Source of the DNA: Prevotella sp. HUN102
GTDB taxonomy: Bacteria; Bacteroidota; Bacteroidia; Bacteroidales; Bacteroidaceae
Reading direction: 5' to 3'
DNA length: 64,000 nucleotides
Assembly (NCBI RefSeq): GCF_000688375.1
Contig: NZ_JIAF01000004.1
Location: 1,488,001-1,552,000 of the forward strand
Positions 1-64,000 of this stretch are shown here, piece by piece. Made by a program: the position numbers and the translations under genes. Below the pieces are notes generated by a model. The model did not search any database, was not told the origin of the DNA, and saw only the letters and a program-made list of their open reading frames with translations. Numbering within the stretch: position 1 is the stretch's first letter; each line of letters begins with the position of its first letter.

Positions 1-189
1 AAAGAGTATGTTAATTCTCTCCCTAATCAAAGGGATGAACTTATGGAAAATTTAGCTACCCTCTGCAGAGTATCAAAGATAACTGTCTATAGGTGGTTTC
101 GAGGGGATTTTCTTCCTGATGCACTCAAAAGAAAAGTTATTGCCGATTATCTTCAAATATCTGAAAAAGAGTTGTGGCCAAATGTGTGA
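1..189 (+). CDS. helix-turn-helix DNA-binding protein, 5' end outside window
   Basis: The reading frame is open from the first base and stops at 187-189, giving at least 62 residues. The segment around residues 15-55 (ENLATLCRVSKITVYRWFRG, then LPDALKRKVIADYL) has the spacing of an XRE/Cro-type helix-turn-helix, with the recognition helix at SKITVYRW. The short C-terminal tail ends ELWPNV. The next gene starts inside its last codons, so the two are translationally coupled. It is probably an early phage regulator; whether it is a repressor, Cro or an activator cannot be told from the fragment. Confidence 0.7.
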   Translation, partial: KEYVNSLPNQRDELMENLATLCRVSKITVYRWFRGDFLPDALKRKVIADYLQISEKELWPNV

Positions 190-310
190 TGAATGCAAAA
201 ACTGCCAATATCACCGAAATTGTATTAACGGATTATACTGTATGAAGATTAAAAAGTATGTGCAGTATGCCCACAGTAAGAAATGTGAATCAACAACAGA
301 GAATCAATGA
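182..310 (+). CDS. small cysteine-rich protein, 42 aa
   Basis: The start at 182 overlaps the stop of the upstream helix-turn-helix gene (ATGTGTGA) and the stop overlaps the next start (ATGA), so it sits in a tightly coupled run. A longer in-frame start exists at 119 but would lie wholly inside the upstream gene. The protein begins MCDECKNCQYHRNC and has six cysteines plus a histidine in 42 residues, a pattern that fits a small metal-binding knuckle. No family is recognised. It resembles the small Cys-rich proteins common in phage early regions; function unknown. Confidence 0.6.
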   Translation: MCDECKNCQYHRNCINGLYCMKIKKYVQYAHSKKCESTTENQ

Positions 311-576
311 AAGCAAAAGATTTTGAAAAAGCGATAGATGCTCTCAGTGCAGATATAACTATCGACGAGATGAAGCTACAACATTCCAATGTCAGACAGG
401 TCAATGCCCATACAAACAGCCAATTGGTAGTATGGGATGAATATGGTCGGGCTTTTTCTGCCAGTAGAGAAAGCAAAAAAGATATATTCCTTACAAATGG
501 AGAGGATGGAAATATCGTCTGTAAATCCGGATTTCCATTGAGCAGGGATAAAAGTTTTGATCTCAAATTCGAATAA
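307..576 (+). CDS. phage hypothetical protein, 89 aa
   Basis: Starts with ATGA overlap on the preceding small gene and ends two bases before the next one, so it belongs to the same early run. The sequence is hydrophilic with no membrane segment and contains a WDEYGRAF stretch near the middle and a Lys-rich N-terminus. I do not recognise a family. The overlap pattern and absence of a better frame are the main support for it being real. Confidence 0.55.
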   Translation: MKAKDFEKAIDALSADITIDEMKLQHSNVRQVNAHTNSQLVVWDEYGRAFSASRESKKDIFLTNGEDGNIVCKSGFPLSRDKSFDLKFE

Positions 577-578
577 TT

Positions 579-743
579 ATGACCAGTATAAGAAAAGTAA
601 GGAAAGCTTTTAAACGCAAGAATGGTATTAAGGTGTTCAGTATTCGCTTTAAATCTAAAAACGGACGTATATCCTTCACTCCAACGATGAAAAAGATACT
701 CAGGCAAAACATTACTGAACTATTCAGAAATAAATTAAAATAA
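579..743 (+). CDS. very basic small protein, 54 aa
   Basis: A short frame starting ATG at 579, two bases after the previous stop. The product is strongly basic (MTSIRKVRKAFKRKNG at the start, RNKLK at the end), with about a third Lys/Arg. Such proteins in phage early regions often bind nucleic acid, but there is no motif to prove it. Spacing within the run of small genes and continuous strand support it; confidence is limited by its length. Confidence 0.45.
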   Translation: MTSIRKVRKAFKRKNGIKVFSIRFKSKNGRISFTPTMKKILRQNITELFRNKLK

Positions 744-748
744 CCGTT

Positions 749-988
749 ATGTATATAGACAAAGACAGTTGGGGCAAGTTCTCCGTCAATGATTTAAGCG
801 AAAAAGATCTCCGTCTGCTCCACGAAGCACTGAAGATGTATGTACAGCAGAATCTTGGGCGCATCCATCCGGCCGATGGTGCGAGGATATTTCGCTTCGA
901 CTGCGAGTATTCACAGGTTCTGCATCCTGATGGAAAGAGCAAGGGTGCAGGCATGGAACGAATGCTTGACGTGAAACACAATACTTAA
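749..988 (+). CDS. phage hypothetical protein, 79 aa
   Basis: Starts five bases after the preceding small gene. The protein starts MYIDKDSWGKFSVNDLSEKD and continues with an amphipathic helix (LRLLHEALKMYVQQNL). No known motif is visible. It lies directly upstream of the helix-turn-helix gene at 1023, in the early region. The 34 bases after its stop include a TAATTTTG box at 986-993, but no well-spaced -33 element, so a separate promoter there is doubtful. Confidence 0.5.
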   Translation: MYIDKDSWGKFSVNDLSEKDLRLLHEALKMYVQQNLGRIHPADGARIFRFDCEYSQVLHPDGKSKGAGMERMLDVKHNT

Positions 989-1022
989 TTTTGCCTTTGT
1001 AAAAAGCTATCAATAACTGTAT

Positions 1023-1424
1023 ATGGAAATGCACAAGAACAACAGGAGATGGACCGATGAAGATGCAGCGTATGTGAGGCTGCATCTCGGCAAGGCCTCG
1101 CTTGAAGATATGGCAGCGGACCTGAGGCGCAGCCCAATGTCCGTCAGGCTCTACATTCTGAGAAACCGGCTGACAACCGGACAAGCAGTAAGACGCAATC
1201 TGCTGCTTGAAATGCTCAAGATGAAATTCAGACATCCCGAGGATTTCAGCCCGACAAGAGCCTTTTATGAAGAAACGGGCATCGGGCAGCGCAGGTACTG
1301 GAATCTATACTTCGGTCGAAAAGCCATTACAGAGAAAGAATATGCAGCTGTGGCAGAATATCTTGGAGTAACTATAAACGAGGCTTTCCAGTCCCGTCAG
1401 TTGGAACTGTTTGAGGAGAAATAA
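1023..1424 (+). CDS. helix-turn-helix regulator, 133 aa
   Basis: The N-terminal half (about residues 8-45) reads like a SANT/sigma-type helix-turn-helix: WTDEDAAYVRLHLGKASLED followed by AADLRRSPMSVRLYILRNRL, the pattern of proteins that scan a track of small residues before a recognition helix. The C-terminal half has a second XRE-like unit (ISEKEYAAVAEYL-type spacing, here TEKEYAAVAEYLGVTINEAF). The stop is one base before the primase gene, so the two are co-translated. It is likely a DNA-binding factor acting in early expression or replication; the exact role is inferred from position. Confidence 0.6.
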   Translation: MEMHKNNRRWTDEDAAYVRLHLGKASLEDMAADLRRSPMSVRLYILRNRLTTGQAVRRNLLLEMLKMKFRHPEDFSPTRAFYEETGIGQRRYWNLYFGRKAITEKEYAAVAEYLGVTINEAFQSRQLELFEEK

Positions 1425-1425
1425 T

Positions 1426-4400
1426 ATGATAGACAAATTATTCATTGAAAAGGTAAAATCAGCTCTGGACATCGTGAATGTAGTGGAGTCATTTACTCAC
1501 CTGCATAAAGCAGGGGCAAACTATAAAGGGGTCTGCCCATTTCACGATGATCATACCCCGTCGATGGTGGTAAGTCCGGCAAGACAGACTTATCACTGCT
1601 TTGTCTGTGGAGCAAGTGGTGATGTCATCTCGTTCATTCAGCATCACCTGAACATAACCTTCGTGGAAGCCTTGCGATGGTGTGCCAGTCAAGCCGGACT
1701 GGAGTTCCCCGTGAAGGAAATGACACCAGAGGAGGAAGCACTGTACAGAAAAAAAGAGTCACAACGCATTGCCATAGACGCTGCTGCCAGGCTTTTTCAG
1801 AAGAATCTGCCACAGGCTGAGTCGTTTCTTATCGCCCGAGGCTATGCCATTACTGATAAGGCTCTTGCCGATTTCGGAATCGGATATGCACCTGTTGGCA
1901 ATGTTGCAATGACGGAGCTTACAAAGGCAGGCTATTCGTTGGAACGACTTCAGGAAGTAGATATCATAGGCAGCAATGAAGGACGCACTTATGACAGGTT
2001 CCGGGACAGGCTTATGTTCCCGTTCTACGACGTACAGGGGCACATTGTCGGTTTTTCAGGACGTATCATTACCCAGAAGGAAGGCGTAGGCAAGTATGTG
2101 AACACTGGGGAGACACAGCTGTTTACCAAGGGCAAGCATATATTCGGACTCTATCAGGCCCGGAAGGCCATTGGCAGACAAGGCTTTGCTTATCTCGTGG
2201 AGGGGCAGTTTGATGTGATGACGCTGCACAAGATGGGCATAGAGAATGTCATCGGGGGTAGTGGCACGGCATTTACCGATGATCAGATAAAGCTGCTGCT
2301 TCGTTTCACAGACTCCATCATTATGGTCTATGATGCCGATGCCGCAGGTGTCAAGGCATCGCTGAAGAACTGCGAGCTATTGCTGAAAGCCGGGGCAAAA
2401 GTGAAGTGCATACGTCTGCCGAAAGGCACCGATCCTGACGAGTTCGCAAAAAACAATGGCATCCGTACGGCAGAAAGGCTGAAGGAACTGACAGAGCCAT
2501 TTCCTAAAGCCCTGAAAAGAATGATGATTCCACACGGTTGCAAGGACGAGACAGTCATCGGCGATAGCCTGAATGCCATCTGTTCACTCGTTGCGTGCGT
2601 AGTCGATGCCGGTCTTAGATTGGAATACATAAAATCAACAGCTGCCGACTTCAAGAGCAAGATGAGCATCATTGAGGAAAAAGTCCGCAACATCCGTCTG
2701 AAAATACAGGAAGCCTTGCCAAAGACCAAAACACAGGAAGGGCTTTTCGGACTTGACGTGCTGAAAGATCATCTCGAGAGCGACCGGCCGGGCATACTGA
2801 CCTCCGTAATGCAGGAATTTCTCGACAGGTATGGCGAAGATCCCATTGTTTATGTGGCCGGTCGGCCATCGGGCAATGATATCCAGGAACTGCGCCGGGT
2901 GTATTGTTATTTTGTCTCTTCCGAAACAGGCTGCACCATCAATGAAGACGGAGAGGAAAACGACTACCTGCACGCACTGGCCGAAATGTTCCGCGCAGGC
3001 ATCAATATACAAATTACCTACAATGACTCCACCGGTTCGTTCGTGGACTATTACATCAGCCTGCACGGCAGATTCATGGAAAACTATTCAGGCGACCGTG
3101 TACCTCTCATATCAAGATGTATCGAGCTGACCTCATACGCTGAAGATACAGTTGTAACGGTAAATCGCAATCATTACTGCTCGGTACTGAAACTGACGAA
3201 GGGACAGTTTGACGAAATCAGAAAGCCTTTTGTGCAGAAAAGGAAATCTGCTATGAAAGTGAGCATGCAGACCGACAACCTTGAGGATGAGGATTTCGAT
3301 GTGAATGAGCCGCCTGACTACGTGCAGGAGAACGAGGAATATCGTCGTATGTGGAAAGAATGTGGTTATTATCCGCGACTCAACAAGAAGAGTGAGCCAG
3401 TATGCTATATGTTCCGCAATAAGAACGGCAACGGTATGACACAGGTCGCTGACTTCTTTATGACACCTCTGCTGCATATCTTCTCCGATGATTTCGAGCA
3501 GAACAAGCGTGTGCTGCGAATCAGCCGCCGATACTACGATACGCCCATCTATATAGAAATTCCTTCCAGGGCTTTGCTGAAGATGTCATCCATAGAAGAG
3601 GTTCTTATCAACTACGAAGCCGTGAACTTCAATGGAGAGGAATGGCAGTGGAAAGCAATCAAGACTTATATGAGCCGCCATTTCGTGATGTGCTCGGAAA
3701 TCAAGACCTATGGCAATCAACAAAGTGATGGTATGAGCAGAAAAACAGACGAACAGTTCTTTGCCTTTGCCAATGGTATCTTCCATAACGTTGAAGGACG
3801 CTGGCAGTTTGACCCTGTCAATGAACTGGGAGTCGTTACTCACAATAAGAACAATTATTATCTTCCGGCTTTCTCCATGATATATGCCGGCAGCGGAAAA
3901 CAGTCTGACAAATACGAACTCATCAGCCAACTGACATATAAGGAAGTACCTGCGGAAAAAAGAGTGTCGTTTGAGAAATGGGCTTCCCTGATGAATCAGG
4001 TCTATAAAATCAATGATAACGGGAAATGGGCAGTCATCTTCGCTATTATGTGCGCTTTCCGCAGCAACATACATTGTATCGACCGTCTTTTCACTGCTCC
4101 TTTCTTTATGGGACCGATGTCCTCGGGAAAAACACAGATAGCGATCTCGATCCGGTCTCTCTTCATCTCGCCCAATATCCCCATTTTCAACTTAAATACC
4201 GGTACGGATGCTGCAATGGCCACCATTATGGGTATGTTCAAGGATGTGCCCGTCGTGCTCGACGAATACAACAACAAGGACATCAGCGACAACAAATTCC
4301 AGGCATTGAAAGGCATTGTATACGACGGCGATGGAAAACAGAAGAGAAAAGGCACATCAGGAAGAGATATTGAGAACGATAAGGTCTTCGCTCCTGTGAT

Positions 4401-5391
4401 TATCTGCGGGCAGGAAACACCACAGCGAGATGACAATGCCCTGATGAGCCGTGTCATTGTCTGCGAAGTGCCCAAGCCCCGCAATCGTACACAAGAGGAA
4501 GTGCGCATCTTCGAGGAGTTGAAAGCAATCGAAGATCCCAATAAAACAGGTCTGTCAAATGTACTCCTTCAGATATTGGAGCTGCGTCCAATGTTTATGG
4601 ACCATTTCCGACATCTGAAACAAGAGGCGTATAATGAGCTGAAGCAAGACGTCATAAATTCAGGAGAGATGGACCGACTGATGAAGACCGCATCGCTGTT
4701 TCTCGGCACGGTAAAGCTGATAGAGCAGTATTCCAATCTCCGGCTGCCATTCACTTATGCCGATTTCTTTAAAATAGCACAGGAAAAGATAAAATTTCAA
4801 CTCTCACTCATCCGCAGCACGGATAAACTTGCCATGTTCTTTACAGCTGTCAATAATATGATAGACACGAAGCAGGTTATCGAAGGGCGCGAGTTCCTTA
4901 TCGAGCAACCTAAGAAAGTTACCGGCAAGGATTCCCGAGGCGACCAACACACTTTCACATTCGAGCCGGATACGAATGTTATGTTCCTTCGCCTGAGTGC
5001 TGTTTTCAGCATTTTTGACAGAAGTGGTTATAACAGCGAAGCCAGTACCTTATCTACTTTGGAACAAAATCTCCGTAGCCATCCCTCGTATATAGGTACA
5101 GTTCCTTCGCGTCGTTTTACATGGGAAGAAACTGAAGATGTGGCAAGAGCTGACTACGACGGAACACTGGTCAAAATAAGAAAGCCCAAAAGCACGTCTA
5201 CAAGTGCGATTATTATTGACTATGATAAGTTCAGAGAATCGTACAATATCGATTTCAGAAGAACCTATACACCAGAAAAGGAACTAACTCCCGAACACAA
5301 GAAAGAAGAGATTGCACAAGAGAACAAAAACACTACCATAATACAAGATCTTCCTTTCCCTCCGTCAGACGAAGTTGATAAACCATTCTAA
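1426..5391 (+). CDS. fused DNA primase-helicase
   Basis: A 1,321-residue replication protein. The start is ATG 1426, after GAGGAG; a TTG 15 bases upstream gives a longer frame but is less likely. The N-terminus is a CHC2 zinc finger (CPFHDDHTPSM ... CFVCGASGD, about residues 38-75), followed by a DnaG-type core and TOPRIM (LVEGQFDVMTLHKMG, then YDADAAG, about 255-310). The C-terminal third holds an AAA-like ATPase: Walker A GPMSSGKT near residue 895 and Walker B VVLDEYNN near 942, with a sensor/arginine-finger stretch around 990 (ALMSRVIVCE). Such fusions supply both primer synthesis and strand separation for phage replication. About 300 residues between the two halves have no clear family. 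Confidence 0.93.
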   Translation: MIDKLFIEKVKSALDIVNVVESFTHLHKAGANYKGVCPFHDDHTPSMVVSPARQTYHCFVCGASGDVISFIQHHLNITFVEALRWCASQAGLEFPVKEMTPEEEALYRKKESQRIAIDAAARLFQKNLPQAESFLIARGYAITDKALADFGIGYAPVGNVAMTELTKAGYSLERLQEVDIIGSNEGRTYDRFRDRLMFPFYDVQGHIVGFSGRIITQKEGVGKYVNTGETQLFTKGKHIFGLYQARKAIGRQGFAYLVEGQFDVMTLHKMGIENVIGGSGTAFTDDQIKLLLRFTDSIIMVYDADAAGVKASLKNCELLLKAGAKVKCIRLPKGTDPDEFAKNNGIRTAERLKELTEPFPKALKRMMIPHGCKDETVIGDSLNAICSLVACVVDAGLRLEYIKSTAADFKSKMSIIEEKVRNIRLKIQEALPKTKTQEGLFGLDVLKDHLESDRPGILTSVMQEFLDRYGEDPIVYVAGRPSGNDIQELRRVYCYFVSSETGCTINEDGEENDYLHALAEMFRAGINIQITYNDSTGSFVDYYISLHGRFMENYSGDRVPLISRCIELTSYAEDTVVTVNRNHYCSVLKLTKGQFDEIRKPFVQKRKSAMKVSMQTDNLEDEDFDVNEPPDYVQENEEYRRMWKECGYYPRLNKKSEPVCYMFRNKNGNGMTQVADFFMTPLLHIFSDDFEQNKRVLRISRRYYDTPIYIEIPSRALLKMSSIEEVLINYEAVNFNGEEWQWKAIKTYMSRHFVMCSEIKTYGNQQSDGMSRKTDEQFFAFANGIFHNVEGRWQFDPVNELGVVTHNKNNYYLPAFSMIYAGSGKQSDKYELISQLTYKEVPAEKRVSFEKWASLMNQVYKINDNGKWAVIFAIMCAFRSNIHCIDRLFTAPFFMGPMSSGKTQIAISIRSLFISPNIPIFNLNTGTDAAMATIMGMFKDVPVVLDEYNNKDISDNKFQALKGIVYDGDGKQKRKGTSGRDIENDKVFAPVIICGQETPQRDDNALMSRVIVCEVPKPRNRTQEEVRIFEELKAIEDPNKTGLSNVLLQILELRPMFMDHFRHLKQEAYNELKQDVINSGEMDRLMKTASLFLGTVKLIEQYSNLRLPFTYADFFKIAQEKIKFQLSLIRSTDKLAMFFTAVNNMIDTKQVIEGREFLIEQPKKVTGKDSRGDQHTFTFEPDTNVMFLRLSAVFSIFDRSGYNSEASTLSTLEQNLRSHPSYIGTVPSRRFTWEETEDVARADYDGTLVKIRKPKSTSTSAIIIDYDKFRESYNIDFRRTYTPEKELTPEHKKEEIAQENKNTTIIQDLPFPPSDEVDKPF

Positions 5392-5413
5392 ATAAAAACA
5401 AATATGAAAACAT

Positions 5414-5947
5414 ATGTATTTAAGAGATATGAAAGATATACTTGACGCTTGCTGTGGTGGCAAGATGTTCTATTTTGACAAGAAAGACTCCAGAGTTTTA
5501 TTTCAGGATATACGGAATTTTGAAATAGTCCTTTGTGATGGTCGTCACTTTGAAATCAAGCCTGATATACAAGCTGATTTTACTAATATGCCATATCCAG
5601 ACAATAGTTTTGCAATGGTAGTCTTTGACCCTCCACATCTTCTTCGTAATGTAAAGAAATCAACATTTGCAGAGATATATGGCTCACTTAATTCAAAAAG
5701 CTGTGCTACTGGATATCAACATATTAAATATGGAGCATTACCCAATTCAGATTGGAAAGAGATGCTAAGTAAAGGTTTTACAGAGTGTTTTCGTGTTCTA
5801 AAGCATAGAGGTTTTTTAATATTCAAATGGAATGAAACAGATATAAAAGTTTCAGAAATTTTGAAACTTACATCCGAAAAGCCGATATTCGGTCATATTT
5901 CAGGTAAGCGAGCTAATACACACTGGATATGTTTTATGAAAGAATAA
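5414..5947 (+). CDS. class I SAM-dependent methyltransferase (phage DNA or RNA methylase)
   Basis: 177 residues from ATG 5414; ATG 5429 (MKDILDACCGGKMF) is an equally good start and begins at motif I. The SAM-binding motif is the unusual DACCGGKMF, known from a family of phage-encoded methyltransferases, and the catalytic motif IV is FDPPHLL near residue 72, close to the DPPY of N-methyltransferases. The gene has lower GC than the primase upstream, from which it is separated by 22 bases. It probably modifies phage DNA against host restriction; target base unknown. Confidence 0.8.
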   Translation: MYLRDMKDILDACCGGKMFYFDKKDSRVLFQDIRNFEIVLCDGRHFEIKPDIQADFTNMPYPDNSFAMVVFDPPHLLRNVKKSTFAEIYGSLNSKSCATGYQHIKYGALPNSDWKEMLSKGFTECFRVLKHRGFLIFKWNETDIKVSEILKLTSEKPIFGHISGKRANTHWICFMKE

Positions 5948-6570
5948 TATATACAGTAAGACATATAGTATATGCCCAATTTAACTATGTAAAGGTACTA
6001 AAAAAAAGCGATATTACCAAACAAAATCATATTATTTTATCACCCAAATAGGCATATTTTTCCTCAACAAAGCCGTGCCGGTTCGAATGAATAGGTACGG
6101 CTTATTTCATTCCATAAACCAGATGGAATCATCGAAAAAATCCCCCGTACCCCCTAATTTTATAAGAAAACAAGGAAAACACAACTTTTGAAAAATAATT
6201 TTCAGAAAACACCGTCCTACAATCCTACAATCCTACAAATTATTTTTATTTTCAAACCTATATACAATATAAATATCTATATATCAAATAGTTATATATT
6301 ATTACAGAATAATGTAATTTTGTAGGAAACTTTGTAGAATTGTAGGACAATATAGGAAATAGGTTTTTTGCTGTTTTTATACACTTATCAATCATCAACC
6401 TACAAAAAAGGCCATTCTGTAGGCTTGTAGGATAACTCATTAGAGTGATATTTAAAAATATTTGAGTAATTTTATTTTGTTAATTAACTGATAATCATTA
6501 TCTTTGCATTATCAACCATCATATTTGTAGGAATGTAGGATGGTAGGAATAGAAAAAGACGAAAAAGAAT
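5948..6570. repeat. gene-free AT-rich region with TGTAGGA/TCCTACA iteron-like motifs
   Basis: About 620 bases without a convincing gene. Three tandem copies of CCTACAA with 8-base period lie at 6216-6239. Copies of TGTAGGA or TTGTAGA follow on the other strand at 6320-6350, an inverted CCTACAA at 6399, TGTAGG at 6419 and 6426, and three more at 6526-6547, at least ten copies in 335 bases. The whole stretch is AT-rich. It follows the primase-helicase gene, so a replication origin with iterons is a fair guess; a repressor operator array for the gene at 6571 is the alternative. Confidence 0.5.
6476..6507 (+). promoter_or_regulatory. Bacteroidetes-type promoter for the 6571 gene
   Basis: TTTG at 6476-6479, a 20-base spacer, then TATCTTTG at 6500-6507. 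This is a full match to the -33/-7 promoter consensus of this phylum. The start of transcription would be near 6512. The leader before the ATG at 6571 is 60 bases and carries three TGTAGG-type motifs. Confidence 0.75.
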
Positions 6571-7095
6571 ATGGAAAAAGAAAAATGGAGGAAAAAACGA
6601 GTGGCGACTATCCGAATAGAACCATATCTTGCTGAATATATTATGGCAAAGTACGAGACTGACATCGCTACCGGAGGCGTCAAAATTCCTCCCACTACCG
6701 ATCTGTATTTCTGTGTATGGGAACAGATGTCTCGTAAACGTGCAAATCAGTCCGAGATTGTCGATGGCAACCTCCTCATCCATCTCCCTTTTAGAAAAGC
6801 TGATACTTGTTCCCCCTGGAAGGATCCTGCTTACTACAACTATCTCTCCTCTTCAGCAGCTAAGGAAGTTGAAGGACAAATCCGTAGGATGTTCAACTTT
6901 GAGCTGCATCGTGTACTGCTTGAAAATGAAGAATTTGGAAGAAAGCGAAGAAACCTTGACGTCATCTATGACTTCATCCACAACTACAGATTGAAATCCA
7001 TTTCATCAGATGCGCTACTGAAGAATTACTATCGTTTTCGCAATCGCCTGCATCCCAAAAAAATCAGACAATACAAGAAATCTTCATCCAATTAA
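6571..7095 (+). CDS. conserved phage hypothetical protein, 174 aa
   Basis: Basic protein with N-terminus MEKEKWRKKRVATIRIEPYL. It contains HLPFRKAD, YNYLSSSAAKEVEGQIR and YRLKSISSDALLKNYYRFR, blocks that I associate with a conserved but uncharacterised protein of Bacteroidetes prophages and integrative elements. There is no enzyme motif. It follows the iteron-like region and its own promoter, so a DNA-binding role in replication or regulation is possible, but this is inference only. Confidence 0.65.
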   Translation: MEKEKWRKKRVATIRIEPYLAEYIMAKYETDIATGGVKIPPTTDLYFCVWEQMSRKRANQSEIVDGNLLIHLPFRKADTCSPWKDPAYYNYLSSSAAKEVEGQIRRMFNFELHRVLLENEEFGRKRRNLDVIYDFIHNYRLKSISSDALLKNYYRFRNRLHPKKIRQYKKSSSN

Positions 7096-7147
7096 CATCA
7101 TTTAATACAGACCAGACTGGCGTTTTTGTCATTCAACATAACAGAGT

Positions 7148-7501
7148 ATGATAGAGTTCTCAAATCTTATACAGGTTAAACCGATACATTTGGATAAATC
7201 TGATTCGGTAAAAGTGTATGAATTCATAGCAAATCCTTTTTCATACATTCCTCAACTCACAGACAACGAGACAGGAACTTACTGGAACTGCGACAAAACA
7301 ATCGTGATAGACTTACCCGACAGTGATGCACTCCGTTTCTTTTCCATCGAACGCAGTGCCGTTGTAAACATCAGGACTTCTGACCGGCGAGACCATAAGA
7401 TAGGAACATCCGACATTCCAGCCCGAGTCCAGATTTCTTCAAATCTGAACTCTGCCAATCTCATTATCAGGTGTAAAATGCTTATTGCCCCATTTTTATA
7501 A
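7148..7501 (+). CDS. phage hypothetical protein, 117 aa
   Basis: Starts ATG 7148, 52 bases after the previous stop, and ends 51 bases before the protease gene. The composition is ordinary soluble with no membrane segment. The middle has NETGTYWNCDKTIVIDLPDSDAL. Its place just upstream of the protease-capsid pair suggests a head-assembly or packaging accessory role, but no family is recognised. Confidence 0.55.
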   Translation: MIEFSNLIQVKPIHLDKSDSVKVYEFIANPFSYIPQLTDNETGTYWNCDKTIVIDLPDSDALRFFSIERSAVVNIRTSDRRDHKIGTSDIPARVQISSNLNSANLIIRCKMLIAPFL

Positions 7502-7552
7502 GTCTTTTGAAGACATCGCATTATATGGTAAATTCGCATCAAAAAGACTTTG

Positions 7553-8545
7553 ATGAACGAATTACAGAATCTTCTTGCTTCAGGAAAACCACTATTCATT
7601 ACCATTGACGGCTTCCGGCAAGCTATGCTTGCAGCCTTTCCTCTCAATGGGAAAGAGAGCGGCAAGCCTGATGTGAAGGCAGCCTGTGGTGTTTCGCAAT
7701 CTGAAATGGAAGCCTACCTGAAAGACCACACCCTGTATCAGTTGGAGACACGTATTGCCCTTGAGGAGCTTCAGAAGGTGCTCGTACAGAGTGGAAAGAC
7801 ACCTACTGTAACCCTTACCGACGAGTTCGACGATGAGCATCTGCCCGACAACTCCATTGCATACCACCGTGTATGGGGCACGGTCATGGCCGACAGCTAC
7901 CGGTGGTTCTCCTCCAAGCAACTTGCAGCTGACCTGCAGACCGCCGAAGCCAATCCACAGATTTCCTGCCATTTTCTACACATCAACTCCCCGGGAGGCG
8001 AGGCGTGGTATCTCGACCGTCTGAGCGAGACACTACGCAGTTGTCAGAAACCTATTCTTACTTTCTATGAGAAAATGTGTTGCTCGGCCGGCTACTACAT
8101 CGGCTGCCACGGCAATCGCATCTATGCGCTCACCGACAACGACTATGTGGGCTGCATCGGCACGATGTGCAGTTTCTACGACTTCGAGCCTTACTTCGCC
8201 AAACTCGGCATCAAGCATGTGGAAGCCAAGGCTACCGGTTCAGATTTAAAGAATAAGACATTCGATGACCTCAGGCACGGAAAGGACAAGAAATTCGTTC
8301 AAGACATCCTTGACCCTCTCAATGCCCAATTCCTTACAGAAGTGAGAGGGCAGAGGGCACAATTGTCCGAGCTTCCCGATGATGCTCCCGTACTTCGCGG
8401 AGAGACATTCTATACCCCACAAGCGATAGAGACAGGACTTATCGATGGCAGCAGAACAATGGCTGAAGCAGTAGCCGAAGCTATTACAATGGGAAATGAA
8501 TACAGTAACGCAAACAAATTGAAAACTGCCATATATAATATTTAA
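7553..8545 (+). CDS. S49-family prohead protease
   Basis: 330 residues from ATG 7553 (a TTG codon immediately upstream extends the frame by one). The central part is a ClpP/SppA-like fold: HINSPGGEAWYLDRL near residue 145 and a nucleophile-serine motif CCSAGYYIG with Ser about 178, then IGTMCSFYDFEPYF, typical of S49 peptidases. It is followed after 18 bases by the major capsid gene, the usual order for a protease that trims scaffold and capsid during head maturation. The N-terminal 90 residues are variable and probably bind the prohead. Confidence 0.9.
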   Translation: MNELQNLLASGKPLFITIDGFRQAMLAAFPLNGKESGKPDVKAACGVSQSEMEAYLKDHTLYQLETRIALEELQKVLVQSGKTPTVTLTDEFDDEHLPDNSIAYHRVWGTVMADSYRWFSSKQLAADLQTAEANPQISCHFLHINSPGGEAWYLDRLSETLRSCQKPILTFYEKMCCSAGYYIGCHGNRIYALTDNDYVGCIGTMCSFYDFEPYFAKLGIKHVEAKATGSDLKNKTFDDLRHGKDKKFVQDILDPLNAQFLTEVRGQRAQLSELPDDAPVLRGETFYTPQAIETGLIDGSRTMAEAVAEAITMGNEYSNANKLKTAIYNI

Positions 8546-8563
8546 ATCTTTATTTTTTAGTTT

Positions 8564-10567
8564 ATGAATTTCAAAGAAAAGTTGAAAAGCGTTCTTGACT
8601 TCTTAGGGCTCAACAAGAAGTTCGAGGACAAGACTCTTTCTCAGGAGGAGTTTCAATCCATTGTGGCTGAATACCAAAAAAAATATCAGACCACGCTGAA
8701 TGATGACCTTGCTGCGGAACAGGCAGCCAAGCAGACTGAACAGCAGGCAGCCGAGTTCCAGCAGACACTCAATACCATTCAGTCTGTAATTAACGGTATA
8801 GAGCCTTCCGCGACTTCAGAGGAAGAAGAACAGCCAACCCGGCAGCCGGAGAGCAATGCCACACTCGAAGGCATCCTTGACTCCCTTAAAGGTATGCGTT
8901 CCGACTTCAAGGCTCTTACGCAGGAACCGGAAAAAGACAAACCGATACAAACTGTAACCGTTTCTCCTGTCAATATCAATGGCTTTGGCAATACGGCAGA
9001 ATATTTATTCGGCGTGGAGCATTCTTTGTTCTCAATGAAAGACCGATGGAACAAGATTGCAGCCAATCCCCGCGCAGCCGCTGCGCTGCCTGAAGTGGAT
9101 GAACAGGTAGACGGCGTTGCCTTTTACAGGGCTGCCTGCAATTTTGCCAAGTCACTCAAGGCCCGTTACCAGTATCTGCAGGAGAACAAGCTGCTCGACG
9201 CTCCGGCTCTCGCCAAGGGCACATACGCCACCAACTACGACGGTGTGGATAACGCCGGTATAGGCGACCAGTTTATCGTTCTCCGTCAGGATGCGCTTAT
9301 CGCCCGTGTGCTCCAAATCCGCGATATGACACAGTATTTCCCTGTCGCTTACGGTTATCAGGACCGCGGACTGGTATTCAACGCCTTCTTCGACGAAGTT
9401 TCACAGGCTTATCAGGCCGGTGAGGTCTTCAAGGGAGGAATGAAGATCGAAAACCACATGGGTTACGTTGATGATGCGATGATCAAGATGGAATGGGGGC
9501 CGATGAAGGAACTCGAGCGCAAGTACATCGGCTATCTCAACAAGGAAGGGTCCGATCCAATCAAGTGGACGATGATCGAGTATCAACTGCTCAACACGCT
9601 TACCACCGCACAGGTCGAGCAGAACAAACGCCGTATGCGCGGCATCTACGTGAAGCCCGAGAAAGGTGTTGCCGGCTCTTACCTCAATGCAGGAACAGGT
9701 ATCCTTTACACCTTGCTTCGCTACGTGCATCAGTACGACATCAAGCCACACGCTGACGAGGACTATCGTTCTTACACGCAGGCAACATTCCTTACTGCCG
9801 TACAGGAATTCTGTGCAGATGTTCTCAGTTCCGTCACTGAAGATATGGATCTTGACCAACACTGTGTCTACCTGAACAAGAACCATCAGGGCTGGTGGAT
9901 TAAGAACGTGCGCGCCACATACGGCAAGGATACGGATTTCTCCGGACCGATGAGCGCACTCAACGTTGTTCCTGATACAACCATCCGCATTATCTGGCTG
10001 CCATATCTCGGTCAGACTCCATTTATGATGCTGCATCAGCCGGGCAACATCCAGTTCCTCGAATATGTTCCGGGAGAGATGCTGTCGGTGAAGATGGAGG
10101 AGCGTATGGAGCTGGTACGCGCGTGGAGTACTTGGAAGGAAGGCTGCTCGGCTTCGTTCACAGGCCGTCGCTTCGACACCAAGGAGGATATGGACAACAA
10201 CCACTACGAATGGCAGCAGATTTTCATCAATCTCTTTGCCCATACCTATACAGACAGCGTCGATGCCAACAACGGTTTCTGGCAGGTTACCGGAGCTGCG
10301 ACAACCCAAGACACCATTACCGACATCGCCAATGCAAAGAATGGCGTGGCGTACTGCATCGAGGCAGGCGTGGCAGAGCATCTGCCCAAGATTGCCAAGA
10401 GCGGCAATTTTGCCAAGATCTCCTCTGCGTTCACTGCGTCGAAGGTGGGCGACTACATTATGGTGATCATCGACAGCGACGGCAATTTCCGTGAACTCGA
10501 ACGCTGCGTGGGTGGCAAGCGCACCATCAACAAGGAGCTGCAGCCCAATGTTCCAGGCGGAAGATAG
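8564..10567 (+). CDS. major capsid protein with N-terminal scaffold-like region
   Basis: 667 residues. The first 130 are rich in Glu, Gln and Lys with heptad character (EEFQSIVAEYQKKY, AAEQAAKQTEQQAAEF) and end in a low-complexity linker, which looks like an in-frame scaffold (delta) domain. The remainder (about 140-667) is globular and would be the HK97-like capsid subunit. The position right after the S49 protease supports this, and the protease would remove the N-terminal part. I do not recognise a specific capsid family, so the call rests on context, size and layout. Confidence 0.75.
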   Translation: MNFKEKLKSVLDFLGLNKKFEDKTLSQEEFQSIVAEYQKKYQTTLNDDLAAEQAAKQTEQQAAEFQQTLNTIQSVINGIEPSATSEEEEQPTRQPESNATLEGILDSLKGMRSDFKALTQEPEKDKPIQTVTVSPVNINGFGNTAEYLFGVEHSLFSMKDRWNKIAANPRAAAALPEVDEQVDGVAFYRAACNFAKSLKARYQYLQENKLLDAPALAKGTYATNYDGVDNAGIGDQFIVLRQDALIARVLQIRDMTQYFPVAYGYQDRGLVFNAFFDEVSQAYQAGEVFKGGMKIENHMGYVDDAMIKMEWGPMKELERKYIGYLNKEGSDPIKWTMIEYQLLNTLTTAQVEQNKRRMRGIYVKPEKGVAGSYLNAGTGILYTLLRYVHQYDIKPHADEDYRSYTQATFLTAVQEFCADVLSSVTEDMDLDQHCVYLNKNHQGWWIKNVRATYGKDTDFSGPMSALNVVPDTTIRIIWLPYLGQTPFMMLHQPGNIQFLEYVPGEMLSVKMEERMELVRAWSTWKEGCSASFTGRRFDTKEDMDNNHYEWQQIFINLFAHTYTDSVDANNGFWQVTGAATTQDTITDIANAKNGVAYCIEAGVAEHLPKIAKSGNFAKISSAFTASKVGDYIMVIIDSDGNFRELERCVGGKRTINKELQPNVPGGR

Positions 10568-10570
10568 TTT

Positions 10571-10765
10571 TATGGAGAGTCAGGGGAGTGAAAGGAGTGA
10601 AGGAAGTTAGAAGGAGTTATAAGGAGTTAAGGGAAGTCAGAAGGAGTTAAGGGACAACGGCTCAAGCCGCACAGTCTTTCCCATCCCTCCATCTCCCATT
10701 TCCCATCTCCCATCCCCCATTTCCCATCCCCTGACTCCCTCCCAACTCCCCTTAACTCCTTTTTA
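10571..10765. repeat. intergenic purine/pyrimidine-arm repeat, copy R1 (long form)
   Basis: The gap after the capsid gene is a low-complexity inverted repeat. The left arm is almost all G and A (GAGTCAGGGG at 10576-10585, AAGGAGTTAAGGG at 10621 and 10641). The centre is GACAACGGCTC, ten bases, GTCTTTCCCATC (10653-10685), followed by CATCTCC/CATTTCC units. The right arm has CCCCTGACTC (10728-10737) and CCCTTAACTCC (about 10749-10760), complementary to the left. Transcribed RNA could fold into one long imperfect hairpin. It ends 27 bases before the next start codon. Confidence 0.8.
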
Positions 10766-10791
10766 AGCAACAACAACAATCAAGAAGCAAT

Positions 10792-11793
10792 ATGAAAAGA
10801 ATAAATATCCCAACAAAACACCGTTCCTACAGTCCGGCGAAAGGCTTCAACTATGCCAACCGTCAAGGGCGACGTATGTTTATGATTACATTTGCAGTTT
10901 TCGGCATCGCGATGCTGCTTGCCGCCCTGCTCGACCATTCGCTGCTTGCAGGCGGAGCATCAGGCCTCTCGCTTGCATCGATGGCCGTGCTCGGCAACAT
11001 CGACGACGTTTCCGACCGCGACACGCACGGCTCGGCAATCTCCTACATAGTCTACCTCATTGCTATCGACCAGATAGACCGCACGAAGGAATTTCCACAG
11101 CCCAATGCCAACCGGGAGGTGGGGCCCATACCGATGAAGCCGGGAGAGGTGCCCCACTACTTCGAGGCACACGACATTCCCACCTTCACGGGAACCACCG
11201 AGAAAGGCGACATCACCACAACGGGCGAGAACAATGTAGCAATCGTCATGGGCGGAGCACGCGTGAAGCTCTACAACTTCATCGAGGAATACTCGGGCGG
11301 CAGGTTCATCCTCTTGTTCAAGCACATCAAGGAGAAACAGTGGTTCATCCTCGGCGAACTCGAACGCCCGATGATTCTTTCCGGAACCGAGAGCAAGGAC
11401 GACAAGGACGGACGCTATTCCACACTCACGTTCAAGCGTCCATCAGTAGACCTGCCGCTCCTCTACACCGGCAACCCTGCCGCGGCAAGTGCCATAGAAG
11501 TGGCAGCAGGTGCAACTTCCATTGCCGTGAAGCCCGCCTCCAACACCTACACCATAGCCAACGGAATGGGCAGTGTGGCAGCCATCGCCACTGTGTCCGG
11601 ACTGAGCAAGGCCGACAAGGGACGCTACATCACTCTCATCGGCGCAGGCACCGACAAGCCGGCAACCATTGCCGACGGCACAACCTTCGTACTTGAGGAC
11701 GGTGCTACGTGGACGGCCAAGACCGGCTCAAGCATCACGCTTCGTGTTCTGGACACCACAACTCTTGTCGAAATATCCCGCACCGAAGCATAG
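10792..11793 (+). CDS. probable tail-tube or other phage structural protein with N-terminal membrane-like segment
   Basis: 333 residues. From about residue 64 (MAVLGNIDDVSDRDTHGS) the sequence has blocks shared with structural proteins of Bacteroidetes phages: a GPIPMKPGEVPHYFEAHD loop, TTEKGDITTTGEN, EYSGGRFILLF, and ERPMILSGTESKDDKDGRY. The C-terminal 100 residues are Thr/Ala/Gly-rich like an Ig-type extension. Oddly, the first 63 residues are basic (NIPTKHRSYSPAKGF) and then hydrophobic (MITFAVFGIAMLLAALL), as if a small membrane protein were fused in frame. Translation from 10981 would give only the soluble part. Major tail protein is the best guess from its position before the frameshifted pair. 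Confidence 0.65.
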   Translation: MKRINIPTKHRSYSPAKGFNYANRQGRRMFMITFAVFGIAMLLAALLDHSLLAGGASGLSLASMAVLGNIDDVSDRDTHGSAISYIVYLIAIDQIDRTKEFPQPNANREVGPIPMKPGEVPHYFEAHDIPTFTGTTEKGDITTTGENNVAIVMGGARVKLYNFIEEYSGGRFILLFKHIKEKQWFILGELERPMILSGTESKDDKDGRYSTLTFKRPSVDLPLLYTGNPAAASAIEVAAGATSIAVKPASNTYTIANGMGSVAAIATVSGLSKADKGRYITLIGAGTDKPATIADGTTFVLEDGATWTAKTGSSITLRVLDTTTLVEISRTEA

Positions 11794-11880
11794 ATGACGG
11801 GAGATGGGAAATGGAAAAAATCACATCTCACATCTCACATCTCACATCTCACATTTAACATCTCACATTTAACATCCATC
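11794..11880. repeat. heptad repeat, copy R2 (short form)
   Basis: The gap holds a short purine arm (GGGAGATGGGAAATGG) followed by seven CATCTCA/CATTTAA units in tandem. It ends four bases before the real start at 11884. An ATG at 11794 is in frame and would translate the repeat into SHLTSHISHLT-type residues; this is rejected as a start because the repeat is plainly intergenic elsewhere. Confidence 0.8.
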
Positions 11881-11883
11881 AAT

Positions 11884-12390
11884 ATGTATAGCGAAAAAGA
11901 GAAACTCCATCATTTCCGCCAGCTCACCAATCCTCTCGCAGCCGAGGCCGACCTTGCGTTGTTGCACGGGAAAGCTCCTGACAGCACGAACTTCACTCGC
12001 TACGACCTTGCACCTGCCAAGAACGCCGAGGATATTCTCTTCGAGCTGCTCGGCGTATGCGGCCACGACGAGATTGTGCGCAACCGTCGTGAATTCTTTG
12101 CAGACAAGGAAGCAGAAACTGACAAAGATGTGGATAACTCGGTGGACAACTCGGAAACAGCATCTGAGACAGACTCTTCCGAAGAACTCCAGGAGGAGGG
12201 AACAGACGATGTTCCAACATCGGAAGCCGAGGAGGTGGCTCATTCCAATGCAGAAACAGCCACAGAGCTGGCAGAGGAGGCACAGGCAACAATCCCTGCC
12301 GACGAAGTTCAAGCACGGAAAACAGCAAACCCGAAGCCGGCAACTGAAAAAAAAAGCCGGTCTCCAAAGAAGAAGAGTACCCCAAGATAG
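11884..12390 (+). CDS. acidic phage protein, candidate tail assembly chaperone (zero-frame product)
   Basis: 168 residues from ATG 11884. The first 80 are globular (MYSEKEKLHHFRQLTNPLAA, then a FELLGVCGHDEIVRNRREFF helix); the last 90 are Glu/Asp/Ser/Ala-rich and disordered, ending in a Lys-rich tail. Near its 3' end is a run of nine A (12347-12355), and the -1 frame after it is open into the downstream gene, giving a 323-residue fusion. Position after a probable tail-tube gene plus a -1 shift is the layout of phage G/GT chaperones. The family itself is not recognised. Confidence 0.65.
   Translation: MYSEKEKLHHFRQLTNPLAAEADLALLHGKAPDSTNFTRYDLAPAKNAEDILFELLGVCGHDEIVRNRREFFADKEAETDKDVDNSVDNSETASETDSSEELQEEGTDDVPTSEAEEVAHSNAETATELAEEAQATIPADEVQARKTANPKPATEKKSRSPKKKSTPR
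12347..12355 (+). promoter_or_regulatory. candidate -1 ribosomal frameshift site (A9)
   Basis: Zero-frame codons across the run are GAA AAA AAA AGC, so the heptamer A AAA AAA fits the X-XXY-YYZ slippery pattern. Slipping back one base continues as KKPVSKEEEYPKIDWTNL and enters the 12423 frame without a stop. The zero frame stops 33 bases later at 12388-12390. A sequencing or assembly error in the homopolymer would give the same picture. Confidence 0.55.
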
Positions 12391-12422
12391 ACTGGACAAA
12401 CCTTGACGATGCCGACGTGCAG

Positions 12423-12854
12423 ATGGCAACGGTCATCTACAACGACCGCATCAATACATGGCGCAAGATGAAGCAGCTCGACGAACTGCTGGAGACGAAG
12501 CCCACCGCACAGGCCGTGGCCGATATGGCCGAGCTGCGCATCCGCAATCTTCAGGCATTCGCCGAGCTTCGGTCGCTCAACGACACGGGGCGTTTTCTCT
12601 GCCGCCATCCCATCCTCTTCGGACGCTCCGAGACAGCCCGGCTCACCGACCTGCTCAGGCGAGATCCCGCCGAGTTTCTGCGCCGGCACAGGAACGTGCT
12701 CGACAACATCAAGCGATACCGTTCCTACCTCAAGCGCGCCGACCGTCAGGCACGCCGGCCACAGGACAAGCAAAATCTGGAGCGGCACCAGTCGCAGGAA
12801 CGCCTCTTCCGCATCATCCTCGAGCAGCAGCAGGAACGCCCGTCCAAAGCATAG
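12423..12854 (+). CDS. downstream frame of candidate G/GT pair
   Basis: As a free gene it would begin at ATG 12423 (143 aa), but the frame is open back to 12354 and the upstream codons read EEEYPKIDWTNLDDADVQMA, which looks like real protein and flows into VIYNDRINTWRKMKQLDELL. There is no ribosome binding site before 12423. The product is helical and very Arg-rich at its C-terminus (RRHRNVLDNIKRYRSYLKRA). I think it is expressed mainly as the C-terminal half of a -1 frameshift fusion with the 11884 gene. Function inferred from the chaperone-like arrangement. Confidence 0.6.
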   Translation: MATVIYNDRINTWRKMKQLDELLETKPTAQAVADMAELRIRNLQAFAELRSLNDTGRFLCRHPILFGRSETARLTDLLRRDPAEFLRRHRNVLDNIKRYRSYLKRADRQARRPQDKQNLERHQSQERLFRIILEQQQERPSKA

Positions 12855-12924
12855 CTCTCCATCCTCAAAAGCATAGCTTTCGATGGTCCGGAGCATAGCT
12901 TTCGGCAATCAAAAGCAATGCTTT
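12846..12924. repeat. four short AAAGCATAGCTTT-type palindromes
   Basis: Copies at about 12846, 12867-12880, 12891-12902 and 12911-12924 share AGCATAGCT or GCAATGC flanked by A and T tracts. Each can form a 4-5 bp hairpin. The first overlaps the last codons of the upstream gene. They occupy most of the gap before the HU-like gene. Role unknown; possible weak terminator or protein-binding cluster. Confidence 0.5.
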
Positions 12925-12962
12925 ATCCAAACTATATGTATAACCCTTAAAATCAACGCATT

Positions 12963-13427
12963 ATGTCAGTAAAGTACAAACTCTATCAGGACAACCGAAA
13001 GAGCAGCAAGACCCGGGGCAAGTTCTACGCCCGCGCCGTGGTCAGCGACGTGGCCGACCTCGAGACCATCTCCAAGGAAATCGAGGAGAACACCTCGGCC
13101 AAGCAGGCCGATGTCTACGCCGTGCTCCGGGAACTCGTAAACGTCATGGCGCGCCACATGCGCAACGGCGACCGCGTGGTGCTCGACGGCTTCGGATCGT
13201 TCAAGGTGGGCCTGAAGACCAAGCCCGCCGAGACGGCCGAGAAGTTCAACGCAGCCGTGAACATCGTCGGCACACGCGTGAACTTCCAGCCCGAGACCCA
13301 CTGGAAGGCCGGCGACCCTGCCCGCACCCGCGCCTTCCTCTCCGGCATCGAGGTGCGCCCCTACGAGCCCAAGCCCGGCGAGAAGGGCGGCACGCAGCCC
13401 AAGCCCGACACGGAGGAAAACCCATAA
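12963..13427 (+). CDS. HU-like DNA-binding protein (Bacteroidetes HU-HIG type), phage copy
   Basis: 154 residues. N-terminus MSVKYKLYQDNRKSSKTRGKFYARAVV is followed by HU-fold features: a helical part (ISKEIEENTSAKQADVYAVLREL) and the HU signature strand GDRVVLDGFGSFKVGLKTKP around residue 65-80, then a C-terminal Pro/Lys/Gly tail in place of a second domain. Such proteins are encoded in many Bacteroidetes prophages and bind or bend DNA. The gene is much more GC-rich than its neighbours, with strong G/C third positions. A rho-independent terminator follows 26 bases after the stop. Confidence 0.88.
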   Translation: MSVKYKLYQDNRKSSKTRGKFYARAVVSDVADLETISKEIEENTSAKQADVYAVLRELVNVMARHMRNGDRVVLDGFGSFKVGLKTKPAETAEKFNAAVNIVGTRVNFQPETHWKAGDPARTRAFLSGIEVRPYEPKPGEKGGTQPKPDTEENP

Positions 13428-13452
13428 TCCGAGACGCGCAGACACACAATCC

Positions 13453-13486
13453 GCCCCCTGTCCGTACCGCCGGGCAGGGGGCTTTT
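13453..13486 (+). terminator. rho-independent terminator after the HU-like gene
   Basis: Perfect 8-bp stem GCCCCCTG / CAGGGGGC with a 14-base loop, followed by TTTT at 13483-13486. It closes the capsid-to-HU operon and isolates the following cassette A promoter. Confidence 0.85.
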
Positions 13487-13489
13487 CCG

Positions 13490-13510
13490 TTGCGCTGCGC
13501 AAAAATAATT
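13490..13510. promoter_or_regulatory. palindrome upstream of cassette A promoter
   Basis: TTGCGCTGCGCAA followed by AAAATAATT. The same palindrome and flank lie at 27807-27830 upstream of cassette B. It sits about 20 bases before the -33 box here, consistent with an operator. Only two copies are seen, so this is a suggestion. Confidence 0.45.
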
Positions 13511-13520
13511 GCGCTTTCGC

Positions 13521-13551
13521 TTGGCAGTTCCAAATCTTCTGCCTATCTTTG
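13521..13551 (+). promoter_or_regulatory. promoter of cassette A
   Basis: TTGG at 13521-13524, 19 bases, TATCTTTG at 13544-13551. Expected start about five bases after the box, at 13556, which is exactly the first base of repeat R1 of the leader RNA. Confidence 0.8.
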
Positions 13552-13555
13552 CAGT

Positions 13556-13780
13556 GCTAAAAGAATGATAGTAACCTATCCCGGTGAGCATCGGTCATTG
13601 CTCAGTTTGTTTGTCTGGGCATTTTTTATGCCCATAAACTGAATATATTGGCGGTTGCCATCTCGTAGAATTTTCAAAGCCCATCGGGTAGAGACATCAT
13701 TCTTTTAGCAGCGGGATGTGCAGCCGCCTCTCTGTATCTCTGCCCCGGCAGTTCCGGGGATGCTAAAAGAATGATGCAAT
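13556..13780 (+). ncRNA. structured leader RNA, copy A (repeat / anti-repeat / repeat switch)
   Basis: About 225 nt from the predicted start to the ATG at 13781. Elements in order: R1 GCTAAAAGAATGAT (13556-13569); hairpin GGGCA-TTTTTTA-TGCCC (13617-13633); 5' strand of helix P2, GGCGGTTGC (13650-13658); anti-repeat CATCATTCTTTTAGCA (13695-13710); 3' strand of P2, GCAGCCGCC (13720-13728); hairpin CCCCGG/CCGGGG (13743-13759); R2 TGCTAAAAGAATGAT (13761-13775) five bases before the start codon. The anti-repeat can pair with R1 or R2 but not both. Copy B at 27891 keeps all pairings with different bases. This looks like a translational or attenuation switch; no named RNA family is recognised. Confidence 0.75.
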
Positions 13781-14044
13781 ATGCAACAGACAATCCATTT
13801 CGAGCCCTCCGCCCAAGCGCGGCAGCCCCTCGACGTACTCGCCACGACACGGCGCGCCATTCGTCAACGCCTGTCAACCGTCAGCCGGCACCTGAATCAC
13901 TGGCTCCGTGCCGAGTCGAAAACCTTTACCGCCCTCTGCGGCGAACGTTTCACCCACGGCGAAGTGCTCCTTGCCCACCTGTTTCTCATCGCCATGATTG
14001 CCGCGTGCGGCTTGGCCGAATGGCTGGAAGGAGGTGCGCTATGA
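13781..14044 (+). CDS. small membrane protein of cassette A (MQQTI family), 87 aa
   Basis: Starts MQQTIHFEPSAQARQPLDV and shares this N-terminus with the 28100 gene (MQQTI-FE--AQAR---DV-AT-RR-I). The middle is basic and helical; the end has one hydrophobic segment (LAHLFLIAMIAACGLAEWL, residues about 62-80). Translation begins right after the R2 repeat of the structured leader. The stop overlaps the next start (ATGA). The family is unknown to me; single-pass inner-membrane protein is inferred. Confidence 0.65.
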   Translation: MQQTIHFEPSAQARQPLDVLATTRRAIRQRLSTVSRHLNHWLRAESKTFTALCGERFTHGEVLLAHLFLIAMIAACGLAEWLEGGAL

Positions 14045-14193
14045 CCGTCGCCCTCTCGCCCTCGGCAGCCTACGGCGCAGTGCGCATGGCATGGCAGCAG
14101 TTCAAGGCGGCACCCACCGACACGGCAGCCATCGACGGCTACCTCGAAGCCCTCGAACGATTCAACGGCATGCTCGACAGCATTGCCGTCTGA
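14041..14193 (+). CDS. small helical partner gene of cassette A, 50 aa
   Basis: ATG 14041 overlaps the stop of the membrane protein gene by ATGA, so it is translationally coupled. The product (MTVALSPSAAYGAVRMAWQQ, ending GMLDSIAV) is a single soluble helix pair. The equivalent position in cassette B (28405) has a longer 95-residue protein, also coupled by ATGA, also short and helical. No family recognised. Confidence 0.5.
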   Translation: MTVALSPSAAYGAVRMAWQQFKAAPTDTAAIDGYLEALERFNGMLDSIAV

Positions 14194-14224
14194 AGATATA
14201 TTTTTTAGAGCATTTCAAATCCGG

Positions 14225-14264
14225 GGAGCGGTGCGCCGTGAGGCGCGCCGCTCCACATCTTTTT
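14225..14264 (+). terminator. terminator of cassette A
   Basis: Two-part stem GGAGCGG/CCGCTCC and GCGCC/GGCGC around a GTGA loop (14225-14254), followed by ACATCTTTTT. It ends the cassette A transcript before the convergent hicAB operon. Confidence 0.8.
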
Positions 14265-14275
14265 CTGAAGCCAAG

Positions 14276-14305
14276 AAAAAGGTCGGAGCATTGCTGCCCC
14301 GACCT
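14276..14305 (-). terminator. terminator of hicAB operon
   Basis: On the minus strand AGGTCGG (14305-14299) pairs with CCGACCT (14286-14280) and is followed by TTTTT. It lies 30 bases past the hicB stop. Confidence 0.8.
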
Positions 14306-14334
14306 GCCATTGGAAGTCTGCTGTCAAACAATAA

Positions 14335-14745
14335 CTATACAACGGCTATAAGTTTCCTGCCTATCTCGTGCAGTCCCTCCACAATGCGCTCACGCTGCTG
14401 TGGGCGGGGCTTCTTCACACCGTTGGCATAGTGGCTCAACTGCCTTTCGTTTACGCCCGATGCGCGCGATATGGCGGCAAGGCTGGCATACTGCTCGCAC
14501 GAACGGATAAGGGCTGCCGTGTCAAGATGATAGTCAAACTCGTATTTCCCATCACGCAGCCATTGGGGAACATCATCACCGTCGGCAACCATGCCTTCTA
14601 CATGGAACTGCAGGGTTTCCGGAATTTCTTTCATCAACTCATCGTAGGTCTTTGCCGTAAGTACCACTGCTCCGGGTACGTTATCGCCAAAGGTTGCGCC
14701 AAAATTATGGTCGCACCATTCTATATATACTTTTATCTGCTCCAT
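14335..14745 (-). CDS. hicB: HicB-family antitoxin
   Basis: 136 residues from ATG 14745 (MEQIKVYIEWCDHNFGATFG); a longer frame to 14928 would overlap hicA and is not used. The first 60 residues have the degenerate HicB ribonuclease-H-like fold, with VPGAVVLTAKTYDELMKEIP where the family reads an acidic strand-helix. The C-terminus is an XRE helix-turn-helix (AAISRASGVNERQLSHYANG) that binds the operon's own operator. It neutralises HicA. It sits second in the operon, after hicA, the usual order. Confidence 0.9.
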   Translation of the reverse strand: MEQIKVYIEWCDHNFGATFGDNVPGAVVLTAKTYDELMKEIPETLQFHVEGMVADGDDVPQWLRDGKYEFDYHLDTAALIRSCEQYASLAAISRASGVNERQLSHYANGVKKPRPQQRERIVEGLHEIGRKLIAVV

Positions 14746-14783
14746 AGTGTTTGTTGTTTTATTTTTGTTGGAAGGTAGGGTGG

Positions 14784-14978
14784 TTATTTCCACCCTGCCT
14801 GTTTCCAAATGCTGTTCAATAAAAACTGACTCAAATCCTCGTTCTTTTGACCTCTTACCGTTACCTTGCCGGGCTTTGTCGGATGCTTGAACTGTCGGTG
14901 GTCGCCCTTTGTCGTGATGCACACCCAACCGTCGGTTTCGAGCATCTTGATGACTTCCTTTACTTTGTACCTTTTCAT
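14784..14978 (-). CDS. hicA: HicA-family mRNA interferase toxin
   Basis: 64 residues from ATG 14978 (MKRYKVKEVIKMLETDGWVC). The dsRBD-like HicA fold is plain: GDHRQFKHPTKPGKVTV holds the conserved Gly-x-His catalytic segment (H at about residue 27). Longer starts at 15005 or 15038 are excluded because the promoter's -7 box lies at 15008-15015. HicA cuts mRNA when free of HicB. In a prophage the pair may stabilise the element or act against other phages. Confidence 0.92.
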   Translation of the reverse strand: MKRYKVKEVIKMLETDGWVCITTKGDHRQFKHPTKPGKVTVRGQKNEDLSQFLLNSIWKQAGWK

Positions 14979-15007
14979 TTGTTGTATGTTGTTATTGTTT
15001 GACATTA

Positions 15008-15039
15008 CAAAGGTAGTAAAAATAATACTATTATCCAAA
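15008..15039 (-). promoter_or_regulatory. hicAB promoter
   Basis: On the minus strand TTTG (15039-15036), 20-base spacer, TACCTTTG (15015-15008). Just upstream, at about 15056-15075, lies the imperfect palindrome AGTATTAGTTTTAATACT, and AATACTATTA is in the spacer; both are candidate HicB operators. Confidence 0.75.
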
Positions 15040-15106
15040 TAAAATGGAAATAAAGAGTATTAGTTTTAATACTTTTAACTATTTTCCCCCACTTAGTTTC
15101 GTGTCT

Positions 15107-15137
15107 TTTGCCCTCCCCTCCGCTTTCCTTATCTTTG
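15107..15137 (+). promoter_or_regulatory. promoter of the terminase operon, leaderless start
   Basis: TTTG at 15107-15110, 19 bases, TATCTTTG at 15130-15137, then CCTT and ATG at 15142. Transcription expected about five bases after the box would begin on the A of the start codon. The identical arrangement TATCTTTGCCTTATG occurs at 30908. Confidence 0.75.
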
Positions 15138-15141
15138 CCTT

Positions 15142-15333
15142 ATGAACAACGACTTACAGCAACTGCTCAGCCAGATAGCGGCAATGACCGACCTTGCCGA
15201 AGACGTGCGCATCATCCTTGACAAACTCATAGAGCAAGCCAAGGAGGGCAGCACCGATGCCGTGAAGGAACTGCGCGACACCGTGCAACAGGTAAAGGAG
15301 GAGAGGCTGCGCAAAGACCTTTTCGGCGTATGA
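15142..15333 (+). CDS. small helical phage protein, first gene of packaging operon, 63 aa
   Basis: MNNDLQQLLSQIAAMTDLAE, then two amphipathic helices (VRIILDKLIEQAKEGSTDAV). Acidic/helical, no membrane segment. The predicted transcript starts at the ATG, so it may be translated as a leaderless mRNA. The stop overlaps the terminase-small-subunit-like gene (ATGA). It may be a packaging accessory; no family recognised. Confidence 0.6.
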   Translation: MNNDLQQLLSQIAAMTDLAEDVRIILDKLIEQAKEGSTDAVKELRDTVQQVKEERLRKDLFGV

Positions 15334-15974
15334 CACAACTTGAACGCATAGAACAGATACACCCCGACCTTATCTCGCAGTTCTTCGCAACGGGCGAGTG
15401 CGAAGCTATCCCTGAGGAGCTGCGCCTGTTTCTGCAACAGTTGCAGTGGGCTATGGAGATATACGAGCACGAGCGCAATATCACTCGTGCCGCACGCCGT
15501 CTGCAGCAGCGCATCAACGCCCAGCAACACGTGAAGATAGAACAGCGCACCTGTATGGCACGGCTCTACGAGGCCATCAACTACTTTCAGGTGGACAACA
15601 ACGTGCCCATCAAGATATGGGAGAACCAGTATGCCAACCAGTTTGAGAACCTTGCCAAGATGTGCGCCCTCGCCGGCGACTACAAGACGCAGGGCAAGTG
15701 CTACGAGCGTGCGCTGGATTGCCGCCGCCGTGCATCGGAGATTACCGAGGCCGACCGTGACCTCGGCGTTACCTTCATCATCTCGCCCAACATCACCGCC
15801 GAGGAACTGGGCTTCTCGAAGAAGAACCTCAAGGAGATTGCCGCCAAGCACAACCAAGGCTTCTATGTTACGCTCATCGACTCGCTGCCTATCGAGGCGA
15901 AGGAGAAGAAACGGTTGCTGCGCGATGCCGATATTCAAGATGCTGAAATAGTGGAGGAAATACAGAATGACTGA
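15330..15974 (+). CDS. terminase small subunit-like protein
   Basis: 214 residues. The N-terminal half has a helix-turn-helix-like stretch (EIYEHERNITRAARRLQQRI) and the protein ends in an acidic tail (DADIQDAEIVEEIQND). The stop overlaps the large terminase gene by eight bases. Immediate adjacency to the large subunit and a DNA-binding-like N-terminus make it the small terminase, which recognises the packaging site. Sequence alone would not prove it. Confidence 0.65.
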   Translation: MTQLERIEQIHPDLISQFFATGECEAIPEELRLFLQQLQWAMEIYEHERNITRAARRLQQRINAQQHVKIEQRTCMARLYEAINYFQVDNNVPIKIWENQYANQFENLAKMCALAGDYKTQGKCYERALDCRRRASEITEADRDLGVTFIISPNITAEELGFSKKNLKEIAAKHNQGFYVTLIDSLPIEAKEKKRLLRDADIQDAEIVEEIQND

Positions 15975-17730
15975 CAACCAAACCAATGAGAACAGCGTGC
16001 CCGACTTTGAGCACTACTATATGAACCACGTGCAGCTGCTCGCCAATATCATTGACCCCAATATGCTCTATGCCGAGTGGGCGCGTGCCACGGGTAAGAC
16101 TGAGGGCGTGATAGTGCCACGCCTTATCCGTGTGGCAAACGATATGCCGGGCGAGCTGTCGTTCCTTGTCCACAAGACCTATGTCGCCCTGATGACCAAC
16201 GTATGGCCGAATATTCAGGCATCGTTCTCTCGCCCCGTAATCGTGAACGGCAAGCAGCGTGCGATGCTCGAGTATGGCATCGACTATGTGGTGGGCGAGG
16301 CGAAACTGCCCTCCCACTTCCGCCGCCCACGCTACCCGATAGCCTACGCCAAGCACTCGGTCATCTTCCGCAATGGGGCGCACCTGCAGCTTGTATCTTC
16401 CGACCAGCCTGAAAGTGTGGCAGGTCGCAACGCCGTCCATGCCTTCGTGGAGGAGATGAAGCACAACAGTGGAGAGAAACTCAAGTCGCGCCTGTTCCCT
16501 TCTCTTCGTGGTGGCTCGGCAGACATACGTCGGTCGGCCTACTACGAGGGCGTAACTGGTGTGAGCGATACTGCCCGTGTGGATTTGGGCGAAGATGATT
16601 GGTTTGAGGAGTATGAAAACAAGATGGACCGTCAGCTCATCGAGGAGATAGCCAATGTGTCGCTCGCCATCAACCAGTCGCTTTATAAACAGTTTACCCT
16701 TCAACAGGAATTGCGCAATACTAAGAATCCAGTCGTAATGGAGAAAATACGACTGGAGAGCAATCGGCTCAACGCCTTCGTGGCACGATGGAAGCCACGT
16801 CTTGCCGATATGCGGCGCAACGCCATCTACTATATCCGGGCATCATCGTTCTGCAACAAGGACATCCTCGGTCCCAAGTTCTTCAAGACCCAGCTCGACA
16901 CGCTCGATATGGATGAGTTCCTGACCGCCATCTGCGCCATACGCCACAAGGAGGTTACTAACAAGTTCTTCACTACCTACGACCACGAAAGGCAGCAGTT
17001 CAAGGACAGCTATATTTACGATCAGATTTTGAAGTTCGACCTCAAAGACCAATTCCTGCTCACGGCACGCTATCTGCGCCATTACGACAAACGCGAGCCT
17101 CTTTATATGGGTTATGACCCGGGCAACTTCCAGTCGCTCATCGTGGGACAAAAAAAAGACTATGGCAACCGTTTCGACATCATCAAAGAGTTCTGGGCGT
17201 ATATCCCCGACGATCAGCAGAATCTTGCACAGCAGGTGTACTCGTTCTTCGGTACCGATGCCGTGAACAAGGTAATACACCTTTATCCCGATCGTGCCGG
17301 AAACAAGACACGCGAGGAGTTGGAGCAGATAACCACCGACTCGCTCACGATGAAGGCAGCCTTGGAAAGCTACGGTTTTTCGGTGTTCCTTTACAACGAC
17401 GGTGCACCTACCATCTACCACTGGCAGCAGTTCCGGCTTTGCCAGTTGCTCTTCGGAGAGAAACTTCCCTTACTCCCCAAGGTTCGTATCGATGAGAACG
17501 AATGTGCCAATTTGTGCAGTGCCATTATGATTAGTCCTCTGAAGAAAAACAACGGTAGGATAGAGCTGGATAAGTCGAGCGAGAAGAAGGAAGAACTGAA
17601 ACGTCGTCCGGGTCTGACCACGCAGCTTCCGAGTGCAATGATATACCTTCTTTATGGTCTTTATTCGGACATTATCAAGAAGGAACTAAGCAGTTATCCC
17701 GATGATTTGCCCGAAAACATCACGATATAA
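15967..17730 (+). CDS. terminase large subunit
   Basis: 587 residues. The ATPase domain has a variant Walker A WARATGKTEG (Lys44) and a Walker B AFVEEMKH with acidic residues at about 162-163, plus a coupling-motif region. The C-terminal RNase-H-like nuclease starts at MGYDPGNFQS (Asp384), with later acidic residues LYPDRAGNKTREELE near 440. It powers DNA packaging and makes the cuts at genome ends. The gene lies between the small subunit and the portal, as expected. Confidence 0.93.
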   Translation: MTDNQTNENSVPDFEHYYMNHVQLLANIIDPNMLYAEWARATGKTEGVIVPRLIRVANDMPGELSFLVHKTYVALMTNVWPNIQASFSRPVIVNGKQRAMLEYGIDYVVGEAKLPSHFRRPRYPIAYAKHSVIFRNGAHLQLVSSDQPESVAGRNAVHAFVEEMKHNSGEKLKSRLFPSLRGGSADIRRSAYYEGVTGVSDTARVDLGEDDWFEEYENKMDRQLIEEIANVSLAINQSLYKQFTLQQELRNTKNPVVMEKIRLESNRLNAFVARWKPRLADMRRNAIYYIRASSFCNKDILGPKFFKTQLDTLDMDEFLTAICAIRHKEVTNKFFTTYDHERQQFKDSYIYDQILKFDLKDQFLLTARYLRHYDKREPLYMGYDPGNFQSLIVGQKKDYGNRFDIIKEFWAYIPDDQQNLAQQVYSFFGTDAVNKVIHLYPDRAGNKTREELEQITTDSLTMKAALESYGFSVFLYNDGAPTIYHWQQFRLCQLLFGEKLPLLPKVRIDENECANLCSAIMISPLKKNNGRIELDKSSEKKEELKRRPGLTTQLPSAMIYLLYGLYSDIIKKELSSYPDDLPENITI

Positions 17731-17997
17731 CGGCCGATAATGTCCAATATCTGGTATAAAAAGCGGCCAAAACAGGGCAATAACGAAGGCTATTTACATA
17801 GGTCGAAAACATACTTTTCTGAAAATCAATGCTTTGAGTTCTGAGAAACAAAAATAAAAAAGTCCAAACGACGGAAATCACCACGCACCGCTGACTTTGA
17901 GTATTGAGGTGCAGCTCTTCGAAAGTACGGAAATATGACACCAACCTCCATTTTCCGTCCTTTGCCCCCATAGAGGAATTGCGTAATTTCGCAACCG
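17731..17997. other. gap with possible leaderless promoter for the portal operon
   Basis: 267 bases with no gene. TTTG at 17961-17964, 19 bases, then TAATTTCG at 17984-17991 (one mismatch to the box) would start transcription near the ATG at 17998. A small palindrome TTGCGtaatttCGCAA covers the box. Nothing else is apparent in the rest. Confidence 0.4.
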
Positions 17998-18315
17998 ATG
18001 GAAAAGAGAATCGAAATGGACGGCATCAATGCGATGCAATGGGCAAGGGAGATAAGCAGGCTGCCGCAGGGCGACTTCACGCTGTGCTTCTTCCCTTATT
18101 CAAGGTCGCAGGGGATGGCAGGAGACAAACTTGTGATAAAACCCCATTGCAAGTACCGCACACAGTTGCCACAGGACAAGTTTTCCGTAGATGCCGAGAA
18201 CTACTTTCTTTTCGAGGATGAGCACGGAGATCCCAAAATGTGCTACCGCATACTCATCAGGTATATGGGCTTTCCACAGGACGGATATAAACTTCATAAG
18301 ATTAACTGGTTATGA
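17998..18315 (+). CDS. conserved phage protein preceding portal, 105 aa
   Basis: Residues after MDGINAMQWAREISRLPQGD form a conserved block (FTLCFFPYSRSQG ... KPHCKYRTQLPQDKFSVDAE) ending YKLHKINWL, which I associate with a small protein found before portal genes in Bacteroidetes prophages. ATG 17998 and ATG 18016 are both possible starts. The stop overlaps the portal start. Function unknown; a head-assembly role is likely from context. Confidence 0.65.
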   Translation: MEKRIEMDGINAMQWAREISRLPQGDFTLCFFPYSRSQGMAGDKLVIKPHCKYRTQLPQDKFSVDAENYFLFEDEHGDPKMCYRILIRYMGFPQDGYKLHKINWL

Positions 18316-19781
18316 AAGACAGTATAGAACTATACGGCAATGCCGGCAACTATATTCTGGACGGCAATGTGTTTTCCTTCCAGATAGGAGAGGGACAAAA
18401 GGTATTCAATAATCCCGGACTGCTCATACCGACGGGCAGGCGGTTGCTTCTGCACGAGCACCAGTGGCTCAGCGTGAACGGCTATCAGGTGTGTATGCGC
18501 GGCGTGGACAATGCCCTGTGCGACGAGGTTACAATGGAAATCAAGCAGAACCGTCTGCTGCCACGCCTGTACAGCAAGGAGATAAAAATGCTGTACGGGC
18601 ACGGTCCGTGTGCGTATGTGCAAACTGTGGAGAACGGTAAGCTGAAACGTGAGTACACTGCTCTCCCCGAATGGGATGAGTGGCTGAACACATGGTGTGA
18701 GCGTGGTATGGAGACCTCGGCACAGGAGTTTGCCAAGAGCTGCATCAAGAACTTCTATTATTTCGGCGATTTCTTCTGCAAGTGGAGATTTGCCCGTGGA
18801 AAACGGCTGGGAATGATGCCCGTTGCCGGGTTGGAGCCGTTGGAAAACAAGCACTGCAGACTGGCAACCACCAGACAGGATGTGGCATACGGGCAGACAG
18901 GCTATGGAGATTTCCATCATATTGCCGTGGGCAGGTGGACATACGGACTGGGCAATTACAAGATATATCCCAAATTCGCCCTGTCGGAGGTGGACAATTA
19001 TCTCTATGCTGCCGTATCGCACCACAGGGAGAAATCGGTCGATGAGTTCTACGGCGTAAACGAGACTCATCAGGGAGCGCGCCCCTATATTCAGGGCAGC
19101 AACAAGACGGCTACCTATATAAACTCCTTCCTCCGCAACTCGCTCGCTGCGAAGATCCACATCATCATTCCCAATGCGTGGGTAAGCAGCAAGCGCACGC
19201 AGCTCATCAAGCTCTGCGAGGAGAACAAACTGCTCAAGTCCAAGGACAAAGCCCTGATAAGATACAACGGCATCGAGATAGGCACGGAATACCGTGAATC
19301 GCTGCTTGTAGAATATATGCGACTGGAATTGCGCAAGATAGGCGACTATCTCAGCGGAGCTGACAATCAGGGAAAAGCATATTCCTCAATATCATTTATG
19401 GACTCTTCAGGTAATGAGCAGCAGTGGAAGATTGAGACCGTGGACCTCAAGTACAAGGAATACATAGAAGCTCTCATTGCCTATGACAAGCGGTCTGAAG
19501 AAGCCCTGCTGTCGAGCGTGGGACTGGATGCCTCTATCACGGCAGTAAGCAAGGATGGTGTGATAAGCAAGTCCGGTTCGGACGCCTACTACAACTATCT
19601 TATATATATAATGTCGCTTACCTCGGAGGACGAGATTTGCGCCGAGCCCTTCAACCTTGCCCTGCGGCTCAACTTTCCGCATCTCTACAGGCAGGGCTAC
19701 CGTATCGGGTTCTACCGTGAGGTGCCCCAACGACAGGAGGAAATATCACCCAAAGACCGACTTAATCAGCAACAGTCATGA
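18312..19781 (+). CDS. portal protein
   Basis: 489 residues, between terminase and head-completion genes, the normal place and size for a portal. It has long helices in the C-terminal half (RESLLVEYMRLELRKIGDYL), a Ser/Gly-rich wing (AYSSISFMDSSGNEQQWKIE, about 355-375) of the kind found in portals, and DASITAVSKDG near 415. The ring it forms sits at one vertex and feeds DNA into the head. Motifs are weak, so position weighs heavily. It overlaps both neighbours by four bases. Confidence 0.8.
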   Translation: MKDSIELYGNAGNYILDGNVFSFQIGEGQKVFNNPGLLIPTGRRLLLHEHQWLSVNGYQVCMRGVDNALCDEVTMEIKQNRLLPRLYSKEIKMLYGHGPCAYVQTVENGKLKREYTALPEWDEWLNTWCERGMETSAQEFAKSCIKNFYYFGDFFCKWRFARGKRLGMMPVAGLEPLENKHCRLATTRQDVAYGQTGYGDFHHIAVGRWTYGLGNYKIYPKFALSEVDNYLYAAVSHHREKSVDEFYGVNETHQGARPYIQGSNKTATYINSFLRNSLAAKIHIIIPNAWVSSKRTQLIKLCEENKLLKSKDKALIRYNGIEIGTEYRESLLVEYMRLELRKIGDYLSGADNQGKAYSSISFMDSSGNEQQWKIETVDLKYKEYIEALIAYDKRSEEALLSSVGLDASITAVSKDGVISKSGSDAYYNYLIYIMSLTSEDEICAEPFNLALRLNFPHLYRQGYRIGFYREVPQRQEEISPKDRLNQQQS

Positions 19782-20656
19782 ACATTCTCACAGACCTGTT
19801 CCGGGACTTCGGAACATTCAGCCAATATGCACCGGGGGTGGAGACGAATATGAACCTCGACGATCTCCGCTCTTCAGGAGTTACCGCACGCAAGCGCGTG
19901 GAAACCACACTGACCGCTCCCGTATTCAATGCCATTCTCGGACTTCCCGATACAGCACCGCTTATGGAGGCACTGCGGCAGGCAATGGCCAATATTACGA
20001 TGGCAACGCAAATTGTCTTCGACAGCATCAACCGGCGCAAGAATCAGGTGGACGTGTACAAATATGAGATAGAAGGGATGAAGAGGGCATATATGGAAAA
20101 CTACTATAACGCCATGGACACCATCATCCAACTGCTCATATCCGAAGCCGAGGATACTGAAACAGGAAAACTCTGGTGCAACTCTCGCTACAAGCGTCTG
20201 ATGAACGCCTGCAGGGTAAAGACTGCCGATGAGTTCGATTCCATTTATCCCATTGACCTGTCGTATTTCTTCTTTTTCCGAATCGTTCCCCTTCAGAAAG
20301 AGACACTCGATGAACGCCTCTCGGTCTATTACGAAAAGATGACGGTGGACAACGTGGACCGCACAGAACCCATACTGAATCTGGCACTCTCGAAGAAGAC
20401 CATTGCCAAGGCTCTCCGGAGATTCGACATACTGGAGTTCCCCCCGACCATACGCAATCTTTTCTCCGATAGCTGCGCCAGTCGTTCGGGGAGGGACGAG
20501 AGCACGGCGGCTCTCTCGCTTGCCGACAGGCTCGACCGTGAAGCCGAAGAGCTCATTGCCAATGCCGATACGCTGCTCTCCTCAGACACCACGGCAGACT
20601 TCTGCTCTAACTCGGCATACAACAGCGGGGACGACAACATCGTGATGCTGCCGTAG
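19778..20656 (+). CDS. phage head-associated protein, 292 aa
   Basis: Follows the portal with an ATGA overlap. Mostly helical (DSINRRKNQVDVYKYEIEGM, AYMENYYNAMDTIIQLLISE) with an unusual run of five phenylalanines (LSYFFFFRIVPL) near residue 168 and a Ser/Ala-rich C-terminus. It may be a head-completion, connector or minor head protein. No family recognised with confidence. Confidence 0.6.
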   Translation: MNILTDLFRDFGTFSQYAPGVETNMNLDDLRSSGVTARKRVETTLTAPVFNAILGLPDTAPLMEALRQAMANITMATQIVFDSINRRKNQVDVYKYEIEGMKRAYMENYYNAMDTIIQLLISEAEDTETGKLWCNSRYKRLMNACRVKTADEFDSIYPIDLSYFFFFRIVPLQKETLDERLSVYYEKMTVDNVDRTEPILNLALSKKTIAKALRRFDILEFPPTIRNLFSDSCASRSGRDESTAALSLADRLDREAEELIANADTLLSSDTTADFCSNSAYNSGDDNIVMLP

Positions 20657-20830
20657 GAGGGGGAGATTGAGAGGTTAGAGGGAGTCAGGAGGAGTTAAAG
20701 ACAATACTGCCGTGAGGATGGGAAATGGGAGACGGAAAATGGGAGATGGGAAACAGAAAATGGGAAAGCTCTTGCAGCTTGAACTGTTGTCTTTAACTCC
20801 CTTAACTCCTGAAAAAAACTTTCCCTGAAT
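20657..20830. repeat. intergenic repeat, copy R3 (long form)
   Basis: Left arm GGAGTCAGGAGGAGTTAAAG, then GACAATACTGCCGTGA (20699-20714), then GGGAAATGGGAGATGGG-type 7-base units, then a centre (GAACTGTTGTC) and TTTAACTCCCTTAACTCC at 20793-20810. The arms are complementary. The GACAATACT(G/T)CCGTGA box is shared with copy R6. Confidence 0.8.
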
Positions 20831-20848
20831 TCTAAAACAACAGTGAAT

Positions 20849-21820
20849 ATGAAAGATATAGAACTTACCTACAAGGACAAGACATTCATAATCCCGAACA
20901 GATGGGACGGAATGACACAGAGCCAATACACCGCACTCTGTGCCGACCTGCTCCGTATGGAAGCCGGGGAACTGTCGGCAGGCGAAGTGCGCATCAACCA
21001 CCTCTGCCGGCTTATGTCGTGGAACCGACGCAGATTCCGTACGGAAGAGCAGATCGCCAATCTCATCTCAATCTCCGAACGGCTTACCTTCCTTTTCCAA
21101 ATCAGCTATCCCGACGGCAATGCCGTGCTCGAGGCACTGGATGACAATACCTATCGTCTCTGCCGACGCGTCGATCCCTTCCGGCTCTCACTTCCCATAG
21201 CAAGAGTGTTGCGCAAAATGGAATATCGGTATGTCGTGGACCTCTGTTTTTGCGCCCAACTCATTCCCGTCCTAACCATTGATGGTAAAGATTACAACGG
21301 ATACCGTGTGATTACCGACTGCAATCGTCTGTCCTGTTCGCTCACAGCCTTGCAGTACATCGAGGCCCGGGAACTCCTCGACAAGGGAACCGACGCACTG
21401 CCTCTGCTTGCCGCCATCCTCTACCACCCGGAACCGGAATATGACTCCGGGAAAGCCCACGCCCTCGCACCTCTCTTTGCCCGGAATCTCTCGGTAGAAA
21501 TCCTCACGGCCGTCGCATTCAACTTTCAGGCGTTCAACAGCTATCTCTTCAGCAAGACTCCATTCTCCCTTCTGGGCAAGTTCGAGCCTTCACAGCCGTC
21601 ACCCATCACCACGGATGCCTCGGACGCTATCTACGACCTCTCCAAGGAGGGGCTGGGCAATGTGCATCAGATTGAGCAGATGAATCTGCTTACCTACCTG
21701 AAGGTGCTGCGCAAGAAAACCATTGATGCCGTCCGCACCCTGAAGGGATTCGGTTGGGACAAGGCGAAGATAAGCAGCGAGGTAGGGCTGCCGATCGGAG
21801 TGATAGACAAGATAATTTAA
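20849..21820 (+). CDS. phage structural-region protein, 323 aa
   Basis: ATG 20849 (a GTG two codons earlier gives a slightly longer frame). Starts MKDIELTYKDKTFIIPNRWD and is mostly helical, with a repeat-like run of Leu. The C-terminus has a helix-turn-helix-like LKGFGWDKAKISSEVGLPIG. It is framed by intergenic repeats R3 and R4. It is likely tail-completion or head-tail joining, by position only. Confidence 0.55.
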   Translation: MKDIELTYKDKTFIIPNRWDGMTQSQYTALCADLLRMEAGELSAGEVRINHLCRLMSWNRRRFRTEEQIANLISISERLTFLFQISYPDGNAVLEALDDNTYRLCRRVDPFRLSLPIARVLRKMEYRYVVDLCFCAQLIPVLTIDGKDYNGYRVITDCNRLSCSLTALQYIEARELLDKGTDALPLLAAILYHPEPEYDSGKAHALAPLFARNLSVEILTAVAFNFQAFNSYLFSKTPFSLLGKFEPSQPSPITTDASDAIYDLSKEGLGNVHQIEQMNLLTYLKVLRKKTIDAVRTLKGFGWDKAKISSEVGLPIGVIDKII

Positions 21821-21824
21821 GACG

Positions 21825-21900
21825 GGAAACGTTAGATGTTAGATGGGAAAACATTCCCATCTAACATCTAACATTTAACATCCCCCATCTAACATCTCAA
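21825..21900. repeat. heptad repeat, copy R4 (short form)
   Basis: A short purine arm (ATGTTAGATGGGAAAACATT) opposite CATCTAACATCTAACATTTAA-type units, all from the 7-base CAT-Y-T-M-M pattern. It fills the gap to within four bases of the next ATG (21905). The arms ATGTTAGATGGG / CCCATCTAACAT are complementary. Confidence 0.8.
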
Positions 21901-21904
21901 GAAT

Positions 21905-22489
21905 ATGATTAAAGACCAATTTCTTTATTTCGCACGATACCCCAGAAAAGAAGGAGTTCTTGCCATCTTTACCAACGGTGCGAGCCATACTCCCGGCTAT
22001 GGCGACATCGTCCGTGAACTGAGAGAACTCCCCGAAGACTCCCGGATACCCGAACTCGACAACTACGTCTACGGACAGTCATTCGAGGATGTGCAGCAGC
22101 GCATAGACAAACTCATAGGCTCATACCTCTTCGTAGACTATGGAGAAATCAACCTACGCTCAGACGGACGCAACTCATACCAGTGCGTCCAACGCATAGC
22201 CGTCACCATAGCCTGCAAGATGCCCAACCGTGCCGATGCCGCAGAACGTATGCTCGCATCCGACAACACCCTCCGTCTGCTCGCCCGACTGCACGCCCAC
22301 TTGCTTGCCGATGCCGATGCAGGCAGCATAGGATGGCTTGCGCGCAGCGAACTCGACAAAGCGGAAATCATCCCTTTCGTTGCCACCGAGCTCCACTCTG
22401 TCGGATGGACGCTGATGCTCTCCTGCATCGCCCCCGACACCCTCGGCACACACCATCTCTACCGGTCCTTTGCCAATCAGGCACCGTAA
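21905..22489 (+). CDS. phage structural-region protein, 194 aa
   Basis: MIKDQFLYFARYPRKEGVLA, then a mixed alpha/beta middle (FEDVQQRIDKLIGSYLFVDY) and an Ala-rich helix (ADAAERMLASDNTLRLLARL). No known motif. It precedes the lysis genes and its last codons contain their promoter. Likely a head-tail connector or tail terminator; family not recognised. Confidence 0.55.
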   Translation: MIKDQFLYFARYPRKEGVLAIFTNGASHTPGYGDIVRELRELPEDSRIPELDNYVYGQSFEDVQQRIDKLIGSYLFVDYGEINLRSDGRNSYQCVQRIAVTIACKMPNRADAAERMLASDNTLRLLARLHAHLLADADAGSIGWLARSELDKAEIIPFVATELHSVGWTLMLSCIAPDTLGTHHLYRSFANQAP

Positions 22490-22499
22490 AGTAACTTTG
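22469..22499 (+). promoter_or_regulatory. promoter of lysis genes
   Basis: TTTG at 22469-22472, 19 bases, TAACTTTG at 22492-22499. The -33 box is inside the last codons of the upstream gene. Drives holin, endolysin and spanin-like genes. Confidence 0.75.
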
Positions 22500-22521
22500 T
22501 ACAGCAAAAAACGATCAGCGT

Positions 22522-22773
22522 ATGAAACCGAACACGAAAGAATGGTTCCAGTACATCACGGCCGGAGGAATGATTGTCAGCGGCGTGGTGCTCACGTTCC
22601 TCTGCTTCTTCCTGAACCATTACCAGATCAGCGACTCCGTGCTCTGGTATATGGCACAGGCACTCGTCTATGCCGGCAGCATCTTCGGGGTGTCAATGTA
22701 CATCAAGACGAAATGGGGAGAAGTGAAGAACGACGTGAAGAATATCATAGACGAGGAATTAAGCAAAAAGTAA
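22522..22773 (+). CDS. holin-like protein, two membrane segments
   Basis: 83 residues. Two hydrophobic segments (about residues 12-31, AGGMIVSGVVLTFLCFFLNH, and 42-60, WYMAQALVYAGSIFGVSMYI) with a charged C-terminal tail rich in Lys (WGEVKNDVKNIIDEELSKK). This fits a class II holin. It is followed after seven bases by the endolysin gene, so the lysis role is well supported by context. Confidence 0.8.
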   Translation: MKPNTKEWFQYITAGGMIVSGVVLTFLCFFLNHYQISDSVLWYMAQALVYAGSIFGVSMYIKTKWGEVKNDVKNIIDEELSKK

Positions 22774-22780
22774 GCATACA

Positions 22781-23299
22781 ATGGCAACAGAAGCACAGCG
22801 CGCCTTCGCACGCAACATCTATCAGGCAGCCCTCGAGGCTACCGACATCGCCCCCGAGTTCGTAACGGCACAGGCCATCCTCGAGAGCGGGTGGGGCAAG
22901 TCCCGGGTGGGCAGGTTCAATCTCTTCGGCATTACCAAGGGAACGGGCTGGACGGGAAAGACCGTCCTCGTGAAGACCCACGAGTATTTCCCAACACCCA
23001 ATCGCAGGTTCACGGCTCCCGAGCGCATAGTCTCCGTCAGCAAGTGCAAGACTCCGGGCAAATGGTACTACACCGTCTACCGGCTCTTCAAGGACTTCGA
23101 CTCCCTTGCCGACTGTCTGCACGAACACACCCGGCTGCTCCGTAAGCCCGGCTATGCCGACGCCTGGCCCTACCGTAGGGATGCCGAGGAATTTGCACGT
23201 CGTATCTGCGACAGCAAGGGAAGCAGATATGCCACCTCGCCCGACTATCTCCGCACGCTGCTCTCGCTTATCAAGTCTGTCCGTTCAATATGCCAGTAA
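22781..23299 (+). CDS. endolysin, glucosaminidase (FlgJ/lysozyme-like) domain
   Basis: 172 residues. The motif AQAILESGWGKSRVGRFNLFG around residues 31-51 is the catalytic-Glu segment (Glu35) of the glucosaminidase family, followed by FDSLADCLHEHTRLLRKPGY. The protein is only the catalytic domain, without signal peptide or binding domain, so it needs the upstream holin to reach the wall. It cleaves peptidoglycan glycan strands at lysis. Confidence 0.9.
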   Translation: MATEAQRAFARNIYQAALEATDIAPEFVTAQAILESGWGKSRVGRFNLFGITKGTGWTGKTVLVKTHEYFPTPNRRFTAPERIVSVSKCKTPGKWYYTVYRLFKDFDSLADCLHEHTRLLRKPGYADAWPYRRDAEEFARRICDSKGSRYATSPDYLRTLLSLIKSVRSICQ

Positions 23300-23303
23300 G
23301 CCT

Positions 23304-23972
23304 ATGACACCGAAAGTAAAACTCACTTGGAACGCCATCAGTCTTATCCTGATGACGCTCTTCGCAGGGATGACTATCCTTGCATTCAGGGCATACAGCG
23401 AAGTCAAGGCCGACCGCGACCGGCTCAGGGAGAATCAGAAGATGCTCCTCCACAACGGCGTGGTGGAGATAACTCAAACTGACACGGGCAACAGCCGTGC
23501 TTCCACTCCGGCACTTACCCTGCGTCCCGAGGAGTTTCTCCGAAGCGGCGACACACTGAGAAAGGTTGCCCGGCAGGCAGGTATCAATGGCTCACGGATA
23601 TCTGCGGCAGCCACCACCTCTACGGTTACCAGTGCTGAAATCGTCACTTCCGTCTCTCATTTCCCTGTTCTTCCATCCTTGCCACACGACAGTGTCATCT
23701 TACCGCTCTCTCACTCCTTAACTTCCGAATCCATTGACACTGTTACCTGTTTCTCGTGGCAAGATCCGTGGCTGTCCCTCTCAGGCTGTGTGTCGGATTC
23801 ACTCTTTCGTGGAACAATATCATCCACCGACACGCTTGACATCATCGTCCATCGTGTGCCCAAGCGATTCCTGTTCTTTCGTTTCGGATGCCGGGAAGTA
23901 CGTATGGACATCATAAGCCGAAATCCTCATACCCGGCTCACATACGCCCGATATTACAAACTGGTCAAATAA
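23304..23972 (+). CDS. Rz-like / spanin-type lysis protein, 222 aa
   Basis: ATG 23304 follows the endolysin stop by four bases; the frame is open upstream but only as shadow. N-terminal membrane anchor (residues about 10-28, AISLILMTLFAGMTILAFRA) followed by a short coiled coil (YSEVKADRDRLRENQKMLL), then a long Ser/Thr/Leu-rich periplasmic part, ending MDIISRNPHTRLTYARYYKLVK. It is the third gene of the lysis cassette; an inner-membrane spanin or Bacteroidetes counterpart is inferred. Confidence 0.65.
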   Translation: MTPKVKLTWNAISLILMTLFAGMTILAFRAYSEVKADRDRLRENQKMLLHNGVVEITQTDTGNSRASTPALTLRPEEFLRSGDTLRKVARQAGINGSRISAAATTSTVTSAEIVTSVSHFPVLPSLPHDSVILPLSHSLTSESIDTVTCFSWQDPWLSLSGCVSDSLFRGTISSTDTLDIIVHRVPKRFLFFRFGCREVRMDIISRNPHTRLTYARYYKLVK

Positions 23973-24019
23973 ATGCTTTCATAGTTATTAGTTTTTGGTT
24001 ATTAGATTTAATCAGGTTC

Positions 24020-24050
24020 GATAGCCGTCGCAGTGATTGCGACGGCTATC
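24020..24050 (+). terminator. hairpin terminator after lysis genes
   Basis: Perfect 13-bp stem GATAGCCGTCGCA / TGCGACGGCTATC with a five-base loop. The tail (TCTCTCATAT) is not a clean U-run, so termination strength is uncertain, but it is the obvious end of the lysis operon. Confidence 0.7.
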
Positions 24051-24186
24051 TCTCATATCATATATTAGCAGAAGATAAACAGTTCTAACCGACTGATTAT
24101 AAACAAACTACTACTTGCACGTTCCTCTTTATAGTGTTACCTTAGCAGTACAATTAGAAACAAAGAACATTCAAAAAACAAAGATT

Positions 24187-25131
24187 ATGAACGAGCAAAT
24201 TCAGAACATTCTCAACGAGAACGGAACAAAAACTTCCAAGATTCAGAAACTACTTGCCCTCGGACTTACACGCCGACAGGTTGCCGACCTTGCTGCAGGT
24301 GGAAACTACGGCTTTGTACAGAACGTTTACAAGCGTATGATGCAGGGATTGACCACCACGGCAGCACAGGCAGCAGCCACGGTCATTCCCCAACTTGATT
24401 ACACCTTCAACCGTAACTTCGGTGTTGAGATAGAGGCTTACAACTGCACACGCATCCATCTTGCAAGTGAACTCAGCGCAGCGGGAATCAACGTGCAGGT
24501 GGAAGGCTACAACCACACTGACCACACCGACCATTGGAAAATCGTCACGGACGGCAGCCTCAGTGGAAACAACACCTTCGAACTGGTCAGCCCCATTCTT
24601 CACGGGGAGCAGGGACTTGAGGAACTTGAAAAGGTGTGCTGGGTGCTCGACCTATGCAATGTGAAGGTAAACGACTCTTGCGGACTCCACGTTCATATGG
24701 ACGCTGCCGAGTTCGACCTGCAGACTTGGAAAAATCTTATCCTTGCCTACAAACGCCTTGAGGGAGTCATTGACCATTTTATGCCACGCAGCCGTCGCAA
24801 CAACACCTACTGCAAAGGACTTACCTCCATCACTGAAGCAGCCATTAACAGGGCAGCCAACATCGGAAACTTACGGGCTGCCTTCCACAACAATCGCTAC
24901 CACAAGGTAAACCTCGAAGCCTACGCACGCCATCGCACAGTGGAGTTCCGACAGCACGGAGGTACGACAAACTTCACGAAGATGTCAGCATGGATTCATT
25001 TTCTCGCAAAAATGATTACCTTTGCAAAACAGGGAACGGTACAGGCAGGCACGACCCTCCGAAGCATTCCTTTCCTGACAGAAAGCGAAAAACTCTACTT
25101 CAAATTGAGAACAAAAAAATTAGCAGTATGA
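24187..25131 (+). CDS. amidoligase-family protein
   Basis: 314 residues from ATG 24187 (a TTG at 24115 lengthens the frame). Residues 1-60 form a helix-turn-helix-like start (KIQKLLALGLTRRQVADLAA). From about 78 the phage amidoligase (ATP-grasp/GCS-like) pattern follows: FGVEIEAYN, WKIVTDGSLSG, FELVSPILHG, DSCGLHVHMD around 165-174, KGLTSI, and HRTVEFRQHGGT around 265. These are the metal and nucleotide-binding residues of the family, which forms amide bonds; phage members are suggested to modify peptidoglycan, a peptide or a protein target. It starts an accessory island after the lysis operon. Its substrate here is unknown. Confidence 0.8.
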   Translation: MNEQIQNILNENGTKTSKIQKLLALGLTRRQVADLAAGGNYGFVQNVYKRMMQGLTTTAAQAAATVIPQLDYTFNRNFGVEIEAYNCTRIHLASELSAAGINVQVEGYNHTDHTDHWKIVTDGSLSGNNTFELVSPILHGEQGLEELEKVCWVLDLCNVKVNDSCGLHVHMDAAEFDLQTWKNLILAYKRLEGVIDHFMPRSRRNNTYCKGLTSITEAAINRAANIGNLRAAFHNNRYHKVNLEAYARHRTVEFRQHGGTTNFTKMSAWIHFLAKMITFAKQGTVQAGTTLRSIPFLTESEKLYFKLRTKKLAV

Positions 25132-25361
25132 CAACAATCTATAAGCTGAAGGATGGCGACCGGGTGGTCGCCACCTCTCCGGCAGACTTTCTCCACCAAC
25201 TTCGTACAGGCAGCCGATTCGACCATAGTGGGACAGACACCGAATATATGCATCGGTTTGCCCGGCGTCTTCAGGAACTCGAGGGTTACCTTGTTTCCAC
25301 CGAAAGCTCCGAAGCCTTCCTTGCCGACCTCATTACTCACGGTTTCGTTGTCGAAGAATAA
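25128..25361 (+). CDS. small partner of the amidoligase gene, 77 aa
   Basis: ATG 25128 overlaps the amidoligase stop by four bases. The sequence (MTTIYKLKDGDRVVATSPAD ... ELEGYLVSTESSEAFLADLI) is acidic and short with no known motif. Translational coupling makes it the best candidate for a substrate or helper of the amidoligase, though that is only inference. Confidence 0.6.
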   Translation: MTTIYKLKDGDRVVATSPADFLHQLRTGSRFDHSGTDTEYMHRFARRLQELEGYLVSTESSEAFLADLITHGFVVEE

Positions 25362-25435
25362 TACATCATGCTCATTCTTTGCAGCCGTAGCAGTTCTTAG
25401 GCTGTTACGGCTTCTCAAATGTTAAAATTTTAATA

Positions 25436-25486
25436 TAGTACGAATAAAAGTATTAAAAAAATTGCATAGTACGAATAAAAGTATTA
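25436..25486. repeat. direct repeats at the 25519 promoter
   Basis: TAGTACGAATAAAAGTATTA occurs twice (25436-25455 and 25467-25486), 31 bases apart, three helical turns. The second copy lies between the -33 and -7 boxes, so a bound protein would block the promoter. Likely operators, perhaps for the small gene product itself. Confidence 0.6.
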
Positions 25487-25492
25487 TCTTTG
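25462..25492 (+). promoter_or_regulatory. promoter of the 25519 gene
   Basis: TTGC at 25462-25465, 19 bases, TATCTTTG at 25485-25492. The spacer is covered by a 20-base direct repeat. Confidence 0.7.
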
Positions 25493-25518
25493 TAGTGTTC
25501 AAAATAAGTAATACAACA

Positions 25519-25671
25519 ATGAAAAGAAAAGTAACATTAACAGAATTAGAATTTGATTTTATCGAGACTGTCAGGAATTACAAAAGAAGCTATCCTAACG
25601 GAGAACCGGGATTAAGATGGGCACTCAATAGAATGTTGGCAGAACTACTCGATGAACCTCTTGAAGATTAA
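25519..25671 (+). CDS. small phage protein, 50 aa
   Basis: MKRKVTLTELEFDFIETVRN followed by YKRSYPNGEPGLRWALNRML and an acidic end. A basic beginning and helices fit a ribbon-helix-helix-like or other small DNA-binding regulator; repeats overlapping its promoter support autoregulation. An upstream ATG (25462) would precede the transcription start, so 25519 is used. Confidence 0.55.
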   Translation: MKRKVTLTELEFDFIETVRNYKRSYPNGEPGLRWALNRMLAELLDEPLED

Positions 25672-25676
25672 TAACA

Positions 25677-25703
25677 GCCCCCATCATTTTTTAATGGTGG
25701 GGC
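25677..25703 (+). terminator. hairpin between 25519 and DUF5053 genes
   Basis: GCCCCCATCATT and AATGGTGGGGC pair around a T-rich loop. There is no U-tract after it, so it may be an attenuating or processing hairpin rather than a full terminator. Confidence 0.45.
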
Positions 25704-25714
25704 ACAAAAACAAT

Positions 25715-25978
25715 ATGATTATGGCAACAATGACAATGACAAAGGAAAAGACTGGCACAATGAAAGCACAGTTAAAGGATATTCTGCTCTCAATTTCATG
25801 GTCAGATTTATCCAAGACCTATTTTGGAAAATCAAACTCATGGCTCTATCATAAACTTGACGGTATAGACGGTAATAAGAAACCTACTGAATTTAGTGAG
25901 GTGGAGAAATTGCAATTAAAGGGTGCACTGGTAGATCTTGCCGATCGTATCCGAAAGGCTGCCGACAGTATTCAATAA
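25715..25978 (+). CDS. DUF5053 family phage protein, 87 aa
   Basis: ATG 25715, with other ATGs close behind. From KAQLKDILLSISWSDLSKTY through SNSWLYHKLDGIDGN and EVEKLQLKGALVDLADRIRK the sequence matches the small DUF5053 family seen in Bacteroidetes phages. Function unknown; it looks like a truncated helix-turn-helix protein (a recognition-like SWLYHKLDG). Confidence 0.75.
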   Translation: MIMATMTMTKEKTGTMKAQLKDILLSISWSDLSKTYFGKSNSWLYHKLDGIDGNKKPTEFSEVEKLQLKGALVDLADRIRKAADSIQ

Positions 25979-26036
25979 GCCTTGGTAGTATTACACCATT
26001 GAACAAAAGTCGCCACCGGGCTTGTGGCGCAAGTCA

Positions 26037-26063
26037 GCCTCTCGCTTTCGCGAGGGGCTTTTT
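26037..26063 (+). terminator. rho-independent terminator
   Basis: Stem GCCTCTCGC / GCGAGGGGC with TTTC loop and TTTTT tail (26059-26063). It closes the DUF5053 transcript. Confidence 0.85.
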
Positions 26064-26108
26064 GATTACGCAGCGTAGAATTTATTACGTGATGTCGATT
26101 TTTTTTAA

Positions 26109-26116
26109 TATCTTTG
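26109..26116 (+). promoter_or_regulatory. probable promoter of nuclease gene
   Basis: TATCTTTG 28 bases before the ATG. The -33 box is poor (TTTA at about 26081), so an activator or weak promoter is possible. Confidence 0.5.
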
Positions 26117-26143
26117 TAGCATTATAAACTTAAATGTCTCTTT

Positions 26144-27235
26144 ATGGATTTCAAGGACTCTATTAAACAACTTGCTGAGAAAGTTACTCAACTAAAGGAG
26201 GGTATTCTTACAGAAGAAGCTACAAAAAATGCATTTATAATGCCGTTTATCAATGCTCTTGGTTATGATGTGTTCAACCCATTGGAAGTCATTCCAGAAA
26301 TGGATTGCGACTTAGTTAAGAAAAAGGGTGAGAAAATCGACTATGCGATTATGAAAGACGGTGCTCCCATTATCCTCATTGAATGTAAGCACTGGCAGCA
26401 GAATTTGTCGCTCCACGATACACAGCTTAAAAAGTATTTTGTTGCTTCTAAGGCAAAATTTGGTTTGCTCACCAATGGTATAAAATATCTGTTTTACACT
26501 GATCTTGAAGATCAGAACATTATGGACGAAAAGCCTTTCCTTGAAGTAGATATAACAGATATCAAGGACTATCAAATAGAAGAACTAAAGAAGTTTCATA
26601 AATCTTATTTTGATATTGATAGCATTCTTAATTCTGCCAGCGAACTGAAGTATTCGAGTGAGTTAAAGAAGATTTTTGCAGAAGAAGTTGTAGAGCCTTC
26701 TCCTGAGATTGTGAAGTATTTTACCAAGCAAGTCTATGATGGAGTTATCACAGCAAAAGTACAAGAACAATTTTCTGCATTGGTAAAAAGAGCTATCAGC
26801 AGTTACATCAACGAATTAATCTCAAATCGCCTGAAGACAGCACTCAACAACGAGGAGCAGCGTGAGGCAACGCCTTCTACCGTTCAGTCTCCAGAAGAGC
26901 AACCTGTATCCTCTCCAGAGGATTCAGACGACGGCAAGATTGTCACCACACAGGAAGAACTCGATGGCTTTATGATTGTCAAGGCTATGGTACGTAAAGT
27001 GGTTGATGTTGAGAGAGTGGTTTACCGTGATGCTCAATCATATTTTGCCATCCTGCTCGATGATAACAACCGCAAGCCCATCTGCCGTTTGTACTTCAAT
27101 AGTAAATCAAAGAAGTATATATCCACCTTTGACAATGAGAAGAAAGAAACAAAACATGAAATTACAAACCTCAACGACATCTTCAACTTTGAAAAGGAGC
27201 TGTGTGAGGTAATCAAAGCGTATGACGAGAAATAA
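26144..27235 (+). CDS. HsdR N-terminal domain-like nuclease
   Basis: 363 residues. Residues about 1-150 match the type I restriction HsdR N-terminal fold, a PD-(D/E)xK nuclease: EKIDYAIMKDG then PIILIECKHWQQNL gives the catalytic D-ExK. The middle is helical with an EEQPVSSPEDSDDG linker, and the C-terminal 110 residues (GFMIVKAMVRKVVDVERVVY) form a second domain. No helicase, HsdM or HsdS gene is near, so it works alone. In prophages such proteins are often superinfection defence genes; target unknown. It has its own promoter and a terminator before it, the typical moron layout. Confidence 0.8.
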   Translation: MDFKDSIKQLAEKVTQLKEGILTEEATKNAFIMPFINALGYDVFNPLEVIPEMDCDLVKKKGEKIDYAIMKDGAPIILIECKHWQQNLSLHDTQLKKYFVASKAKFGLLTNGIKYLFYTDLEDQNIMDEKPFLEVDITDIKDYQIEELKKFHKSYFDIDSILNSASELKYSSELKKIFAEEVVEPSPEIVKYFTKQVYDGVITAKVQEQFSALVKRAISSYINELISNRLKTALNNEEQREATPSTVQSPEEQPVSSPEDSDDGKIVTTQEELDGFMIVKAMVRKVVDVERVVYRDAQSYFAILLDDNNRKPICRLYFNSKSKKYISTFDNEKKETKHEITNLNDIFNFEKELCEVIKAYDEK

Positions 27236-27254
27236 TAACTAAAACCAAAGTATA

Positions 27255-27806
27255 ATGAAAAGATTTAGACTATTGCTGCTGATGGCATTCGTTGCTTTTA
27301 CCTGCAGCGCACAGAAACCTCTAAGTTACAGTAAGGTCATTCAAAAAGAAGGAATGACAGCCCAACAATTGTATGAGGCATCTAAGAATTGGTTTGCCCG
27401 TACTTTTGTTGACTCTAAAGCCGTAATGAGAGATGCAACCCCAGGAAAAGAACTTACAGGAAAAGGTAAGTTGGTTTTTTCAACCAATATGATGTATTCA
27501 AGTATTCAAGGATATATCGGCTACCTTATCGATATACAGTTTAAGGATGGTCGCATGAAATTCACTATGAGCGATTTTCGCCATGAACCTTCCCATGAGG
27601 CAAAATATGATAACCACATGGGTGTACTTGTAGATTCGCTCCCCAAAGATCTGAAAGATATAGGTGTCGAGGGAATGAACAGAAAGGCAAGTTATAAGTA
27701 TTACTTTAAGAATGGGATTCCACTCTGCGAGAAGCAATTTAAAGAACTCAGCGAAAGTCTTGAAGAATTCATTGATAAGCGAGAAGAGTCCAAAGACGAT
27801 TGGTAA
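27255..27806 (+). CDS. secreted DUF4468 (TBP-like fold) protein
   Basis: 183 residues. Signal peptide (KRFRLLLLMAFVAFTCSAQ, cleavage after the Ala-Gln region) and then a DUF4468-like domain: KVIQKEGMTAQQLYEASKNW, with a second half matching FKDGRMKFTMSDFRHEP. These proteins are frequent in Bacteroidetes and of unknown function. It follows the nuclease gene by 19 bases, so the pair may be one accessory operon. Confidence 0.75.
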   Translation: MKRFRLLLLMAFVAFTCSAQKPLSYSKVIQKEGMTAQQLYEASKNWFARTFVDSKAVMRDATPGKELTGKGKLVFSTNMMYSSIQGYIGYLIDIQFKDGRMKFTMSDFRHEPSHEAKYDNHMGVLVDSLPKDLKDIGVEGMNRKASYKYYFKNGIPLCEKQFKELSESLEEFIDKREESKDDW

Positions 27807-27830
27807 TTTTTGCGCTACGCAAAAATAATT
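27807..27830. promoter_or_regulatory. palindrome upstream of cassette B promoter
   Basis: ATTTTTGCG-cta-CGCAAAAAT is a perfect 9-bp inverted repeat, followed by AATT. The core matches the one before cassette A (13490-13510). Probable shared operator. Confidence 0.5.
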
Positions 27831-27837
27831 ATGTATA

Positions 27838-27875
27838 AATAATCCCCGAAATCCTTGGAGGTCTCGGGGATTATT
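27838..27875 (+). terminator. hairpin overlapping cassette B promoter
   Basis: 12-bp stem AATAATCCCCGA / TCGGGGATTATT. Its loop carries the -33 box TTGG of the cassette B promoter. It probably terminates the DUF4468 transcript. No clear U-tract. Confidence 0.5.
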
Positions 27876-27885
27876 CATATCTTTG
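27855..27885 (+). promoter_or_regulatory. promoter of cassette B
   Basis: TTGG at 27855-27858, 19 bases, TATCTTTG at 27878-27885. The predicted start is at 27890-27891, the first base of R1. Boxes and spacing are the same as in cassette A. Confidence 0.8.
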
Positions 27886-27890
27886 CCCTC

Positions 27891-28099
27891 GGAAAAGAAT
27901 AGTTGTAATCAACTCCGTAGGGCGACGGTATTCGCTCTGCCATTCGGCTGGGCTTTTTTATTGCCCAAGGGCAAGCCTTACATGACGGCTGCCTCCTCGT
28001 GAATTCTCATGCTCTTCGGAGTATTGCACTATTCTTTTCCAACGGGGAGCGCAGCCGTCACCCGTATCAAGGCGACTGCAAGGAAAAGAATAGTGCAAT
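27891..28099 (+). ncRNA. structured leader RNA, copy B
   Basis: About 209 nt. R1 GGAAAAGAATAGT (27891-27903); hairpin GGGC-TTTTTTATT-GCCC (27950-27966); P2 5' strand GACGGCTGC (27984-27992); anti-repeat at 28022-28040, complementary to R2 for 19 bases including the first base of the start codon; P2 3' strand GCAGCCGTC (28051-28059); R2 beginning 28082. P2 changes G-C to A-U and G-U to G-C relative to copy A, and the repeats differ but stay complementary. Blocks in between (GGCTGCC, CTCGT, GAATT) are conserved. See copy A for interpretation. Confidence 0.75.
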
Positions 28100-28408
28100 A
28101 TGCAACAGACAATCAATTTCGAGATTCAGGCGCAAGCCCGCCCTGCTATCGACGTCCGTGCCACGATACGGCGCAAAATCAAGTCCCTCAACCTTTGGCT
28201 CGACCAAAAGAGCGAGTTCTACAGCCGTATCGCCGAGTTCCCCGTAACTCGTCGTTTGGTCATCCGTATCAACCTCGTATCTTTGTGCCTGATTGTGGCG
28301 GCCGTTGCCATCGAGCAGCAGCCCATTGTCTCTGTCATCTCTGCCCTCTGCGCAGCCTGTTTGGTCTATCGTGTCAATCACTCAGATAAGAAAGGAGGCA
28401 AGGTATGA
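28100..28408 (+). CDS. small membrane protein of cassette B (MQQTI family), 102 aa
   Basis: N-terminus MQQTINFEIQAQARPAIDVR parallels the 13781 gene. The C-terminal half is hydrophobic with two segments (INLVSLCLIVAAVAI and VSVISALCAACLVYRV), then a basic tail. Its start codon is directly after R2 of leader copy B. The stop overlaps the next start (ATGA). Family unknown to me. Confidence 0.65.
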   Translation: MQQTINFEIQAQARPAIDVRATIRRKIKSLNLWLDQKSEFYSRIAEFPVTRRLVIRINLVSLCLIVAAVAIEQQPIVSVISALCAACLVYRVNHSDKKGGKV

Positions 28409-28692
28409 AACGACCGATGGACAAGGCACTCAATTTCGTCAGCCAAGACACCATCGCAGCTCTCAACGAAATGGTAGGCGATGGCTATATTTTGAAGTAT
28501 CTCGACACATTGGAGAATATTGAGAACAGGATTTTCTCCGACAGCAACGGCACCTTTGTCGAAGCCACGGGCGAGCCGCGCCCCGGCACATTCGACATGC
28601 TGCGCACGCTGCGTGCCCTCAAGGACGATTTGCGAACCCTCAATGCCCTATGCCCTGAAAGCCCTTCAGAGCTCAGCAGTACAGATAATTAA
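28405..28692 (+). CDS. partner gene of cassette B, 95 aa
   Basis: Coupled to the membrane protein gene by ATGA. The product (MKRPMDKALNFVSQDTIAAL ... TFDMLRTLRALKDDLRTLNA) is soluble and helical. It occupies the same place as the 14041 gene in cassette A but is not visibly alike in sequence. Function unknown. Confidence 0.55.
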   Translation: MKRPMDKALNFVSQDTIAALNEMVGDGYILKYLDTLENIENRIFSDSNGTFVEATGEPRPGTFDMLRTLRALKDDLRTLNALCPESPSELSSTDN

Positions 28693-28709
28693 TTCTCAGA
28701 CAATACAGT

Positions 28710-29003
28710 ATGAAACAGAATAACAAACAGGCTTCTCTTCCTTCAGGGAAGAAAGTCCCCATTACCGACATCAGCATCTACATTGCCGCCCTTCAGGCCA
28801 CATACAGCCCTGCATCAGCACCGGCAGACGCCACCCACTTTTTCTCAACGATGGAAGTAGTCGATGCCATCAGGGATATCGACCCCTCAGCCAAAGTCGG
28901 TCCCGAACAGGTATTCCCGGCTTTAGTTCAGGCAGGCTTCAATTTCTGCAACCGTCCCGGCGCACACGGCTTGGAATTCAAATGGATGTTCCGGGAACGA
29001 TAA
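28710..29003 (+). CDS. phage hypothetical protein, 97 aa
   Basis: Follows by 17 bases. Residues 15-35 (KVPITDISIYIAALQATYSP) and FFSTMEVVDAIRDIDPSAKV suggest a compact winged-helix-like domain, with an N-terminal Lys/Gln-rich tail. No family recognised. Probably the last gene of the cassette B transcript, ahead of two hairpins. Confidence 0.55.
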   Translation: MKQNNKQASLPSGKKVPITDISIYIAALQATYSPASAPADATHFFSTMEVVDAIRDIDPSAKVGPEQVFPALVQAGFNFCNRPGAHGLEFKWMFRER

Positions 29004-29019
29004 TATCTTTTTTACCAAG

Positions 29020-29078
29020 ACATCCATTCATTTGGATGTTTGTTTGTCAGGGCACTTCGTCGTGAGACGCAGTGTCCT
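29020..29078 (+). terminator. two hairpins closing the cassette B transcript
   Basis: First hairpin ACATCCA/TGGATGT (29020-29039) followed by TTTGTTT. Second, 29049-29078: AGGGCACT/AGTGTCCT enclosing CGTC-GTGA-GACG. The first looks like an ordinary terminator. Confidence 0.65.
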
Positions 29079-29108
29079 TTACAAACAGAATAGAAGTATA
29101 TAATTTTG
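29078..29108 (+). promoter_or_regulatory. probable promoter of the C5 methyltransferase gene
   Basis: TTTA at 29078-29081, 19 bases, TAATTTTG at 29101-29108. The -33 box has one mismatch to TTTG. Confidence 0.55.
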
Positions 29109-29134
29109 CCATTGACAAACAAACAAGGAAATGA

Positions 29135-30571
29135 ATGAACAGAATTATCAGACACGCCTCGCTTTTCAGCGGTATTGGCGCACCCGAACTCGCAGCCTTT
29201 TGGTTGGGATGGCAAAACGTCTTTCACTGCGAAATCAGCGATTTCTGCAACACAGTCCTCAATTATTGGTATTCTAATTCTATCGGTTATGAAAACATCA
29301 AAACAACAGATTTCTCAAAGTGGCAAGGAAGAATTGACATTCTCACAGGAGGCTTTCCCTGTCAACCCTTCAGCTCAGCAGGGCAGCGACTCGGAGCGGA
29401 TGATGACCGTTATCTCTGGCCGGAGATGCTACGGGCAATCAGGCAGATACAGCCCTCTTTCGTCATTGGTGAGAACGTTGCTGGAATCCTCTCAATGGTA
29501 CAGCCCTGCGAGGCTGTTAAGGTGGGAAGCACAACCTCTCTCTTCGACGAGAACGACCACATATATAGAAAAAGGCAGCAGTTCGTCGTCGAAACCGTCT
29601 GTGCAGACCTTGAGCGTGAAGGATACGCCGTCCAACCGTTCGTTATTCCGGCTTGTGCCGTCGGCGCACCACACAAGAGAGACAGGATTTGGTTCATCGC
29701 CCGAAGGAATGTTCCCGCATCTTCTCCTGACTCCCTGCACGAGGGAGTCCTGCGAGGATCCCTCATCGATGAGAGCCAGAGCCATGCGCAACGGATACAG
29801 GAACGGAACCAAATACAACAGTCTTTTGAGTCAGGTTGTGTATTCGGATATGCTTCCGACTCCTGTAACTCAAGGACTGAAAATCTGCGAGAACGGCAAG
29901 CAGAAATTCTGTCCACAGGAGCTGTTGCCGACGCCACTGGCCGTGGAGATACAGCACGGCAAGAGAGTACGGGAGCTCCGTGCGAAGGGAGGGCAGACAA
30001 TGGGAAGCCGGAAGAACGGCGAGCAACGTCCGAACGGACTGATGGACTACATGAACTTTCACGGGATGCTGCCAACTCCAAATGCAGCCGAGGCTACGAA
30101 CTGGGCAACCAGTTACAACCCGAACAGTCAGATGGGGACAGGACTCACGGCTATGGCACTAAACGAAATGCTGCCGACTCCATGCGCTCAGGATTTCAAG
30201 AAGCGTGGGAAAAATTCCAAGCAGAAAGGATTGCCGGAAATGTTCAGCAAGACAGACTGGCTGCTGACTCCAATGGCAAGCGACAGCAGAAGGTCTATGA
30301 TGACGATGGACAATCTGAAAGCACACAGGAAGCCAAAAGCCGAAATGAGCAACCTGGCCGAACAGATTGCCCACAAGATTGGTGGAGGAACTTCCCAACT
30401 GTCTCCCCTGTTTGTAGGGGAAATGATGGGCTTCCCTTTGATGTATCTCGTCTTGCCATTCCTTTTATCCAATGGCGAACGGAAGCCATAAAGGCACTCG
30501 GCAACTCTATGGTTCCACAGGTCGTGCTCGAACTGTTCAGGGCGATAGAGAATGAAATACTCGGGAAATGA
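29135..30571 (+). CDS. DNA cytosine-C5 methyltransferase
   Basis: 478 residues. Motif I SLFSGIGAPELAA (residues 9-21), motif IV GGFPCQPFSSAG with catalytic Cys76, motif VI GENVAG, motif VIII HKRDRIWFIA, and at the C-terminus motif X, KALGNSMVPQVVLELFRAIE. Between VIII and X lies a 230-residue low-similarity stretch with repeated (V/A)ADxxxR units, typical of phage enzymes. It methylates cytosine in a short target and most likely protects the phage from host restriction. The same DNA from 29709 on is open in a second frame that also looks coding; see the next entry. Confidence 0.9.
   Translation: MNRIIRHASLFSGIGAPELAAFWLGWQNVFHCEISDFCNTVLNYWYSNSIGYENIKTTDFSKWQGRIDILTGGFPCQPFSSAGQRLGADDDRYLWPEMLRAIRQIQPSFVIGENVAGILSMVQPCEAVKVGSTTSLFDENDHIYRKRQQFVVETVCADLEREGYAVQPFVIPACAVGAPHKRDRIWFIARRNVPASSPDSLHEGVLRGSLIDESQSHAQRIQERNQIQQSFESGCVFGYASDSCNSRTENLRERQAEILSTGAVADATGRGDTARQESTGAPCEGRADNGKPEERRATSERTDGLHELSRDAANSKCSRGYELGNQLQPEQSDGDRTHGYGTKRNAADSMRSGFQEAWEKFQAERIAGNVQQDRLAADSNGKRQQKVYDDDGQSESTQEAKSRNEQPGRTDCPQDWWRNFPTVSPVCRGNDGLPFDVSRLAIPFIQWRTEAIKALGNSMVPQVVLELFRAIENEILGK
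29709..30491 (+). CDS. alternate-frame protein inside the C5 methyltransferase gene, 260 aa
   Basis: Frame +1 relative to the methyltransferase, open for 783 bases from ATG 29709 (MFPHLLLTPCTRE). It contains five spaced (L/M)LPTPxA or LLTPMA units and ends SPLFVGEMMGFPLMYLVLPF then NGERKP, both typical of the C-terminal part of another branch of phage C5 methyltransferases. Random frames rarely give such repeats. It could be reached by internal start or by a frameshift that replaces the C-terminus of the main enzyme. The frame upstream of 29709 back to 29175 has no such character. Confidence 0.5.
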   Translation: MFPHLLLTPCTRESCEDPSSMRARAMRNGYRNGTKYNSLLSQVVYSDMLPTPVTQGLKICENGKQKFCPQELLPTPLAVEIQHGKRVRELRAKGGQTMGSRKNGEQRPNGLMDYMNFHGMLPTPNAAEATNWATSYNPNSQMGTGLTAMALNEMLPTPCAQDFKKRGKNSKQKGLPEMFSKTDWLLTPMASDSRRSMMTMDNLKAHRKPKAEMSNLAEQIAHKIGGGTSQLSPLFVGEMMGFPLMYLVLPFLLSNGERKP

Positions 30572-30572
30572 C

Positions 30573-30603
30573 TTGCATTTTAAAATCATAAGTGTTATAT
30601 TTG
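30573..30603 (+). promoter_or_regulatory. promoter of the 30626 gene
   Basis: TTGC at 30573-30576, 19 bases, TATATTTG at 30596-30603. Confidence 0.65.
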
Positions 30604-30625
30604 CATTGAAACAAACATTAAAATT

Positions 30626-30871
30626 ATGGAACTTTTCTATATCCTTTACGCCGCTCTCCTGACCATACTTGCCCCATTCCTTACCATAGGAACTGGCTGT
30701 ACCGGTTTTATCTTCTTCTTTGCCCTTTCAATGGGAATACCGGTTGTCGGACCGATAGTCTGGGCCTGGCTATGGTCGCCCGGCAACAAGACGCAGAATG
30801 TCTGTCTCACGATAGCCCTGCATATTCTTGCAGCCTGCCTTATCCTTATATGGCTGCTCTCTACTACCTAA
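30626..30871 (+). CDS. small membrane protein, 81 aa
   Basis: Three hydrophobic segments (YAALLTILAPFLTIGTG, FIFFFALSMGIPVVGPIVWA, LTIALHILAACLILIWLL) separated by short loops and almost no soluble part. It has its own promoter. Not recognised; could be an accessory lysis, superinfection-exclusion or moron protein. Confidence 0.6.
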   Translation: MELFYILYAALLTILAPFLTIGTGCTGFIFFFALSMGIPVVGPIVWAWLWSPGNKTQNVCLTIALHILAACLILIWLLSTT

Positions 30872-30884
30872 TTTTTCCCTGTCC

Positions 30885-30915
30885 TTTCCCACCTCTGTAT
30901 GTTCTGTTATCTTTG
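30885..30915 (+). promoter_or_regulatory. leaderless promoter of the tail operon
   Basis: TTTC at 30885-30888 (one mismatch), 19 bases, TATCTTTG at 30908-30915, CCTT, ATG at 30920. Same spacing of box to start codon as at 15130-15142. Confidence 0.6.
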
Positions 30916-30919
30916 CCTT

Positions 30920-31348
30920 ATGATAACAGAACATTTCATTCGCAATAAATTCATTTCCGAAGCCCTCCACAAAGGCATCCACAAGGTTTACTCCATACAG
31001 GAGCAGGTTGTCCGTTCCAACTACCAGTTGCATACCGGCAGGCTTCTCACATCCCTATCTTCCCATAATTTCACATCTTCCTCGCAGGGCTATACTCAAA
31101 CCTTCTATATTCGCATTCTTCCCTATCTCCGTTTCCTCGATATGGCATACCGGCTCCGAAAGGACCGCATTGCCAAACATCGCCGAGCCAAATTCGCACT
31201 CTACAACCGTGTTGTCTGGGGAGTATTGTATCACGAGACTTTCCCCGAAATCACCTACGGGTTCACTGATGAAGTGCGTAAACAGATTGGTAATGACCTA
31301 AAAGGCATTTTCAACACAGACATCAAATCCTATTTCAAAGCAGATTAA
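30920..31348 (+). CDS. phage protein before the tape measure, 142 aa
   Basis: ATG 30920 (MITEHFIRNKFISEALHKGI); an in-frame earlier start at 30899 lies upstream of the expected transcript. Tyr- and Arg-rich, with FYIRILPYLRFLDMAYRLRK and HRRAKFALYNRVVWGVLYHE. It is two bases from the tape measure start. Likely tail assembly or tail completion protein, by place only. Confidence 0.6.
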   Translation: MITEHFIRNKFISEALHKGIHKVYSIQEQVVRSNYQLHTGRLLTSLSSHNFTSSSQGYTQTFYIRILPYLRFLDMAYRLRKDRIAKHRRAKFALYNRVVWGVLYHETFPEITYGFTDEVRKQIGNDLKGIFNTDIKSYFKAD

Positions 31349-31350
31349 CT

Positions 31351-34300
31351 ATGGCAGGAAAACATCTTTCAGAAGACGAAATCAAATATGTCATTTCGGC
31401 AGACTCTTCCAAGGCGCAGCAAGAACTTCATCAGCTCGGAAAGTCCACCGCGGCTCTCCGCCGTGAGGAAAAGGCACGTCGGTCAGCGATGATTGAACTC
31501 GAAGCAACAGGAAAAAAGAATTCAGCACAGTATCAACGACTACGTGAAGAATGCAGGGAGTATACAAGGCAAATTAAGGACAATGAGGAAAAGATGAAGA
31601 AACTCCGTTCCACTCTTGATGTCAGTGCCATGACTATGGTTCAACTTCGCAAATATGCCAAGGAACTCTCTTCAGAACTCAACAATACATCCAAAGCTGC
31701 ATCACCTCAAAAGTATGCCGAACTCGAAGCTCGTCTGCAAGGGGTCAATATGCGCATAGAAGACTTGCGCAACGGAGCCGTCAAACTTCGACAGCATTTC
31801 AGCAGTATGGAAGCATTAAATGTCATGGCAGGTAATGTTATGACAAAACTTGCAGAACTTGCCGGGAACACATTGAAAAAGTTCGCGGGATTCATCTCCG
31901 AGTCTATCTCCAAGAGTGTCGAACTTGCTGAGTCGGCCGACGGCATAACTCACGCTTTCGGGAAAATCGGCAATGAAGAGTATCTCCAGGAACTCCGTGA
32001 GGCCACCAAGGGAACGGTCAATGACGTGGAGCTGATGAAGGCCGCCGTCAAGGCAAAAGACTTCCGGATTCCTCTCGAGGATCTCGGGAAGTATCTCTCA
32101 TTCGCACAGCTCAAGGCGCAGCAGACGGGGCAGTCGCTCGACTATATGGTGGACTCCATCGTTACCGGTCTCGGACGCCAGTCGCCGCAGATTCTCGACA
32201 ACCTCGGCATTTCTGCTGCCGAAATCAAGGAGCAGACCAAGCAGACGGGCGACTTTATGAAAGCCGTGGCAGGGATAGTGGAGAACAATCTTGCCAAAGC
32301 CGGAGAAACCTACATCTCCGCCGCCGACCGTGCAGAACGGCGAACGGTGGAGCTGGAAAATGCGCAGCGTAAGCTCGGCGAAGCCCTGCTGCCGCTGAAA
32401 GAGCAGTTTGCAGACGTGTTCGGACAGTTCCAGCTTACAACCATCAAGACCATCAAGTATCTCGTTCAGCACCGAGACACACTGCTGCTGCTCGGCAAGG
32501 CAATCGTCCTGCTCATAGCCACCTACGGAGCTTATGTTGCCGGACAGAAACTCGCCCATCTGTGGAGCCTCCGTCTCTTGGCAGTGAGCAAGCTCAAGGC
32601 GGCAGCCACAGCCGTGGAGAATACGATGCTTGAGCTCTCCGTTCTGCGCCACGCCGTACTGAACAAGACGATGAAGACCTCCATCGCCCTTCAGAAGGCG
32701 TTCAACGTGGTCCTCAAGCTCTCCCCCTGGGGACTGGTGCTCGGCGCGATAACCCTCGTGGTGGGCGCACTGCTGCTGTTCAGGAAACGCACCGATGCCG
32801 CCACAGCTGCACAGAAAACCCTCAATTCCATTCACGAGGAAGCTATTCGCAAGGTAGAGGTGGAGCGTGTAAAGATAGAAATGCTTACACGGCGTATTCA
32901 CGACAACTCCCTTTCCCTTGGCGAACGCCACGACGCCATATCCGCCCTGCAGAAGATAGTGCCCGACTATACAGCCAAACTTTCCAGAGAAGGGAAGGTT
33001 TACGAAGAGAACACCGGTGCACTAAAAAAATACCTCAATGCACTCAAGGAAAAAGCCTTGCTCGAAGGAGCGAAGGGTACAATCGCCAAACTGTCAGGGC
33101 AGAAAGCCGAACTGATGGCTGAACAGACCGTCAGGCAGCAGGAACTGGACAAGCTCAAAGAAGAACAGAAACAATTCGTAAGGCAGAATGCCGGCCGGCC
33201 GCAGACTTCCGGAGGCTCCGCTGCCCCGGGCGCAGTCAATGCCGCTATGAGCTATTCCGCCAATGTATCAGCACTATCGAAAAAAATCAAGAATATCGAC
33301 GATAAGATAAAGACGGTAGATGTTTCCTTGGAAGCCATCGACAAAGCGTTCGGAAAGCAGCTTGCCGAGGATGAACTTTCCACAGGGAAAGGCAACTCAA
33401 CTCCGCCGAGAGCTTCCACCGGTGGAGGTGGAACCAAATCAAAGTCCACCTCCACAGGCAGCACCCCCGATCCCGACGACACTTTCACAAAGAACTTCGC
33501 CGCCGCACGGCAGAAGGAGATAGACAATGCCGATGCCGCCTATCAACAGGATACAAACAATCTGAACACATCGCTTGCCCGAAAGAAAATATCCCAAGAG
33601 CAGTACGACATCTACACCTCAGCCCTCGCCACCCGGCACACCACCAACCTGCTTGCCATAGAGCAGAAGTATCAGGAACAATCCAGACAGGCGGCCATCA
33701 AGGACGCTGAAAAGAAACAGCAGCTGCAGGACACCCAGGACAGGAACGTGGAACAGGCCGAGCAGAGGCTCACCGAGACACAGATTGCCGCACAGCAGAA
33801 ATATCAGGACTCCATACAGCAGGTAGCGGAACAGGGAAAAGTTGCCCGAACGCTCACGCTCGAAGAGGAACGCGATGCCAAGCTCGCCGTGCTTGAGGGA
33901 TATTACCTGACGGCTCTCGAATGGGCACGGCAGAACGGCGAGGACACCACGGCCGTGGAGCGTGCCTATCAGGAGGCACGCCTTAACATCGCTGATGAGT
34001 ATGCCGGCAAGCAGTTGGAGCAAATCAGGGAACTTGAAAGGCAGAAGGCACAGGCGCGGCAGAGTTTCGGACTTGACACTTTTGATGAGCAGGTTAAACA
34101 ACAGATGCAGCAACGCCGTGAAGCCTACGACAGAGGACTGCTCACGGAACAGGAGTATCTGCAATCCATTGAGATTCTCAACCAACAGGCCGAGGAGCAT
34201 CTGCTCCAGCTCCGTCAGCAGTACGGACTGGTTTCCCAACAGGAACTCTACAATGCCGAACTCGACCAGCTCAAGCTGCACCTGCAGAATAAGGAATTGT

Positions 34301-35274
34301 CGGAAGAAGAATACGAGGAAGCCGTCAAGAACCTCAAGATTTCCAAGATGAAGGAGTCCTTCGACTACTTTTCCAATCTTTCCGGAAATGCGGCGCAGGC
34401 TCTCCAAGATGCAGAGACAGCCAATGTCGAGGCAAAATATGATGCCGAAATAGAGGCTGCCCGCAATGCGGGGAAGGACACCACGGAATTGGAGAAGAAG
34501 AAAGCCGATGATAAACTGAAGATACAGAAGAAGTACGCCGACGTGAACTTCGCCATCAAGGCTTCCCAGATTATAGCTGACACGGCGACCTCCATAATGA
34601 GGGCATATTCCGACCTCGGCCCCATCGCAGGTTCCGCGGCGGCAGCTCTGATGGGAGTTACGGGGGTGGCACAGCTCGCCGCCGCCAATGCCGAACGACA
34701 GAAGGTGAAGAAGATGACGCTCAACGGCACGGGTGGCAGCCCTTCTGCCTCCGGCACCCGCGTCGCCACCGGCCTTGAGTCCGGAGGATACATTGACGTG
34801 GAGCGGGAACAGGACGGCAGGCGATTCAATGCGACATACGACCCGATGAAGCGCGGCTTCGTGGACAAGCCCACCGTAATCGTGGGCGAGGGAGGATTCG
34901 GACGCAGCCGTGAGTGGGTGGCAAGCAATGCCGCCGTGGAGAACCCCACCGTCGCCCCCATCATCGACATCATAGACCGTGCACAGCGCACAGGCAGCAT
35001 CCGGACACTTGATATGAACAAGATAATGCTGAGATATCAGGGCAGGGCTGCGGGAGGTTTCATCGGCAGGCAGCCGTCATCTGCCGACGCCGTCAATTCC
35101 GGCCGTTCCGTTCCCTCTGCCCATCCGGCACCCGACAATCATCTCATAGACAAACTCTACAACCTGCTCGACAGGATTGCCAGCGAGGGAATCCCCGCAA
35201 GCGTGGCACTCACAGAACTGGAACAGAAGCAGCAGCTGCGCGACCAGGCACGGAGATTCGGGAGCAAGGGATGA
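31351..35274 (+). CDS. tail tape measure protein
   Basis: 1,307 residues, the longest structural gene. Long coiled-coil stretches at the N-terminus (AALRREEKARRSAMIELEAT) and centre (QDRNVEQAEQRLTETQIAAQ), two hydrophobic segments near residues 385-400 and 465-480 (GLVLGAITLVVGALLLF), and a Gly/Ser/Thr linker near 690. This is the usual design of tape measures: it sets tail length and helps DNA enter the cell. The C-terminal 250 residues are Ala/Gly-rich with hydrophobic helices. Starts two bases after the previous gene. Confidence 0.92.
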   Translation: MAGKHLSEDEIKYVISADSSKAQQELHQLGKSTAALRREEKARRSAMIELEATGKKNSAQYQRLREECREYTRQIKDNEEKMKKLRSTLDVSAMTMVQLRKYAKELSSELNNTSKAASPQKYAELEARLQGVNMRIEDLRNGAVKLRQHFSSMEALNVMAGNVMTKLAELAGNTLKKFAGFISESISKSVELAESADGITHAFGKIGNEEYLQELREATKGTVNDVELMKAAVKAKDFRIPLEDLGKYLSFAQLKAQQTGQSLDYMVDSIVTGLGRQSPQILDNLGISAAEIKEQTKQTGDFMKAVAGIVENNLAKAGETYISAADRAERRTVELENAQRKLGEALLPLKEQFADVFGQFQLTTIKTIKYLVQHRDTLLLLGKAIVLLIATYGAYVAGQKLAHLWSLRLLAVSKLKAAATAVENTMLELSVLRHAVLNKTMKTSIALQKAFNVVLKLSPWGLVLGAITLVVGALLLFRKRTDAATAAQKTLNSIHEEAIRKVEVERVKIEMLTRRIHDNSLSLGERHDAISALQKIVPDYTAKLSREGKVYEENTGALKKYLNALKEKALLEGAKGTIAKLSGQKAELMAEQTVRQQELDKLKEEQKQFVRQNAGRPQTSGGSAAPGAVNAAMSYSANVSALSKKIKNIDDKIKTVDVSLEAIDKAFGKQLAEDELSTGKGNSTPPRASTGGGGTKSKSTSTGSTPDPDDTFTKNFAAARQKEIDNADAAYQQDTNNLNTSLARKKISQEQYDIYTSALATRHTTNLLAIEQKYQEQSRQAAIKDAEKKQQLQDTQDRNVEQAEQRLTETQIAAQQKYQDSIQQVAEQGKVARTLTLEEERDAKLAVLEGYYLTALEWARQNGEDTTAVERAYQEARLNIADEYAGKQLEQIRELERQKAQARQSFGLDTFDEQVKQQMQQRREAYDRGLLTEQEYLQSIEILNQQAEEHLLQLRQQYGLVSQQELYNAELDQLKLHLQNKELSEEEYEEAVKNLKISKMKESFDYFSNLSGNAAQALQDAETANVEAKYDAEIEAARNAGKDTTELEKKKADDKLKIQKKYADVNFAIKASQIIADTATSIMRAYSDLGPIAGSAAAALMGVTGVAQLAAANAERQKVKKMTLNGTGGSPSASGTRVATGLESGGYIDVEREQDGRRFNATYDPMKRGFVDKPTVIVGEGGFGRSREWVASNAAVENPTVAPIIDIIDRAQRTGSIRTLDMNKIMLRYQGRAAGGFIGRQPSSADAVNSGRSVPSAHPAPDNHLIDKLYNLLDRIASEGIPASVALTELEQKQQLRDQARRFGSKG

Positions 35275-35276
35275 AG

Positions 35277-35400
35277 TTTCAGGAGTGAGGGGGAGTTAAG
35301 GGAGTCAGGAGGAGTTAAAGGAGTTAAAGACAACGGCTCGGATGGTACGGTCTTTCCCATCTCCCGTTTCCCATCTCCCGTTATCCATTTCACATTAATC
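35277..35400. repeat. intergenic repeat, copy R5 (long form)
   Basis: Left arm with GGGGAGTTAAGGGAGTCAGG and GGAGTTAAAG units, then GACAACGGCTC-ten bases-GTCTTTCCCATC (35329-35361), as in R1, then 7-base CATCTCC-type units. It lacks the second arm of R1, so it folds less well. Gap ends before ATG 35413. Confidence 0.8.
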
Positions 35401-35412
35401 ACATTACCTATT

Positions 35413-37557
35413 ATGAAAATTACCAACTTGGACAAGGGCGAGGCCTACAACCTCAAGCCCGGCACAAAGATAGAAGTAGAGCGCACCAATCCGTTCTTCA
35501 ACGACTATGGGGAACAGACCGTGCCTCTCGAGCTCCCGGCATCCGAGCACAACCGCCGGCTGTTGGGATTTCCCGGCTCCTTCGGCAGCCGTGTCAAGAT
35601 GAAGCCGATGAGCGTGAGCATTCAGGACGGCGACTATTTCGCCACCTGCAGGCAGATCGTACTCTCGGCTCAGTATAACGGCAGCATCGCCACCTCCTTC
35701 TACATCAACGACGGCTCATTCTATTCCCGGATACAGAACGTCAGGCTCAAGGACGTCTTCCGGGATGAATTTATTCCAGGAGTGAGCACCGTGGAGGAGG
35801 GTATAGACTTCTGCCGGAGGCTGAGAGCCAACACCGACGACAAATTCGGGATATTCCCCGTGCTCCTCGCCGACGATTCGGGAATGGACACCGGCTACAA
35901 CTACAAGGTGCTGAACGCCTACGGAAGGCAGCGCACACTGACGCTCGATGACATACTCGTCTGGAGGAACAACCGGTACGAACTCGTGGAAAATCCACAG
36001 GGTGCCGCCTTCATACCCGACGAAGACGGAACAGGATGCGACTTCTACAACGCCACGGAGCGCACCGAGTATGTAAACCAGATTCCCATCACGCTCGGCA
36101 AAGGCTATTATATCTCGCCTTTCATACGCACCAATTATCTGCTCCGCAGAATTTTCTCCCACTTCGGCTATACACTTTCTGAAAATTTCTTCGACCGGAC
36201 GGAACCCTTCAGCAAGATGGTTGTCGTGAACAATGTCATCGACGTTCTGGTAAACGGAAAGATAAGGCTTTCCGACCTTGTCCCCAACGGCACCTGCGCC
36301 GATTTCCTCGCAGTGTTCAGGAAGAAGTTCTGCTGCGAGTTCACGGCAGACGAGGGAAACCGGACGGTGGAAATCGTATTCCTCAGAGATGCCATATCGG
36401 CCAAGCCCCGTGAGGACCTCACGCACTCAATGGTGGAGGAGCCCGTCATCACCTATAAGTCCGAGAAGGACTATCAGCGCATTGTCATAGGGTCTTCTGA
36501 AAAAGTAGACTCAGACACAGAGGGATCCTATGAGGATATTGCCGAGATGGCAAAGGCCAATCCACAGGCCTACTTCGACCCCGTGGAGGGCATTTTCATA
36601 AAGGATGGATTCTCAGGCGACTTCCTTGTCAAGACCAAGATAGGAACTTCCTCCCAGGATTACAACACGGGCGAAGAACTCGAGCCGAGGGAGATAAAAG
36701 TCCCCGACCTCATTCCCGAGTTCCGCGCCCTCGAGTTCGCCGAGAACGTGAACGGCACAAAGTCTGTGAGACGCTTCGGACGCTATCCGTACATCGGCAG
36801 CTACACATCACTCAACTCCAAGATGCTCATCACGGGCAAGGACAATGAGGAAGTGTCAGAATCGGCACGGAAACAGCCGTGCGTCCTGGCTTTCACATAC
36901 CTTTCCGACGGCAGGCCCGAAGGAACCATATCACCCTATGACATCCACAAGACCATCCCCTCCAAGAGCGCGGAAGACTACCGATGGCCCCATCCCCGGA
37001 TCTTTGACTACGCCCTCTACTACAACGGCAGATACGGTATATTCGAGAAATTCTACAGAGACTTCGACCATCTGCTGCGCAATTCCTTCCACGATGCCAA
37101 GGTAAAGCTGCTGCTCAGTCAGCATCAGAAAAAGAGCATACCCGCCACGGCGAAGGTCATCATCCGGAACACGGCCTTCTTCCTGGACAAACTCAAGTTC
37201 TCCCTCGGCGAGGAGAACGCCCCCGTGGAGTCGCAGCTGCGCACCGTAGCACCGATGGAGCCGGTATCGGATGCACCGTCGCTTGCAGACCTGCTCCCCG
37301 CCTCCTCCTCCAAGTGCAGATGGGTGGGAAAACAGAGACAGACCGAGGTAAGCAGGGATGAATGGCTCAACTCGGGGACGGACAAGGACCGTACTTTCGT
37401 CACCGTCTATCCTCCTGTGCCTACGGAGGCTATGCTCGGCGAAAAGTTCGGATATCAGAAGTCATACACCGAGCAGCAGCTGCGGCACGGCTCGTTCTGG
37501 CGGCACGGGAAATGGAAATGGACAAAGACAGAAGTATGGCTCGAATGCGTGAGGTAA
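35413..37557 (+). CDS. tail/baseplate protein, 714 aa
   Basis: Follows the tape measure. Beta-rich sequence starting MKITNLDKGEAYNLKPGTKI with LPASEHNRRLLGFPGSFGSR near residue 45, a pattern I associate with tail proteins of Bacteroidetes phages that take the distal-tail/tail-associated position. Two central domains are separated near residues 340-380 by a SEKVDSDTEGSYEDI linker. Function: probably the hub or baseplate adaptor between tube and fibres; not proven by motif. Confidence 0.7.
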   Translation: MKITNLDKGEAYNLKPGTKIEVERTNPFFNDYGEQTVPLELPASEHNRRLLGFPGSFGSRVKMKPMSVSIQDGDYFATCRQIVLSAQYNGSIATSFYINDGSFYSRIQNVRLKDVFRDEFIPGVSTVEEGIDFCRRLRANTDDKFGIFPVLLADDSGMDTGYNYKVLNAYGRQRTLTLDDILVWRNNRYELVENPQGAAFIPDEDGTGCDFYNATERTEYVNQIPITLGKGYYISPFIRTNYLLRRIFSHFGYTLSENFFDRTEPFSKMVVVNNVIDVLVNGKIRLSDLVPNGTCADFLAVFRKKFCCEFTADEGNRTVEIVFLRDAISAKPREDLTHSMVEEPVITYKSEKDYQRIVIGSSEKVDSDTEGSYEDIAEMAKANPQAYFDPVEGIFIKDGFSGDFLVKTKIGTSSQDYNTGEELEPREIKVPDLIPEFRALEFAENVNGTKSVRRFGRYPYIGSYTSLNSKMLITGKDNEEVSESARKQPCVLAFTYLSDGRPEGTISPYDIHKTIPSKSAEDYRWPHPRIFDYALYYNGRYGIFEKFYRDFDHLLRNSFHDAKVKLLLSQHQKKSIPATAKVIIRNTAFFLDKLKFSLGEENAPVESQLRTVAPMEPVSDAPSLADLLPASSSKCRWVGKQRQTEVSRDEWLNSGTDKDRTFVTVYPPVPTEAMLGEKFGYQKSYTEQQLRHGSFWRHGKWKWTKTEVWLECVR

Positions 37558-37745
37558 AGGAGGTAAAGGAGTCAGGGGAAGTTAAGGGACAATACTTCCG
37601 TGAAATGGGGAATGGGAAACGGGAGATGGGGAATGGGGAACGGGAGATGGGAAACGGCAGATGGAAAAGCCCGTGCCATTCGAGCCGTTGTCCTTAACTC
37701 CCTTAACTCCCTTAACTCCCCCTAACTCCTTTAATTCCCCAAAAT
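37558..37745. repeat. intergenic repeat, copy R6 (long form, two-armed)
   Basis: Left: GGAGTCAGGGGAAGTTAAGG, GACAATACTTCCGTGA, then nine or so 7-base purine units (ATGGGGA, ACGGGAG). Right: GAGCCGTTGTC (37682-37692), the reverse complement of the GACAACGGCTC box of R1 and R5, followed by CTTAACTCC repeats. Thus R6 is the R1-type centre inverted relative to R1. Confidence 0.8.
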
Positions 37746-37811
37746 CCCCCTCTCCCTGTCCTTTGCAATTCCCCTCTTTTCTTCTACTTTTGCTGAAAAA
37801 CAGAAGCGTCA

Positions 37812-40502
37812 ATGAACATCATTCAGAAGCCCGACACCTTCTCCCTGCTCGGCAACCTCAACCACTTCATTGTCTCAGCCGGCAGGGAAGTGAGTTTCGT
37901 CCTGAAGGAAGCCGGAACGGACACTCCCATCGTGAAGCACATCTATGAGCCGGGACGAGACTCGCTCGTGGAGGTAAACATTGAGAGTTTCATTCTCCCC
38001 CTGCTCTCCGTCGAACTCAAGGACACGGACAATGTCTATCCACAGCTGAACCTCAAGAAGACTTTCAAGGTATCATTCAGAGAAAAAGACACCTCTGAAA
38101 TGCTTGAGCACACATTTACCGTGCTCCGTGCAGGCGTGAGCAACCTGGCCGACTCGGCACGGAACTTTCTCCGTGCAAACTTTCTCACTTGGCAGCCCAC
38201 CGTGAAGCCTGTAACCTATCATACACCTGAGTTCCTGACCTACTATGCAGAACAGGACTCAGTATGCAGGCTGAAGACGTATGTGGGCAAGGAGGGAAAA
38301 TATCAGGAGGAAACCATTACGCTTGCCGTTCTTGCCGGAGACACGGCGTGGACTATCCCGATGCAGTATGCGCATATCGCAGCGAGGATGAAGAAACTGC
38401 CGTCATACTACGACGTGTGGATAGAAACCCCGGAAGGGCACAGGCTTACCTACGTGCAGAGATACGTGGCCACCGACATACGGAGCGAGCAGGAACAGTG
38501 GATTGTCTTCGAGAACTCACTGGGCGGAATCGACACTTTCCGTGCCTACGGCGATCTGGAAAGCACGGCAAAGCACACCCACAACACGGCACTGATCGAG
38601 GGTACCGCAGAGGAATACCGCGTGGACACGGAACGGGAATACAGAAAGAACACAGGCCTGCTCGATGACAGGGAACGCCGTTGGCTCCTCGACTTCTTCC
38701 CCTCCCTCGGCAAGTACGTCTGCGAGGACGGTGCCCTGCGGCGGATCATCCTCGTAGAGAGCGATGTCTCGTTTCAGGCAAGGGAGCTGCCATCGAGCTA
38801 CACCTTTACCTACAAGTATGCCACTGCCTGTCCGTACCTGAACCTGAAGCGTACAGACATAGACTGCAGTCAGCTCAGGATAGAAGTTCCCGACTCGGCA
38901 ACTTTTACAGTAGCCCCCCGCCTTGTTGAGTTCGACAGGATACAGCTGAGCGAGGGGGCTTTGTTTCCGGTGCAGAGTCCTTACTCCGACAGGTGGCAGA
39001 CCACCACGATGGGCGCAGTCCTCGCCTTCATTTCCGAGCAGATCACAGCCGCATACAAGGATGACGGAGGCATAGGACACAGGCATCACAACCTGAAACT
39101 GCTCGAGCGAATTTCAGCCGCGGGCAGATACATACTTCTCAACAGCGAGAAAATCAGCGCGGGCTATGCGGACCTTGCAGAGGCGGCCGAGAAACTCTCC
39201 GAGAAGAGCACCGAATGGAGGAAGATTCTGCGCAAGGATGTACCCGACACGGCTCACGGAAAGATAACCTTTGAGGAGGGCATCAGCACGGACAGCATCA
39301 AGGATGAATCCTTCGTGCCGGGAATACAGGGAAAGGGATTGGGAATATGGATTGATGAACACGGACGAAGCCACGTCGAGACCGATATCCTCCTGGCACG
39401 GGTAAAGCAGGTTGCAGCATCGCTCGAACTTCACGAGCTTTCCTATGTCGGAGGCAACTTCGTGCTCTCGCCCGCAGGGGGACAGGTGGCGGAAGTAGTG
39501 CCCGTGGACAGCGGGGGACGGCCGGTCGGCAACGACGTGAAACCATATTCCTACCGGTGCTATCTGACGGCTGACGACGGGACGAGACGCACCGGCACAA
39601 GATTCAGGCCCGGCGACCAGGCCCGCTGCCAGACCTTCAACCTTGAGGGAAGGAAGAATGCGTTCGGAATCTATGAGAATGTGGAGAACAGATACTACTG
39701 GCGACTGGTAACAGGAGCGGGCAGCGAGATTATCGACGGGAAAAAGAAGGACTACGCCGACCTCTCGGCCGAACTGTTCGTTCAGCTCGAATACAGGGGA
39801 GTAAAGTTCGACTGCATAGGCTATGACAACAGTGTGGAGAACGACATTCCCGCCCCCGGCGACAAGATTGTGCAGGAAGGCTCGCAGACCGACCCCGACC
39901 GTCGGAGCATCATAGCCCTGATGACCTCCGACACTCCGGGAATCTACTTCTACGACGGCATCAGCGACTACGACCTCGCCTCCCATATCGTTCACGAACT
40001 CTCCACACGCAGGGTGGAACTCAACTCGGAACGGTTCGCCCTCAAGACCTATTCCGGAGCCATAACCCCGATGGTGGCCTACCTCGGCGATTGGCAGCCC
40101 GACGGACGGTACGGGCACTACGACAGCGTTACCCACGACGGCTCCACGTGGCTCTGCACCGTCCCAAAGGGACAGTTCGCAACTGAGGAGCCGTCGGAAA
40201 GCAGTAGCCAGTGGAAACGGCAGGTGGCAAGGGGCGAGAGTCCGGTGTCCGTCCAAATATCGGGAGGCAACATCATCCGCAACGGACAGGGATCGACAAC
40301 GCTCACGGCATACGTGTGGAAAGGCAACGAGGACATAACGGAAAGGTTCAAGCCCGGGGACTTCTCGTGGACAAGGGACAGCGGCAACCCGGAGTACGAC
40401 ACGGAATGGAACAGACGGCACAGGGGATTCGGACGGACGCTTACCGTGAGCGCGCAGGACGTTTTCAAGCGTGCCACGTTCGACTGCATACTCACGATGT
40501 GA
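37812..40502 (+). CDS. large tail fibre/tip protein, 896 aa
   Basis: Third large tail gene. The N-terminal 400 residues are beta-rich tail-attachment-like; a helical hinge (HHNLKLLERISAAGRYILLN) about residue 420 leads into a fibre-like part. Near 770-800, AYLGDWQPDGRYGHYDSVTH then STWLCTVPKGQF resembles small carbohydrate-binding modules (type 5/12-like WxxxxxYxxGxxVxYxGxxW) seen in phage tail tips. The C-terminus (VSVQISGGNIIRNGQGST) resembles the Ig-like region of the next gene. Likely receptor contact with a capsule or glycan. Confidence 0.7.
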   Translation: MNIIQKPDTFSLLGNLNHFIVSAGREVSFVLKEAGTDTPIVKHIYEPGRDSLVEVNIESFILPLLSVELKDTDNVYPQLNLKKTFKVSFREKDTSEMLEHTFTVLRAGVSNLADSARNFLRANFLTWQPTVKPVTYHTPEFLTYYAEQDSVCRLKTYVGKEGKYQEETITLAVLAGDTAWTIPMQYAHIAARMKKLPSYYDVWIETPEGHRLTYVQRYVATDIRSEQEQWIVFENSLGGIDTFRAYGDLESTAKHTHNTALIEGTAEEYRVDTEREYRKNTGLLDDRERRWLLDFFPSLGKYVCEDGALRRIILVESDVSFQARELPSSYTFTYKYATACPYLNLKRTDIDCSQLRIEVPDSATFTVAPRLVEFDRIQLSEGALFPVQSPYSDRWQTTTMGAVLAFISEQITAAYKDDGGIGHRHHNLKLLERISAAGRYILLNSEKISAGYADLAEAAEKLSEKSTEWRKILRKDVPDTAHGKITFEEGISTDSIKDESFVPGIQGKGLGIWIDEHGRSHVETDILLARVKQVAASLELHELSYVGGNFVLSPAGGQVAEVVPVDSGGRPVGNDVKPYSYRCYLTADDGTRRTGTRFRPGDQARCQTFNLEGRKNAFGIYENVENRYYWRLVTGAGSEIIDGKKKDYADLSAELFVQLEYRGVKFDCIGYDNSVENDIPAPGDKIVQEGSQTDPDRRSIIALMTSDTPGIYFYDGISDYDLASHIVHELSTRRVELNSERFALKTYSGAITPMVAYLGDWQPDGRYGHYDSVTHDGSTWLCTVPKGQFATEEPSESSSQWKRQVARGESPVSVQISGGNIIRNGQGSTTLTAYVWKGNEDITERFKPGDFSWTRDSGNPEYDTEWNRRHRGFGRTLTVSAQDVFKRATFDCILTM

Positions 40503-40602
40503 GATGGGAAACGGGAAATGGGAAATGTGAAATGGGAAAACTCTCACATCCAACATCTCACATCCAACATCTCACATTTAAAATCTCACATTTAAAATTA
40601 TA
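40503..40602. repeat. heptad repeat, copy R7 (short form)
   Basis: Purine arm GATGGGAAACGGGAAATGGG then AACTCT and tandem CATCCAACATCTCACATTTAA units. The arms are complementary. Ends six bases before ATG 40608. Confidence 0.8.
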
Positions 40603-40607
40603 AAGCA

Positions 40608-41633
40608 ATGGCAACAACAGCAAGAAATCAAATCACGATCGTGGACCTCAACGACGCCAAGTCCGTGCAGGTCTACTTCACGGCGTCGCAGGGGTTCTCG
40701 CAGCACTACAACCCCGACACCCACAAGTTCAGCCCGGCGTACCCGTCGGCGAACAACGTCATAACCCCGAGGGTGTACGAGACGGGCGACCCCAACGACC
40801 ATCTGGCGCGCTGTACGAACGTGAGGTACACCATCAACGGCACGGCCTTCACGGCGTCGAACTCCAACACCTCATACGTGGTCGGGGCGGACGGCAGGCT
40901 GACCGTCAAGGTAAACCTCACGGGCAACCTCAACGTAACCTTCGAAGCCGACTACGCCGACGAGGACAACATCGTCTCCAAGATCGGAGGCTCGTTCACG
41001 GTCGTGCGCAACGAGTCATCGGGCGCACTCTTCCAAGTGGTGCTCACCTGCCCCAAGGGCAACATCTTCGACAAGTCCGTAGCGGGCGACCTCACGGTAA
41101 AGGCGCAGGCCGTGCGCGGGGGAACGCCCGACACTACCAACGTGAGCTATGCGTGGACGCAGTTCGACATCAGGACAGGTGTGTGGAAGCCAGTGGCGTC
41201 GGGACGCTCCAACGGGGCGGTTCTCACCGTGAAGCCCGACGACGTGCTCAACTTTCAGACCTTCAAGTGCGTGGCCACCGACGCCGGGGGCAGCGACGCG
41301 GCGGCGACGGCGGAGGAGATCGTTACCTTCCAGGACCTCACCGACCCCTACGTGCTCGAACTCTACTGCCCCACGGGCGACAAGATAGTGAACGGCACTG
41401 GCTCCACCACCGTAAACGCCCGCGTATGGCAGGGAGGAACGAAGGTGGAGGACGAGGCAACGCCCGAGCCGAGCCGTAAGTTCACCTACGCGTGGACGAA
41501 GCTCGACGCCTCCGGAAAGCCCTCCAACTTCAACGGAACCACGTCGCCCTCCAAGGCCGGCAACCCCCTCACCGTGGGGGCGGCCGACATCAGCGGCAAG
41601 GCCACCTTCGTGTGCGAGATAACGAAGAAGTAA
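40608..41633 (+). CDS. Ig-like tail fibre protein, 341 aa, GC-rich
   Basis: Beta-rich protein with at least two repeated Ig-like units of the VTFxxLTDPYVLELYCPTGD / VVLTCPKGNIFDKSVAGDLT type (conserved SYAWTQFD and TYAWTKLD strands, about residues 183 and 296). Markedly GC-rich compared with neighbours. Ig-like repeats in phage tails usually bind surface glycans or help adhesion. Its N-terminus (TARNQITIVDLNDAKSVQVY) is like the start of the next fibre gene (ARGQITITSIHDGRD), suggesting the same attachment site. Confidence 0.7.
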   Translation: MATTARNQITIVDLNDAKSVQVYFTASQGFSQHYNPDTHKFSPAYPSANNVITPRVYETGDPNDHLARCTNVRYTINGTAFTASNSNTSYVVGADGRLTVKVNLTGNLNVTFEADYADEDNIVSKIGGSFTVVRNESSGALFQVVLTCPKGNIFDKSVAGDLTVKAQAVRGGTPDTTNVSYAWTQFDIRTGVWKPVASGRSNGAVLTVKPDDVLNFQTFKCVATDAGGSDAAATAEEIVTFQDLTDPYVLELYCPTGDKIVNGTGSTTVNARVWQGGTKVEDEATPEPSRKFTYAWTKLDASGKPSNFNGTTSPSKAGNPLTVGAADISGKATFVCEITKK

Positions 41634-41635
41634 GA

Positions 41636-41695
41636 AGGGACGGGAAATGGGAAAGTTTTCCACATCTTCCATTTCCCCTCTCACATTTCACATCA
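41636..41695. repeat. heptad repeat, copy R8 (short form)
   Basis: Short purine arm (GGGACGGGAAATGGGAAAG) followed by CATCTTCCATTTCCCC-type pyrimidine units. Ends just before ATG 41698. Confidence 0.75.
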
Positions 41696-41697
41696 AT

Positions 41698-43806
41698 ATG
41701 ATACTTGCAAGAGGACAGATAACAATCACTTCGATACACGACGGCAGGGACGGGAAATCTTCTGCCGTGAGGAAACTCGACACGCACGTCCGTAAATATG
41801 ACAGTGCGAAATGGGAAGTCTATGCACAGTCCGGGCGCAGGGAAACATGGAACGCCATCGCCAACGTCAGGGATTTCAACACTGGAGACACGGCCTATCT
41901 CGAAGGCATTGTAACCGACAGGGGAAACGCTGAATGTATGCTGTTTGGTGAAGTGGTGGGGAAAAACGGAAGCGACATCACGCTGAAAACGACGGCTTTC
42001 ATAAAAGACGGAAACAACGGCACGGACGCCTACTCCGTGGACCTCACTCCCTCGGAAATAGTCTTCGAGACCGACATCAACGGCACAGCCGTCAATCCGA
42101 GTGGGAAGCCCGCCGCGCTCACGGTGCGCAGAGGCTCGTCCGTAATCCAGCCCACGTCCGTGAGCATCACACGCCTCGAGGGCTGCACGGCGCGCTTCGA
42201 GAGCGGAAAGGTCATCATAACCACCCTCGCCCGGAGGGACGGGATGTCCGTCCCCACCGGCTACGTGAACCTCCGTGTCACCGCGGATGGAAACACCTTC
42301 GAGAAGCAGCTCGTCTTCACGGTCAATACGCAGGCCGTGCTCACAAGCATCACGGCCGAGAACGGGCAGATACGGCAGCGCGTGGAAAAGGTTGAGAGCG
42401 AGAATGCGTCCCTCACCACCTCCGTGAGCCAGATCCGTCAGCAGGCCGACAGGATTTCCCTTGAGCTTACGCAGCGCAGGTTCTCGGGCATCAACCTGCT
42501 CAAGGGGGCGGGGCTGAGAAGCGAGAACCTCACCATCGAGACCGACACGACGACCATCTGGGGAGGAACGCTGAGCGAGAAGAGAATCGAACTGACCGCC
42601 GGCTATCGCTGCGCCTATATCAAGGCGGCAGGGCATACGGCTGACACGCAAGGCGGACTTTTCTTCGTCGGCCGCATCAACGGCAGGGGCGTCTACACCC
42701 TGTCCTTCCGCGCCCAGCTCGCCACCACTCCCGACAGGGGGATGAAAATCAACGCCTGCCTGAACAAGACGATGAACACCCGCGTGCAATGGCTGCCCGA
42801 GCAGGCATTCGTGCTGTTATCCAATTCTGAATGGAATCAATACACATTCCAGATAGAAGTGCCCGAAACCACTTGCCCATATCTTGAGATTTCCATCCGG
42901 CTCGTGCGCAACGGAGAGGTCAGGGTCAAGGACATCCAGCTCGAGGAAGGCACCGTGGCCACGGCGTGGAAAGACCCCGACACGAAGGAGGCACTCAAAA
43001 ATGCGGGTCTTCACATTGATCTGGAGAAATTCATAGCCACCACCGACAACTTCGTAATACGGAACTCAAAGGGAGAGGAAAACCTTCTCGTGGATGAGCA
43101 CGGAATGGTAAACGCGAAGCTCATCAAGGCACGGACGCTCGAGACCCTCAATCAGGGACGCGGCTCCGTACGCGCCGAGAACGGCGTCCTCGAGGTGCTC
43201 AACCCACAGGGAAAGGTGAACATAAGGTTCGGACTCGTGAACGGTCTCGTCGTGCTCGCCTACTACGACAACTCCGGAAAGCTCCTCTACACCCTCGGAC
43301 CCGACGGGATGAGCGCGAGGGACATCACCGAGGAGAAGTTCCTCGAGAAGTCCTTCGCCGAGATAAACCCTACGATCTATCCTGTCGCCAAGATGGAGGA
43401 CATCGTGTCGAACGGCAGCCTGATGCGTGCGCTCTTTGCCCGGAAGGGCAGCCACACCGGCAACGCCCTCAGGGACGTGATACTCTACCAGTACACTGCC
43501 GGAAGGGTGGGCAACGAGGTTGTGAGGGGACTCTGGGCAGATACTCCGTCGCAGGCACTCGGGGCGAACGGCAGGTACTTCCCGAGGATAGGCAACGTCG
43601 CATCGACGCCCTACGCGAGGGGATTCTTCGCCGAGGAAAGCTACGCCATGGAATTGATAGGCGCAGTGCCGCAGGATTACAGCAGATACGAGAGATACTA
43701 CGCCGTCAAGGTAAACTTCAACCAAGGCTCCTTCAAGCGGAGGATACTCGTGCTGCTCGACGGACTGCCAGCAACGGTCGAAGTATATTCAAACACGATT
43801 TATTAA
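41698..43806 (+). CDS. tail fibre protein, 702 aa
   Basis: ATG 41698 chosen because the earlier in-frame ATG (41647) lies in the intergenic repeat. Starts MILARGQITITSIHDGRDGK like the preceding gene; then a beta-rich N-terminus (SVSITRLEGCTARFESGKVI), a coiled coil (NGQIRQRVEKVESENASLTT about 225-265), a middle jelly-roll-like region and a distal part with NPTIYPVAKMEDIVSNGSLM. Fits a trimeric fibre with a coiled-coil shaft. Host contact inferred. Confidence 0.72.
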   Translation: MILARGQITITSIHDGRDGKSSAVRKLDTHVRKYDSAKWEVYAQSGRRETWNAIANVRDFNTGDTAYLEGIVTDRGNAECMLFGEVVGKNGSDITLKTTAFIKDGNNGTDAYSVDLTPSEIVFETDINGTAVNPSGKPAALTVRRGSSVIQPTSVSITRLEGCTARFESGKVIITTLARRDGMSVPTGYVNLRVTADGNTFEKQLVFTVNTQAVLTSITAENGQIRQRVEKVESENASLTTSVSQIRQQADRISLELTQRRFSGINLLKGAGLRSENLTIETDTTTIWGGTLSEKRIELTAGYRCAYIKAAGHTADTQGGLFFVGRINGRGVYTLSFRAQLATTPDRGMKINACLNKTMNTRVQWLPEQAFVLLSNSEWNQYTFQIEVPETTCPYLEISIRLVRNGEVRVKDIQLEEGTVATAWKDPDTKEALKNAGLHIDLEKFIATTDNFVIRNSKGEENLLVDEHGMVNAKLIKARTLETLNQGRGSVRAENGVLEVLNPQGKVNIRFGLVNGLVVLAYYDNSGKLLYTLGPDGMSARDITEEKFLEKSFAEINPTIYPVAKMEDIVSNGSLMRALFARKGSHTGNALRDVILYQYTAGRVGNEVVRGLWADTPSQALGANGRYFPRIGNVASTPYARGFFAEESYAMELIGAVPQDYSRYERYYAVKVNFNQGSFKRRILVLLDGLPATVEVYSNTIY

Positions 43807-43985
43807 ACGGGAAACGGGAAACGGGAAATGGGAAAACTCTCCCATCTAACATCTTCCATCTCCCATTTACCATCTCCCATTTACCATCTCCCATTTACCA
43901 TCTCCCATTTACCATCTCCCATTTACCATCTCCCATTTACCATCTCCCATTTACCATCTCCCATCTTCCATTTAACATCTTTAAA
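43807..43985. repeat. intergenic repeat, copy R9, with 14-bp tandem repeat
   Basis: Purine arm (GGGAAACGGGAAACGGGAAA) then from 43857 seven complete tandem copies of CATCTCCCATTTAC (43857-43954) plus a partial copy. Each 14-mer is two 7-mers (CATCTCC, CATTTAC). Near-perfect tandem copies suggest copy-number change by slippage. Ends 13 bases before ATG 43998. Confidence 0.85.
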
Positions 43986-43997
43986 ACAACAAGCAAT

Positions 43998-44807
43998 ATG
44001 AAACAGTACAGAAAACAGGACGGAACAGTCTACGACGGTCTTCCCATACAGTTCGCCGGAATGACCATCGCCAACCCGACCGAGGAGATGCTCCTCCGTG
44101 CGGGCTACGAGGAGTACATCCCAGAGATCTACGTGCCCGTGGCCGAGGAACCCACGGCAGCCGAGGTGCTCGAGGCAGTAAAGAAGCACATCAGGACGGA
44201 CGCCATCAGCGACGGGGATGCCGTTAAAATCGCAGCCGTCTTCCCGACGTGGAAGTCGAGGATAGGACGGCAGGTGAAGACGGGCGAGAGACTCTGGTTC
44301 AACGGCTGCCTCTATAAGGTAATGCGGGACCATACCGTGGCTGAGGAGCGGCAGCCGAGTATCTACACCCTCCAGCTTTACGATCAAGTGGGGACTCACG
44401 ACAGGGGAAGGAATTCCTCCGATGCGATAGAGTTCCAGTACGGAATGGCTCTCGTGCAGGGACGCTACTACAAGGACGACGGACAGATCTACCTCTGCAC
44501 GATGTCCCTGCCCAACTGCACGTGGGACTTGAAGCATCTCGTGGGCAGGTTCGTGGAGACCGTGGTAAGCGGCTCTGAAAATGGCACTGTAAACCCTGAA
44601 AATGGCACTGATACCTCGTCAGGGAAGAACCCAGAGACGTCCGGTGAGGAAGCAGTGACGAAGTTCATCACGGGAATGAAGCTCGTAAAGGGCAGAATCT
44701 ACGAGCAGACGGGCGTGAAGTACCACTGCATCCGTGACCTGTCCAACTGCATGTGGGACTTGAGACACCTCGTAGGAGAATACGTGGAGAAGATTCAAGG
44801 ACAGTGA
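43998..44807 (+). CDS. tail tip/spike protein with repeated module, 269 aa
   Basis: Last structural gene. Two near-identical C-terminal units (FQYGMALVQGRYYKDDGQIY then CTMSLPNCTWDLKHLVGRFV; and FITGMKLVKGRIYEQTGVKY then CIRDLSNCMWDLRHLVGEYV), each with a paired Cys and a Trp, joined by a Gly/Ser/Asn/Thr linker. A third, distant unit (WKSRIGRQVKTGERLWFNGC) precedes them. The pattern fits duplicated carbohydrate-binding modules and hence receptor recognition. No family named with confidence. Confidence 0.65.
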   Translation: MKQYRKQDGTVYDGLPIQFAGMTIANPTEEMLLRAGYEEYIPEIYVPVAEEPTAAEVLEAVKKHIRTDAISDGDAVKIAAVFPTWKSRIGRQVKTGERLWFNGCLYKVMRDHTVAEERQPSIYTLQLYDQVGTHDRGRNSSDAIEFQYGMALVQGRYYKDDGQIYLCTMSLPNCTWDLKHLVGRFVETVVSGSENGTVNPENGTDTSSGKNPETSGEEAVTKFITGMKLVKGRIYEQTGVKYHCIRDLSNCMWDLRHLVGEYVEKIQGQ

Positions 44808-44814
44808 TTGTAGG

Positions 44815-44863
44815 AAAGATGGAAGATAGGAAGGCTTTATTTCCCATCTCCCATCTTGAAAAG
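44815..44863. repeat. short repeat, copy R10, between fibre and integrase genes
   Basis: GGAAAGATGGAAGATAGGAA then TTTCCCATCTCCCATCTT, complementary arms around GGCTTTA. It lies between convergent genes and may act as a bidirectional terminator. Confidence 0.65.
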
Positions 44864-46054
44864 TCAAAGTATCCCCTTATAATTCAGAATCATCTGATTG
44901 GCATTCTGAATATCCTTCGGGGTATATATATCCGTTATAAGGATTGACGAGTGGCGTGCCTGGTCTCTTACACTGAGAACATCGGTGTTTGCACGGAGCA
45001 TATTCGTGATACCCGTATCTTTCAGACTGTAGAACTTGTAACGGTCAGTAAGGTTCAAATTCTTCCGGATATAATGATGCCAGTAATCCCTGAATGACTT
45101 TTCACTTCTTCGCTCAGGACCGGGCATAAAGTTGCTGCTGAATATATAGTAATTCCCGGGATTGTCGAATATTCTCAGGTCTATCATCAATTTCAGCACG
45201 TGGTCGGGAACCGTCAGGAGCGCATCATTGTGGTTTTTCGTGTTCGAACCGTGCAGGAACAGTGTTTTTTTCTTGATACTGAAATCTCCGACTCTGAGAT
45301 AACTCATTTCCTTCGGTCGCACAAACAGGTAATGGAGAATGTAGCATGCCAGCAGGTAATGCCTGTTATGCTCAGTCAGCCATCTTTTCAACTCTGCAAG
45401 GACATCATTGGGAATCACGTCCCGGTTCTTGAGTTCTCCCCTGTACCGGACAACCGAATAACCCTCTGTTGGATTCCTTGAGATATAACCCCGCTCAAGC
45501 AGATATTTACAAAATGTTTTAAGCCAGGACAGATAATTGTTCCTCGTCCGTATGGTATTGTTCCGGTCAATGAAGACATAATCCAGGAACCGCCCTATCA
45601 TATGCCTGTCAAACTGGTAGGTATAGAACAGGTTGATTCCCTGAGTATCCTTCCACTCCTTCAGCACTTTCATTCTGCTTAGATAGGAAATGACGGATTC
45701 CTCGCGCATATTGCCCTCTCTCAACAGCTTGAACAGATATTCCCCATACTTGCCGCAGACTTCGTCAAAAGAAGCATATTCAAGGGGCTGCATCATTTCC
45801 ACCCACGGATTCCATCCCTGCATCAGCTTCTCTGTAAGTCTCTTGATGAGAGCTTCTCCGTACTTCTGTTGGTTACGCTTACCCTTGATGTGGTCAAGCA
45901 TGATCTTCTTGATATGGAATTTTCCCCTTGACGGGTCAAAGGCCGAAAAGGAAACATAACACTCCGAGGCTTGATGAAACCTCGGAGTTTTCCAACCGAT
46001 GATCTCATCGATTGCCGTCTGTCTGTTCTGAAAAGAAAAATTTTTTTTAGACAT
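44864..46054 (-). CDS. tyrosine recombinase / phage integrase
   Basis: 396 residues with an N-terminal core-binding (SAM-like) domain (about 95-200) and a C-terminal catalytic domain. Catalytic Arg246 in FVRPKEM, Lys near 262-273, box II YSLKDTGITNML (342-353), His368 in DQARHSS, and nucleophile Tyr377 in TDIYTP. Box II is unusual: the standard HxLRH is YSLKD, so the second Arg is Lys345. This is a known feature of many Bacteroidetes integrases of this branch. It lies next to tRNA-Pro, its likely integration target. Confidence 0.93.
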   Translation of the reverse strand: MSKKNFSFQNRQTAIDEIIGWKTPRFHQASECYVSFSAFDPSRGKFHIKKIMLDHIKGKRNQQKYGEALIKRLTEKLMQGWNPWVEMMQPLEYASFDEVCGKYGEYLFKLLREGNMREESVISYLSRMKVLKEWKDTQGINLFYTYQFDRHMIGRFLDYVFIDRNNTIRTRNNYLSWLKTFCKYLLERGYISRNPTEGYSVVRYRGELKNRDVIPNDVLAELKRWLTEHNRHYLLACYILHYLFVRPKEMSYLRVGDFSIKKKTLFLHGSNTKNHNDALLTVPDHVLKLMIDLRIFDNPGNYYIFSSNFMPGPERRSEKSFRDYWHHYIRKNLNLTDRYKFYSLKDTGITNMLRANTDVLSVRDQARHSSILITDIYTPKDIQNANQMILNYKGIL

Positions 46055-46186
46055 TTCAATTTTTTGAGTGAAATGCCCTGTTGAACTATTTTTATGAGAA
46101 AACAGGGGTTCGCCGATTTTCCGCCGACTTCAACACCCCCGACAAAGCAAAAGGAACTGAATATCAGCTCCTTTTGTTCCTAAATG
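46055..46186. other. right prophage end and probable attachment region
   Basis: 132 bases between integrase start and the tRNA 3' end. Integrase-next-to-tRNA is the classic right boundary of a prophage; the exact crossover cannot be seen because the other end is outside the window. The hairpin at 46149-46175 is probably the tRNA terminator. Confidence 0.5.
46149..46175 (-). terminator. terminator after tRNA-Pro
   Basis: AAAAGGA and CTGA pair with TCAG and TCCTTTT across a short loop; the minus-strand transcript from the tRNA would end in TTTT. Confidence 0.65.
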
Positions 46187-46260
46187 TCGGGATGAGGCGA
46201 CTCGAACGCCCGACCACTGGTCCCCCAGACCAGCATTCTAACCTACTGAACTACATCCCG
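46187..46260 (-). tRNA. tRNA-Pro (anticodon GGG)
   Basis: Minus-strand sequence folds as a full cloverleaf: acceptor CGGGATG/CATCCCG, D stem GTTC/GAAT, anticodon stem CTGGT/ACCAG with loop CTGGGGG (anticodon GGG), T stem GGGCG/CGCCT, discriminator A. The gene is complete and next to the integrase, so it is both a host gene and the probable attachment site. CCA is not encoded. Confidence 0.93.
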
Positions 46261-46536
46261 ATTTCCTTAAGCGATGCAAAAATAGTTATTTTTTGAGAGA
46301 TTAGCAAACTTTTAAAGTAGTTTTTCCTCTATCATAAGTTAATTTAGTATTTTTGTATGATAGAAGTTTTAGGCAAAATCTGTCGTGGATGGATGATATT
46401 TACCCCAAATAGATACACGGCAACACGAAAAAATAATAGCACGGATTTTGCAATCACACTTTCAGAACGGAATAACTAACGGATATTTGCTGCACGGGAT
46501 GGAAACCTGTCGGCAATACAAATTAAACAAATAAGG

Positions 46537-47784
46537 ATGCACTACATTATCAAAGCACCATCGCATATAGATTCGAGGATAACATTGCCTGCCTCAAAAA
46601 GTATCAGCAACAGGGCACTGATTATTCAGGCACTGACAGGAGGACAGTTGTTTCCCGTCAATCTTTCCGACTGCGACGACACCGAAGTTATCATCAGCGC
46701 ATTGAAGAACAATCCTGAAACTATCAACCTCAAGGCTTCAGGCACGGCTATGCGCTTTATGACAGCCTATCTCAGTGTTACGGAAGGCGAACACATACTT
46801 ACCGGAACAGAAAGAATGCGCCATCGGCCTATCAAAATTCTTGTGGATGCACTGCGATTTCTGGGTGCGGAGATAGAATATATGGGCGAGGAGGGCTTCC
46901 CTCCATTGAGGATTCGCGGAAAAGAACTTGAAGGTGGAAATCTTGAAATATCAGGAAGTGTCAGTTCGCAATACATTTCGGCATTGCTGATGATTGCTCC
47001 TGTTCTTAAGAAAGGACTGAAATTGAAGTTGCTCGGCGAGATTATTTCCCGACCATACATCGACCTTACTCTGCACTTGATGCACCAATACGGTGTGGAA
47101 GTGGATTGGACGGATGTAGACACAATAACGATAGCTCCTCAGAAATACAAGGAATGTAATTACGTGGTGGAAAACGATTGGACAGCATCGAGTTATTGGT
47201 ATGAAATACTGACGTTATTGCAGGATGGCGAGTCGAAAATAGTTTTTCCGGGATTGTTGAACGGCTCTCGGCAGGGCGATTCTGCCGTTAAGTACATTTT
47301 CTCATTGCTGGGCATCAAGACGACGCACGCCGTACAAGACAAATTGGCAGACGTAACACTGGTGGCGAAACGCCGTATGCTGACAAAACTTGAATACGAT
47401 TTTTCCTATCAACCCGACCTCGCACAGACGCTGATAGCATTGTGTCCGATACTCAACATTCCATTCAAGTTCACGGGTTTGTCTACCTTGAAAATCAAAG
47501 AGACCGACCGAATTACTGCAATGAAAAATGAAATGGCAAAGTTGGGCTATGTAATCTATGACGAGAACGATTCCGAAATGAGTTGGGACGGAGAACGCTG
47601 CGAGCCTCTCGCCAATCCCATTATCGAAACCTACGAAGACCACAGAATGGCAATGTCGTTTGCTCCGTTGGCTGTCAGCCTTGGAGAAATCAGAATAAAC
47701 AATCCTCAGGTAGTGTCGAAATCCTATCCGCACTTCTGGGATGAATTGCAACGTGTAGGGTTCAGGATAGAAGCGAAAGAGTAG
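46537..47784 (+). CDS. aroA: 3-phosphoshikimate 1-carboxyvinyltransferase (EPSP synthase)
   Basis: 415 residues. N-terminal SKSISNRALI (residues about 20-29) binds shikimate-3-phosphate and PEP; KASGTAMRFMTAYL carries the conserved Arg; ETDRITAMKNEM and YEDHRMAMSFAPL near the C-terminus are the second-domain signatures with catalytic Asp/Glu. It makes EPSP in the shikimate pathway to aromatic amino acids. Length is typical for the family. First clear host gene past the prophage. Confidence 0.97.
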   Translation: MHYIIKAPSHIDSRITLPASKSISNRALIIQALTGGQLFPVNLSDCDDTEVIISALKNNPETINLKASGTAMRFMTAYLSVTEGEHILTGTERMRHRPIKILVDALRFLGAEIEYMGEEGFPPLRIRGKELEGGNLEISGSVSSQYISALLMIAPVLKKGLKLKLLGEIISRPYIDLTLHLMHQYGVEVDWTDVDTITIAPQKYKECNYVVENDWTASSYWYEILTLLQDGESKIVFPGLLNGSRQGDSAVKYIFSLLGIKTTHAVQDKLADVTLVAKRRMLTKLEYDFSYQPDLAQTLIALCPILNIPFKFTGLSTLKIKETDRITAMKNEMAKLGYVIYDENDSEMSWDGERCEPLANPIIETYEDHRMAMSFAPLAVSLGEIRINNPQVVSKSYPHFWDELQRVGFRIEAKE

Positions 47785-48267
47785 GAGAGAAGTGAAAGAA
47801 TAAAAAGTATTTCTTGAGTTCGGAATAGGCAATTTGTAATTGTCCGAAGAATGGCGAGCAATCTTCGCACATTTGCCTTGCATTCTTGCGAAGAATGGAA
47901 TGCAATCTTCGCACGTTTGAAAACAAAGAGTTTATTAGTTGATTATCAGGCGTTTACAACTCAATGGATAAATAAGATGTTGTATCTTATTGCAATGCCT
48001 GTCTGCTGCCTGAATTAAAGCGCGCGACAAGGAAAATTTCCTTTTCCCGATGCTTGATTTCTGCATATTGTTTGCAGATTTCGATGTTTTTTCGGAACTT
48101 TGTAACGAAGTTGTACACGCTGATGGAACGCCATTCCCACAGAATGCGAACTGCCAAATGGGCGAGACTCAACGGTATGCTCAGTACTTCTGTTACCAAT
48201 GTTTCATAAATTAAATTCAACCAATCGGTACAATCAGTACCGGAAGGTATAAACTAAGGAATTATAG
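47785..48267. repeat. gene-poor gap with GAAGAATG...CAATCTTCGCAC repeats
   Basis: Two 44-base-spaced copies of CGAAGAATG-4 bases-GCAATCTTCGCAC-TTTG at 47845-47875 and 47889-47919. Each has CGAAGA/TCTTCG as a hairpin. The rest of the gap holds only a doubtful minus-strand frame (47987-48220). Confidence 0.5.
47987..48220 (-). CDS. doubtful small protein, 77 aa
   Basis: A minus-strand frame starting MNLIYETLVTEVLSIPLSLA with a C-terminal Lys/Arg/Glu-rich helix. No recognised family and no clear promoter. Listed because the gap has no other gene, not because the protein looks convincing. Confidence 0.25.
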   Translation of the reverse strand: MNLIYETLVTEVLSIPLSLAHLAVRILWEWRSISVYNFVTKFRKNIEICKQYAEIKHREKEIFLVARFNSGSRQALQ

Positions 48268-48666
48268 ATGAATATTATCATTATCGGCATTCTGGCTATC
48301 GCAGCATTATGCGCAATCGTTGGTCTTGCCACGTTCATAAGCAGGCGCAACAGCACGGAGCCTGACGTGATAGTTCACGCCTCGGGCGACTGCAACACCT
48401 GTTCGGGAATAGACGAGAGTTGCGAGCAGACGTGTATGATGGTGGCCGCTACAAAGGAAATTGAATACTTCGACGACGAAGAACTCGACCGTTTTCAAGG
48501 CAGAGACGCATCGGATTATACGGATGAGGAGGCCGACGAGTTTTCCGAAGTTCTCTATACGATGCGTCCCGAAGAGGCAAAAGGGTGGAACAGAAGTCTC
48601 ATTCTCCGCGGCATAAACGTGCCCAATCAGATGAAAGACGAACTCATTGCAATGATAGAGGGCTGA
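48268..48666 (+). CDS. conserved membrane-anchored small protein, 132 aa
   Basis: One N-terminal membrane segment (IIIIGILAIAALCAIVGLATF), then a Cys-rich piece GDCNTCSGIDESCEQTC with four to five cysteines, then a soluble acidic domain (EYFDDEELDRFQGRDASDYT) ending ELIAMIEG. The Cys pattern could bind a metal or cofactor at the membrane face. It lies upstream of the porW-like gene. I recognise it as a Bacteroidales conserved hypothetical without known function. Confidence 0.75.
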   Translation: MNIIIIGILAIAALCAIVGLATFISRRNSTEPDVIVHASGDCNTCSGIDESCEQTCMMVAATKEIEYFDDEELDRFQGRDASDYTDEEADEFSEVLYTMRPEEAKGWNRSLILRGINVPNQMKDELIAMIEG

Positions 48667-48727
48667 TTGCAAGGCAACTTCTTACAGGAAAAGACAATAA
48701 AACATAGCCTTTTTGAGTTAATTATAC

Positions 48728-51700
48728 GTGAAATATAGATATTCAAAATATATCCCCATTCTGTTTTTGGCGGTGTTGGCAGCGATTGTTGCAGGATGCT
48801 CCACCAAGAACAATACTGCGCAGTCGCGTTGGTGGCATTCGTTCAATGCGAAATACAACACCTATTATAATGGTGCGCAGGCCTATATTGACGGTTCTCT
48901 GGAAAAGGAAAACGGCAACAAGGACAACTTTACCGAAATGATTCCACTCTATACTGTCGGCAACAAGAGCAGCAGAGAGCTTGGATTGGCCAACTTCGAC
49001 CGTGCCATTGAAAAGGCGGAGAAAGCCATTGCACGCCACAGTATCAAGCGCAGGCCTGAATGGAACAAGAACCGGAAAAAGACCGAAAGAGACATAGAGT
49101 GGCTTTCGCGCCGTGAATACAATCCGTTCCTGTGGAAGGCGTGGATGCTGATGGGACGTTCGCAGTTCTATAAAGGAGCGTTCGACGAGGCTGCCACTAC
49201 CTTTGCCTATATGAGCCGCCTTTACAAAGGGCAGCCTGCCATCTACGGCAAGGCGCGTGCGTGGTTGGCAAAGGCTTATGTCGAAGAAGGATGGCTTTAC
49301 GATGCAGAGGATGTAATCCGGAATATGCAGCGCGACTCTATGGACTGGCGTGCCGTGAAGGAATGGGACTATACTTTTGCCGACTACTATATCCATACGG
49401 GCGAGTTGGAAAAGGCTGTTCCCTATCTTCGCAAGGTCATAAAGCACGAAATGCGCCGTAAGCAGAAAGCCCGCGAATGGTATCTGATGGGGCAGATTCA
49501 GGCAGCTCTCGGCAATAAGGAGGCTGCCTACAACGCATTCCGGCACGTTATCCGTTCCAACCCTCCCTACGAACTTGAATTTAATGCACGGATTGCAGCC
49601 ACGGAAGTCATGGCTGAAGGCCAGTCCAAGCAAATGATAACCCGATTGAAGCGTATGGCAGCGTCGGACAACAACAAGGAGTATCTCGATCAGGTGTACT
49701 ACGCTATGGGCAACATCTATCTTGCCGAGAAAGATACGATGAATGCCATCAGCGCATACGAGCAGGGCAACAAAAAAGCAACGAGAAGTGGGGTAGAGAA
49801 GGGCGTGCTGTTGCTCCATCTCGGCGATCTGTATTGGGCAAAGGAGAAATTCGGCGATGCCCGCAGATGCTATAATGAAGCATTGGGATTGCTGGACAAG
49901 GACAGGAAAGACTATGAACAGTTGTCTGACCGGTCGAAAATCCTCGACGAACTTGCACCTTACACGGATGCCGTTCAGCTTCAGGATTCACTTCAGTATC
50001 TTGCAAAATGTTCCGAAGAGGAGCGTCTTGCGGCCATTGACCGTGTTATCGACGAACTGAAAAAGAAGGAAAAGGAAGAGCGCGATCGGTTGGCCGAACA
50101 GGAAGCAGCGCAGCAGCAATCTGCCAACGAGGGTATCGGTACCAACAATAATGCCAACGGCAGACCACCGCAAATAGGCAATCAGAAGCAGGAATCCACG
50201 TGGTATTTCTACAATCCTATGGCTGTTCAGCAGGGTAAGGCCAGTTTCCAACGCCTTTGGGGTAAGCGCGAGAATGTGGATAACTGGCAGCGTGCGAATA
50301 AAACTGTTGTGGGCAACATTGGTTCTGACTTCAACTACGCAGAAATGACCGATGAACAGCGGGACTCTATAATGCGTGAAGAGGCAAGGCTCGATTCGAT
50401 TAAGAATCTTACAGACTCTGCTCAGAACGATCCACACAAGCGTGAGTACTATCTGGCGCAGATACCATTCACACCAGAGCAAATTCAAGCCAGTAACAAA
50501 ATATTGACAGACGGTCTGCACCATTCCGGTGTCATCTTCAAAGACCGTCTGGACAATCTTAATCTTTCAGAGCGCGCACTCAGAAGAGTGAGCGATAACT
50601 ACCCGGAATACGAAAAGATGGATGATGTTTACTATCATCTATACCTTCTTTATATGCGAAAGAACCAACCTGAAATAGCCAACAACTATATTTCAAGGTT
50701 GAAAGCCGAACATCCGAAAAGCCAATGGACGGCTGTCTTGTCGGATCCATATTATAAGGAGAACGCCAAATTCGGCGAACATCTCGAAGATTCGCTTTAT
50801 GCTGCCACATACGAAGCATTCAGACAAAACCGTTTGGGCGAGGTGGCTGCCAACAGCCGCATTTCGGAAACACGATTCCCGATGGGAGCCAACCGAGACA
50901 AGTTCCTCTTCATCGGTGGTCTGGGCAAGCTGAACAGCGGCGATGCCAACGGTTGTTTGCAGGATATGAAGACGGTTGTGGAGAAATATCCACAAAGCCG
51001 TATCAGCGAAATGGCGGGTATGATTGTGAACGGCGTGCAGGCGGGAAAGAAAATACGTAACGGAAAGTTTGATTTGGGCGACGTCTGGAACTATCGGAGC
51101 GATATTCTCAACGACAGCGACAGCATCAGACAGGTGCAGTTCTCTCCCGAAAGAAACGCGGACTTCAAGTTCCTGTTGGTCTATAATCCTGATTCGCTCA
51201 ACGAAAACAAGCTGTTGTTTGAAATGGCCCGCTTCAACTTCACGAACTTCCTTGTCCGTAACTTTGAAATCGAAATAGAAGACATCGAAGGTATGCACCA
51301 GATGCAGCTTTCAGGATTCCGAAGCTATGATGAGGCTTATCAGTATGCACGACAGTTGTTCAGTTTTGATAATGTTGTGGCGCAGATGAACAAGGAAACA
51401 AAGGGAATCATTATCAGCGAACAGAATCTGAAACTCATAGGAACGGCATTCAGTTATAAGGACTATGAAGATTTCTATGCGAAACATTTTGCACCACTAA
51501 AGGTTACGAAGCGATACCTGCTGTCTGAACCGGCTGAAATAGCATCGCCGAGAGAGAAGGAACGCGACTTACAGGAAGAGATAGAAAGCCGAAATCCGAC
51601 CGAGCGCGACCTCAATATTCAGGAGCAGATGAATGTACCGGCGAACAACGGTATGACAATTCCAATGGAGGAAGAGCCCGTTGAAACAGGAAACAACGGC

Positions 51701-52339
51701 GGCGTAGTGGTTCCAAATGAAGCTCCGGCCGTCAAGGTTCCGACAACGCCTGCAACATCGTCCACCGAAGTGGTTATTCCTATCGATAAACCATCAAAGA
51801 CTTCACCAACAGAAATCATCGTTCCTGTTGAAGAGCCGGTAAAGACCATTCCACAAACAGTGCCCGTAAATACAGGAAAACCTGTGGAAACAAAGCCTGC
51901 AACGCAGACTCCTGTCCCTCCCGTGCCGACAATCGACAACAACACGATGGAGATTCCAATGAACAACGAGCCTACTGCACCTGTTGGAACATTCGAGATT
52001 CCAATAGAGAATGAACCCAAAACACCAGTAGGCACATTTGAAATCCCTATGGATTCTCCCAGACCTGCTGCTCCAAAGTCTGCTAATGGCACTACGACTG
52101 CAAAGCCTGCAACCAATGCACCGTCTGCGAAAAAGCCGTCTGCGAAGCCTAACCCTAATCAGAAGACAACGCCTGCGCAGCAGAAACCTGCTCAGCAGCC
52201 GAAGAAACAGACTGCCGAAGGACCGGTTATCTACTTCGAGGATGCCCCCAAAGCAGGCAACAATAACCAAAAGAAACAGACCACTCCTGTACTCGACTAC
52301 GATTTCGACGACGAGTACTACGACTTGGACGGTTTCTAA
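48728..52339 (+). CDS. porW: PorW/SprE-like TPR lipoprotein of type IX secretion
   Basis: 1,203 residues from GTG 48728, which alone places the signal peptide and lipobox (LAAIVAGC, lipid Cys24) correctly. The body is a run of tetratricopeptide-like helical pairs from about residue 50 to 800 (for example NPPYELEFNARIAATEVMAE, HLGDLYWAKEKFGDARRCYN). The last 200 residues are Pro/Thr/Val-rich with repeated VGTFEIP and TxxTxxT units and end in an acidic tail. Size, lipobox and TPRs match PorW/SprE, which link the type IX apparatus to cell-envelope components. porX follows 45 bases downstream. Confidence 0.8.
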   Translation: MKYRYSKYIPILFLAVLAAIVAGCSTKNNTAQSRWWHSFNAKYNTYYNGAQAYIDGSLEKENGNKDNFTEMIPLYTVGNKSSRELGLANFDRAIEKAEKAIARHSIKRRPEWNKNRKKTERDIEWLSRREYNPFLWKAWMLMGRSQFYKGAFDEAATTFAYMSRLYKGQPAIYGKARAWLAKAYVEEGWLYDAEDVIRNMQRDSMDWRAVKEWDYTFADYYIHTGELEKAVPYLRKVIKHEMRRKQKAREWYLMGQIQAALGNKEAAYNAFRHVIRSNPPYELEFNARIAATEVMAEGQSKQMITRLKRMAASDNNKEYLDQVYYAMGNIYLAEKDTMNAISAYEQGNKKATRSGVEKGVLLLHLGDLYWAKEKFGDARRCYNEALGLLDKDRKDYEQLSDRSKILDELAPYTDAVQLQDSLQYLAKCSEEERLAAIDRVIDELKKKEKEERDRLAEQEAAQQQSANEGIGTNNNANGRPPQIGNQKQESTWYFYNPMAVQQGKASFQRLWGKRENVDNWQRANKTVVGNIGSDFNYAEMTDEQRDSIMREEARLDSIKNLTDSAQNDPHKREYYLAQIPFTPEQIQASNKILTDGLHHSGVIFKDRLDNLNLSERALRRVSDNYPEYEKMDDVYYHLYLLYMRKNQPEIANNYISRLKAEHPKSQWTAVLSDPYYKENAKFGEHLEDSLYAATYEAFRQNRLGEVAANSRISETRFPMGANRDKFLFIGGLGKLNSGDANGCLQDMKTVVEKYPQSRISEMAGMIVNGVQAGKKIRNGKFDLGDVWNYRSDILNDSDSIRQVQFSPERNADFKFLLVYNPDSLNENKLLFEMARFNFTNFLVRNFEIEIEDIEGMHQMQLSGFRSYDEAYQYARQLFSFDNVVAQMNKETKGIIISEQNLKLIGTAFSYKDYEDFYAKHFAPLKVTKRYLLSEPAEIASPREKERDLQEEIESRNPTERDLNIQEQMNVPANNGMTIPMEEEPVETGNNGGVVVPNEAPAVKVPTTPATSSTEVVIPIDKPSKTSPTEIIVPVEEPVKTIPQTVPVNTGKPVETKPATQTPVPPVPTIDNNTMEIPMNNEPTAPVGTFEIPIENEPKTPVGTFEIPMDSPRPAAPKSANGTTTAKPATNAPSAKKPSAKPNPNQKTTPAQQKPAQQPKKQTAEGPVIYFEDAPKAGNNNQKKQTTPVLDYDFDDEYYDLDGF

Positions 52340-52384
52340 GTTTTAAACATCAGTATTAATAAGAAAGAATCAGTTCACGAATAT

Positions 52385-53983
52385 ATGAGCAACGGACTTC
52401 TATTATGGGTTGATGATGAGATAGAACTTCTCAAAGCCCACATCATATTCCTTGAAAAAAAAGGATACGAGGTTATCACGGTCAGCAACGGAGCTGACGC
52501 GATAGACCAGTGTCGTGCGCAAACGTTCGACCTTGTGCTGCTCGACGAGCAGATGCCGGGTTTGTCCGGTTTGGAAACGATTCAGAAAATAAAAGAAATC
52601 CAACCGGCAACTCCCATCGTGATGGTAACGAAGAGCGAGGAAGAGGACATAATGAATCAGGCAATCGGTTCCAAGATTGCCGATTACCTTATCAAGCCTG
52701 TCAATCCCAGTCAGATACTTCTTACATTGAAAAAGAACATCCATCGGCGGGAAATCGTAACGGAAGTTACGCAAAGCGGCTATCAGCAGGACTATCAGCA
52801 GATAGCGATGCAGATAAGCGATTGCAGAAACTTTGAGGATTGGGTGGAAGTCTACAAACGGCTCGTGAAATGGGAACTTGAACTGAGCGATGCGGACAGC
52901 AATATGACCGAAATGCTCACGATGCAGAAGGAGGAAGCCAACATCGGATTTGCCAAATACATCGCCCGGAATTATCTCGACTGGGTGGCTCCCAAGGACA
53001 ACGGCGGCAAGTTCAAGATGCAGAACAAGGACAAGAGAAATGCCGGCGAGCGTCCGCTGATGAGTCCCGATATATTCAAGAGCAAGGTTTTCCCACAGAT
53101 TGACGAGGGAAACAAGGTGTTCCTCATCGTCATCGACAACTTCCGGTTCGACCAATGGCGCGCATTGTCAGAGGAAATCGGCGATATGTTCGAGATAGAG
53201 GAAGACCTCTATATGACAATCCTGCCGACAGCAACCCAATACGCACGCAATGCCATCTTCAGCGGACTTATGCCCTTACAGATTGCACAGATGTTTCCGG
53301 AACTCTGGGTGGATGAAGACGAGGAAGAAGGCAAGAACCTGAACGAAAGCCCGCTCATACAGACACAGATAGAACGCTACCGCAGGCGCGACAAGTTCTC
53401 TTATCACAAGATCAACGATTCGAACGGCGCAGAGAAATTTATGCAGCAACTGAAGAATCTGGAGCAGAACGACCTAAATGTGCTCGTCGTCAATTTCATC
53501 GATATGCTCTCGCACGCACGCACCGAAATGAAGATGATCCGCGAACTGGCAAGCAACGAGAGTGCCTACCGCTCGCTTACCATCAGCTGGTTCCGCCACA
53601 GCGTGCTTGCCGAACTGTTCAAGGAACTGGCACGCTCGGACTATAAGGTGATTCTCACGACCGACCACGGTTCGATACGCACCACGAAGCCCGTCAAAAT
53701 CATCGGCGACAGGAACACCAACACCAACCTGCGCTACAAGTTGGGCAAGAACCTGAACTATAATCCGAAGGAAGTCTTCGCAATCAAGGAGCCGCGGCAG
53801 GCGCAACTGCCGTCGCCCAACATCAGCACAAGCTATGTTTTCGCGACAGGCTATGACTTCTTTGCCTACCCGAACAATTATAATTACTACGTATCCTACT
53901 ATAAGGACACATTCCAGCACGGCGGAATCTCCATCGAGGAAATGATAGTCCCGCTCGTTACACTTACCCCCCGCAAGCGATAA
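52385..53983 (+). CDS. porX: PorX, response regulator with PglZ domain
   Basis: 532 residues. N-terminal receiver domain: acidic pocket VDDE at residues 9-12, phospho-acceptor Asp54 in LLDEQMPG, and conserved IKPVNP Lys. Residues about 130-200 form a helical linker, and the rest is a PglZ alkaline-phosphatase-like domain (FLIVIDNFRFDQWR, HARTEMKMI, TTDHGSIRTTKP) with metal-binding Asp/His. PorX controls type IX secretion gene expression, cooperating with PorY and a sigma factor. Placed next to porW-like and tsaE. Confidence 0.95.
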   Translation: MSNGLLLWVDDEIELLKAHIIFLEKKGYEVITVSNGADAIDQCRAQTFDLVLLDEQMPGLSGLETIQKIKEIQPATPIVMVTKSEEEDIMNQAIGSKIADYLIKPVNPSQILLTLKKNIHRREIVTEVTQSGYQQDYQQIAMQISDCRNFEDWVEVYKRLVKWELELSDADSNMTEMLTMQKEEANIGFAKYIARNYLDWVAPKDNGGKFKMQNKDKRNAGERPLMSPDIFKSKVFPQIDEGNKVFLIVIDNFRFDQWRALSEEIGDMFEIEEDLYMTILPTATQYARNAIFSGLMPLQIAQMFPELWVDEDEEEGKNLNESPLIQTQIERYRRRDKFSYHKINDSNGAEKFMQQLKNLEQNDLNVLVVNFIDMLSHARTEMKMIRELASNESAYRSLTISWFRHSVLAELFKELARSDYKVILTTDHGSIRTTKPVKIIGDRNTNTNLRYKLGKNLNYNPKEVFAIKEPRQAQLPSPNISTSYVFATGYDFFAYPNNYNYYVSYYKDTFQHGGISIEEMIVPLVTLTPRKR

Positions 53984-54013
53984 AAAGTAAGAAACCAAAC
54001 AAACATTCAGAAA

Positions 54014-54424
54014 ATGGAAATCAAGATAAAGAGCCTCGACGCTATCCACGAGGCTGCAAAAGAGTTCATCAGCAACATCGGCGAAAACAAAGTATTTGCC
54101 TTCTACGGCAGGATGGGTGCCGGCAAGACCACGTTCATCAAGGCTCTCTGCGAGATTCTCGGCGTTGAAGACGTCATAACTTCCCCCACCTTCGCCCTTG
54201 TGAACGAATATACCGACGGCAACGACAATCCCATCTACCACTTCGACTTCTACCGCATCAAGAAACTCGACGAAGTCTACGATATGGGCTACGAAGACTA
54301 CTTCTACAGCGGCAGCCTCTGTCTCCTCGAGTGGCCCGAACTCATCGAAGAAATATTGCCCGAGAATGCCGTCAAGGTAACGATTGAAGAACTGGAAGAC
54401 GGCACGCGCAGCGTCAGTTTCTGA
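54014..54424 (+). CDS. tsaE: TsaE, tRNA t6A-modification ATPase
   Basis: 136 residues. Walker A GRMGAGKTTFIKAL at about 33-46, then TSPTFALVNEY and YHFDFYRI, and LLEWPELIEEILP near the C-terminus, all diagnostic. TsaE works with TsaB and TsaD in making threonylcarbamoyl-adenosine on tRNAs. It follows porX by 30 bases. Confidence 0.96.
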   Translation: MEIKIKSLDAIHEAAKEFISNIGENKVFAFYGRMGAGKTTFIKALCEILGVEDVITSPTFALVNEYTDGNDNPIYHFDFYRIKKLDEVYDMGYEDYFYSGSLCLLEWPELIEEILPENAVKVTIEELEDGTRSVSF

Positions 54425-54501
54425 CGGACGGGCAAGAACAGGAATCTTTGTCCACGGCAGGAATTATCCCCTACGACGGATGTCTTAAAACGGAAACAAC
54501 G

Positions 54502-55017
54502 ATGAAGGCACTCTTTCTGAAAAGTATCGCCACGCTGCTTTTCCGCTCCATTTTCCTTTTCCCCGCAGGCTGTACGAAGCCAGACAACAGGCTTTTCAGC
54601 ATAGAGAAGAACGACCTGTACGGCTATGCCGACGCACGCGGCGATACGGTCGTCGGCTGCCAATATACGCTCTGCTTCACGGATACGATTACCCGAATCG
54701 GCTTTGTTGCCGACCAGCACGGACGCATCAGCTGTCTTGACAATCAAGGCAAATTCCTCTTCTTCGTCTTTGCCTACGACAATGGTCCCGATAATCCATC
54801 CGAAGGACTTTTCAGAATCATCGGACAAGACGGCCGTATGGGCTACGCCGACACCCTCGGGCATATCGTCATCGAGCCCAGATACAAATTCGCACATCCT
54901 TTTGTGAACGGAAGAGCCAAGGTGGCCGACCGGGGAAGCGTCGTCATTGAAGGCAGTCCGAATGGAGACAGGCACGAGACGTGGGTTTCGGACAAATGGT
55001 ATCATATCTCGCGCTGA
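54502..55017 (+). CDS. lipoprotein with WG-like repeats, 171 aa
   Basis: ATG 54502 gives a signal peptide with lipobox LFPAGC (Cys24); the TTG at 54448 is too far upstream. Downstream blocks DLYGYADARGDTVVGCQYTL and GRMGYADTLGHIVIEPRYKF are WG-type (WGYxDxxGxxVIxxxY) repeats. Surface or periplasmic lipoprotein of unknown role, common in Bacteroidetes. Confidence 0.8.
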   Translation: MKALFLKSIATLLFRSIFLFPAGCTKPDNRLFSIEKNDLYGYADARGDTVVGCQYTLCFTDTITRIGFVADQHGRISCLDNQGKFLFFVFAYDNGPDNPSEGLFRIIGQDGRMGYADTLGHIVIEPRYKFAHPFVNGRAKVADRGSVVIEGSPNGDRHETWVSDKWYHISR

Positions 55018-55373
55018 ATACGACAAGGCAAACTTTCAAAAAGCCATAGCATATAACTTATGAGACAGAAATTAACTTTAATCACATTAGGAGTGAAAGA
55101 ATTTCCACGAATCAACAAGCTGTTGCCATTGTTGGAGACAGGATTTCCATACATAGTAAGCCATAAATTTGCATCATTGTAAAGATTAGTCGATTATTAT
55201 AGTGTATCGATCCCTCAAAAGGGTCGAGGGTTTTGAGCGAAAAGGTCGAGGGTTTTCTTGGAAACCCACGACCTTTTTCGTATATTTGCACCGAAGACAC
55301 AGAAAAAACCGCCGGAGGGTACAGGCTCCCGACCTCCGCACGGCAACCCACCGTGGAGCACCTAAACAAAACT
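55018..55373. other. upstream region of HU-like gene
   Basis: 356 bases. The first half has no apparent feature. From 55211 it holds repeats and promoter for the HU-like gene: AAAAGGGTCGAGGGTTTT (55217-55234) and AAAAGGTCGAGGGTTTT (55240-55256), and CTCAAAA/TTTTGAG forming a hairpin. Confidence 0.6.
55258..55288 (+). promoter_or_regulatory. promoter of HU-like gene
   Basis: TTGG at 55258-55261, 19 bases, TATATTTG at 55281-55288. The two GGTCGAGGGTTTT repeats end at the -33 box and may be binding sites for a regulator. Confidence 0.75.
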
Positions 55374-55832
55374 ATGGCAAACAGACCTTTAGCCTACACG
55401 CTCACCGAGCGCAAGGCAACAATCGGGGCAATGGCTGGCAAGACCGTCATTCAGGCTAATCCCACAGGACGCAAGCGCGTCGACCACCGCAGCTTCTGCG
55501 ACGAGGTGGCGCGCGCAACCACATTCACCGGCGCAGAGGTGGAGGCAGTGCTCCGGCTCGCCGCCGAGATAGCAAAACGCCACGTAGAAAACGGCGACAT
55601 CGTGGAGTTTGGCGACATCGGCACGCTCACACCCTCCTTCCAGAGCAAGTTGGTTGAGAAAGGCGTAGTGGAGTTCAATCCCAACATCCACATTACGAAG
55701 CCCGTCGTGCGTCTCTCGCCCTCGCGCAAATACTTCACCCTCACCGGCGTAAGCTACGAGCGTGTAGAAGCACCGGCCAAGAAAACGAAGAAGCCGAAGC
55801 CGTCAGAAGAAAGTGGCGAGGATAATCCGTAA
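55374..55832 (+). CDS. HU-family DNA-binding protein, host copy
   Basis: 152 residues from ATG 55374; a longer frame to 55233 lies in the promoter region. HU-type fold without the standard first helix: DHRSFCDEVARATTFTGAEV, then VENGDIVEFGDIGTLTPSFQ around residues 75-95, a basic C-terminal tail (APAKKTKKPKPSEES). It binds and bends DNA in the cell. Similar in design but not in sequence to the phage copy at 12963. Confidence 0.85.
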   Translation: MANRPLAYTLTERKATIGAMAGKTVIQANPTGRKRVDHRSFCDEVARATTFTGAEVEAVLRLAAEIAKRHVENGDIVEFGDIGTLTPSFQSKLVEKGVVEFNPNIHITKPVVRLSPSRKYFTLTGVSYERVEAPAKKTKKPKPSEESGEDNP

Positions 55833-55913
55833 CGGCAGATCCACAACGGAGCGATGAATCTCAAGGGCATCGCCCCGTTTCCCTCTTACCATCCTTTTAC
55901 ATACCAACAAAGA

Positions 55914-55962
55914 AAAAGCCATATCGGAATCTCGACAAGAGAGGATTTCCGATATGGCTTTT
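55914..55962. terminator. bidirectional terminator between HU-like gene and trxA
   Basis: 16-bp stem AAAAGCCATATCGGAA / TTCCGATATGGCTTTT, with A-tract before and T-tract after, so it works for both convergent transcripts. Confidence 0.85.
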
Positions 55963-56003
55963 AAAATGTCGGGCAATCTTTCAACAGATTACCAATGTTT
56001 AGT

Positions 56004-56318
56004 TTACAGCAATGCCTTGAACTTCTCGTCGAGAACAGCCTTGGAAGCAGCTCCCACGAACTTGTCTACCAATTCGCCGCCCTTGAAGAAAAGGATTGTA
56101 GGGATGTTGCGGACACCGAAATCCATAGCGATGTCGTTGTTTTCCTCTACATCGCACTTACCGACAACGATCTTGCCGTCATAGTCGTTTGCCAATTCTG
56201 AAATGATTGGACCAACCATCTTGCAGGGACCACACCAAGTAGCCCAAAGATCAACTACCAATGGCAAATCGCCATTCTTGTAACTCTCAAAATTCTCAGT
56301 TGTAATTACTACTTCCAT
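56004..56318 (-). CDS. trxA: thioredoxin
   Basis: 104 residues. Active site WATWCGPCKMVGPI near residues 25-38 (CGPC), cis-Pro in NIPTILFFKGGE at about 73-84. Standard length. Reduces protein disulfides in the cytoplasm. It lies downstream of dnaE on the same strand with a 69-base gap. Confidence 0.97.
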   Translation of the reverse strand: MEVVITTENFESYKNGDLPLVVDLWATWCGPCKMVGPIISELANDYDGKIVVGKCDVEENNDIAMDFGVRNIPTILFFKGGELVDKFVGAASKAVLDEKFKALL

Positions 56319-56387
56319 TTTTTCTTTTATTTAAAAATTGTTTGTATTCTTGATTATGTTTCCGTTCTTCCAAATATTGTGCCAACT

Positions 56388-59300
56388 TTAATTTATGTGG
56401 TAGGCCATTGCAGGATTCCGTTTGAGAAACTCTATCAGCTTTCTGTCCACGTTCACTCCCTTGCTTCTGCTTCGGAGCTTTACCACGTTCTGCTCCGGCG
56501 TGCGCAACTGAACGAGCAACTGCGTGTCGCCGGGGCATTCCTCTATGACAGATGTCAGGTCTGCCACGGTGTCTTCTGTCAGCGTCAAAGCGTCAAGCGT
56601 GATGGTAAAACTCTTCAGCCGGTGTGCCTTCACGTCATACAGTTGCTCCACATTGCTCACTTTCAGCTCGTAGATTTCGCTGTTCCGGTAGCGAGGCTGG
56701 CATTTTGCCGTTACAAAGATAGTATAATTTTCTTTCATTAAGCCATTATATCGCGCCCAATCGTCGCCAAACAGTGCCAATTCGCCTGTTCCTTCATAAT
56801 CTTCTATCTTTACAAAGCCGAATGGCTTGCCTGTTTTCTGTGAGAAACGCTCCACAACTTCCGTTATGATGCCGCCGAAAGTAATCTCGTCGCGCTTTGA
56901 CAGTTCGGCATAATCGGCATTGCGGCTCACTTCCGTACACTTTGTGTTGCACATATTGTTCAGAATAACGCCGTATTCATCCAACGGATGCGCCGAGAGA
57001 TAGATGCCCACAAGTTCGCGTTCCTTGTTGAGCTTCTCGATGGTGGGCCACTTTTCGCCCTTCGGAATCGCCGGATGCGCCACATCGACTGCGTCGTCGC
57101 CGCCGAAAAGAGAGTTCTGCTGCTGTGCCTTTTCCATCTGGAAGAGCTGCGCATATCTGACGAGTGTGTCGAGGAAGGTCTGTCCCTTATTGGTAATTCC
57201 GAAGAACTGTTCGCGCTGCAAGCCGAAACTGTCGAAGCCGCCGCTGTACGCAAGGCTTTCAAATGCCTTGCGATTGACGTTGCTCAGGTCTATTCGCTCC
57301 GCGAAATCAAAGATATCCTTGTAGGCTCCGTTCTTCAGCCGCTCGTTCACGATGGCTTGCGCAGCTCCCGTTCCCATACCCTTGATGGCCGAAAGACCGA
57401 ATCGGATTTCTCCTTTCTTATTTACACCGAATCCCATCTGGCTTTCGTTCACGTCGGGTCCGAGCGTCTGTATCTTCATCGCCTTGCACTCTTCCATCAG
57501 TTTTGTGATTTCAGTAATCTGACTGAAACGACGTGTCATCAGTGCTGCCATAAATTCGGCAGGGTAATGGGCTTTCAGGTACGCCGTCTGATAAGCCACC
57601 CAAGAATAGCAGGTGGCGTGGGACTTATTGAAAGCATAGCTCGCAAACTTTTCCCAGTCGGTCCATATCTTTTCCAAGACGACAGGGTCGTGTCCGTTTT
57701 CCTGTCCCTGTTTCAGGAATTTTGGCTTCATTGCGTCTACGATGGCTTTCTTCTTCTTACCCATCGCCTTGCGGAGCGCATCGCTTTCTCCACGGGTAAA
57801 GTTGGCCAACTGACGACTGAGAAGCATCACTTGCTCCTGATACACGGTAATTCCGTAAGTGTCCTTGAGGTATTTCTCCATGCAAGGAATATCGTATTTT
57901 ACCAGTGAGGGGTCGTTCTTTCGCTTGATGAAGTCGGGAATGTAGTCCATCGGTCCGGGGCGGTACAAGGCGTTCATCGCAATGAGGTCTTCAAATACCG
58001 TCGGGTGCAGTTCTCGAAGATACTTCTGCATACCTGCCGACTCGAACTGGAACGTACCGATGGTTTGTCCCCGCTGATAAAGCTGATATGTCAGTTCGTC
58101 GTCGATAGGGATATTGTCGATATCTACGATGTCGCCGGTGGTCTGCTTGATAACCTTGCACGCCTCCTTGATTTCCGAAAGCGTCTTCAGACCGAGGAAG
58201 TCCATCTTGATCAAGCCGGTAGTTTCGATTACGTGTCCGTCATACTGCGTTACAGGCACTTTCTGGTCGGGATAGTCTGGGTCGGTTGCCGTAGAAATGG
58301 GCACCCACTCGCTGATAGGATTGCGGCAGATGATGAATCCGCAAGCGTGAATGCCAGTTCCACGCACCGTTCCTTCGAGCATCTTGGCATACTTTATCGT
58401 GTTTCTTTCGCGCAAGTCTTCGCTCACTTCGGCTTCCTGCAACTGTGGTGTACACTTGATGGCATTGGTAAGATTCATCTTCATTCCCTCCGGCAAACGG
58501 TCGGGAATGGCTTTGCACAAAGCATTTGAAACCTCCAGAGGTAATTGCTCTACACGTGCGACATCCTTGATGGAGTTCTTTGTTGCCATCGTAGAGTAAG
58601 TAATGATGTGTGCGCAATTCTCTTCTCCGTACTTGTCCATTACCCATTGCAGCACTTTTCCTCGTCCGTCGTCGTCGAAGTCGGTATCAATATCGGGAAG
58701 ATTTACACGGTCTGGGTTTAGAAAACGCTCAAAAAGCAAGTCGTATTTCAACGGGTCTATCCTCGTAATACCCAAGCAATAAGCCACGACGGAACCGGCA
58801 GCAGAGCCACGTCCGGGGCCAACCATCACTCCGAGTTCGGTACGTGCTGCGTTGATAAAGTCCTGCACGATAAGGAAGTAGCCGGGGAAACCCATTGTTT
58901 TCATTACGTGAAGCTCGAAGTTGATGGCCTTTCTCACTTCATCCGACAATGGTTCGCCATACAATGGCTTAGCTCCGTCATAGGCAAGTTTGGCCAGATA
59001 GTCGGCTTCGAACTTGATGCGGTACATCTTTTCATACCCACCGAGACGCTCGATAACCTTCTGTCCCTCTTCAGGACTTAATTGGTTTTCTCCATTCTCG
59101 TCGGTAGTAAATTCACGATAAAGATCTTCTTCCGAGAATATCCTTCGCCATTCCTCTTCCGTTCCAAAGTCTTCGGGAATCGGAAAGAACGGCATAATCG
59201 GACCATTGTCGATACTGTAAATCTCTACCTTATTAAGAATATCTATCGTGTTGGCCATAGCTTCCGGCACATCGGCAAAGACTTCATTCATTTCCTCACG

Positions 59301-60104
59301 TGTCTTAAACCATTCCTGCTTTGAATAGCGCATACGTTTCGGATCGTGAAGGTCTTCCTGAGTGCTCAGACAGAGCAGATGGTCGTGAGCTTCGGCCGTT
59401 TCCTGATCTTCAAAGTGGCAGTCGTTCGTGCAGACAACCTTTATTCCGTATTCCTTTGCAAACTGCAACAGCACTTTGTTCGCCTTTTGTTGCAAGGGAA
59501 ATGCCTCACGATTGGCAATGAGGTTCGGATCCTTCACTTCGTGCCGCTGCAATTCCAGATAGAAATCGTCTCCGAATACACGGTGGTACCATTCACAAGC
59601 CTCACGTGCACCTTCTATATCGTCGTGGATTATCTTGTTGGGAACTTCTCCTGCAATGCAGGCCGTGCAGACAATCAATCCTTCGTGATACTTTTCCAAA
59701 TCGGCACGGTCGGTTCTTGGGCGATAGTAATAACCGTCCACCCAAGCCCTTGACACAAGTTTGATAAGATTCTTGTAACCAGTGTAATTCTTGGCAAGGA
59801 CAATAAGATGATAACCCGAGTTATCGTGCATATCTTTTACCTTGTCAAATTTAGTTCGGCGTGCCACATACATTTCACAGCCGAAGATGGGCTTGAACGG
59901 TTCCTCGCCTTTTTCCTTGCGTCCTTTGTTGATTTTTGCACAGTAGTCAGAAAACTCCTTGATGCCAAACATCACACCGTGGTCGGTGATGGCCATACCT
60001 TTCATCCCATTCTTGACGGCCTTGTCTACAAGATACTGCACCTTTGACTGGCCATCAAGGATTGAATAATGCGTGTGAACGTGTAAATGTACGAAATCTT
60101 CCAT
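56388..60104 (-). CDS. dnaE: DNA polymerase III subunit alpha
   Basis: 1,238 residues. PHP domain at the N-terminus (VHLHVHTHYSILDG); polymerase palm motif LPDIDTDFDDDGRGKV at about 465-480 with the catalytic Asp pair; fingers region YSTMATKNSIKDVARVEQ; helix-hairpin-helix near 880; OB fold (EITFGGIITEVVERFSQKTG) near 1085; C-terminal tau-binding tail. Replicates the chromosome. Minus strand, own promoter at 60128-60159. Confidence 0.97.
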   Translation of the reverse strand: MEDFVHLHVHTHYSILDGQSKVQYLVDKAVKNGMKGMAITDHGVMFGIKEFSDYCAKINKGRKEKGEEPFKPIFGCEMYVARRTKFDKVKDMHDNSGYHLIVLAKNYTGYKNLIKLVSRAWVDGYYYRPRTDRADLEKYHEGLIVCTACIAGEVPNKIIHDDIEGAREACEWYHRVFGDDFYLELQRHEVKDPNLIANREAFPLQQKANKVLLQFAKEYGIKVVCTNDCHFEDQETAEAHDHLLCLSTQEDLHDPKRMRYSKQEWFKTREEMNEVFADVPEAMANTIDILNKVEIYSIDNGPIMPFFPIPEDFGTEEEWRRIFSEEDLYREFTTDENGENQLSPEEGQKVIERLGGYEKMYRIKFEADYLAKLAYDGAKPLYGEPLSDEVRKAINFELHVMKTMGFPGYFLIVQDFINAARTELGVMVGPGRGSAAGSVVAYCLGITRIDPLKYDLLFERFLNPDRVNLPDIDTDFDDDGRGKVLQWVMDKYGEENCAHIITYSTMATKNSIKDVARVEQLPLEVSNALCKAIPDRLPEGMKMNLTNAIKCTPQLQEAEVSEDLRERNTIKYAKMLEGTVRGTGIHACGFIICRNPISEWVPISTATDPDYPDQKVPVTQYDGHVIETTGLIKMDFLGLKTLSEIKEACKVIKQTTGDIVDIDNIPIDDELTYQLYQRGQTIGTFQFESAGMQKYLRELHPTVFEDLIAMNALYRPGPMDYIPDFIKRKNDPSLVKYDIPCMEKYLKDTYGITVYQEQVMLLSRQLANFTRGESDALRKAMGKKKKAIVDAMKPKFLKQGQENGHDPVVLEKIWTDWEKFASYAFNKSHATCYSWVAYQTAYLKAHYPAEFMAALMTRRFSQITEITKLMEECKAMKIQTLGPDVNESQMGFGVNKKGEIRFGLSAIKGMGTGAAQAIVNERLKNGAYKDIFDFAERIDLSNVNRKAFESLAYSGGFDSFGLQREQFFGITNKGQTFLDTLVRYAQLFQMEKAQQQNSLFGGDDAVDVAHPAIPKGEKWPTIEKLNKERELVGIYLSAHPLDEYGVILNNMCNTKCTEVSRNADYAELSKRDEITFGGIITEVVERFSQKTGKPFGFVKIEDYEGTGELALFGDDWARYNGLMKENYTIFVTAKCQPRYRNSEIYELKVSNVEQLYDVKAHRLKSFTITLDALTLTEDTVADLTSVIEECPGDTQLLVQLRTPEQNVVKLRSRSKGVNVDRKLIEFLKRNPAMAYHIN

Positions 60105-60127
60105 TTTTTAACTGCAAATTTGAAGTT

Positions 60128-60159
60128 CAAAGTTACGACGAAAAGATGACACGACCAAA
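60128..60159 (-). promoter_or_regulatory. dnaE promoter
   Basis: Minus-strand TTTG (60159-60156), 20 bases, TAACTTTG (60135-60128). Confidence 0.75.
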
Positions 60160-60175
60160 AGAATGATTATAAAAA

Positions 60176-60207
60176 TTTGTACAACTAACAAAAAAGAACT
60201 ATCTTTG
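60176..60207 (+). promoter_or_regulatory. psd promoter, divergent from dnaE
   Basis: TTTG at 60176-60179, 20 bases, TATCTTTG at 60200-60207. Confidence 0.8.
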
Positions 60208-60234
60208 CACCAATAAAAATGTTGCTTCTCAACC

Positions 60235-60930
60235 ATGGGAAAAATCAAGAGAAAACTTAGAAAAATCAGAATACATCACGAAGGTACGGACCAAATACTG
60301 TATGGAGGAATAGGCATAGTGCTCATTGCCCTCATTTTATGGTTTGCAATGCCTCAGAACCATATACCTTTTTGGATTTTCATCGCCATTTTCGGTACTG
60401 TTTATAGCATCGTGCTCAATTTCTACCGTTGTCCTATCAGATATTTTGAAGGCGAAGATACTGAAAAGATTGTTGTAGCTCCGGCAGACGGACACATTGT
60501 CGTTGTGGAAGAAGTTGAAGAAAATACCTATTTTCACGACAACCGTATGATGGTTTCCATCTTTATGAGTCTTTGGAACGTACACGCCAACTGGTTTCCT
60601 GTTGATGGAACCGTGAAATTCGTCAAGCATTTCGATGGCAAGTTTATGAAAGCGTGGCTTCCTAAAGCGAGCGAGGAAAACGAACATACCGATACGATGC
60701 TTGTAACTCCCGATGGTCAGGAGATTCTTTGCCGTCAGATTGCCGGTGCAGTAGCACGCCGTATCGTCAATTATGCAAAGGATGGCGATGAATGCTTCAT
60801 AGACGAGCACCTCGGTTTCATTAAATTGGGTAGTCGTGTCGATCTTTATCTTCCAATGGGTTCGGAAATCCTTGTCCAGATGGGACAGTCCACAACTGGC
60901 GACCAAACCGTAATAGCCAAACTACCTTAG
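60235..60930 (+). CDS. psd: phosphatidylserine decarboxylase
   Basis: 231 residues, the short (archaeal-type) class. Two hydrophobic segments at the N-terminus ([15 protein letters not shown] and [17 protein letters not shown]) anchor it; the processing site is [15 protein letters not shown], where Ser of the GS pair (about residue 203) becomes the pyruvoyl cofactor. Turns phosphatidylserine into phosphatidylethanolamine. It is followed directly by pssA. Confidence 0.95.
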
Positions 60931-60947
60931 AAGAGCTGTTCAACAAA

Positions 60948-61643
60948 ATGAATCTTAAAAAGCATATTCCCAATAGCATTACCTGCTGCAACCTCATTTC
61001 CGGCTGCATTGCAACGATGTTTGCCGTTGCCAATGAGTTGAATGTTGCATTGCTATTCATCGTTTTAGGAGCAGTTTTCGATTTTTTCGATGGGATGACA
61101 GCACGTTTGCTGAAAGTCAGTTCGCCGATTGGTAAGGAACTGGACTCATTAGCAGATGTAATTACGTTTGGAGTAGCTCCTGCAACGATGGTTTTCAGCG
61201 AACTCCATATTATGGATTATCCGGGAATATTGAATGCACTTCGCGACTATATCCCGTTCTCGGCATTCATAATGGCTGCATTTTCAGCATTGCGATTGGC
61301 AAAGTTCAATCTCGACGAGCGACAGGCATTAGGCTTCATTGGACTGCCGACCCCTGCCAATGCGCTTTTTTGGGGTTCATTATTAGTAGGTGGCAGAAGA
61401 TTTATAGAAGCATCGCCGTTGATGCTCTTCTTTGTTCTCGGAGGAATCTGCGTAAGTTCGTGGCTGATGGTTTCTGAAATTCCGATGTTTGCCTTGAAGT
61501 TCAAACAATGGGGATGGAAAGGAAACGAAGTAAAGTACATTTTTCTGCTGACCTGTATACCATTGCTTATCATCTTTGGGATAGCAGGTTTGGCAATAAT
61601 CATCGCTTGGTATGTGCTCTTGTCAGCAATTATCCACAAATAA
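60948..61643 (+). CDS. pssA: CDP-diacylglycerol-serine O-phosphatidyltransferase
   Basis: 231 residues with six to seven membrane segments. The CDP-alcohol phosphotransferase motif DGMTARLLKVSSPIGKELD is followed by SLAD, giving D-G-x2-A-R-x8-G-x3-D-x3-D. Makes phosphatidylserine, the substrate of psd, 17 bases upstream. Confidence 0.95.
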   Translation: MNLKKHIPNSITCCNLISGCIATMFAVANELNVALLFIVLGAVFDFFDGMTARLLKVSSPIGKELDSLADVITFGVAPATMVFSELHIMDYPGILNALRDYIPFSAFIMAAFSALRLAKFNLDERQALGFIGLPTPANALFWGSLLVGGRRFIEASPLMLFFVLGGICVSSWLMVSEIPMFALKFKQWGWKGNEVKYIFLLTCIPLLIIFGIAGLAIIIAWYVLLSAIIHK

Positions 61644-61685
61644 TTCGTTTTTCATCTAATTTACCGATTAGCAAAAAACAAAGTT

Positions 61686-61955
61686 ATGGCAACAATTCTT
61701 AAGTTCATTCTTGCAATATTCTTCCTCTTTTTGGTAGCTATCCTTTGGATAGCCTACACATTCTATAAACAGATAAAACACACTGCGAATAGATTTCAGC
61801 AGAGAGAACGCCCACAATATCAAGCTGGAACTGATGGCGATACGGTTATAGACAATCGCCCGCAAGCGCAAAGAAAGAAACAAATCATAGGAGATGACGA
61901 AGGAGAATATGTGGATTTTACCGAGTCAGAAACTCAATCAGGGCAGAAAGAATAA
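61686..61955 (+). CDS. DUF4834 small membrane protein, 89 aa
   Basis: Single N-terminal membrane segment (ILKFILAIFFLFLVAILWIA) then an acidic tail with GDDEGEYVDFTESE. This family follows pssA in Bacteroidetes. Role in the membrane or phospholipid pathway unproven. Confidence 0.85.
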   Translation: MATILKFILAIFFLFLVAILWIAYTFYKQIKHTANRFQQRERPQYQAGTDGDTVIDNRPQAQRKKQIIGDDEGEYVDFTESETQSGQKE

Positions 61956-61972
61956 GTTTTATCAAATAGAAA

Positions 61973-62006
61973 GAGAATCAAATTCATTTTTGATTCTCTT
62001 TTTTAT
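61973..62006 (+). terminator. terminator of psd-pssA operon
   Basis: Stem GAGAATCAAA / TTTGATTCTC, loop TTCATT, then TTTTTT. Confidence 0.9.
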
Positions 62007-62130
62007 TTTTGCAAAAAATCTGTTTTATCATCCAATTTCGTACAATGCACGCGCTTACTCTGTTCCGAATTTATGTGAAATGCTGAAAAAGTAAACCACA
62101 TATTTTAATAAAGGACTGCTAAAAGTAATA

Positions 62131-62169
62131 AAAAAAACAACAAGCCACCCATAAATCATCAGCTTGTTG
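62131..62169 (-). terminator. terminator of pyrH transcript
   Basis: Minus strand CAACAAGC (62169-62162) pairs with GCTTGTTG (62145-62138), then T7. Confidence 0.8.
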
Positions 62170-62198
62170 GGATTTATTATGCCATTGTTTGAAGAAGA

Positions 62199-62909
62199 TT
62201 AGTTGTGTACCAGCGTACCAATCTCTTCTCCGTCCATCACTTTCTTCAAATTGCCCACTACGTCCATATTGAATACATAGATAGGAAGATTGTTTTCCTT
62301 GCACATAGTAGTTGCAGTAAGGTCCATAACCTTCAGCCCCTTCGTATAGATTTCGTCGTAGGTAATCTCCGTGAACTTGGTAGCAGTAGGGTCTTTTTCG
62401 GGGTCAGCCGTATAGATGCCATCAACACGAGTGCCCTTCAGCATCACGTCTGCCTCAATCTCAATGCCGCGAAGGCTTGAGCCGGTGTCGGTTGTGAAAT
62501 ACGGGCTACCCGTTCCGGCCGAGAATATGCACACATAGCCTGCTTCCATAGCCTCGATGGCTTTCCACTTGCTGTAAAATTCGCCGATAGGTTCCATACG
62601 GATAGCCGTCAGAACCTTTGACTTCACGCCGATTGCACCCAATGCAGAGCTTAATGCCAACGAATTAATCACGGTTGCACACATACCCATCTGGTCGCCC
62701 TTCACGCGGTCGAAGCCTTTCTGGCTTCCACTCAATCCACGGAAGATGTTGCCGCCACCGATAACGATGCCTATCTGAACTCCCATCTCCTGCACTTCCT
62801 TTATCTGGCGGGCATAATCAGACAGACGTTCCGGATCAATTCCGTGTCCCTGACTGCCCATTAAACTTTCTCCTGAAAGTTTCAAGAGTATTCTCTTAAA
62901 TCTTGCCAT
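62199..62909 (-). CDS. pyrH: UMP kinase
   Basis: 236 residues. Amino-acid-kinase fold: ILLKLSGESLMG, GIVIGGGNIFRG, and SAGTGSPYFTTDTGSSLRGI around 130-150, which binds UMP and ATP. Phosphorylates UMP to UDP. The start overlaps the birA stop by 14 bases. Confidence 0.97.
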   Translation of the reverse strand: MARFKRILLKLSGESLMGSQGHGIDPERLSDYARQIKEVQEMGVQIGIVIGGGNIFRGLSGSQKGFDRVKGDQMGMCATVINSLALSSALGAIGVKSKVLTAIRMEPIGEFYSKWKAIEAMEAGYVCIFSAGTGSPYFTTDTGSSLRGIEIEADVMLKGTRVDGIYTADPEKDPTATKFTEITYDEIYTKGLKVMDLTATTMCKENNLPIYVFNMDVVGNLKKVMDGEEIGTLVHN

Positions 62910-63681
62910 ACTTTATTTCTTTAAATTCGTAAGTTCTTATCATTCCCTGACGGTCTCTAAGCACGAGATGTCCGTCGTCCTCCACTTCAACGATTGCGCC
63001 TTCAAACGTTCCGTCAGCATCTTCAAACAGATGGAAACCCTTGTTGCGATACATCGCCTCGTGATACATTCCCGAAATGGCAGCATAGTTTGCGCTGCGT
63101 ATCAGTTCATAATTTTTCTCGAACGAGCAAACAATCTTCTCAAGAAGCTCGTCCCTGTCTACTTCGCGCCCGAGAATCTGACACAAGGAAACCGGATTTG
63201 GCGCATCGCTCCTGAAATCAGTCTGATTGACATTCAGCCCAATTCCAAACACGCAATCCTTGATTCTGCCTGCGCCCAGTTTGGTTTCTATGAGCGTTCC
63301 ACTGAGTTTCTTGTCCCTCCAATAGATATCGTTCGGCCATTTCAGAGTTATATCTTCATCAACATAGTCGGTCAAGGCTTCCTTCAATGCCAAAGCACCG
63401 TATTCTGACAGGAGAAACTGGTTGCGAACGGCTATTTCGGACGGATGCAGCAAGATGGAAAAAAGAAGATTCTTTCCCTCTTCGCTCTCCCAAGTGTTGG
63501 TGCCCTGTCCACGCCCTTCCGTCTGATAGTCGGCAACGGCTACCGTCATAGCCTCGTCTGCGGTTGGAGTGTAAGCCATAAGGAAGTTGTTCGTACTATC
63601 GACAGACTCCAGACGGATAATCTTTGCAGCAGGTTTCTCTTCCTTTCGGAAAGCATTCTTGATTCTTTTTAATATATCCAT
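62896..63681 (-). CDS. birA: biotin-[acetyl-CoA-carboxylase] ligase
   Basis: 261 residues. Catalytic domain only: RLESVDSTNNFLM, QTEGRGQGTNTWESEEGKNL with the GRGR-like loop, LSGTLIETKL and GIGLNVNQ. No N-terminal helix-turn-helix, so it acts as ligase without repression. Biotinylates carrier proteins of carboxylases. Overlaps pyrH. Confidence 0.95.
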   Translation of the reverse strand: MDILKRIKNAFRKEEKPAAKIIRLESVDSTNNFLMAYTPTADEAMTVAVADYQTEGRGQGTNTWESEEGKNLLFSILLHPSEIAVRNQFLLSEYGALALKEALTDYVDEDITLKWPNDIYWRDKKLSGTLIETKLGAGRIKDCVFGIGLNVNQTDFRSDAPNPVSLCQILGREVDRDELLEKIVCSFEKNYELIRSANYAAISGMYHEAMYRNKGFHLFEDADGTFEGAIVEVEDDGHLVLRDRQGMIRTYEFKEIKYGKI

Positions 63682-63705
63682 TTATTCTTGATTCACGTTC
63701 GGGTT

Positions 63706-64000
63706 TCAGACAAATGGCAGGAAAGCATCCTTTACGTGTCTGACTTCGTGCTCATCAGGGCTACCGACTATCGTAATGATGTCAAAACGAATGTCTTGAT
63801 TCCAGCAATGCGACTTCACATAGGCATTTGCAGCAATGGAAAGAGAACGGATTTTCTGTGCATTCACAGCCTCATCGGCATCCGTGAATCTTTCGTTTCT
63901 GCGTGTTTTAACCTCTGCCACTACGAGTACATCATTTTCCACGGCTACAATATCCAAGTCCCGCCGACCGTATTTCCAGTTTCTGTCGAGTATTCTGTAA
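63706..64000 (-). CDS. yraN: YraN-family nuclease-like protein, 5' end outside window
   Basis: UPF0102/YraN: DIVAVENDVLVVAEVKTRRN has the D-xVK pattern of this PD-(D/E)xK fold, and KIRSLSIAANAYVKSHCWNQ the following helix. The frame continues to the window end (RILDRNWKYGRRDLDIVA-like start), so the N-terminus is missing. Biological role unclear; possibly nucleic-acid processing. Confidence 0.9.
   Translation of the reverse strand, partial: YRILDRNWKYGRRDLDIVAVENDVLVVAEVKTRRNERFTDADEAVNAQKIRSLSIAANAYVKSHCWNQDIRFDIITIVGSPDEHEVRHVKDAFLPFV

Follow-up and report, generated by a model that had tools for sequence, protein, structure and literature searches.

Phages P1 and P7 control an antirepressor operon by means of the RNA C4, and copy-number antisense RNAs of plasmids (R1, ColE1, pT181), often acting on Rep genes, form fast-diverging pairs that set incompatibility. 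In the literature consulted, such RNA-based phage immunity is known from P1/P7 and P4 (PMC4825925, PMC5320573), and C4-like RNAs are on record from Proteobacteria (PMC4825925, PMC5320573, PMC2864571). The C4 antisense RNA is described as being built of three stems and the loops a' and b'; it is processed from a larger transcript, occludes a ribosome-binding site and carries a variable specificity loop, and 4 nt of deviation in C4 and its targets suffice to limit how far P1 and P7 act on each other (PMC5320573). For the satellite phage P4, the antisense CI and its targets seqA and seqC are described as sharing one transcript; for Gifsy-1, the description is of an early leader terminator, a short form, IsrK, which acts on the long mRNA by pairing in trans, and ribosomes that continue from the short ORF orf45 to anrP (PMC4825925).

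In a window of 64,000 nucleotides from Prevotella sp. HUN102, two stretches of one prophage, positioned amid late genes, carry leaders of one common layout (Table 1). In both, a promoter precedes a repeat (R1) at the predicted transcription start, followed by an anti-repeat (AR) and a second repeat (R2) that lies against the ATG of an ORF (ORF1). The -7 box TATCTTTG of these promoters, which we take to be the Bacteroidota promoter motif, is spaced 3 nt from R1 in leader A and 5 nt in leader B. An initial annotation had placed the leader elements within 1-2 nt of where our re-reading of the sequence puts them; it was also right that AR is complementary to both repeats and that, in leader B, it reaches onto the A of the start codon.

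Table 1. Positions of the leader elements and the adjoining reading frames in the window.
Feature	Position	Strand	Remark
Leader A promoter (putative)	13521..13551	+	TTGG at 13521, -7 box TATCTTTG at 13544-13551; Bacteroidota motif
Leader A R1	13555..13569	+	at predicted transcript 5' end
Leader A terminator-like hairpin and T6 run	13600..13627	+	GCTCAG..CTGGGC
Leader A P2, 5' strand	13650..13662	+	
Leader A hairpin H4	13679..13689	+	within P2 loop
Leader A AR	13695..13710	+	complementary to R1 over 15 nt and to R2 over 16 nt
Leader A P2, 3' strand	13715..13728	+	
Leader A R2	13761..13776	+	ends 4 nt short of ATG (13781)
ORF1-A	13781..14044	+	87 aa, one hydrophobic segment, diverged ORF1-family member
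Coupling site, ORF1-A end	14028..14044	+	AAGGAGG-N6-ATGA; ORF2-A start 14041 (frame to 14193)
Leader B promoter (putative)	27855..27885	+	TTGG at 27855, -7 box TATCTTTG at 27878-27885; Bacteroidota motif
Leader B R1	27891..27903	+	
Leader B terminator-like hairpin and T6 run	27934..27959	+	GCTCTGCC..GGCTGGGC
Leader B P2, 5' strand	27984..27996	+	
Leader B hairpin H4	28012..28021	+	UUCG loop
Leader B AR	28022..28040	+	pairs 13 nt with R1, 19 nt with R2
Leader B P2, 3' strand	28046..28059	+	
Leader B R2	28082..28100	+	takes in A of ATG (28100)
ORF1-B	28100..28408	+	102 aa, hydrophobic region 49-93
Coupling site, ORF1-B end	28392..28408	+	AAGGAGG-N6-ATGA
ORF2-B	28405..28692	+	95 aa, without a family in Pfam or PHROGs

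P4 CI shares with this family a single leader with the order target, antisense, target. A possible further likeness is that P4 CI controls a replication operon, and the leader of one relative, L151, heads such an operon (HTH, Rep3 initiator, DnaB); L153 and L156 are similar by eye. Unlike P4 CI, the leaders found here belong to Bacteroidales, begin the transcript with R1 and place R2 against the start codon, have an AR predicted to be pseudoknotted with the helix P2, and are hypervariable in R, whereas the processing and termination of P4 CI have only a predicted counterpart in them. The resemblance to C4 (RF01695; c4-2, RF02944) lies in a variable pairing specificity, in the proposed occlusion of a ribosome entry site by an antisense segment of a larger transcript and, possibly, in the antirepressor genes that some members precede, namely an AntA domain in L200 (a 77-aa ORF, half the domain) and a 257-aa Bro-N antirepressor-type gene in L203; in other members the leader stands ahead of the Rep3/DnaB genes or of a gene for a small membrane protein, and in L129 the second gene behind the leader is ParA. 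In contrast to C4, there is one long AR beside hairpin H4, and the window leaders gave no C4-family covariance match. IsrK is similar in its terminator early in the leader and its short ORF ahead of a further gene, but it activates translation, whereas the Bacteroidales AR is proposed to repress and its terminated form is only predicted. The antisense RNAs of the plasmids R1, ColE1 and pT181 come from the opposite strand; the AR lies on the same strand, inside the leader.

The family appears to be undescribed. Both window leaders were unmatched in Rfam at the gathering threshold and at E<=10, no Rfam family covering either, and in six further loci compared with Rfam 15 no leader matched at or above gathering; the one c4-2 match in these six was sub-threshold (27.9 vs 41 bits) and fell outside the leader, roughly 900 nt before that of L200. 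The literature searched, which did not extend to the supplementary tables of PMC8040213 with their 3161 candidate structured RNAs, yielded no description, and the DNA of leader A had no match in the phages searched.

The initial observation of two homologous leaders is confirmed, and the family is much wider than this pair. A first scan of 157 loci for R1/AR/R2 together with TAnnTTTG returned 127 matches, 55 of them distinct, against two triples, none with a promoter, in a block-shuffled control covering one strand only. An enlarged scan of more loci at slightly laxer settings returned 170 matches (68 distinct) and none in shuffles, both strands being scanned. Removal of L131 (a false hit in a CRISPR array), L141 (a 10-nt match) and L117 (cut by a contig end) left 65 distinct leaders of this layout, mostly from Prevotella prophages and viral contigs. 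When loci were chosen by ORF1 protein homology and not by complementarity, the strict triple was present in 37/39 (the window leaders plus 37 such loci, many of them copies of one another); in L039 and L046 it is visible by eye, with wobbles or a mismatch. The complementarity of repeat and anti-repeat thus persists in homologues, in the homology-chosen loci as well as in both scans, and the promoter/R1/AR/R2/P2 layout is well supported as a reading of the sequence. Among 15 weaker ORF1 protein matches, the strict scan found no complete triple at the right place. Nineteen leaders lie beyond the strict list; no clear R1 was seen in L200, L210, L124 and L202, and no clear R2 in L113, L116, L118, L125, L122, L124 and L202. 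Four of these (L113, L116, L118, L125) retain a strong R1:AR pairing, with R2 absent from the roughly 400 nt searched.

Within the genus of the window, 398 genomes were sampled and 41 gave a match to the model, and other Bacteroidales carry leaders of this family as well: among 11 listed order-level loci besides the window, the architecture is present, in part or in full, in L199, L200, L201, L203, L204, L206, L207 and L210, only faintly in L202, and L205 and L208 are unconfirmed. In a phylum sample of 296 genomes the model matched the window's own genome only. There, a search with the model R2 returned leaders A and B and one further place, C4:852814, which was rejected as a third leader as the site is a CRISPR spacer.

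Pairing is maintained through extensive sequence change. Between AR positions 0-13 and R2, 13 positions show all four Watson-Crick pair types and the remaining one shows three, and R1 tracks the changes in AR, with exceptions mainly at the ends. Over 55 units, mean duplex energies were -24.1 (R1) and -24.6 kcal/mol (R2) for a leader's own segments and -8.3 and -8.7 kcal/mol for swapped ones; because these units had been selected for complementarity, the weak cross-pairing is the informative part. The two duplexes are alike in strength, R2 being stronger in 24 units, R1 in 30 and neither in one. GU pairs occur in 12/1000 R1:AR cells and also in R2 of L129 and L137. P2 covaries, as had been proposed, with 142 cells changed on both sides vs 38.3 in shuffles (75 sequences, in an alignment fitted to the structure). 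AR sits in the P2 loop, so the suggestion that R1 pairing would form a pseudoknot with P2 holds, and AR:R2 would therefore be pseudoknotted as well. A single anti-repeat would thus be able to pair with either R1 or R2, the latter over the start codon, in agreement with the initial annotation.

That annotation had also described a GGGC/GCCC hairpin with a T6 loop. It is present, but its sequence doubles as part of a terminator-like hairpin, to which it contributes the 3' arm and the U-run. This hairpin lies at a constant distance from the start in nearly all relatives, and a T5 run adjoins it in 63 of the 65 leaders. Its energy is only modestly better than that of shuffled sequences (mean -11.2 vs -9.1 kcal/mol), and a hairpin also formed in 254/320 shuffles, a control in which multi-leader loci were entered with the position of their first leader.

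The initial annotation had regarded a single small membrane protein as the target, a view that we do not retain: leaders of this one kind precede ORFs without relationship to each other, antirepressor genes and a replication operon, and a coupling site links ORF1 with ORF2. In both window copies a Shine-Dalgarno sequence at the ORF1 end overlaps the ORF2 start, and the exact coupling motif occurs twice in the window, each time at an ORF1 end, with 0.02 expected; genome-wide it is not enriched over a reversed control (8 vs 6). A Shine-Dalgarno-like site with an adjacent or overlapping ATG was found at the ends of 48 of 69 leader-linked ORF1s, unrelated ones included, a count that scores leader A as uncoupled (a longer out-of-frame ORF was taken), its coupling site having been seen separately. 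One or both features are missing in the other 21, including the replication-type L151, L153 and L155. As the site is kept even with an unrelated ORF1, the leader may gate an operon. Bacteroidota seldom use Shine-Dalgarno sequences, and the strong coupling seen here falls within this phylum. Neither ORF1-A nor ORF1-B belongs to a Pfam or PHROGs family, none of 120 listed relatives (of 785 proteins) has a Pfam domain, ORF1-B had no match among 50,697 phage records, and ORF1 of L129 had none in the phages or plasmids searched. Behind the window leaders themselves, no antirepressor or replication gene was found.

The R segments change faster than their surroundings. Among leader pairs whose flanks share 95% identity or more (41 pairs), the similarity in R fell below that of the flank in 34 (mean 0.84 vs 0.97), L033/L053 being an example. 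L023 and L142 carry tandem stacks of three leaders, every one with its own promoter; the triples within a stack are intact and all different, while the upstream ORF1s are truncated or altered. The idea that co-resident leaders avoid like R types was tested and dropped: cross-pairing below -18 kcal/mol was seen in 0/10 co-resident pairs and was weak in six more, but other leader pairs rarely cross-pair either (90/2070), so avoidance in these 16 pairs does not rise above background.

Taken together, we somewhat favor reading the leader as a self-encoded antisense element of immunity or incompatibility with hypervariable specificity, belonging to prophages of Bacteroidales and to mobile elements related to them, and resembling P4 CI and P1 C4 but outside the C4 family. 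Transcription would start at R1, and AR, held in the P2 hairpin loop, would be the antisense strand. Pairing of AR with R2 would cover the ribosome entry site and the start of ORF1; as ORF1 would be translationally coupled to ORF2 through AAGGAGG-N6-ATGA, shutting ORF1 would shut the operon. R1 would be a competing target, since R1:AR may be the earlier pairing on the nascent RNA and keep R2 free. The terminator-like site, about 70 nt from the transcript start, may yield a short RNA bearing R1. The AR of a processed or terminated leader RNA, or of another copy's leader, might then act in trans, so that a resident element would silence an incoming one of matching R type. Such same-type silencing would make R/AR a specificity of immunity or incompatibility that diversifies. 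The initial annotation had instead proposed a cis switch sensing a signal for one small membrane protein, for which we find no support or need; the fast change of the pairing sequences, the unrelated operons behind the leader and the ORF1-ORF2 coupling lead us to prefer an antisense immunity leader over a ligand sensor. For a riboswitch, the P2 core is suitably conserved, yet the downstream genes are those of mobile elements.

The main rival, which we consider less likely, is a metastable switch acting in cis only: R1:AR, made early on the nascent RNA, would keep R2 accessible until R2 takes over from R1 and shuts off the start codon, or the balance would be set by a ligand or phage protein bound to the P2/H4 core, with no trans RNA and with R drifting neutrally under compensation. 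One transcript holds all the parts, the two duplexes are about equally strong, conservation covers P2 together with its surroundings, and several leaders (e.g. L016/L038, L025, L145) have GU pairs in R1 where R2 is perfect. However, R outpaces the single-stranded flanks even though a change there has to be made in step in three segments, stacked leaders with truncated ORFs retain intact and differing triples, and the four leaders lacking R2 still hold R1:AR; these points weigh against a purely cis-acting switch and are not decisive.

The small membrane proteins encoded behind both window leaders and many relatives, together with the diversified pairing sequences, would also suit a module of the type I toxin-antitoxin kind, with ORF1 as membrane toxin, AR as RNA antitoxin and R diversifying so that rival modules escape mutual neutralisation. 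This is improbable, as ORF1 of L201, L202 and L207 has no hydrophobic segment of the kind expected of a small hydrophobic toxin, the ORF1 of L200 and that of L203 are antirepressor-type genes, and further genes appear coupled to ORF1. That inverted and direct repeats of 13-19 bp might serve site-specific inversion or recombination of DNA is very improbable, given a promoter outside the repeats, the tolerated GU pairs, a constant orientation and place ahead of the ATG in the listed units, and a P2 that covaries like an RNA helix. Leader-peptide attenuation was rejected: on inspection by eye, an ATG in R1 of leader A opens a short frame, and L012 is similar, but leader B and the L010/L015 type lack it.

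Within one Bacteroidales leader family there are dozens of natural specificities. We tentatively suggest, as a wider and less secure proposal than the antisense reading of the leader, that phages and plasmid-like elements of Bacteroidales may share an RNA immunity code, in which one leader module with a swappable specificity of about 14 nt (R1/AR/R2) is plugged before antirepressor, replication or late operons. It might diversify by concerted change of the three segments, for instance through quasi-palindrome correction, and tandem stacking might confer immunity to several R types. If action in trans holds true, about 14 nt would predict mutual exclusion among prophages, studies in Bacteroidales would gain a supply of orthogonal antisense/target pairs, and it would become possible to test directly how immunity specificity evolves.

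In the initial annotation, both leaders had been described as carrying one repeat at the predicted transcript start (R1), a second repeat against the ATG (R2) and, between them, an anti-repeat (AR) complementary to both, and this anatomy proved correct on re-reading of the sequence. They lie in the late region; the prophage in the window shows matches to a head maturation protease, HU-HIG, a tape measure and a tail fibre. The window was placed on a 2.33-Mb contig of the 3.3-Mb genome. The tRNA was missed by the default Rfam scan though its score lies well above gathering. A protein of 1326 aa is encoded at 1411-5391; its DnaG primase domains lie within residues 1-345 and are followed by a long region that matches no Pfam family.

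Leaders, integrase and tRNA in the window
Feature	Position	Strand	Remark
Leader A	R1 at 13555 to ATG 13781		precedes ORF1 of 87 aa
Leader B	27891 to 28100		precedes ORF1 of 102 aa
Integrase	44864-46054	(-)	adjoins tRNA
tRNA	46187-46260	(-)	permissive Rfam scan, 61.8 bits

Homologues of the protein encoded by ORF1, the first gene behind the leader, were collected from viral contigs, GTDB genomes and other genomes; its named relatives come from Prevotella and near kin. The strict triple was present in 37 of 39 cases (the two window leaders and 37 ORF1-homology loci with upstream DNA examined, many of the loci being mutual copies), and at loci L039 and L046 it can be made out by eye if wobbles or a mismatch are allowed. 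A covariance model without pairs of the pairing sequence (R), built from an alignment of 27 distinct leaders, recognised 41 genomes among 398 from the genus (E ≤ 0.01), its weak match in the own genome being a CRISPR spacer. Among 393 genomes of the order, a second model, built from 75 matches, hit 11, including nine from other families; across the phylum (296 genomes), the own genome was the sole match. A further scan of all collected loci for promoter, R1, AR and R2 yielded 68 distinct units, of which 65 were kept, and none in shuffles. As this set was selected for complementarity, complementarity within it is no evidence by itself; at the level of sequence, the evidence for the triple is that many different sequences satisfy the complementarity at one fixed place, which shuffles do not.

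Of positions 0-13 from the AR 5' end, 13 exhibit all four Watson-Crick pair types in the AR:R2 pairing and the remaining one exhibits three. R1 follows AR, with 12 GU and 69 mismatched cells (n = 1000), the mismatches falling mainly at the ends. In 55 units, duplex energies were about -24 kcal/mol for own and about -8 kcal/mol for swapped partners; the stronger partner of AR was R2 in 24, R1 in 30 and neither in one, where both were equal. The helix P2 comprises 12 pairs, nine of which changed on both sides (96.6% of cells paired). Its loop holds AR next to the hairpin H4, so that R1:AR and AR:R2 would both cross P2 as pseudoknots. By eye, the R1 tail and the following nucleotides can form a small hairpin in the aligned leaders, in competition with the terminal R1:AR pairs.

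Of the 65 leaders, 63 contain a hairpin directly followed by a T5 run, the run lying 60-86 nt past the -7 box in 62 and at 114 in one. The mean hairpin energy was -11.2 compared to -9.1 kcal/mol in shuffles of the preceding 45 nt, and 84% of leaders versus 56% of shuffles were at or below -9 kcal/mol. Termination at this hairpin is plausible, and a T4 run near the P2 end (30/65 leaders) is a possible second exit.

Of 41 leader pairs whose flanks were at least 95% identical, 34 showed lower similarity in R than in the flank, a comparison in which ignored gaps understate the divergence of R and pairs are not independent. L023 (106-1133) and L142 (1942-3095) each bear three tandem leaders, every one under a promoter of its own and with an intact triple unlike the others; in units 1 and 2 of L023, the frame reads through the adjoining leader to a TAATG at the start codon of the following unit. 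In a hand-picked set of 19 leaders not on the strict list (AR anchored by reading), R1:AR was strong in 15 and R2 better than shuffles in 12. Four loci (L113, L116, L118, L125) keep R1:AR without R2 in the roughly 400 nt covered; L200 and L210 possess R2 and lack a clear R1. A further subtype (L119-L121, L123, L126, L127) displays an AR-R2 distance of about 230-360 nt and an extra 3' domain.

The motif AAGGAGG-N6-ATGA occurs twice in the window (0.02 expected), at both ORF1 ends (14028-14044 and 28392-28408). Genome-wide, eight copies stand against six of the reversed control, so that the motif is informative by position only. ORF1 measured at least 40 aa in 69 of 77 leader-linked units examined, and 48 of these 69 showed an SD-like site together with an ATG next to or overlapping the ORF1 end. 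Control of the ORF1 start may thus pass on to the second gene, ORF2, a logic comparable to that of the Gifsy-1 IsrK locus, where orf45 precedes anrP according to PMC4825925.

The ORF1 product is small and hydrophobic in its C-terminal half both in the window and in most relatives, and unrelated short ORFs stand behind the leader in other Bacteroidales (L199, L201, L202, L206, L207); judged by these sequences, conservation is greater in the leader than in the ORF1 protein. R2 of L200 extends as far as a 77-aa ORF that contains half of an AntA antirepressor domain (PF08346, E 3.4e-12), and a 257-aa Bro-N protein follows the leader in L203 (PF02498, E 4.3e-26). The L151 operon continues with HTH_17, a Rep3 initiator (WH2 E 2.5e-7, WH1 E 6.5e-5) and DnaB (E 2.6e-32), which L153 and L156 resemble by eye; in L129, the next gene is ParA (AAA_31, E 3.4e-47). 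L200 also has a sub-threshold c4-2 match (2445-2524 (-); RF02944, 27.9 bits, gathering 41) on the same strand as the AntA leader and some 900 nt upstream of it.

The own genome carries a CRISPR array of 30 repeats (G000:C4:852462-855223). Among its 28 normal-length spacers, one is identical to R2 plus the ORF1-B start (30/30; window 28087-28116), with three mismatches to leader A; this spacer is self-targeting and directed at the leader. Two further spacers have matches at window positions 26682 and 27192, with five mismatches.

The P4 CI RNA pairs with seqA and seqC, one on each side of CI (PMC4825925), and C4 partially occludes ribosome-binding sites and has a variable specificity loop, four nucleotides restricting cross-action (PMC5320573). 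By covariance model, the leaders of the window and of six further loci do not belong to the C4 family. Co-resident leaders showed no cross-pairing in 10 computed pairs, nor in six more, as expected because the background is just 90/2070. A switch acting only in cis, with drifting R, is the main alternative, though the less likely one; the position of the window leaders in the late region speaks against a P4- or C4-like role. The leaders combine several features to be expected from the examples of P4 CI and P1/P7 C4: target, antisense and target in one leader, a start codon that AR would occlude, a short first ORF with a coupling site to the next gene, genes of antirepressor type or for replication downstream of some of them, and a specificity that evolves faster than the surrounding leader. 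We propose that the leader may represent a Bacteroidales system working like P4 CI and P1/P7 C4.
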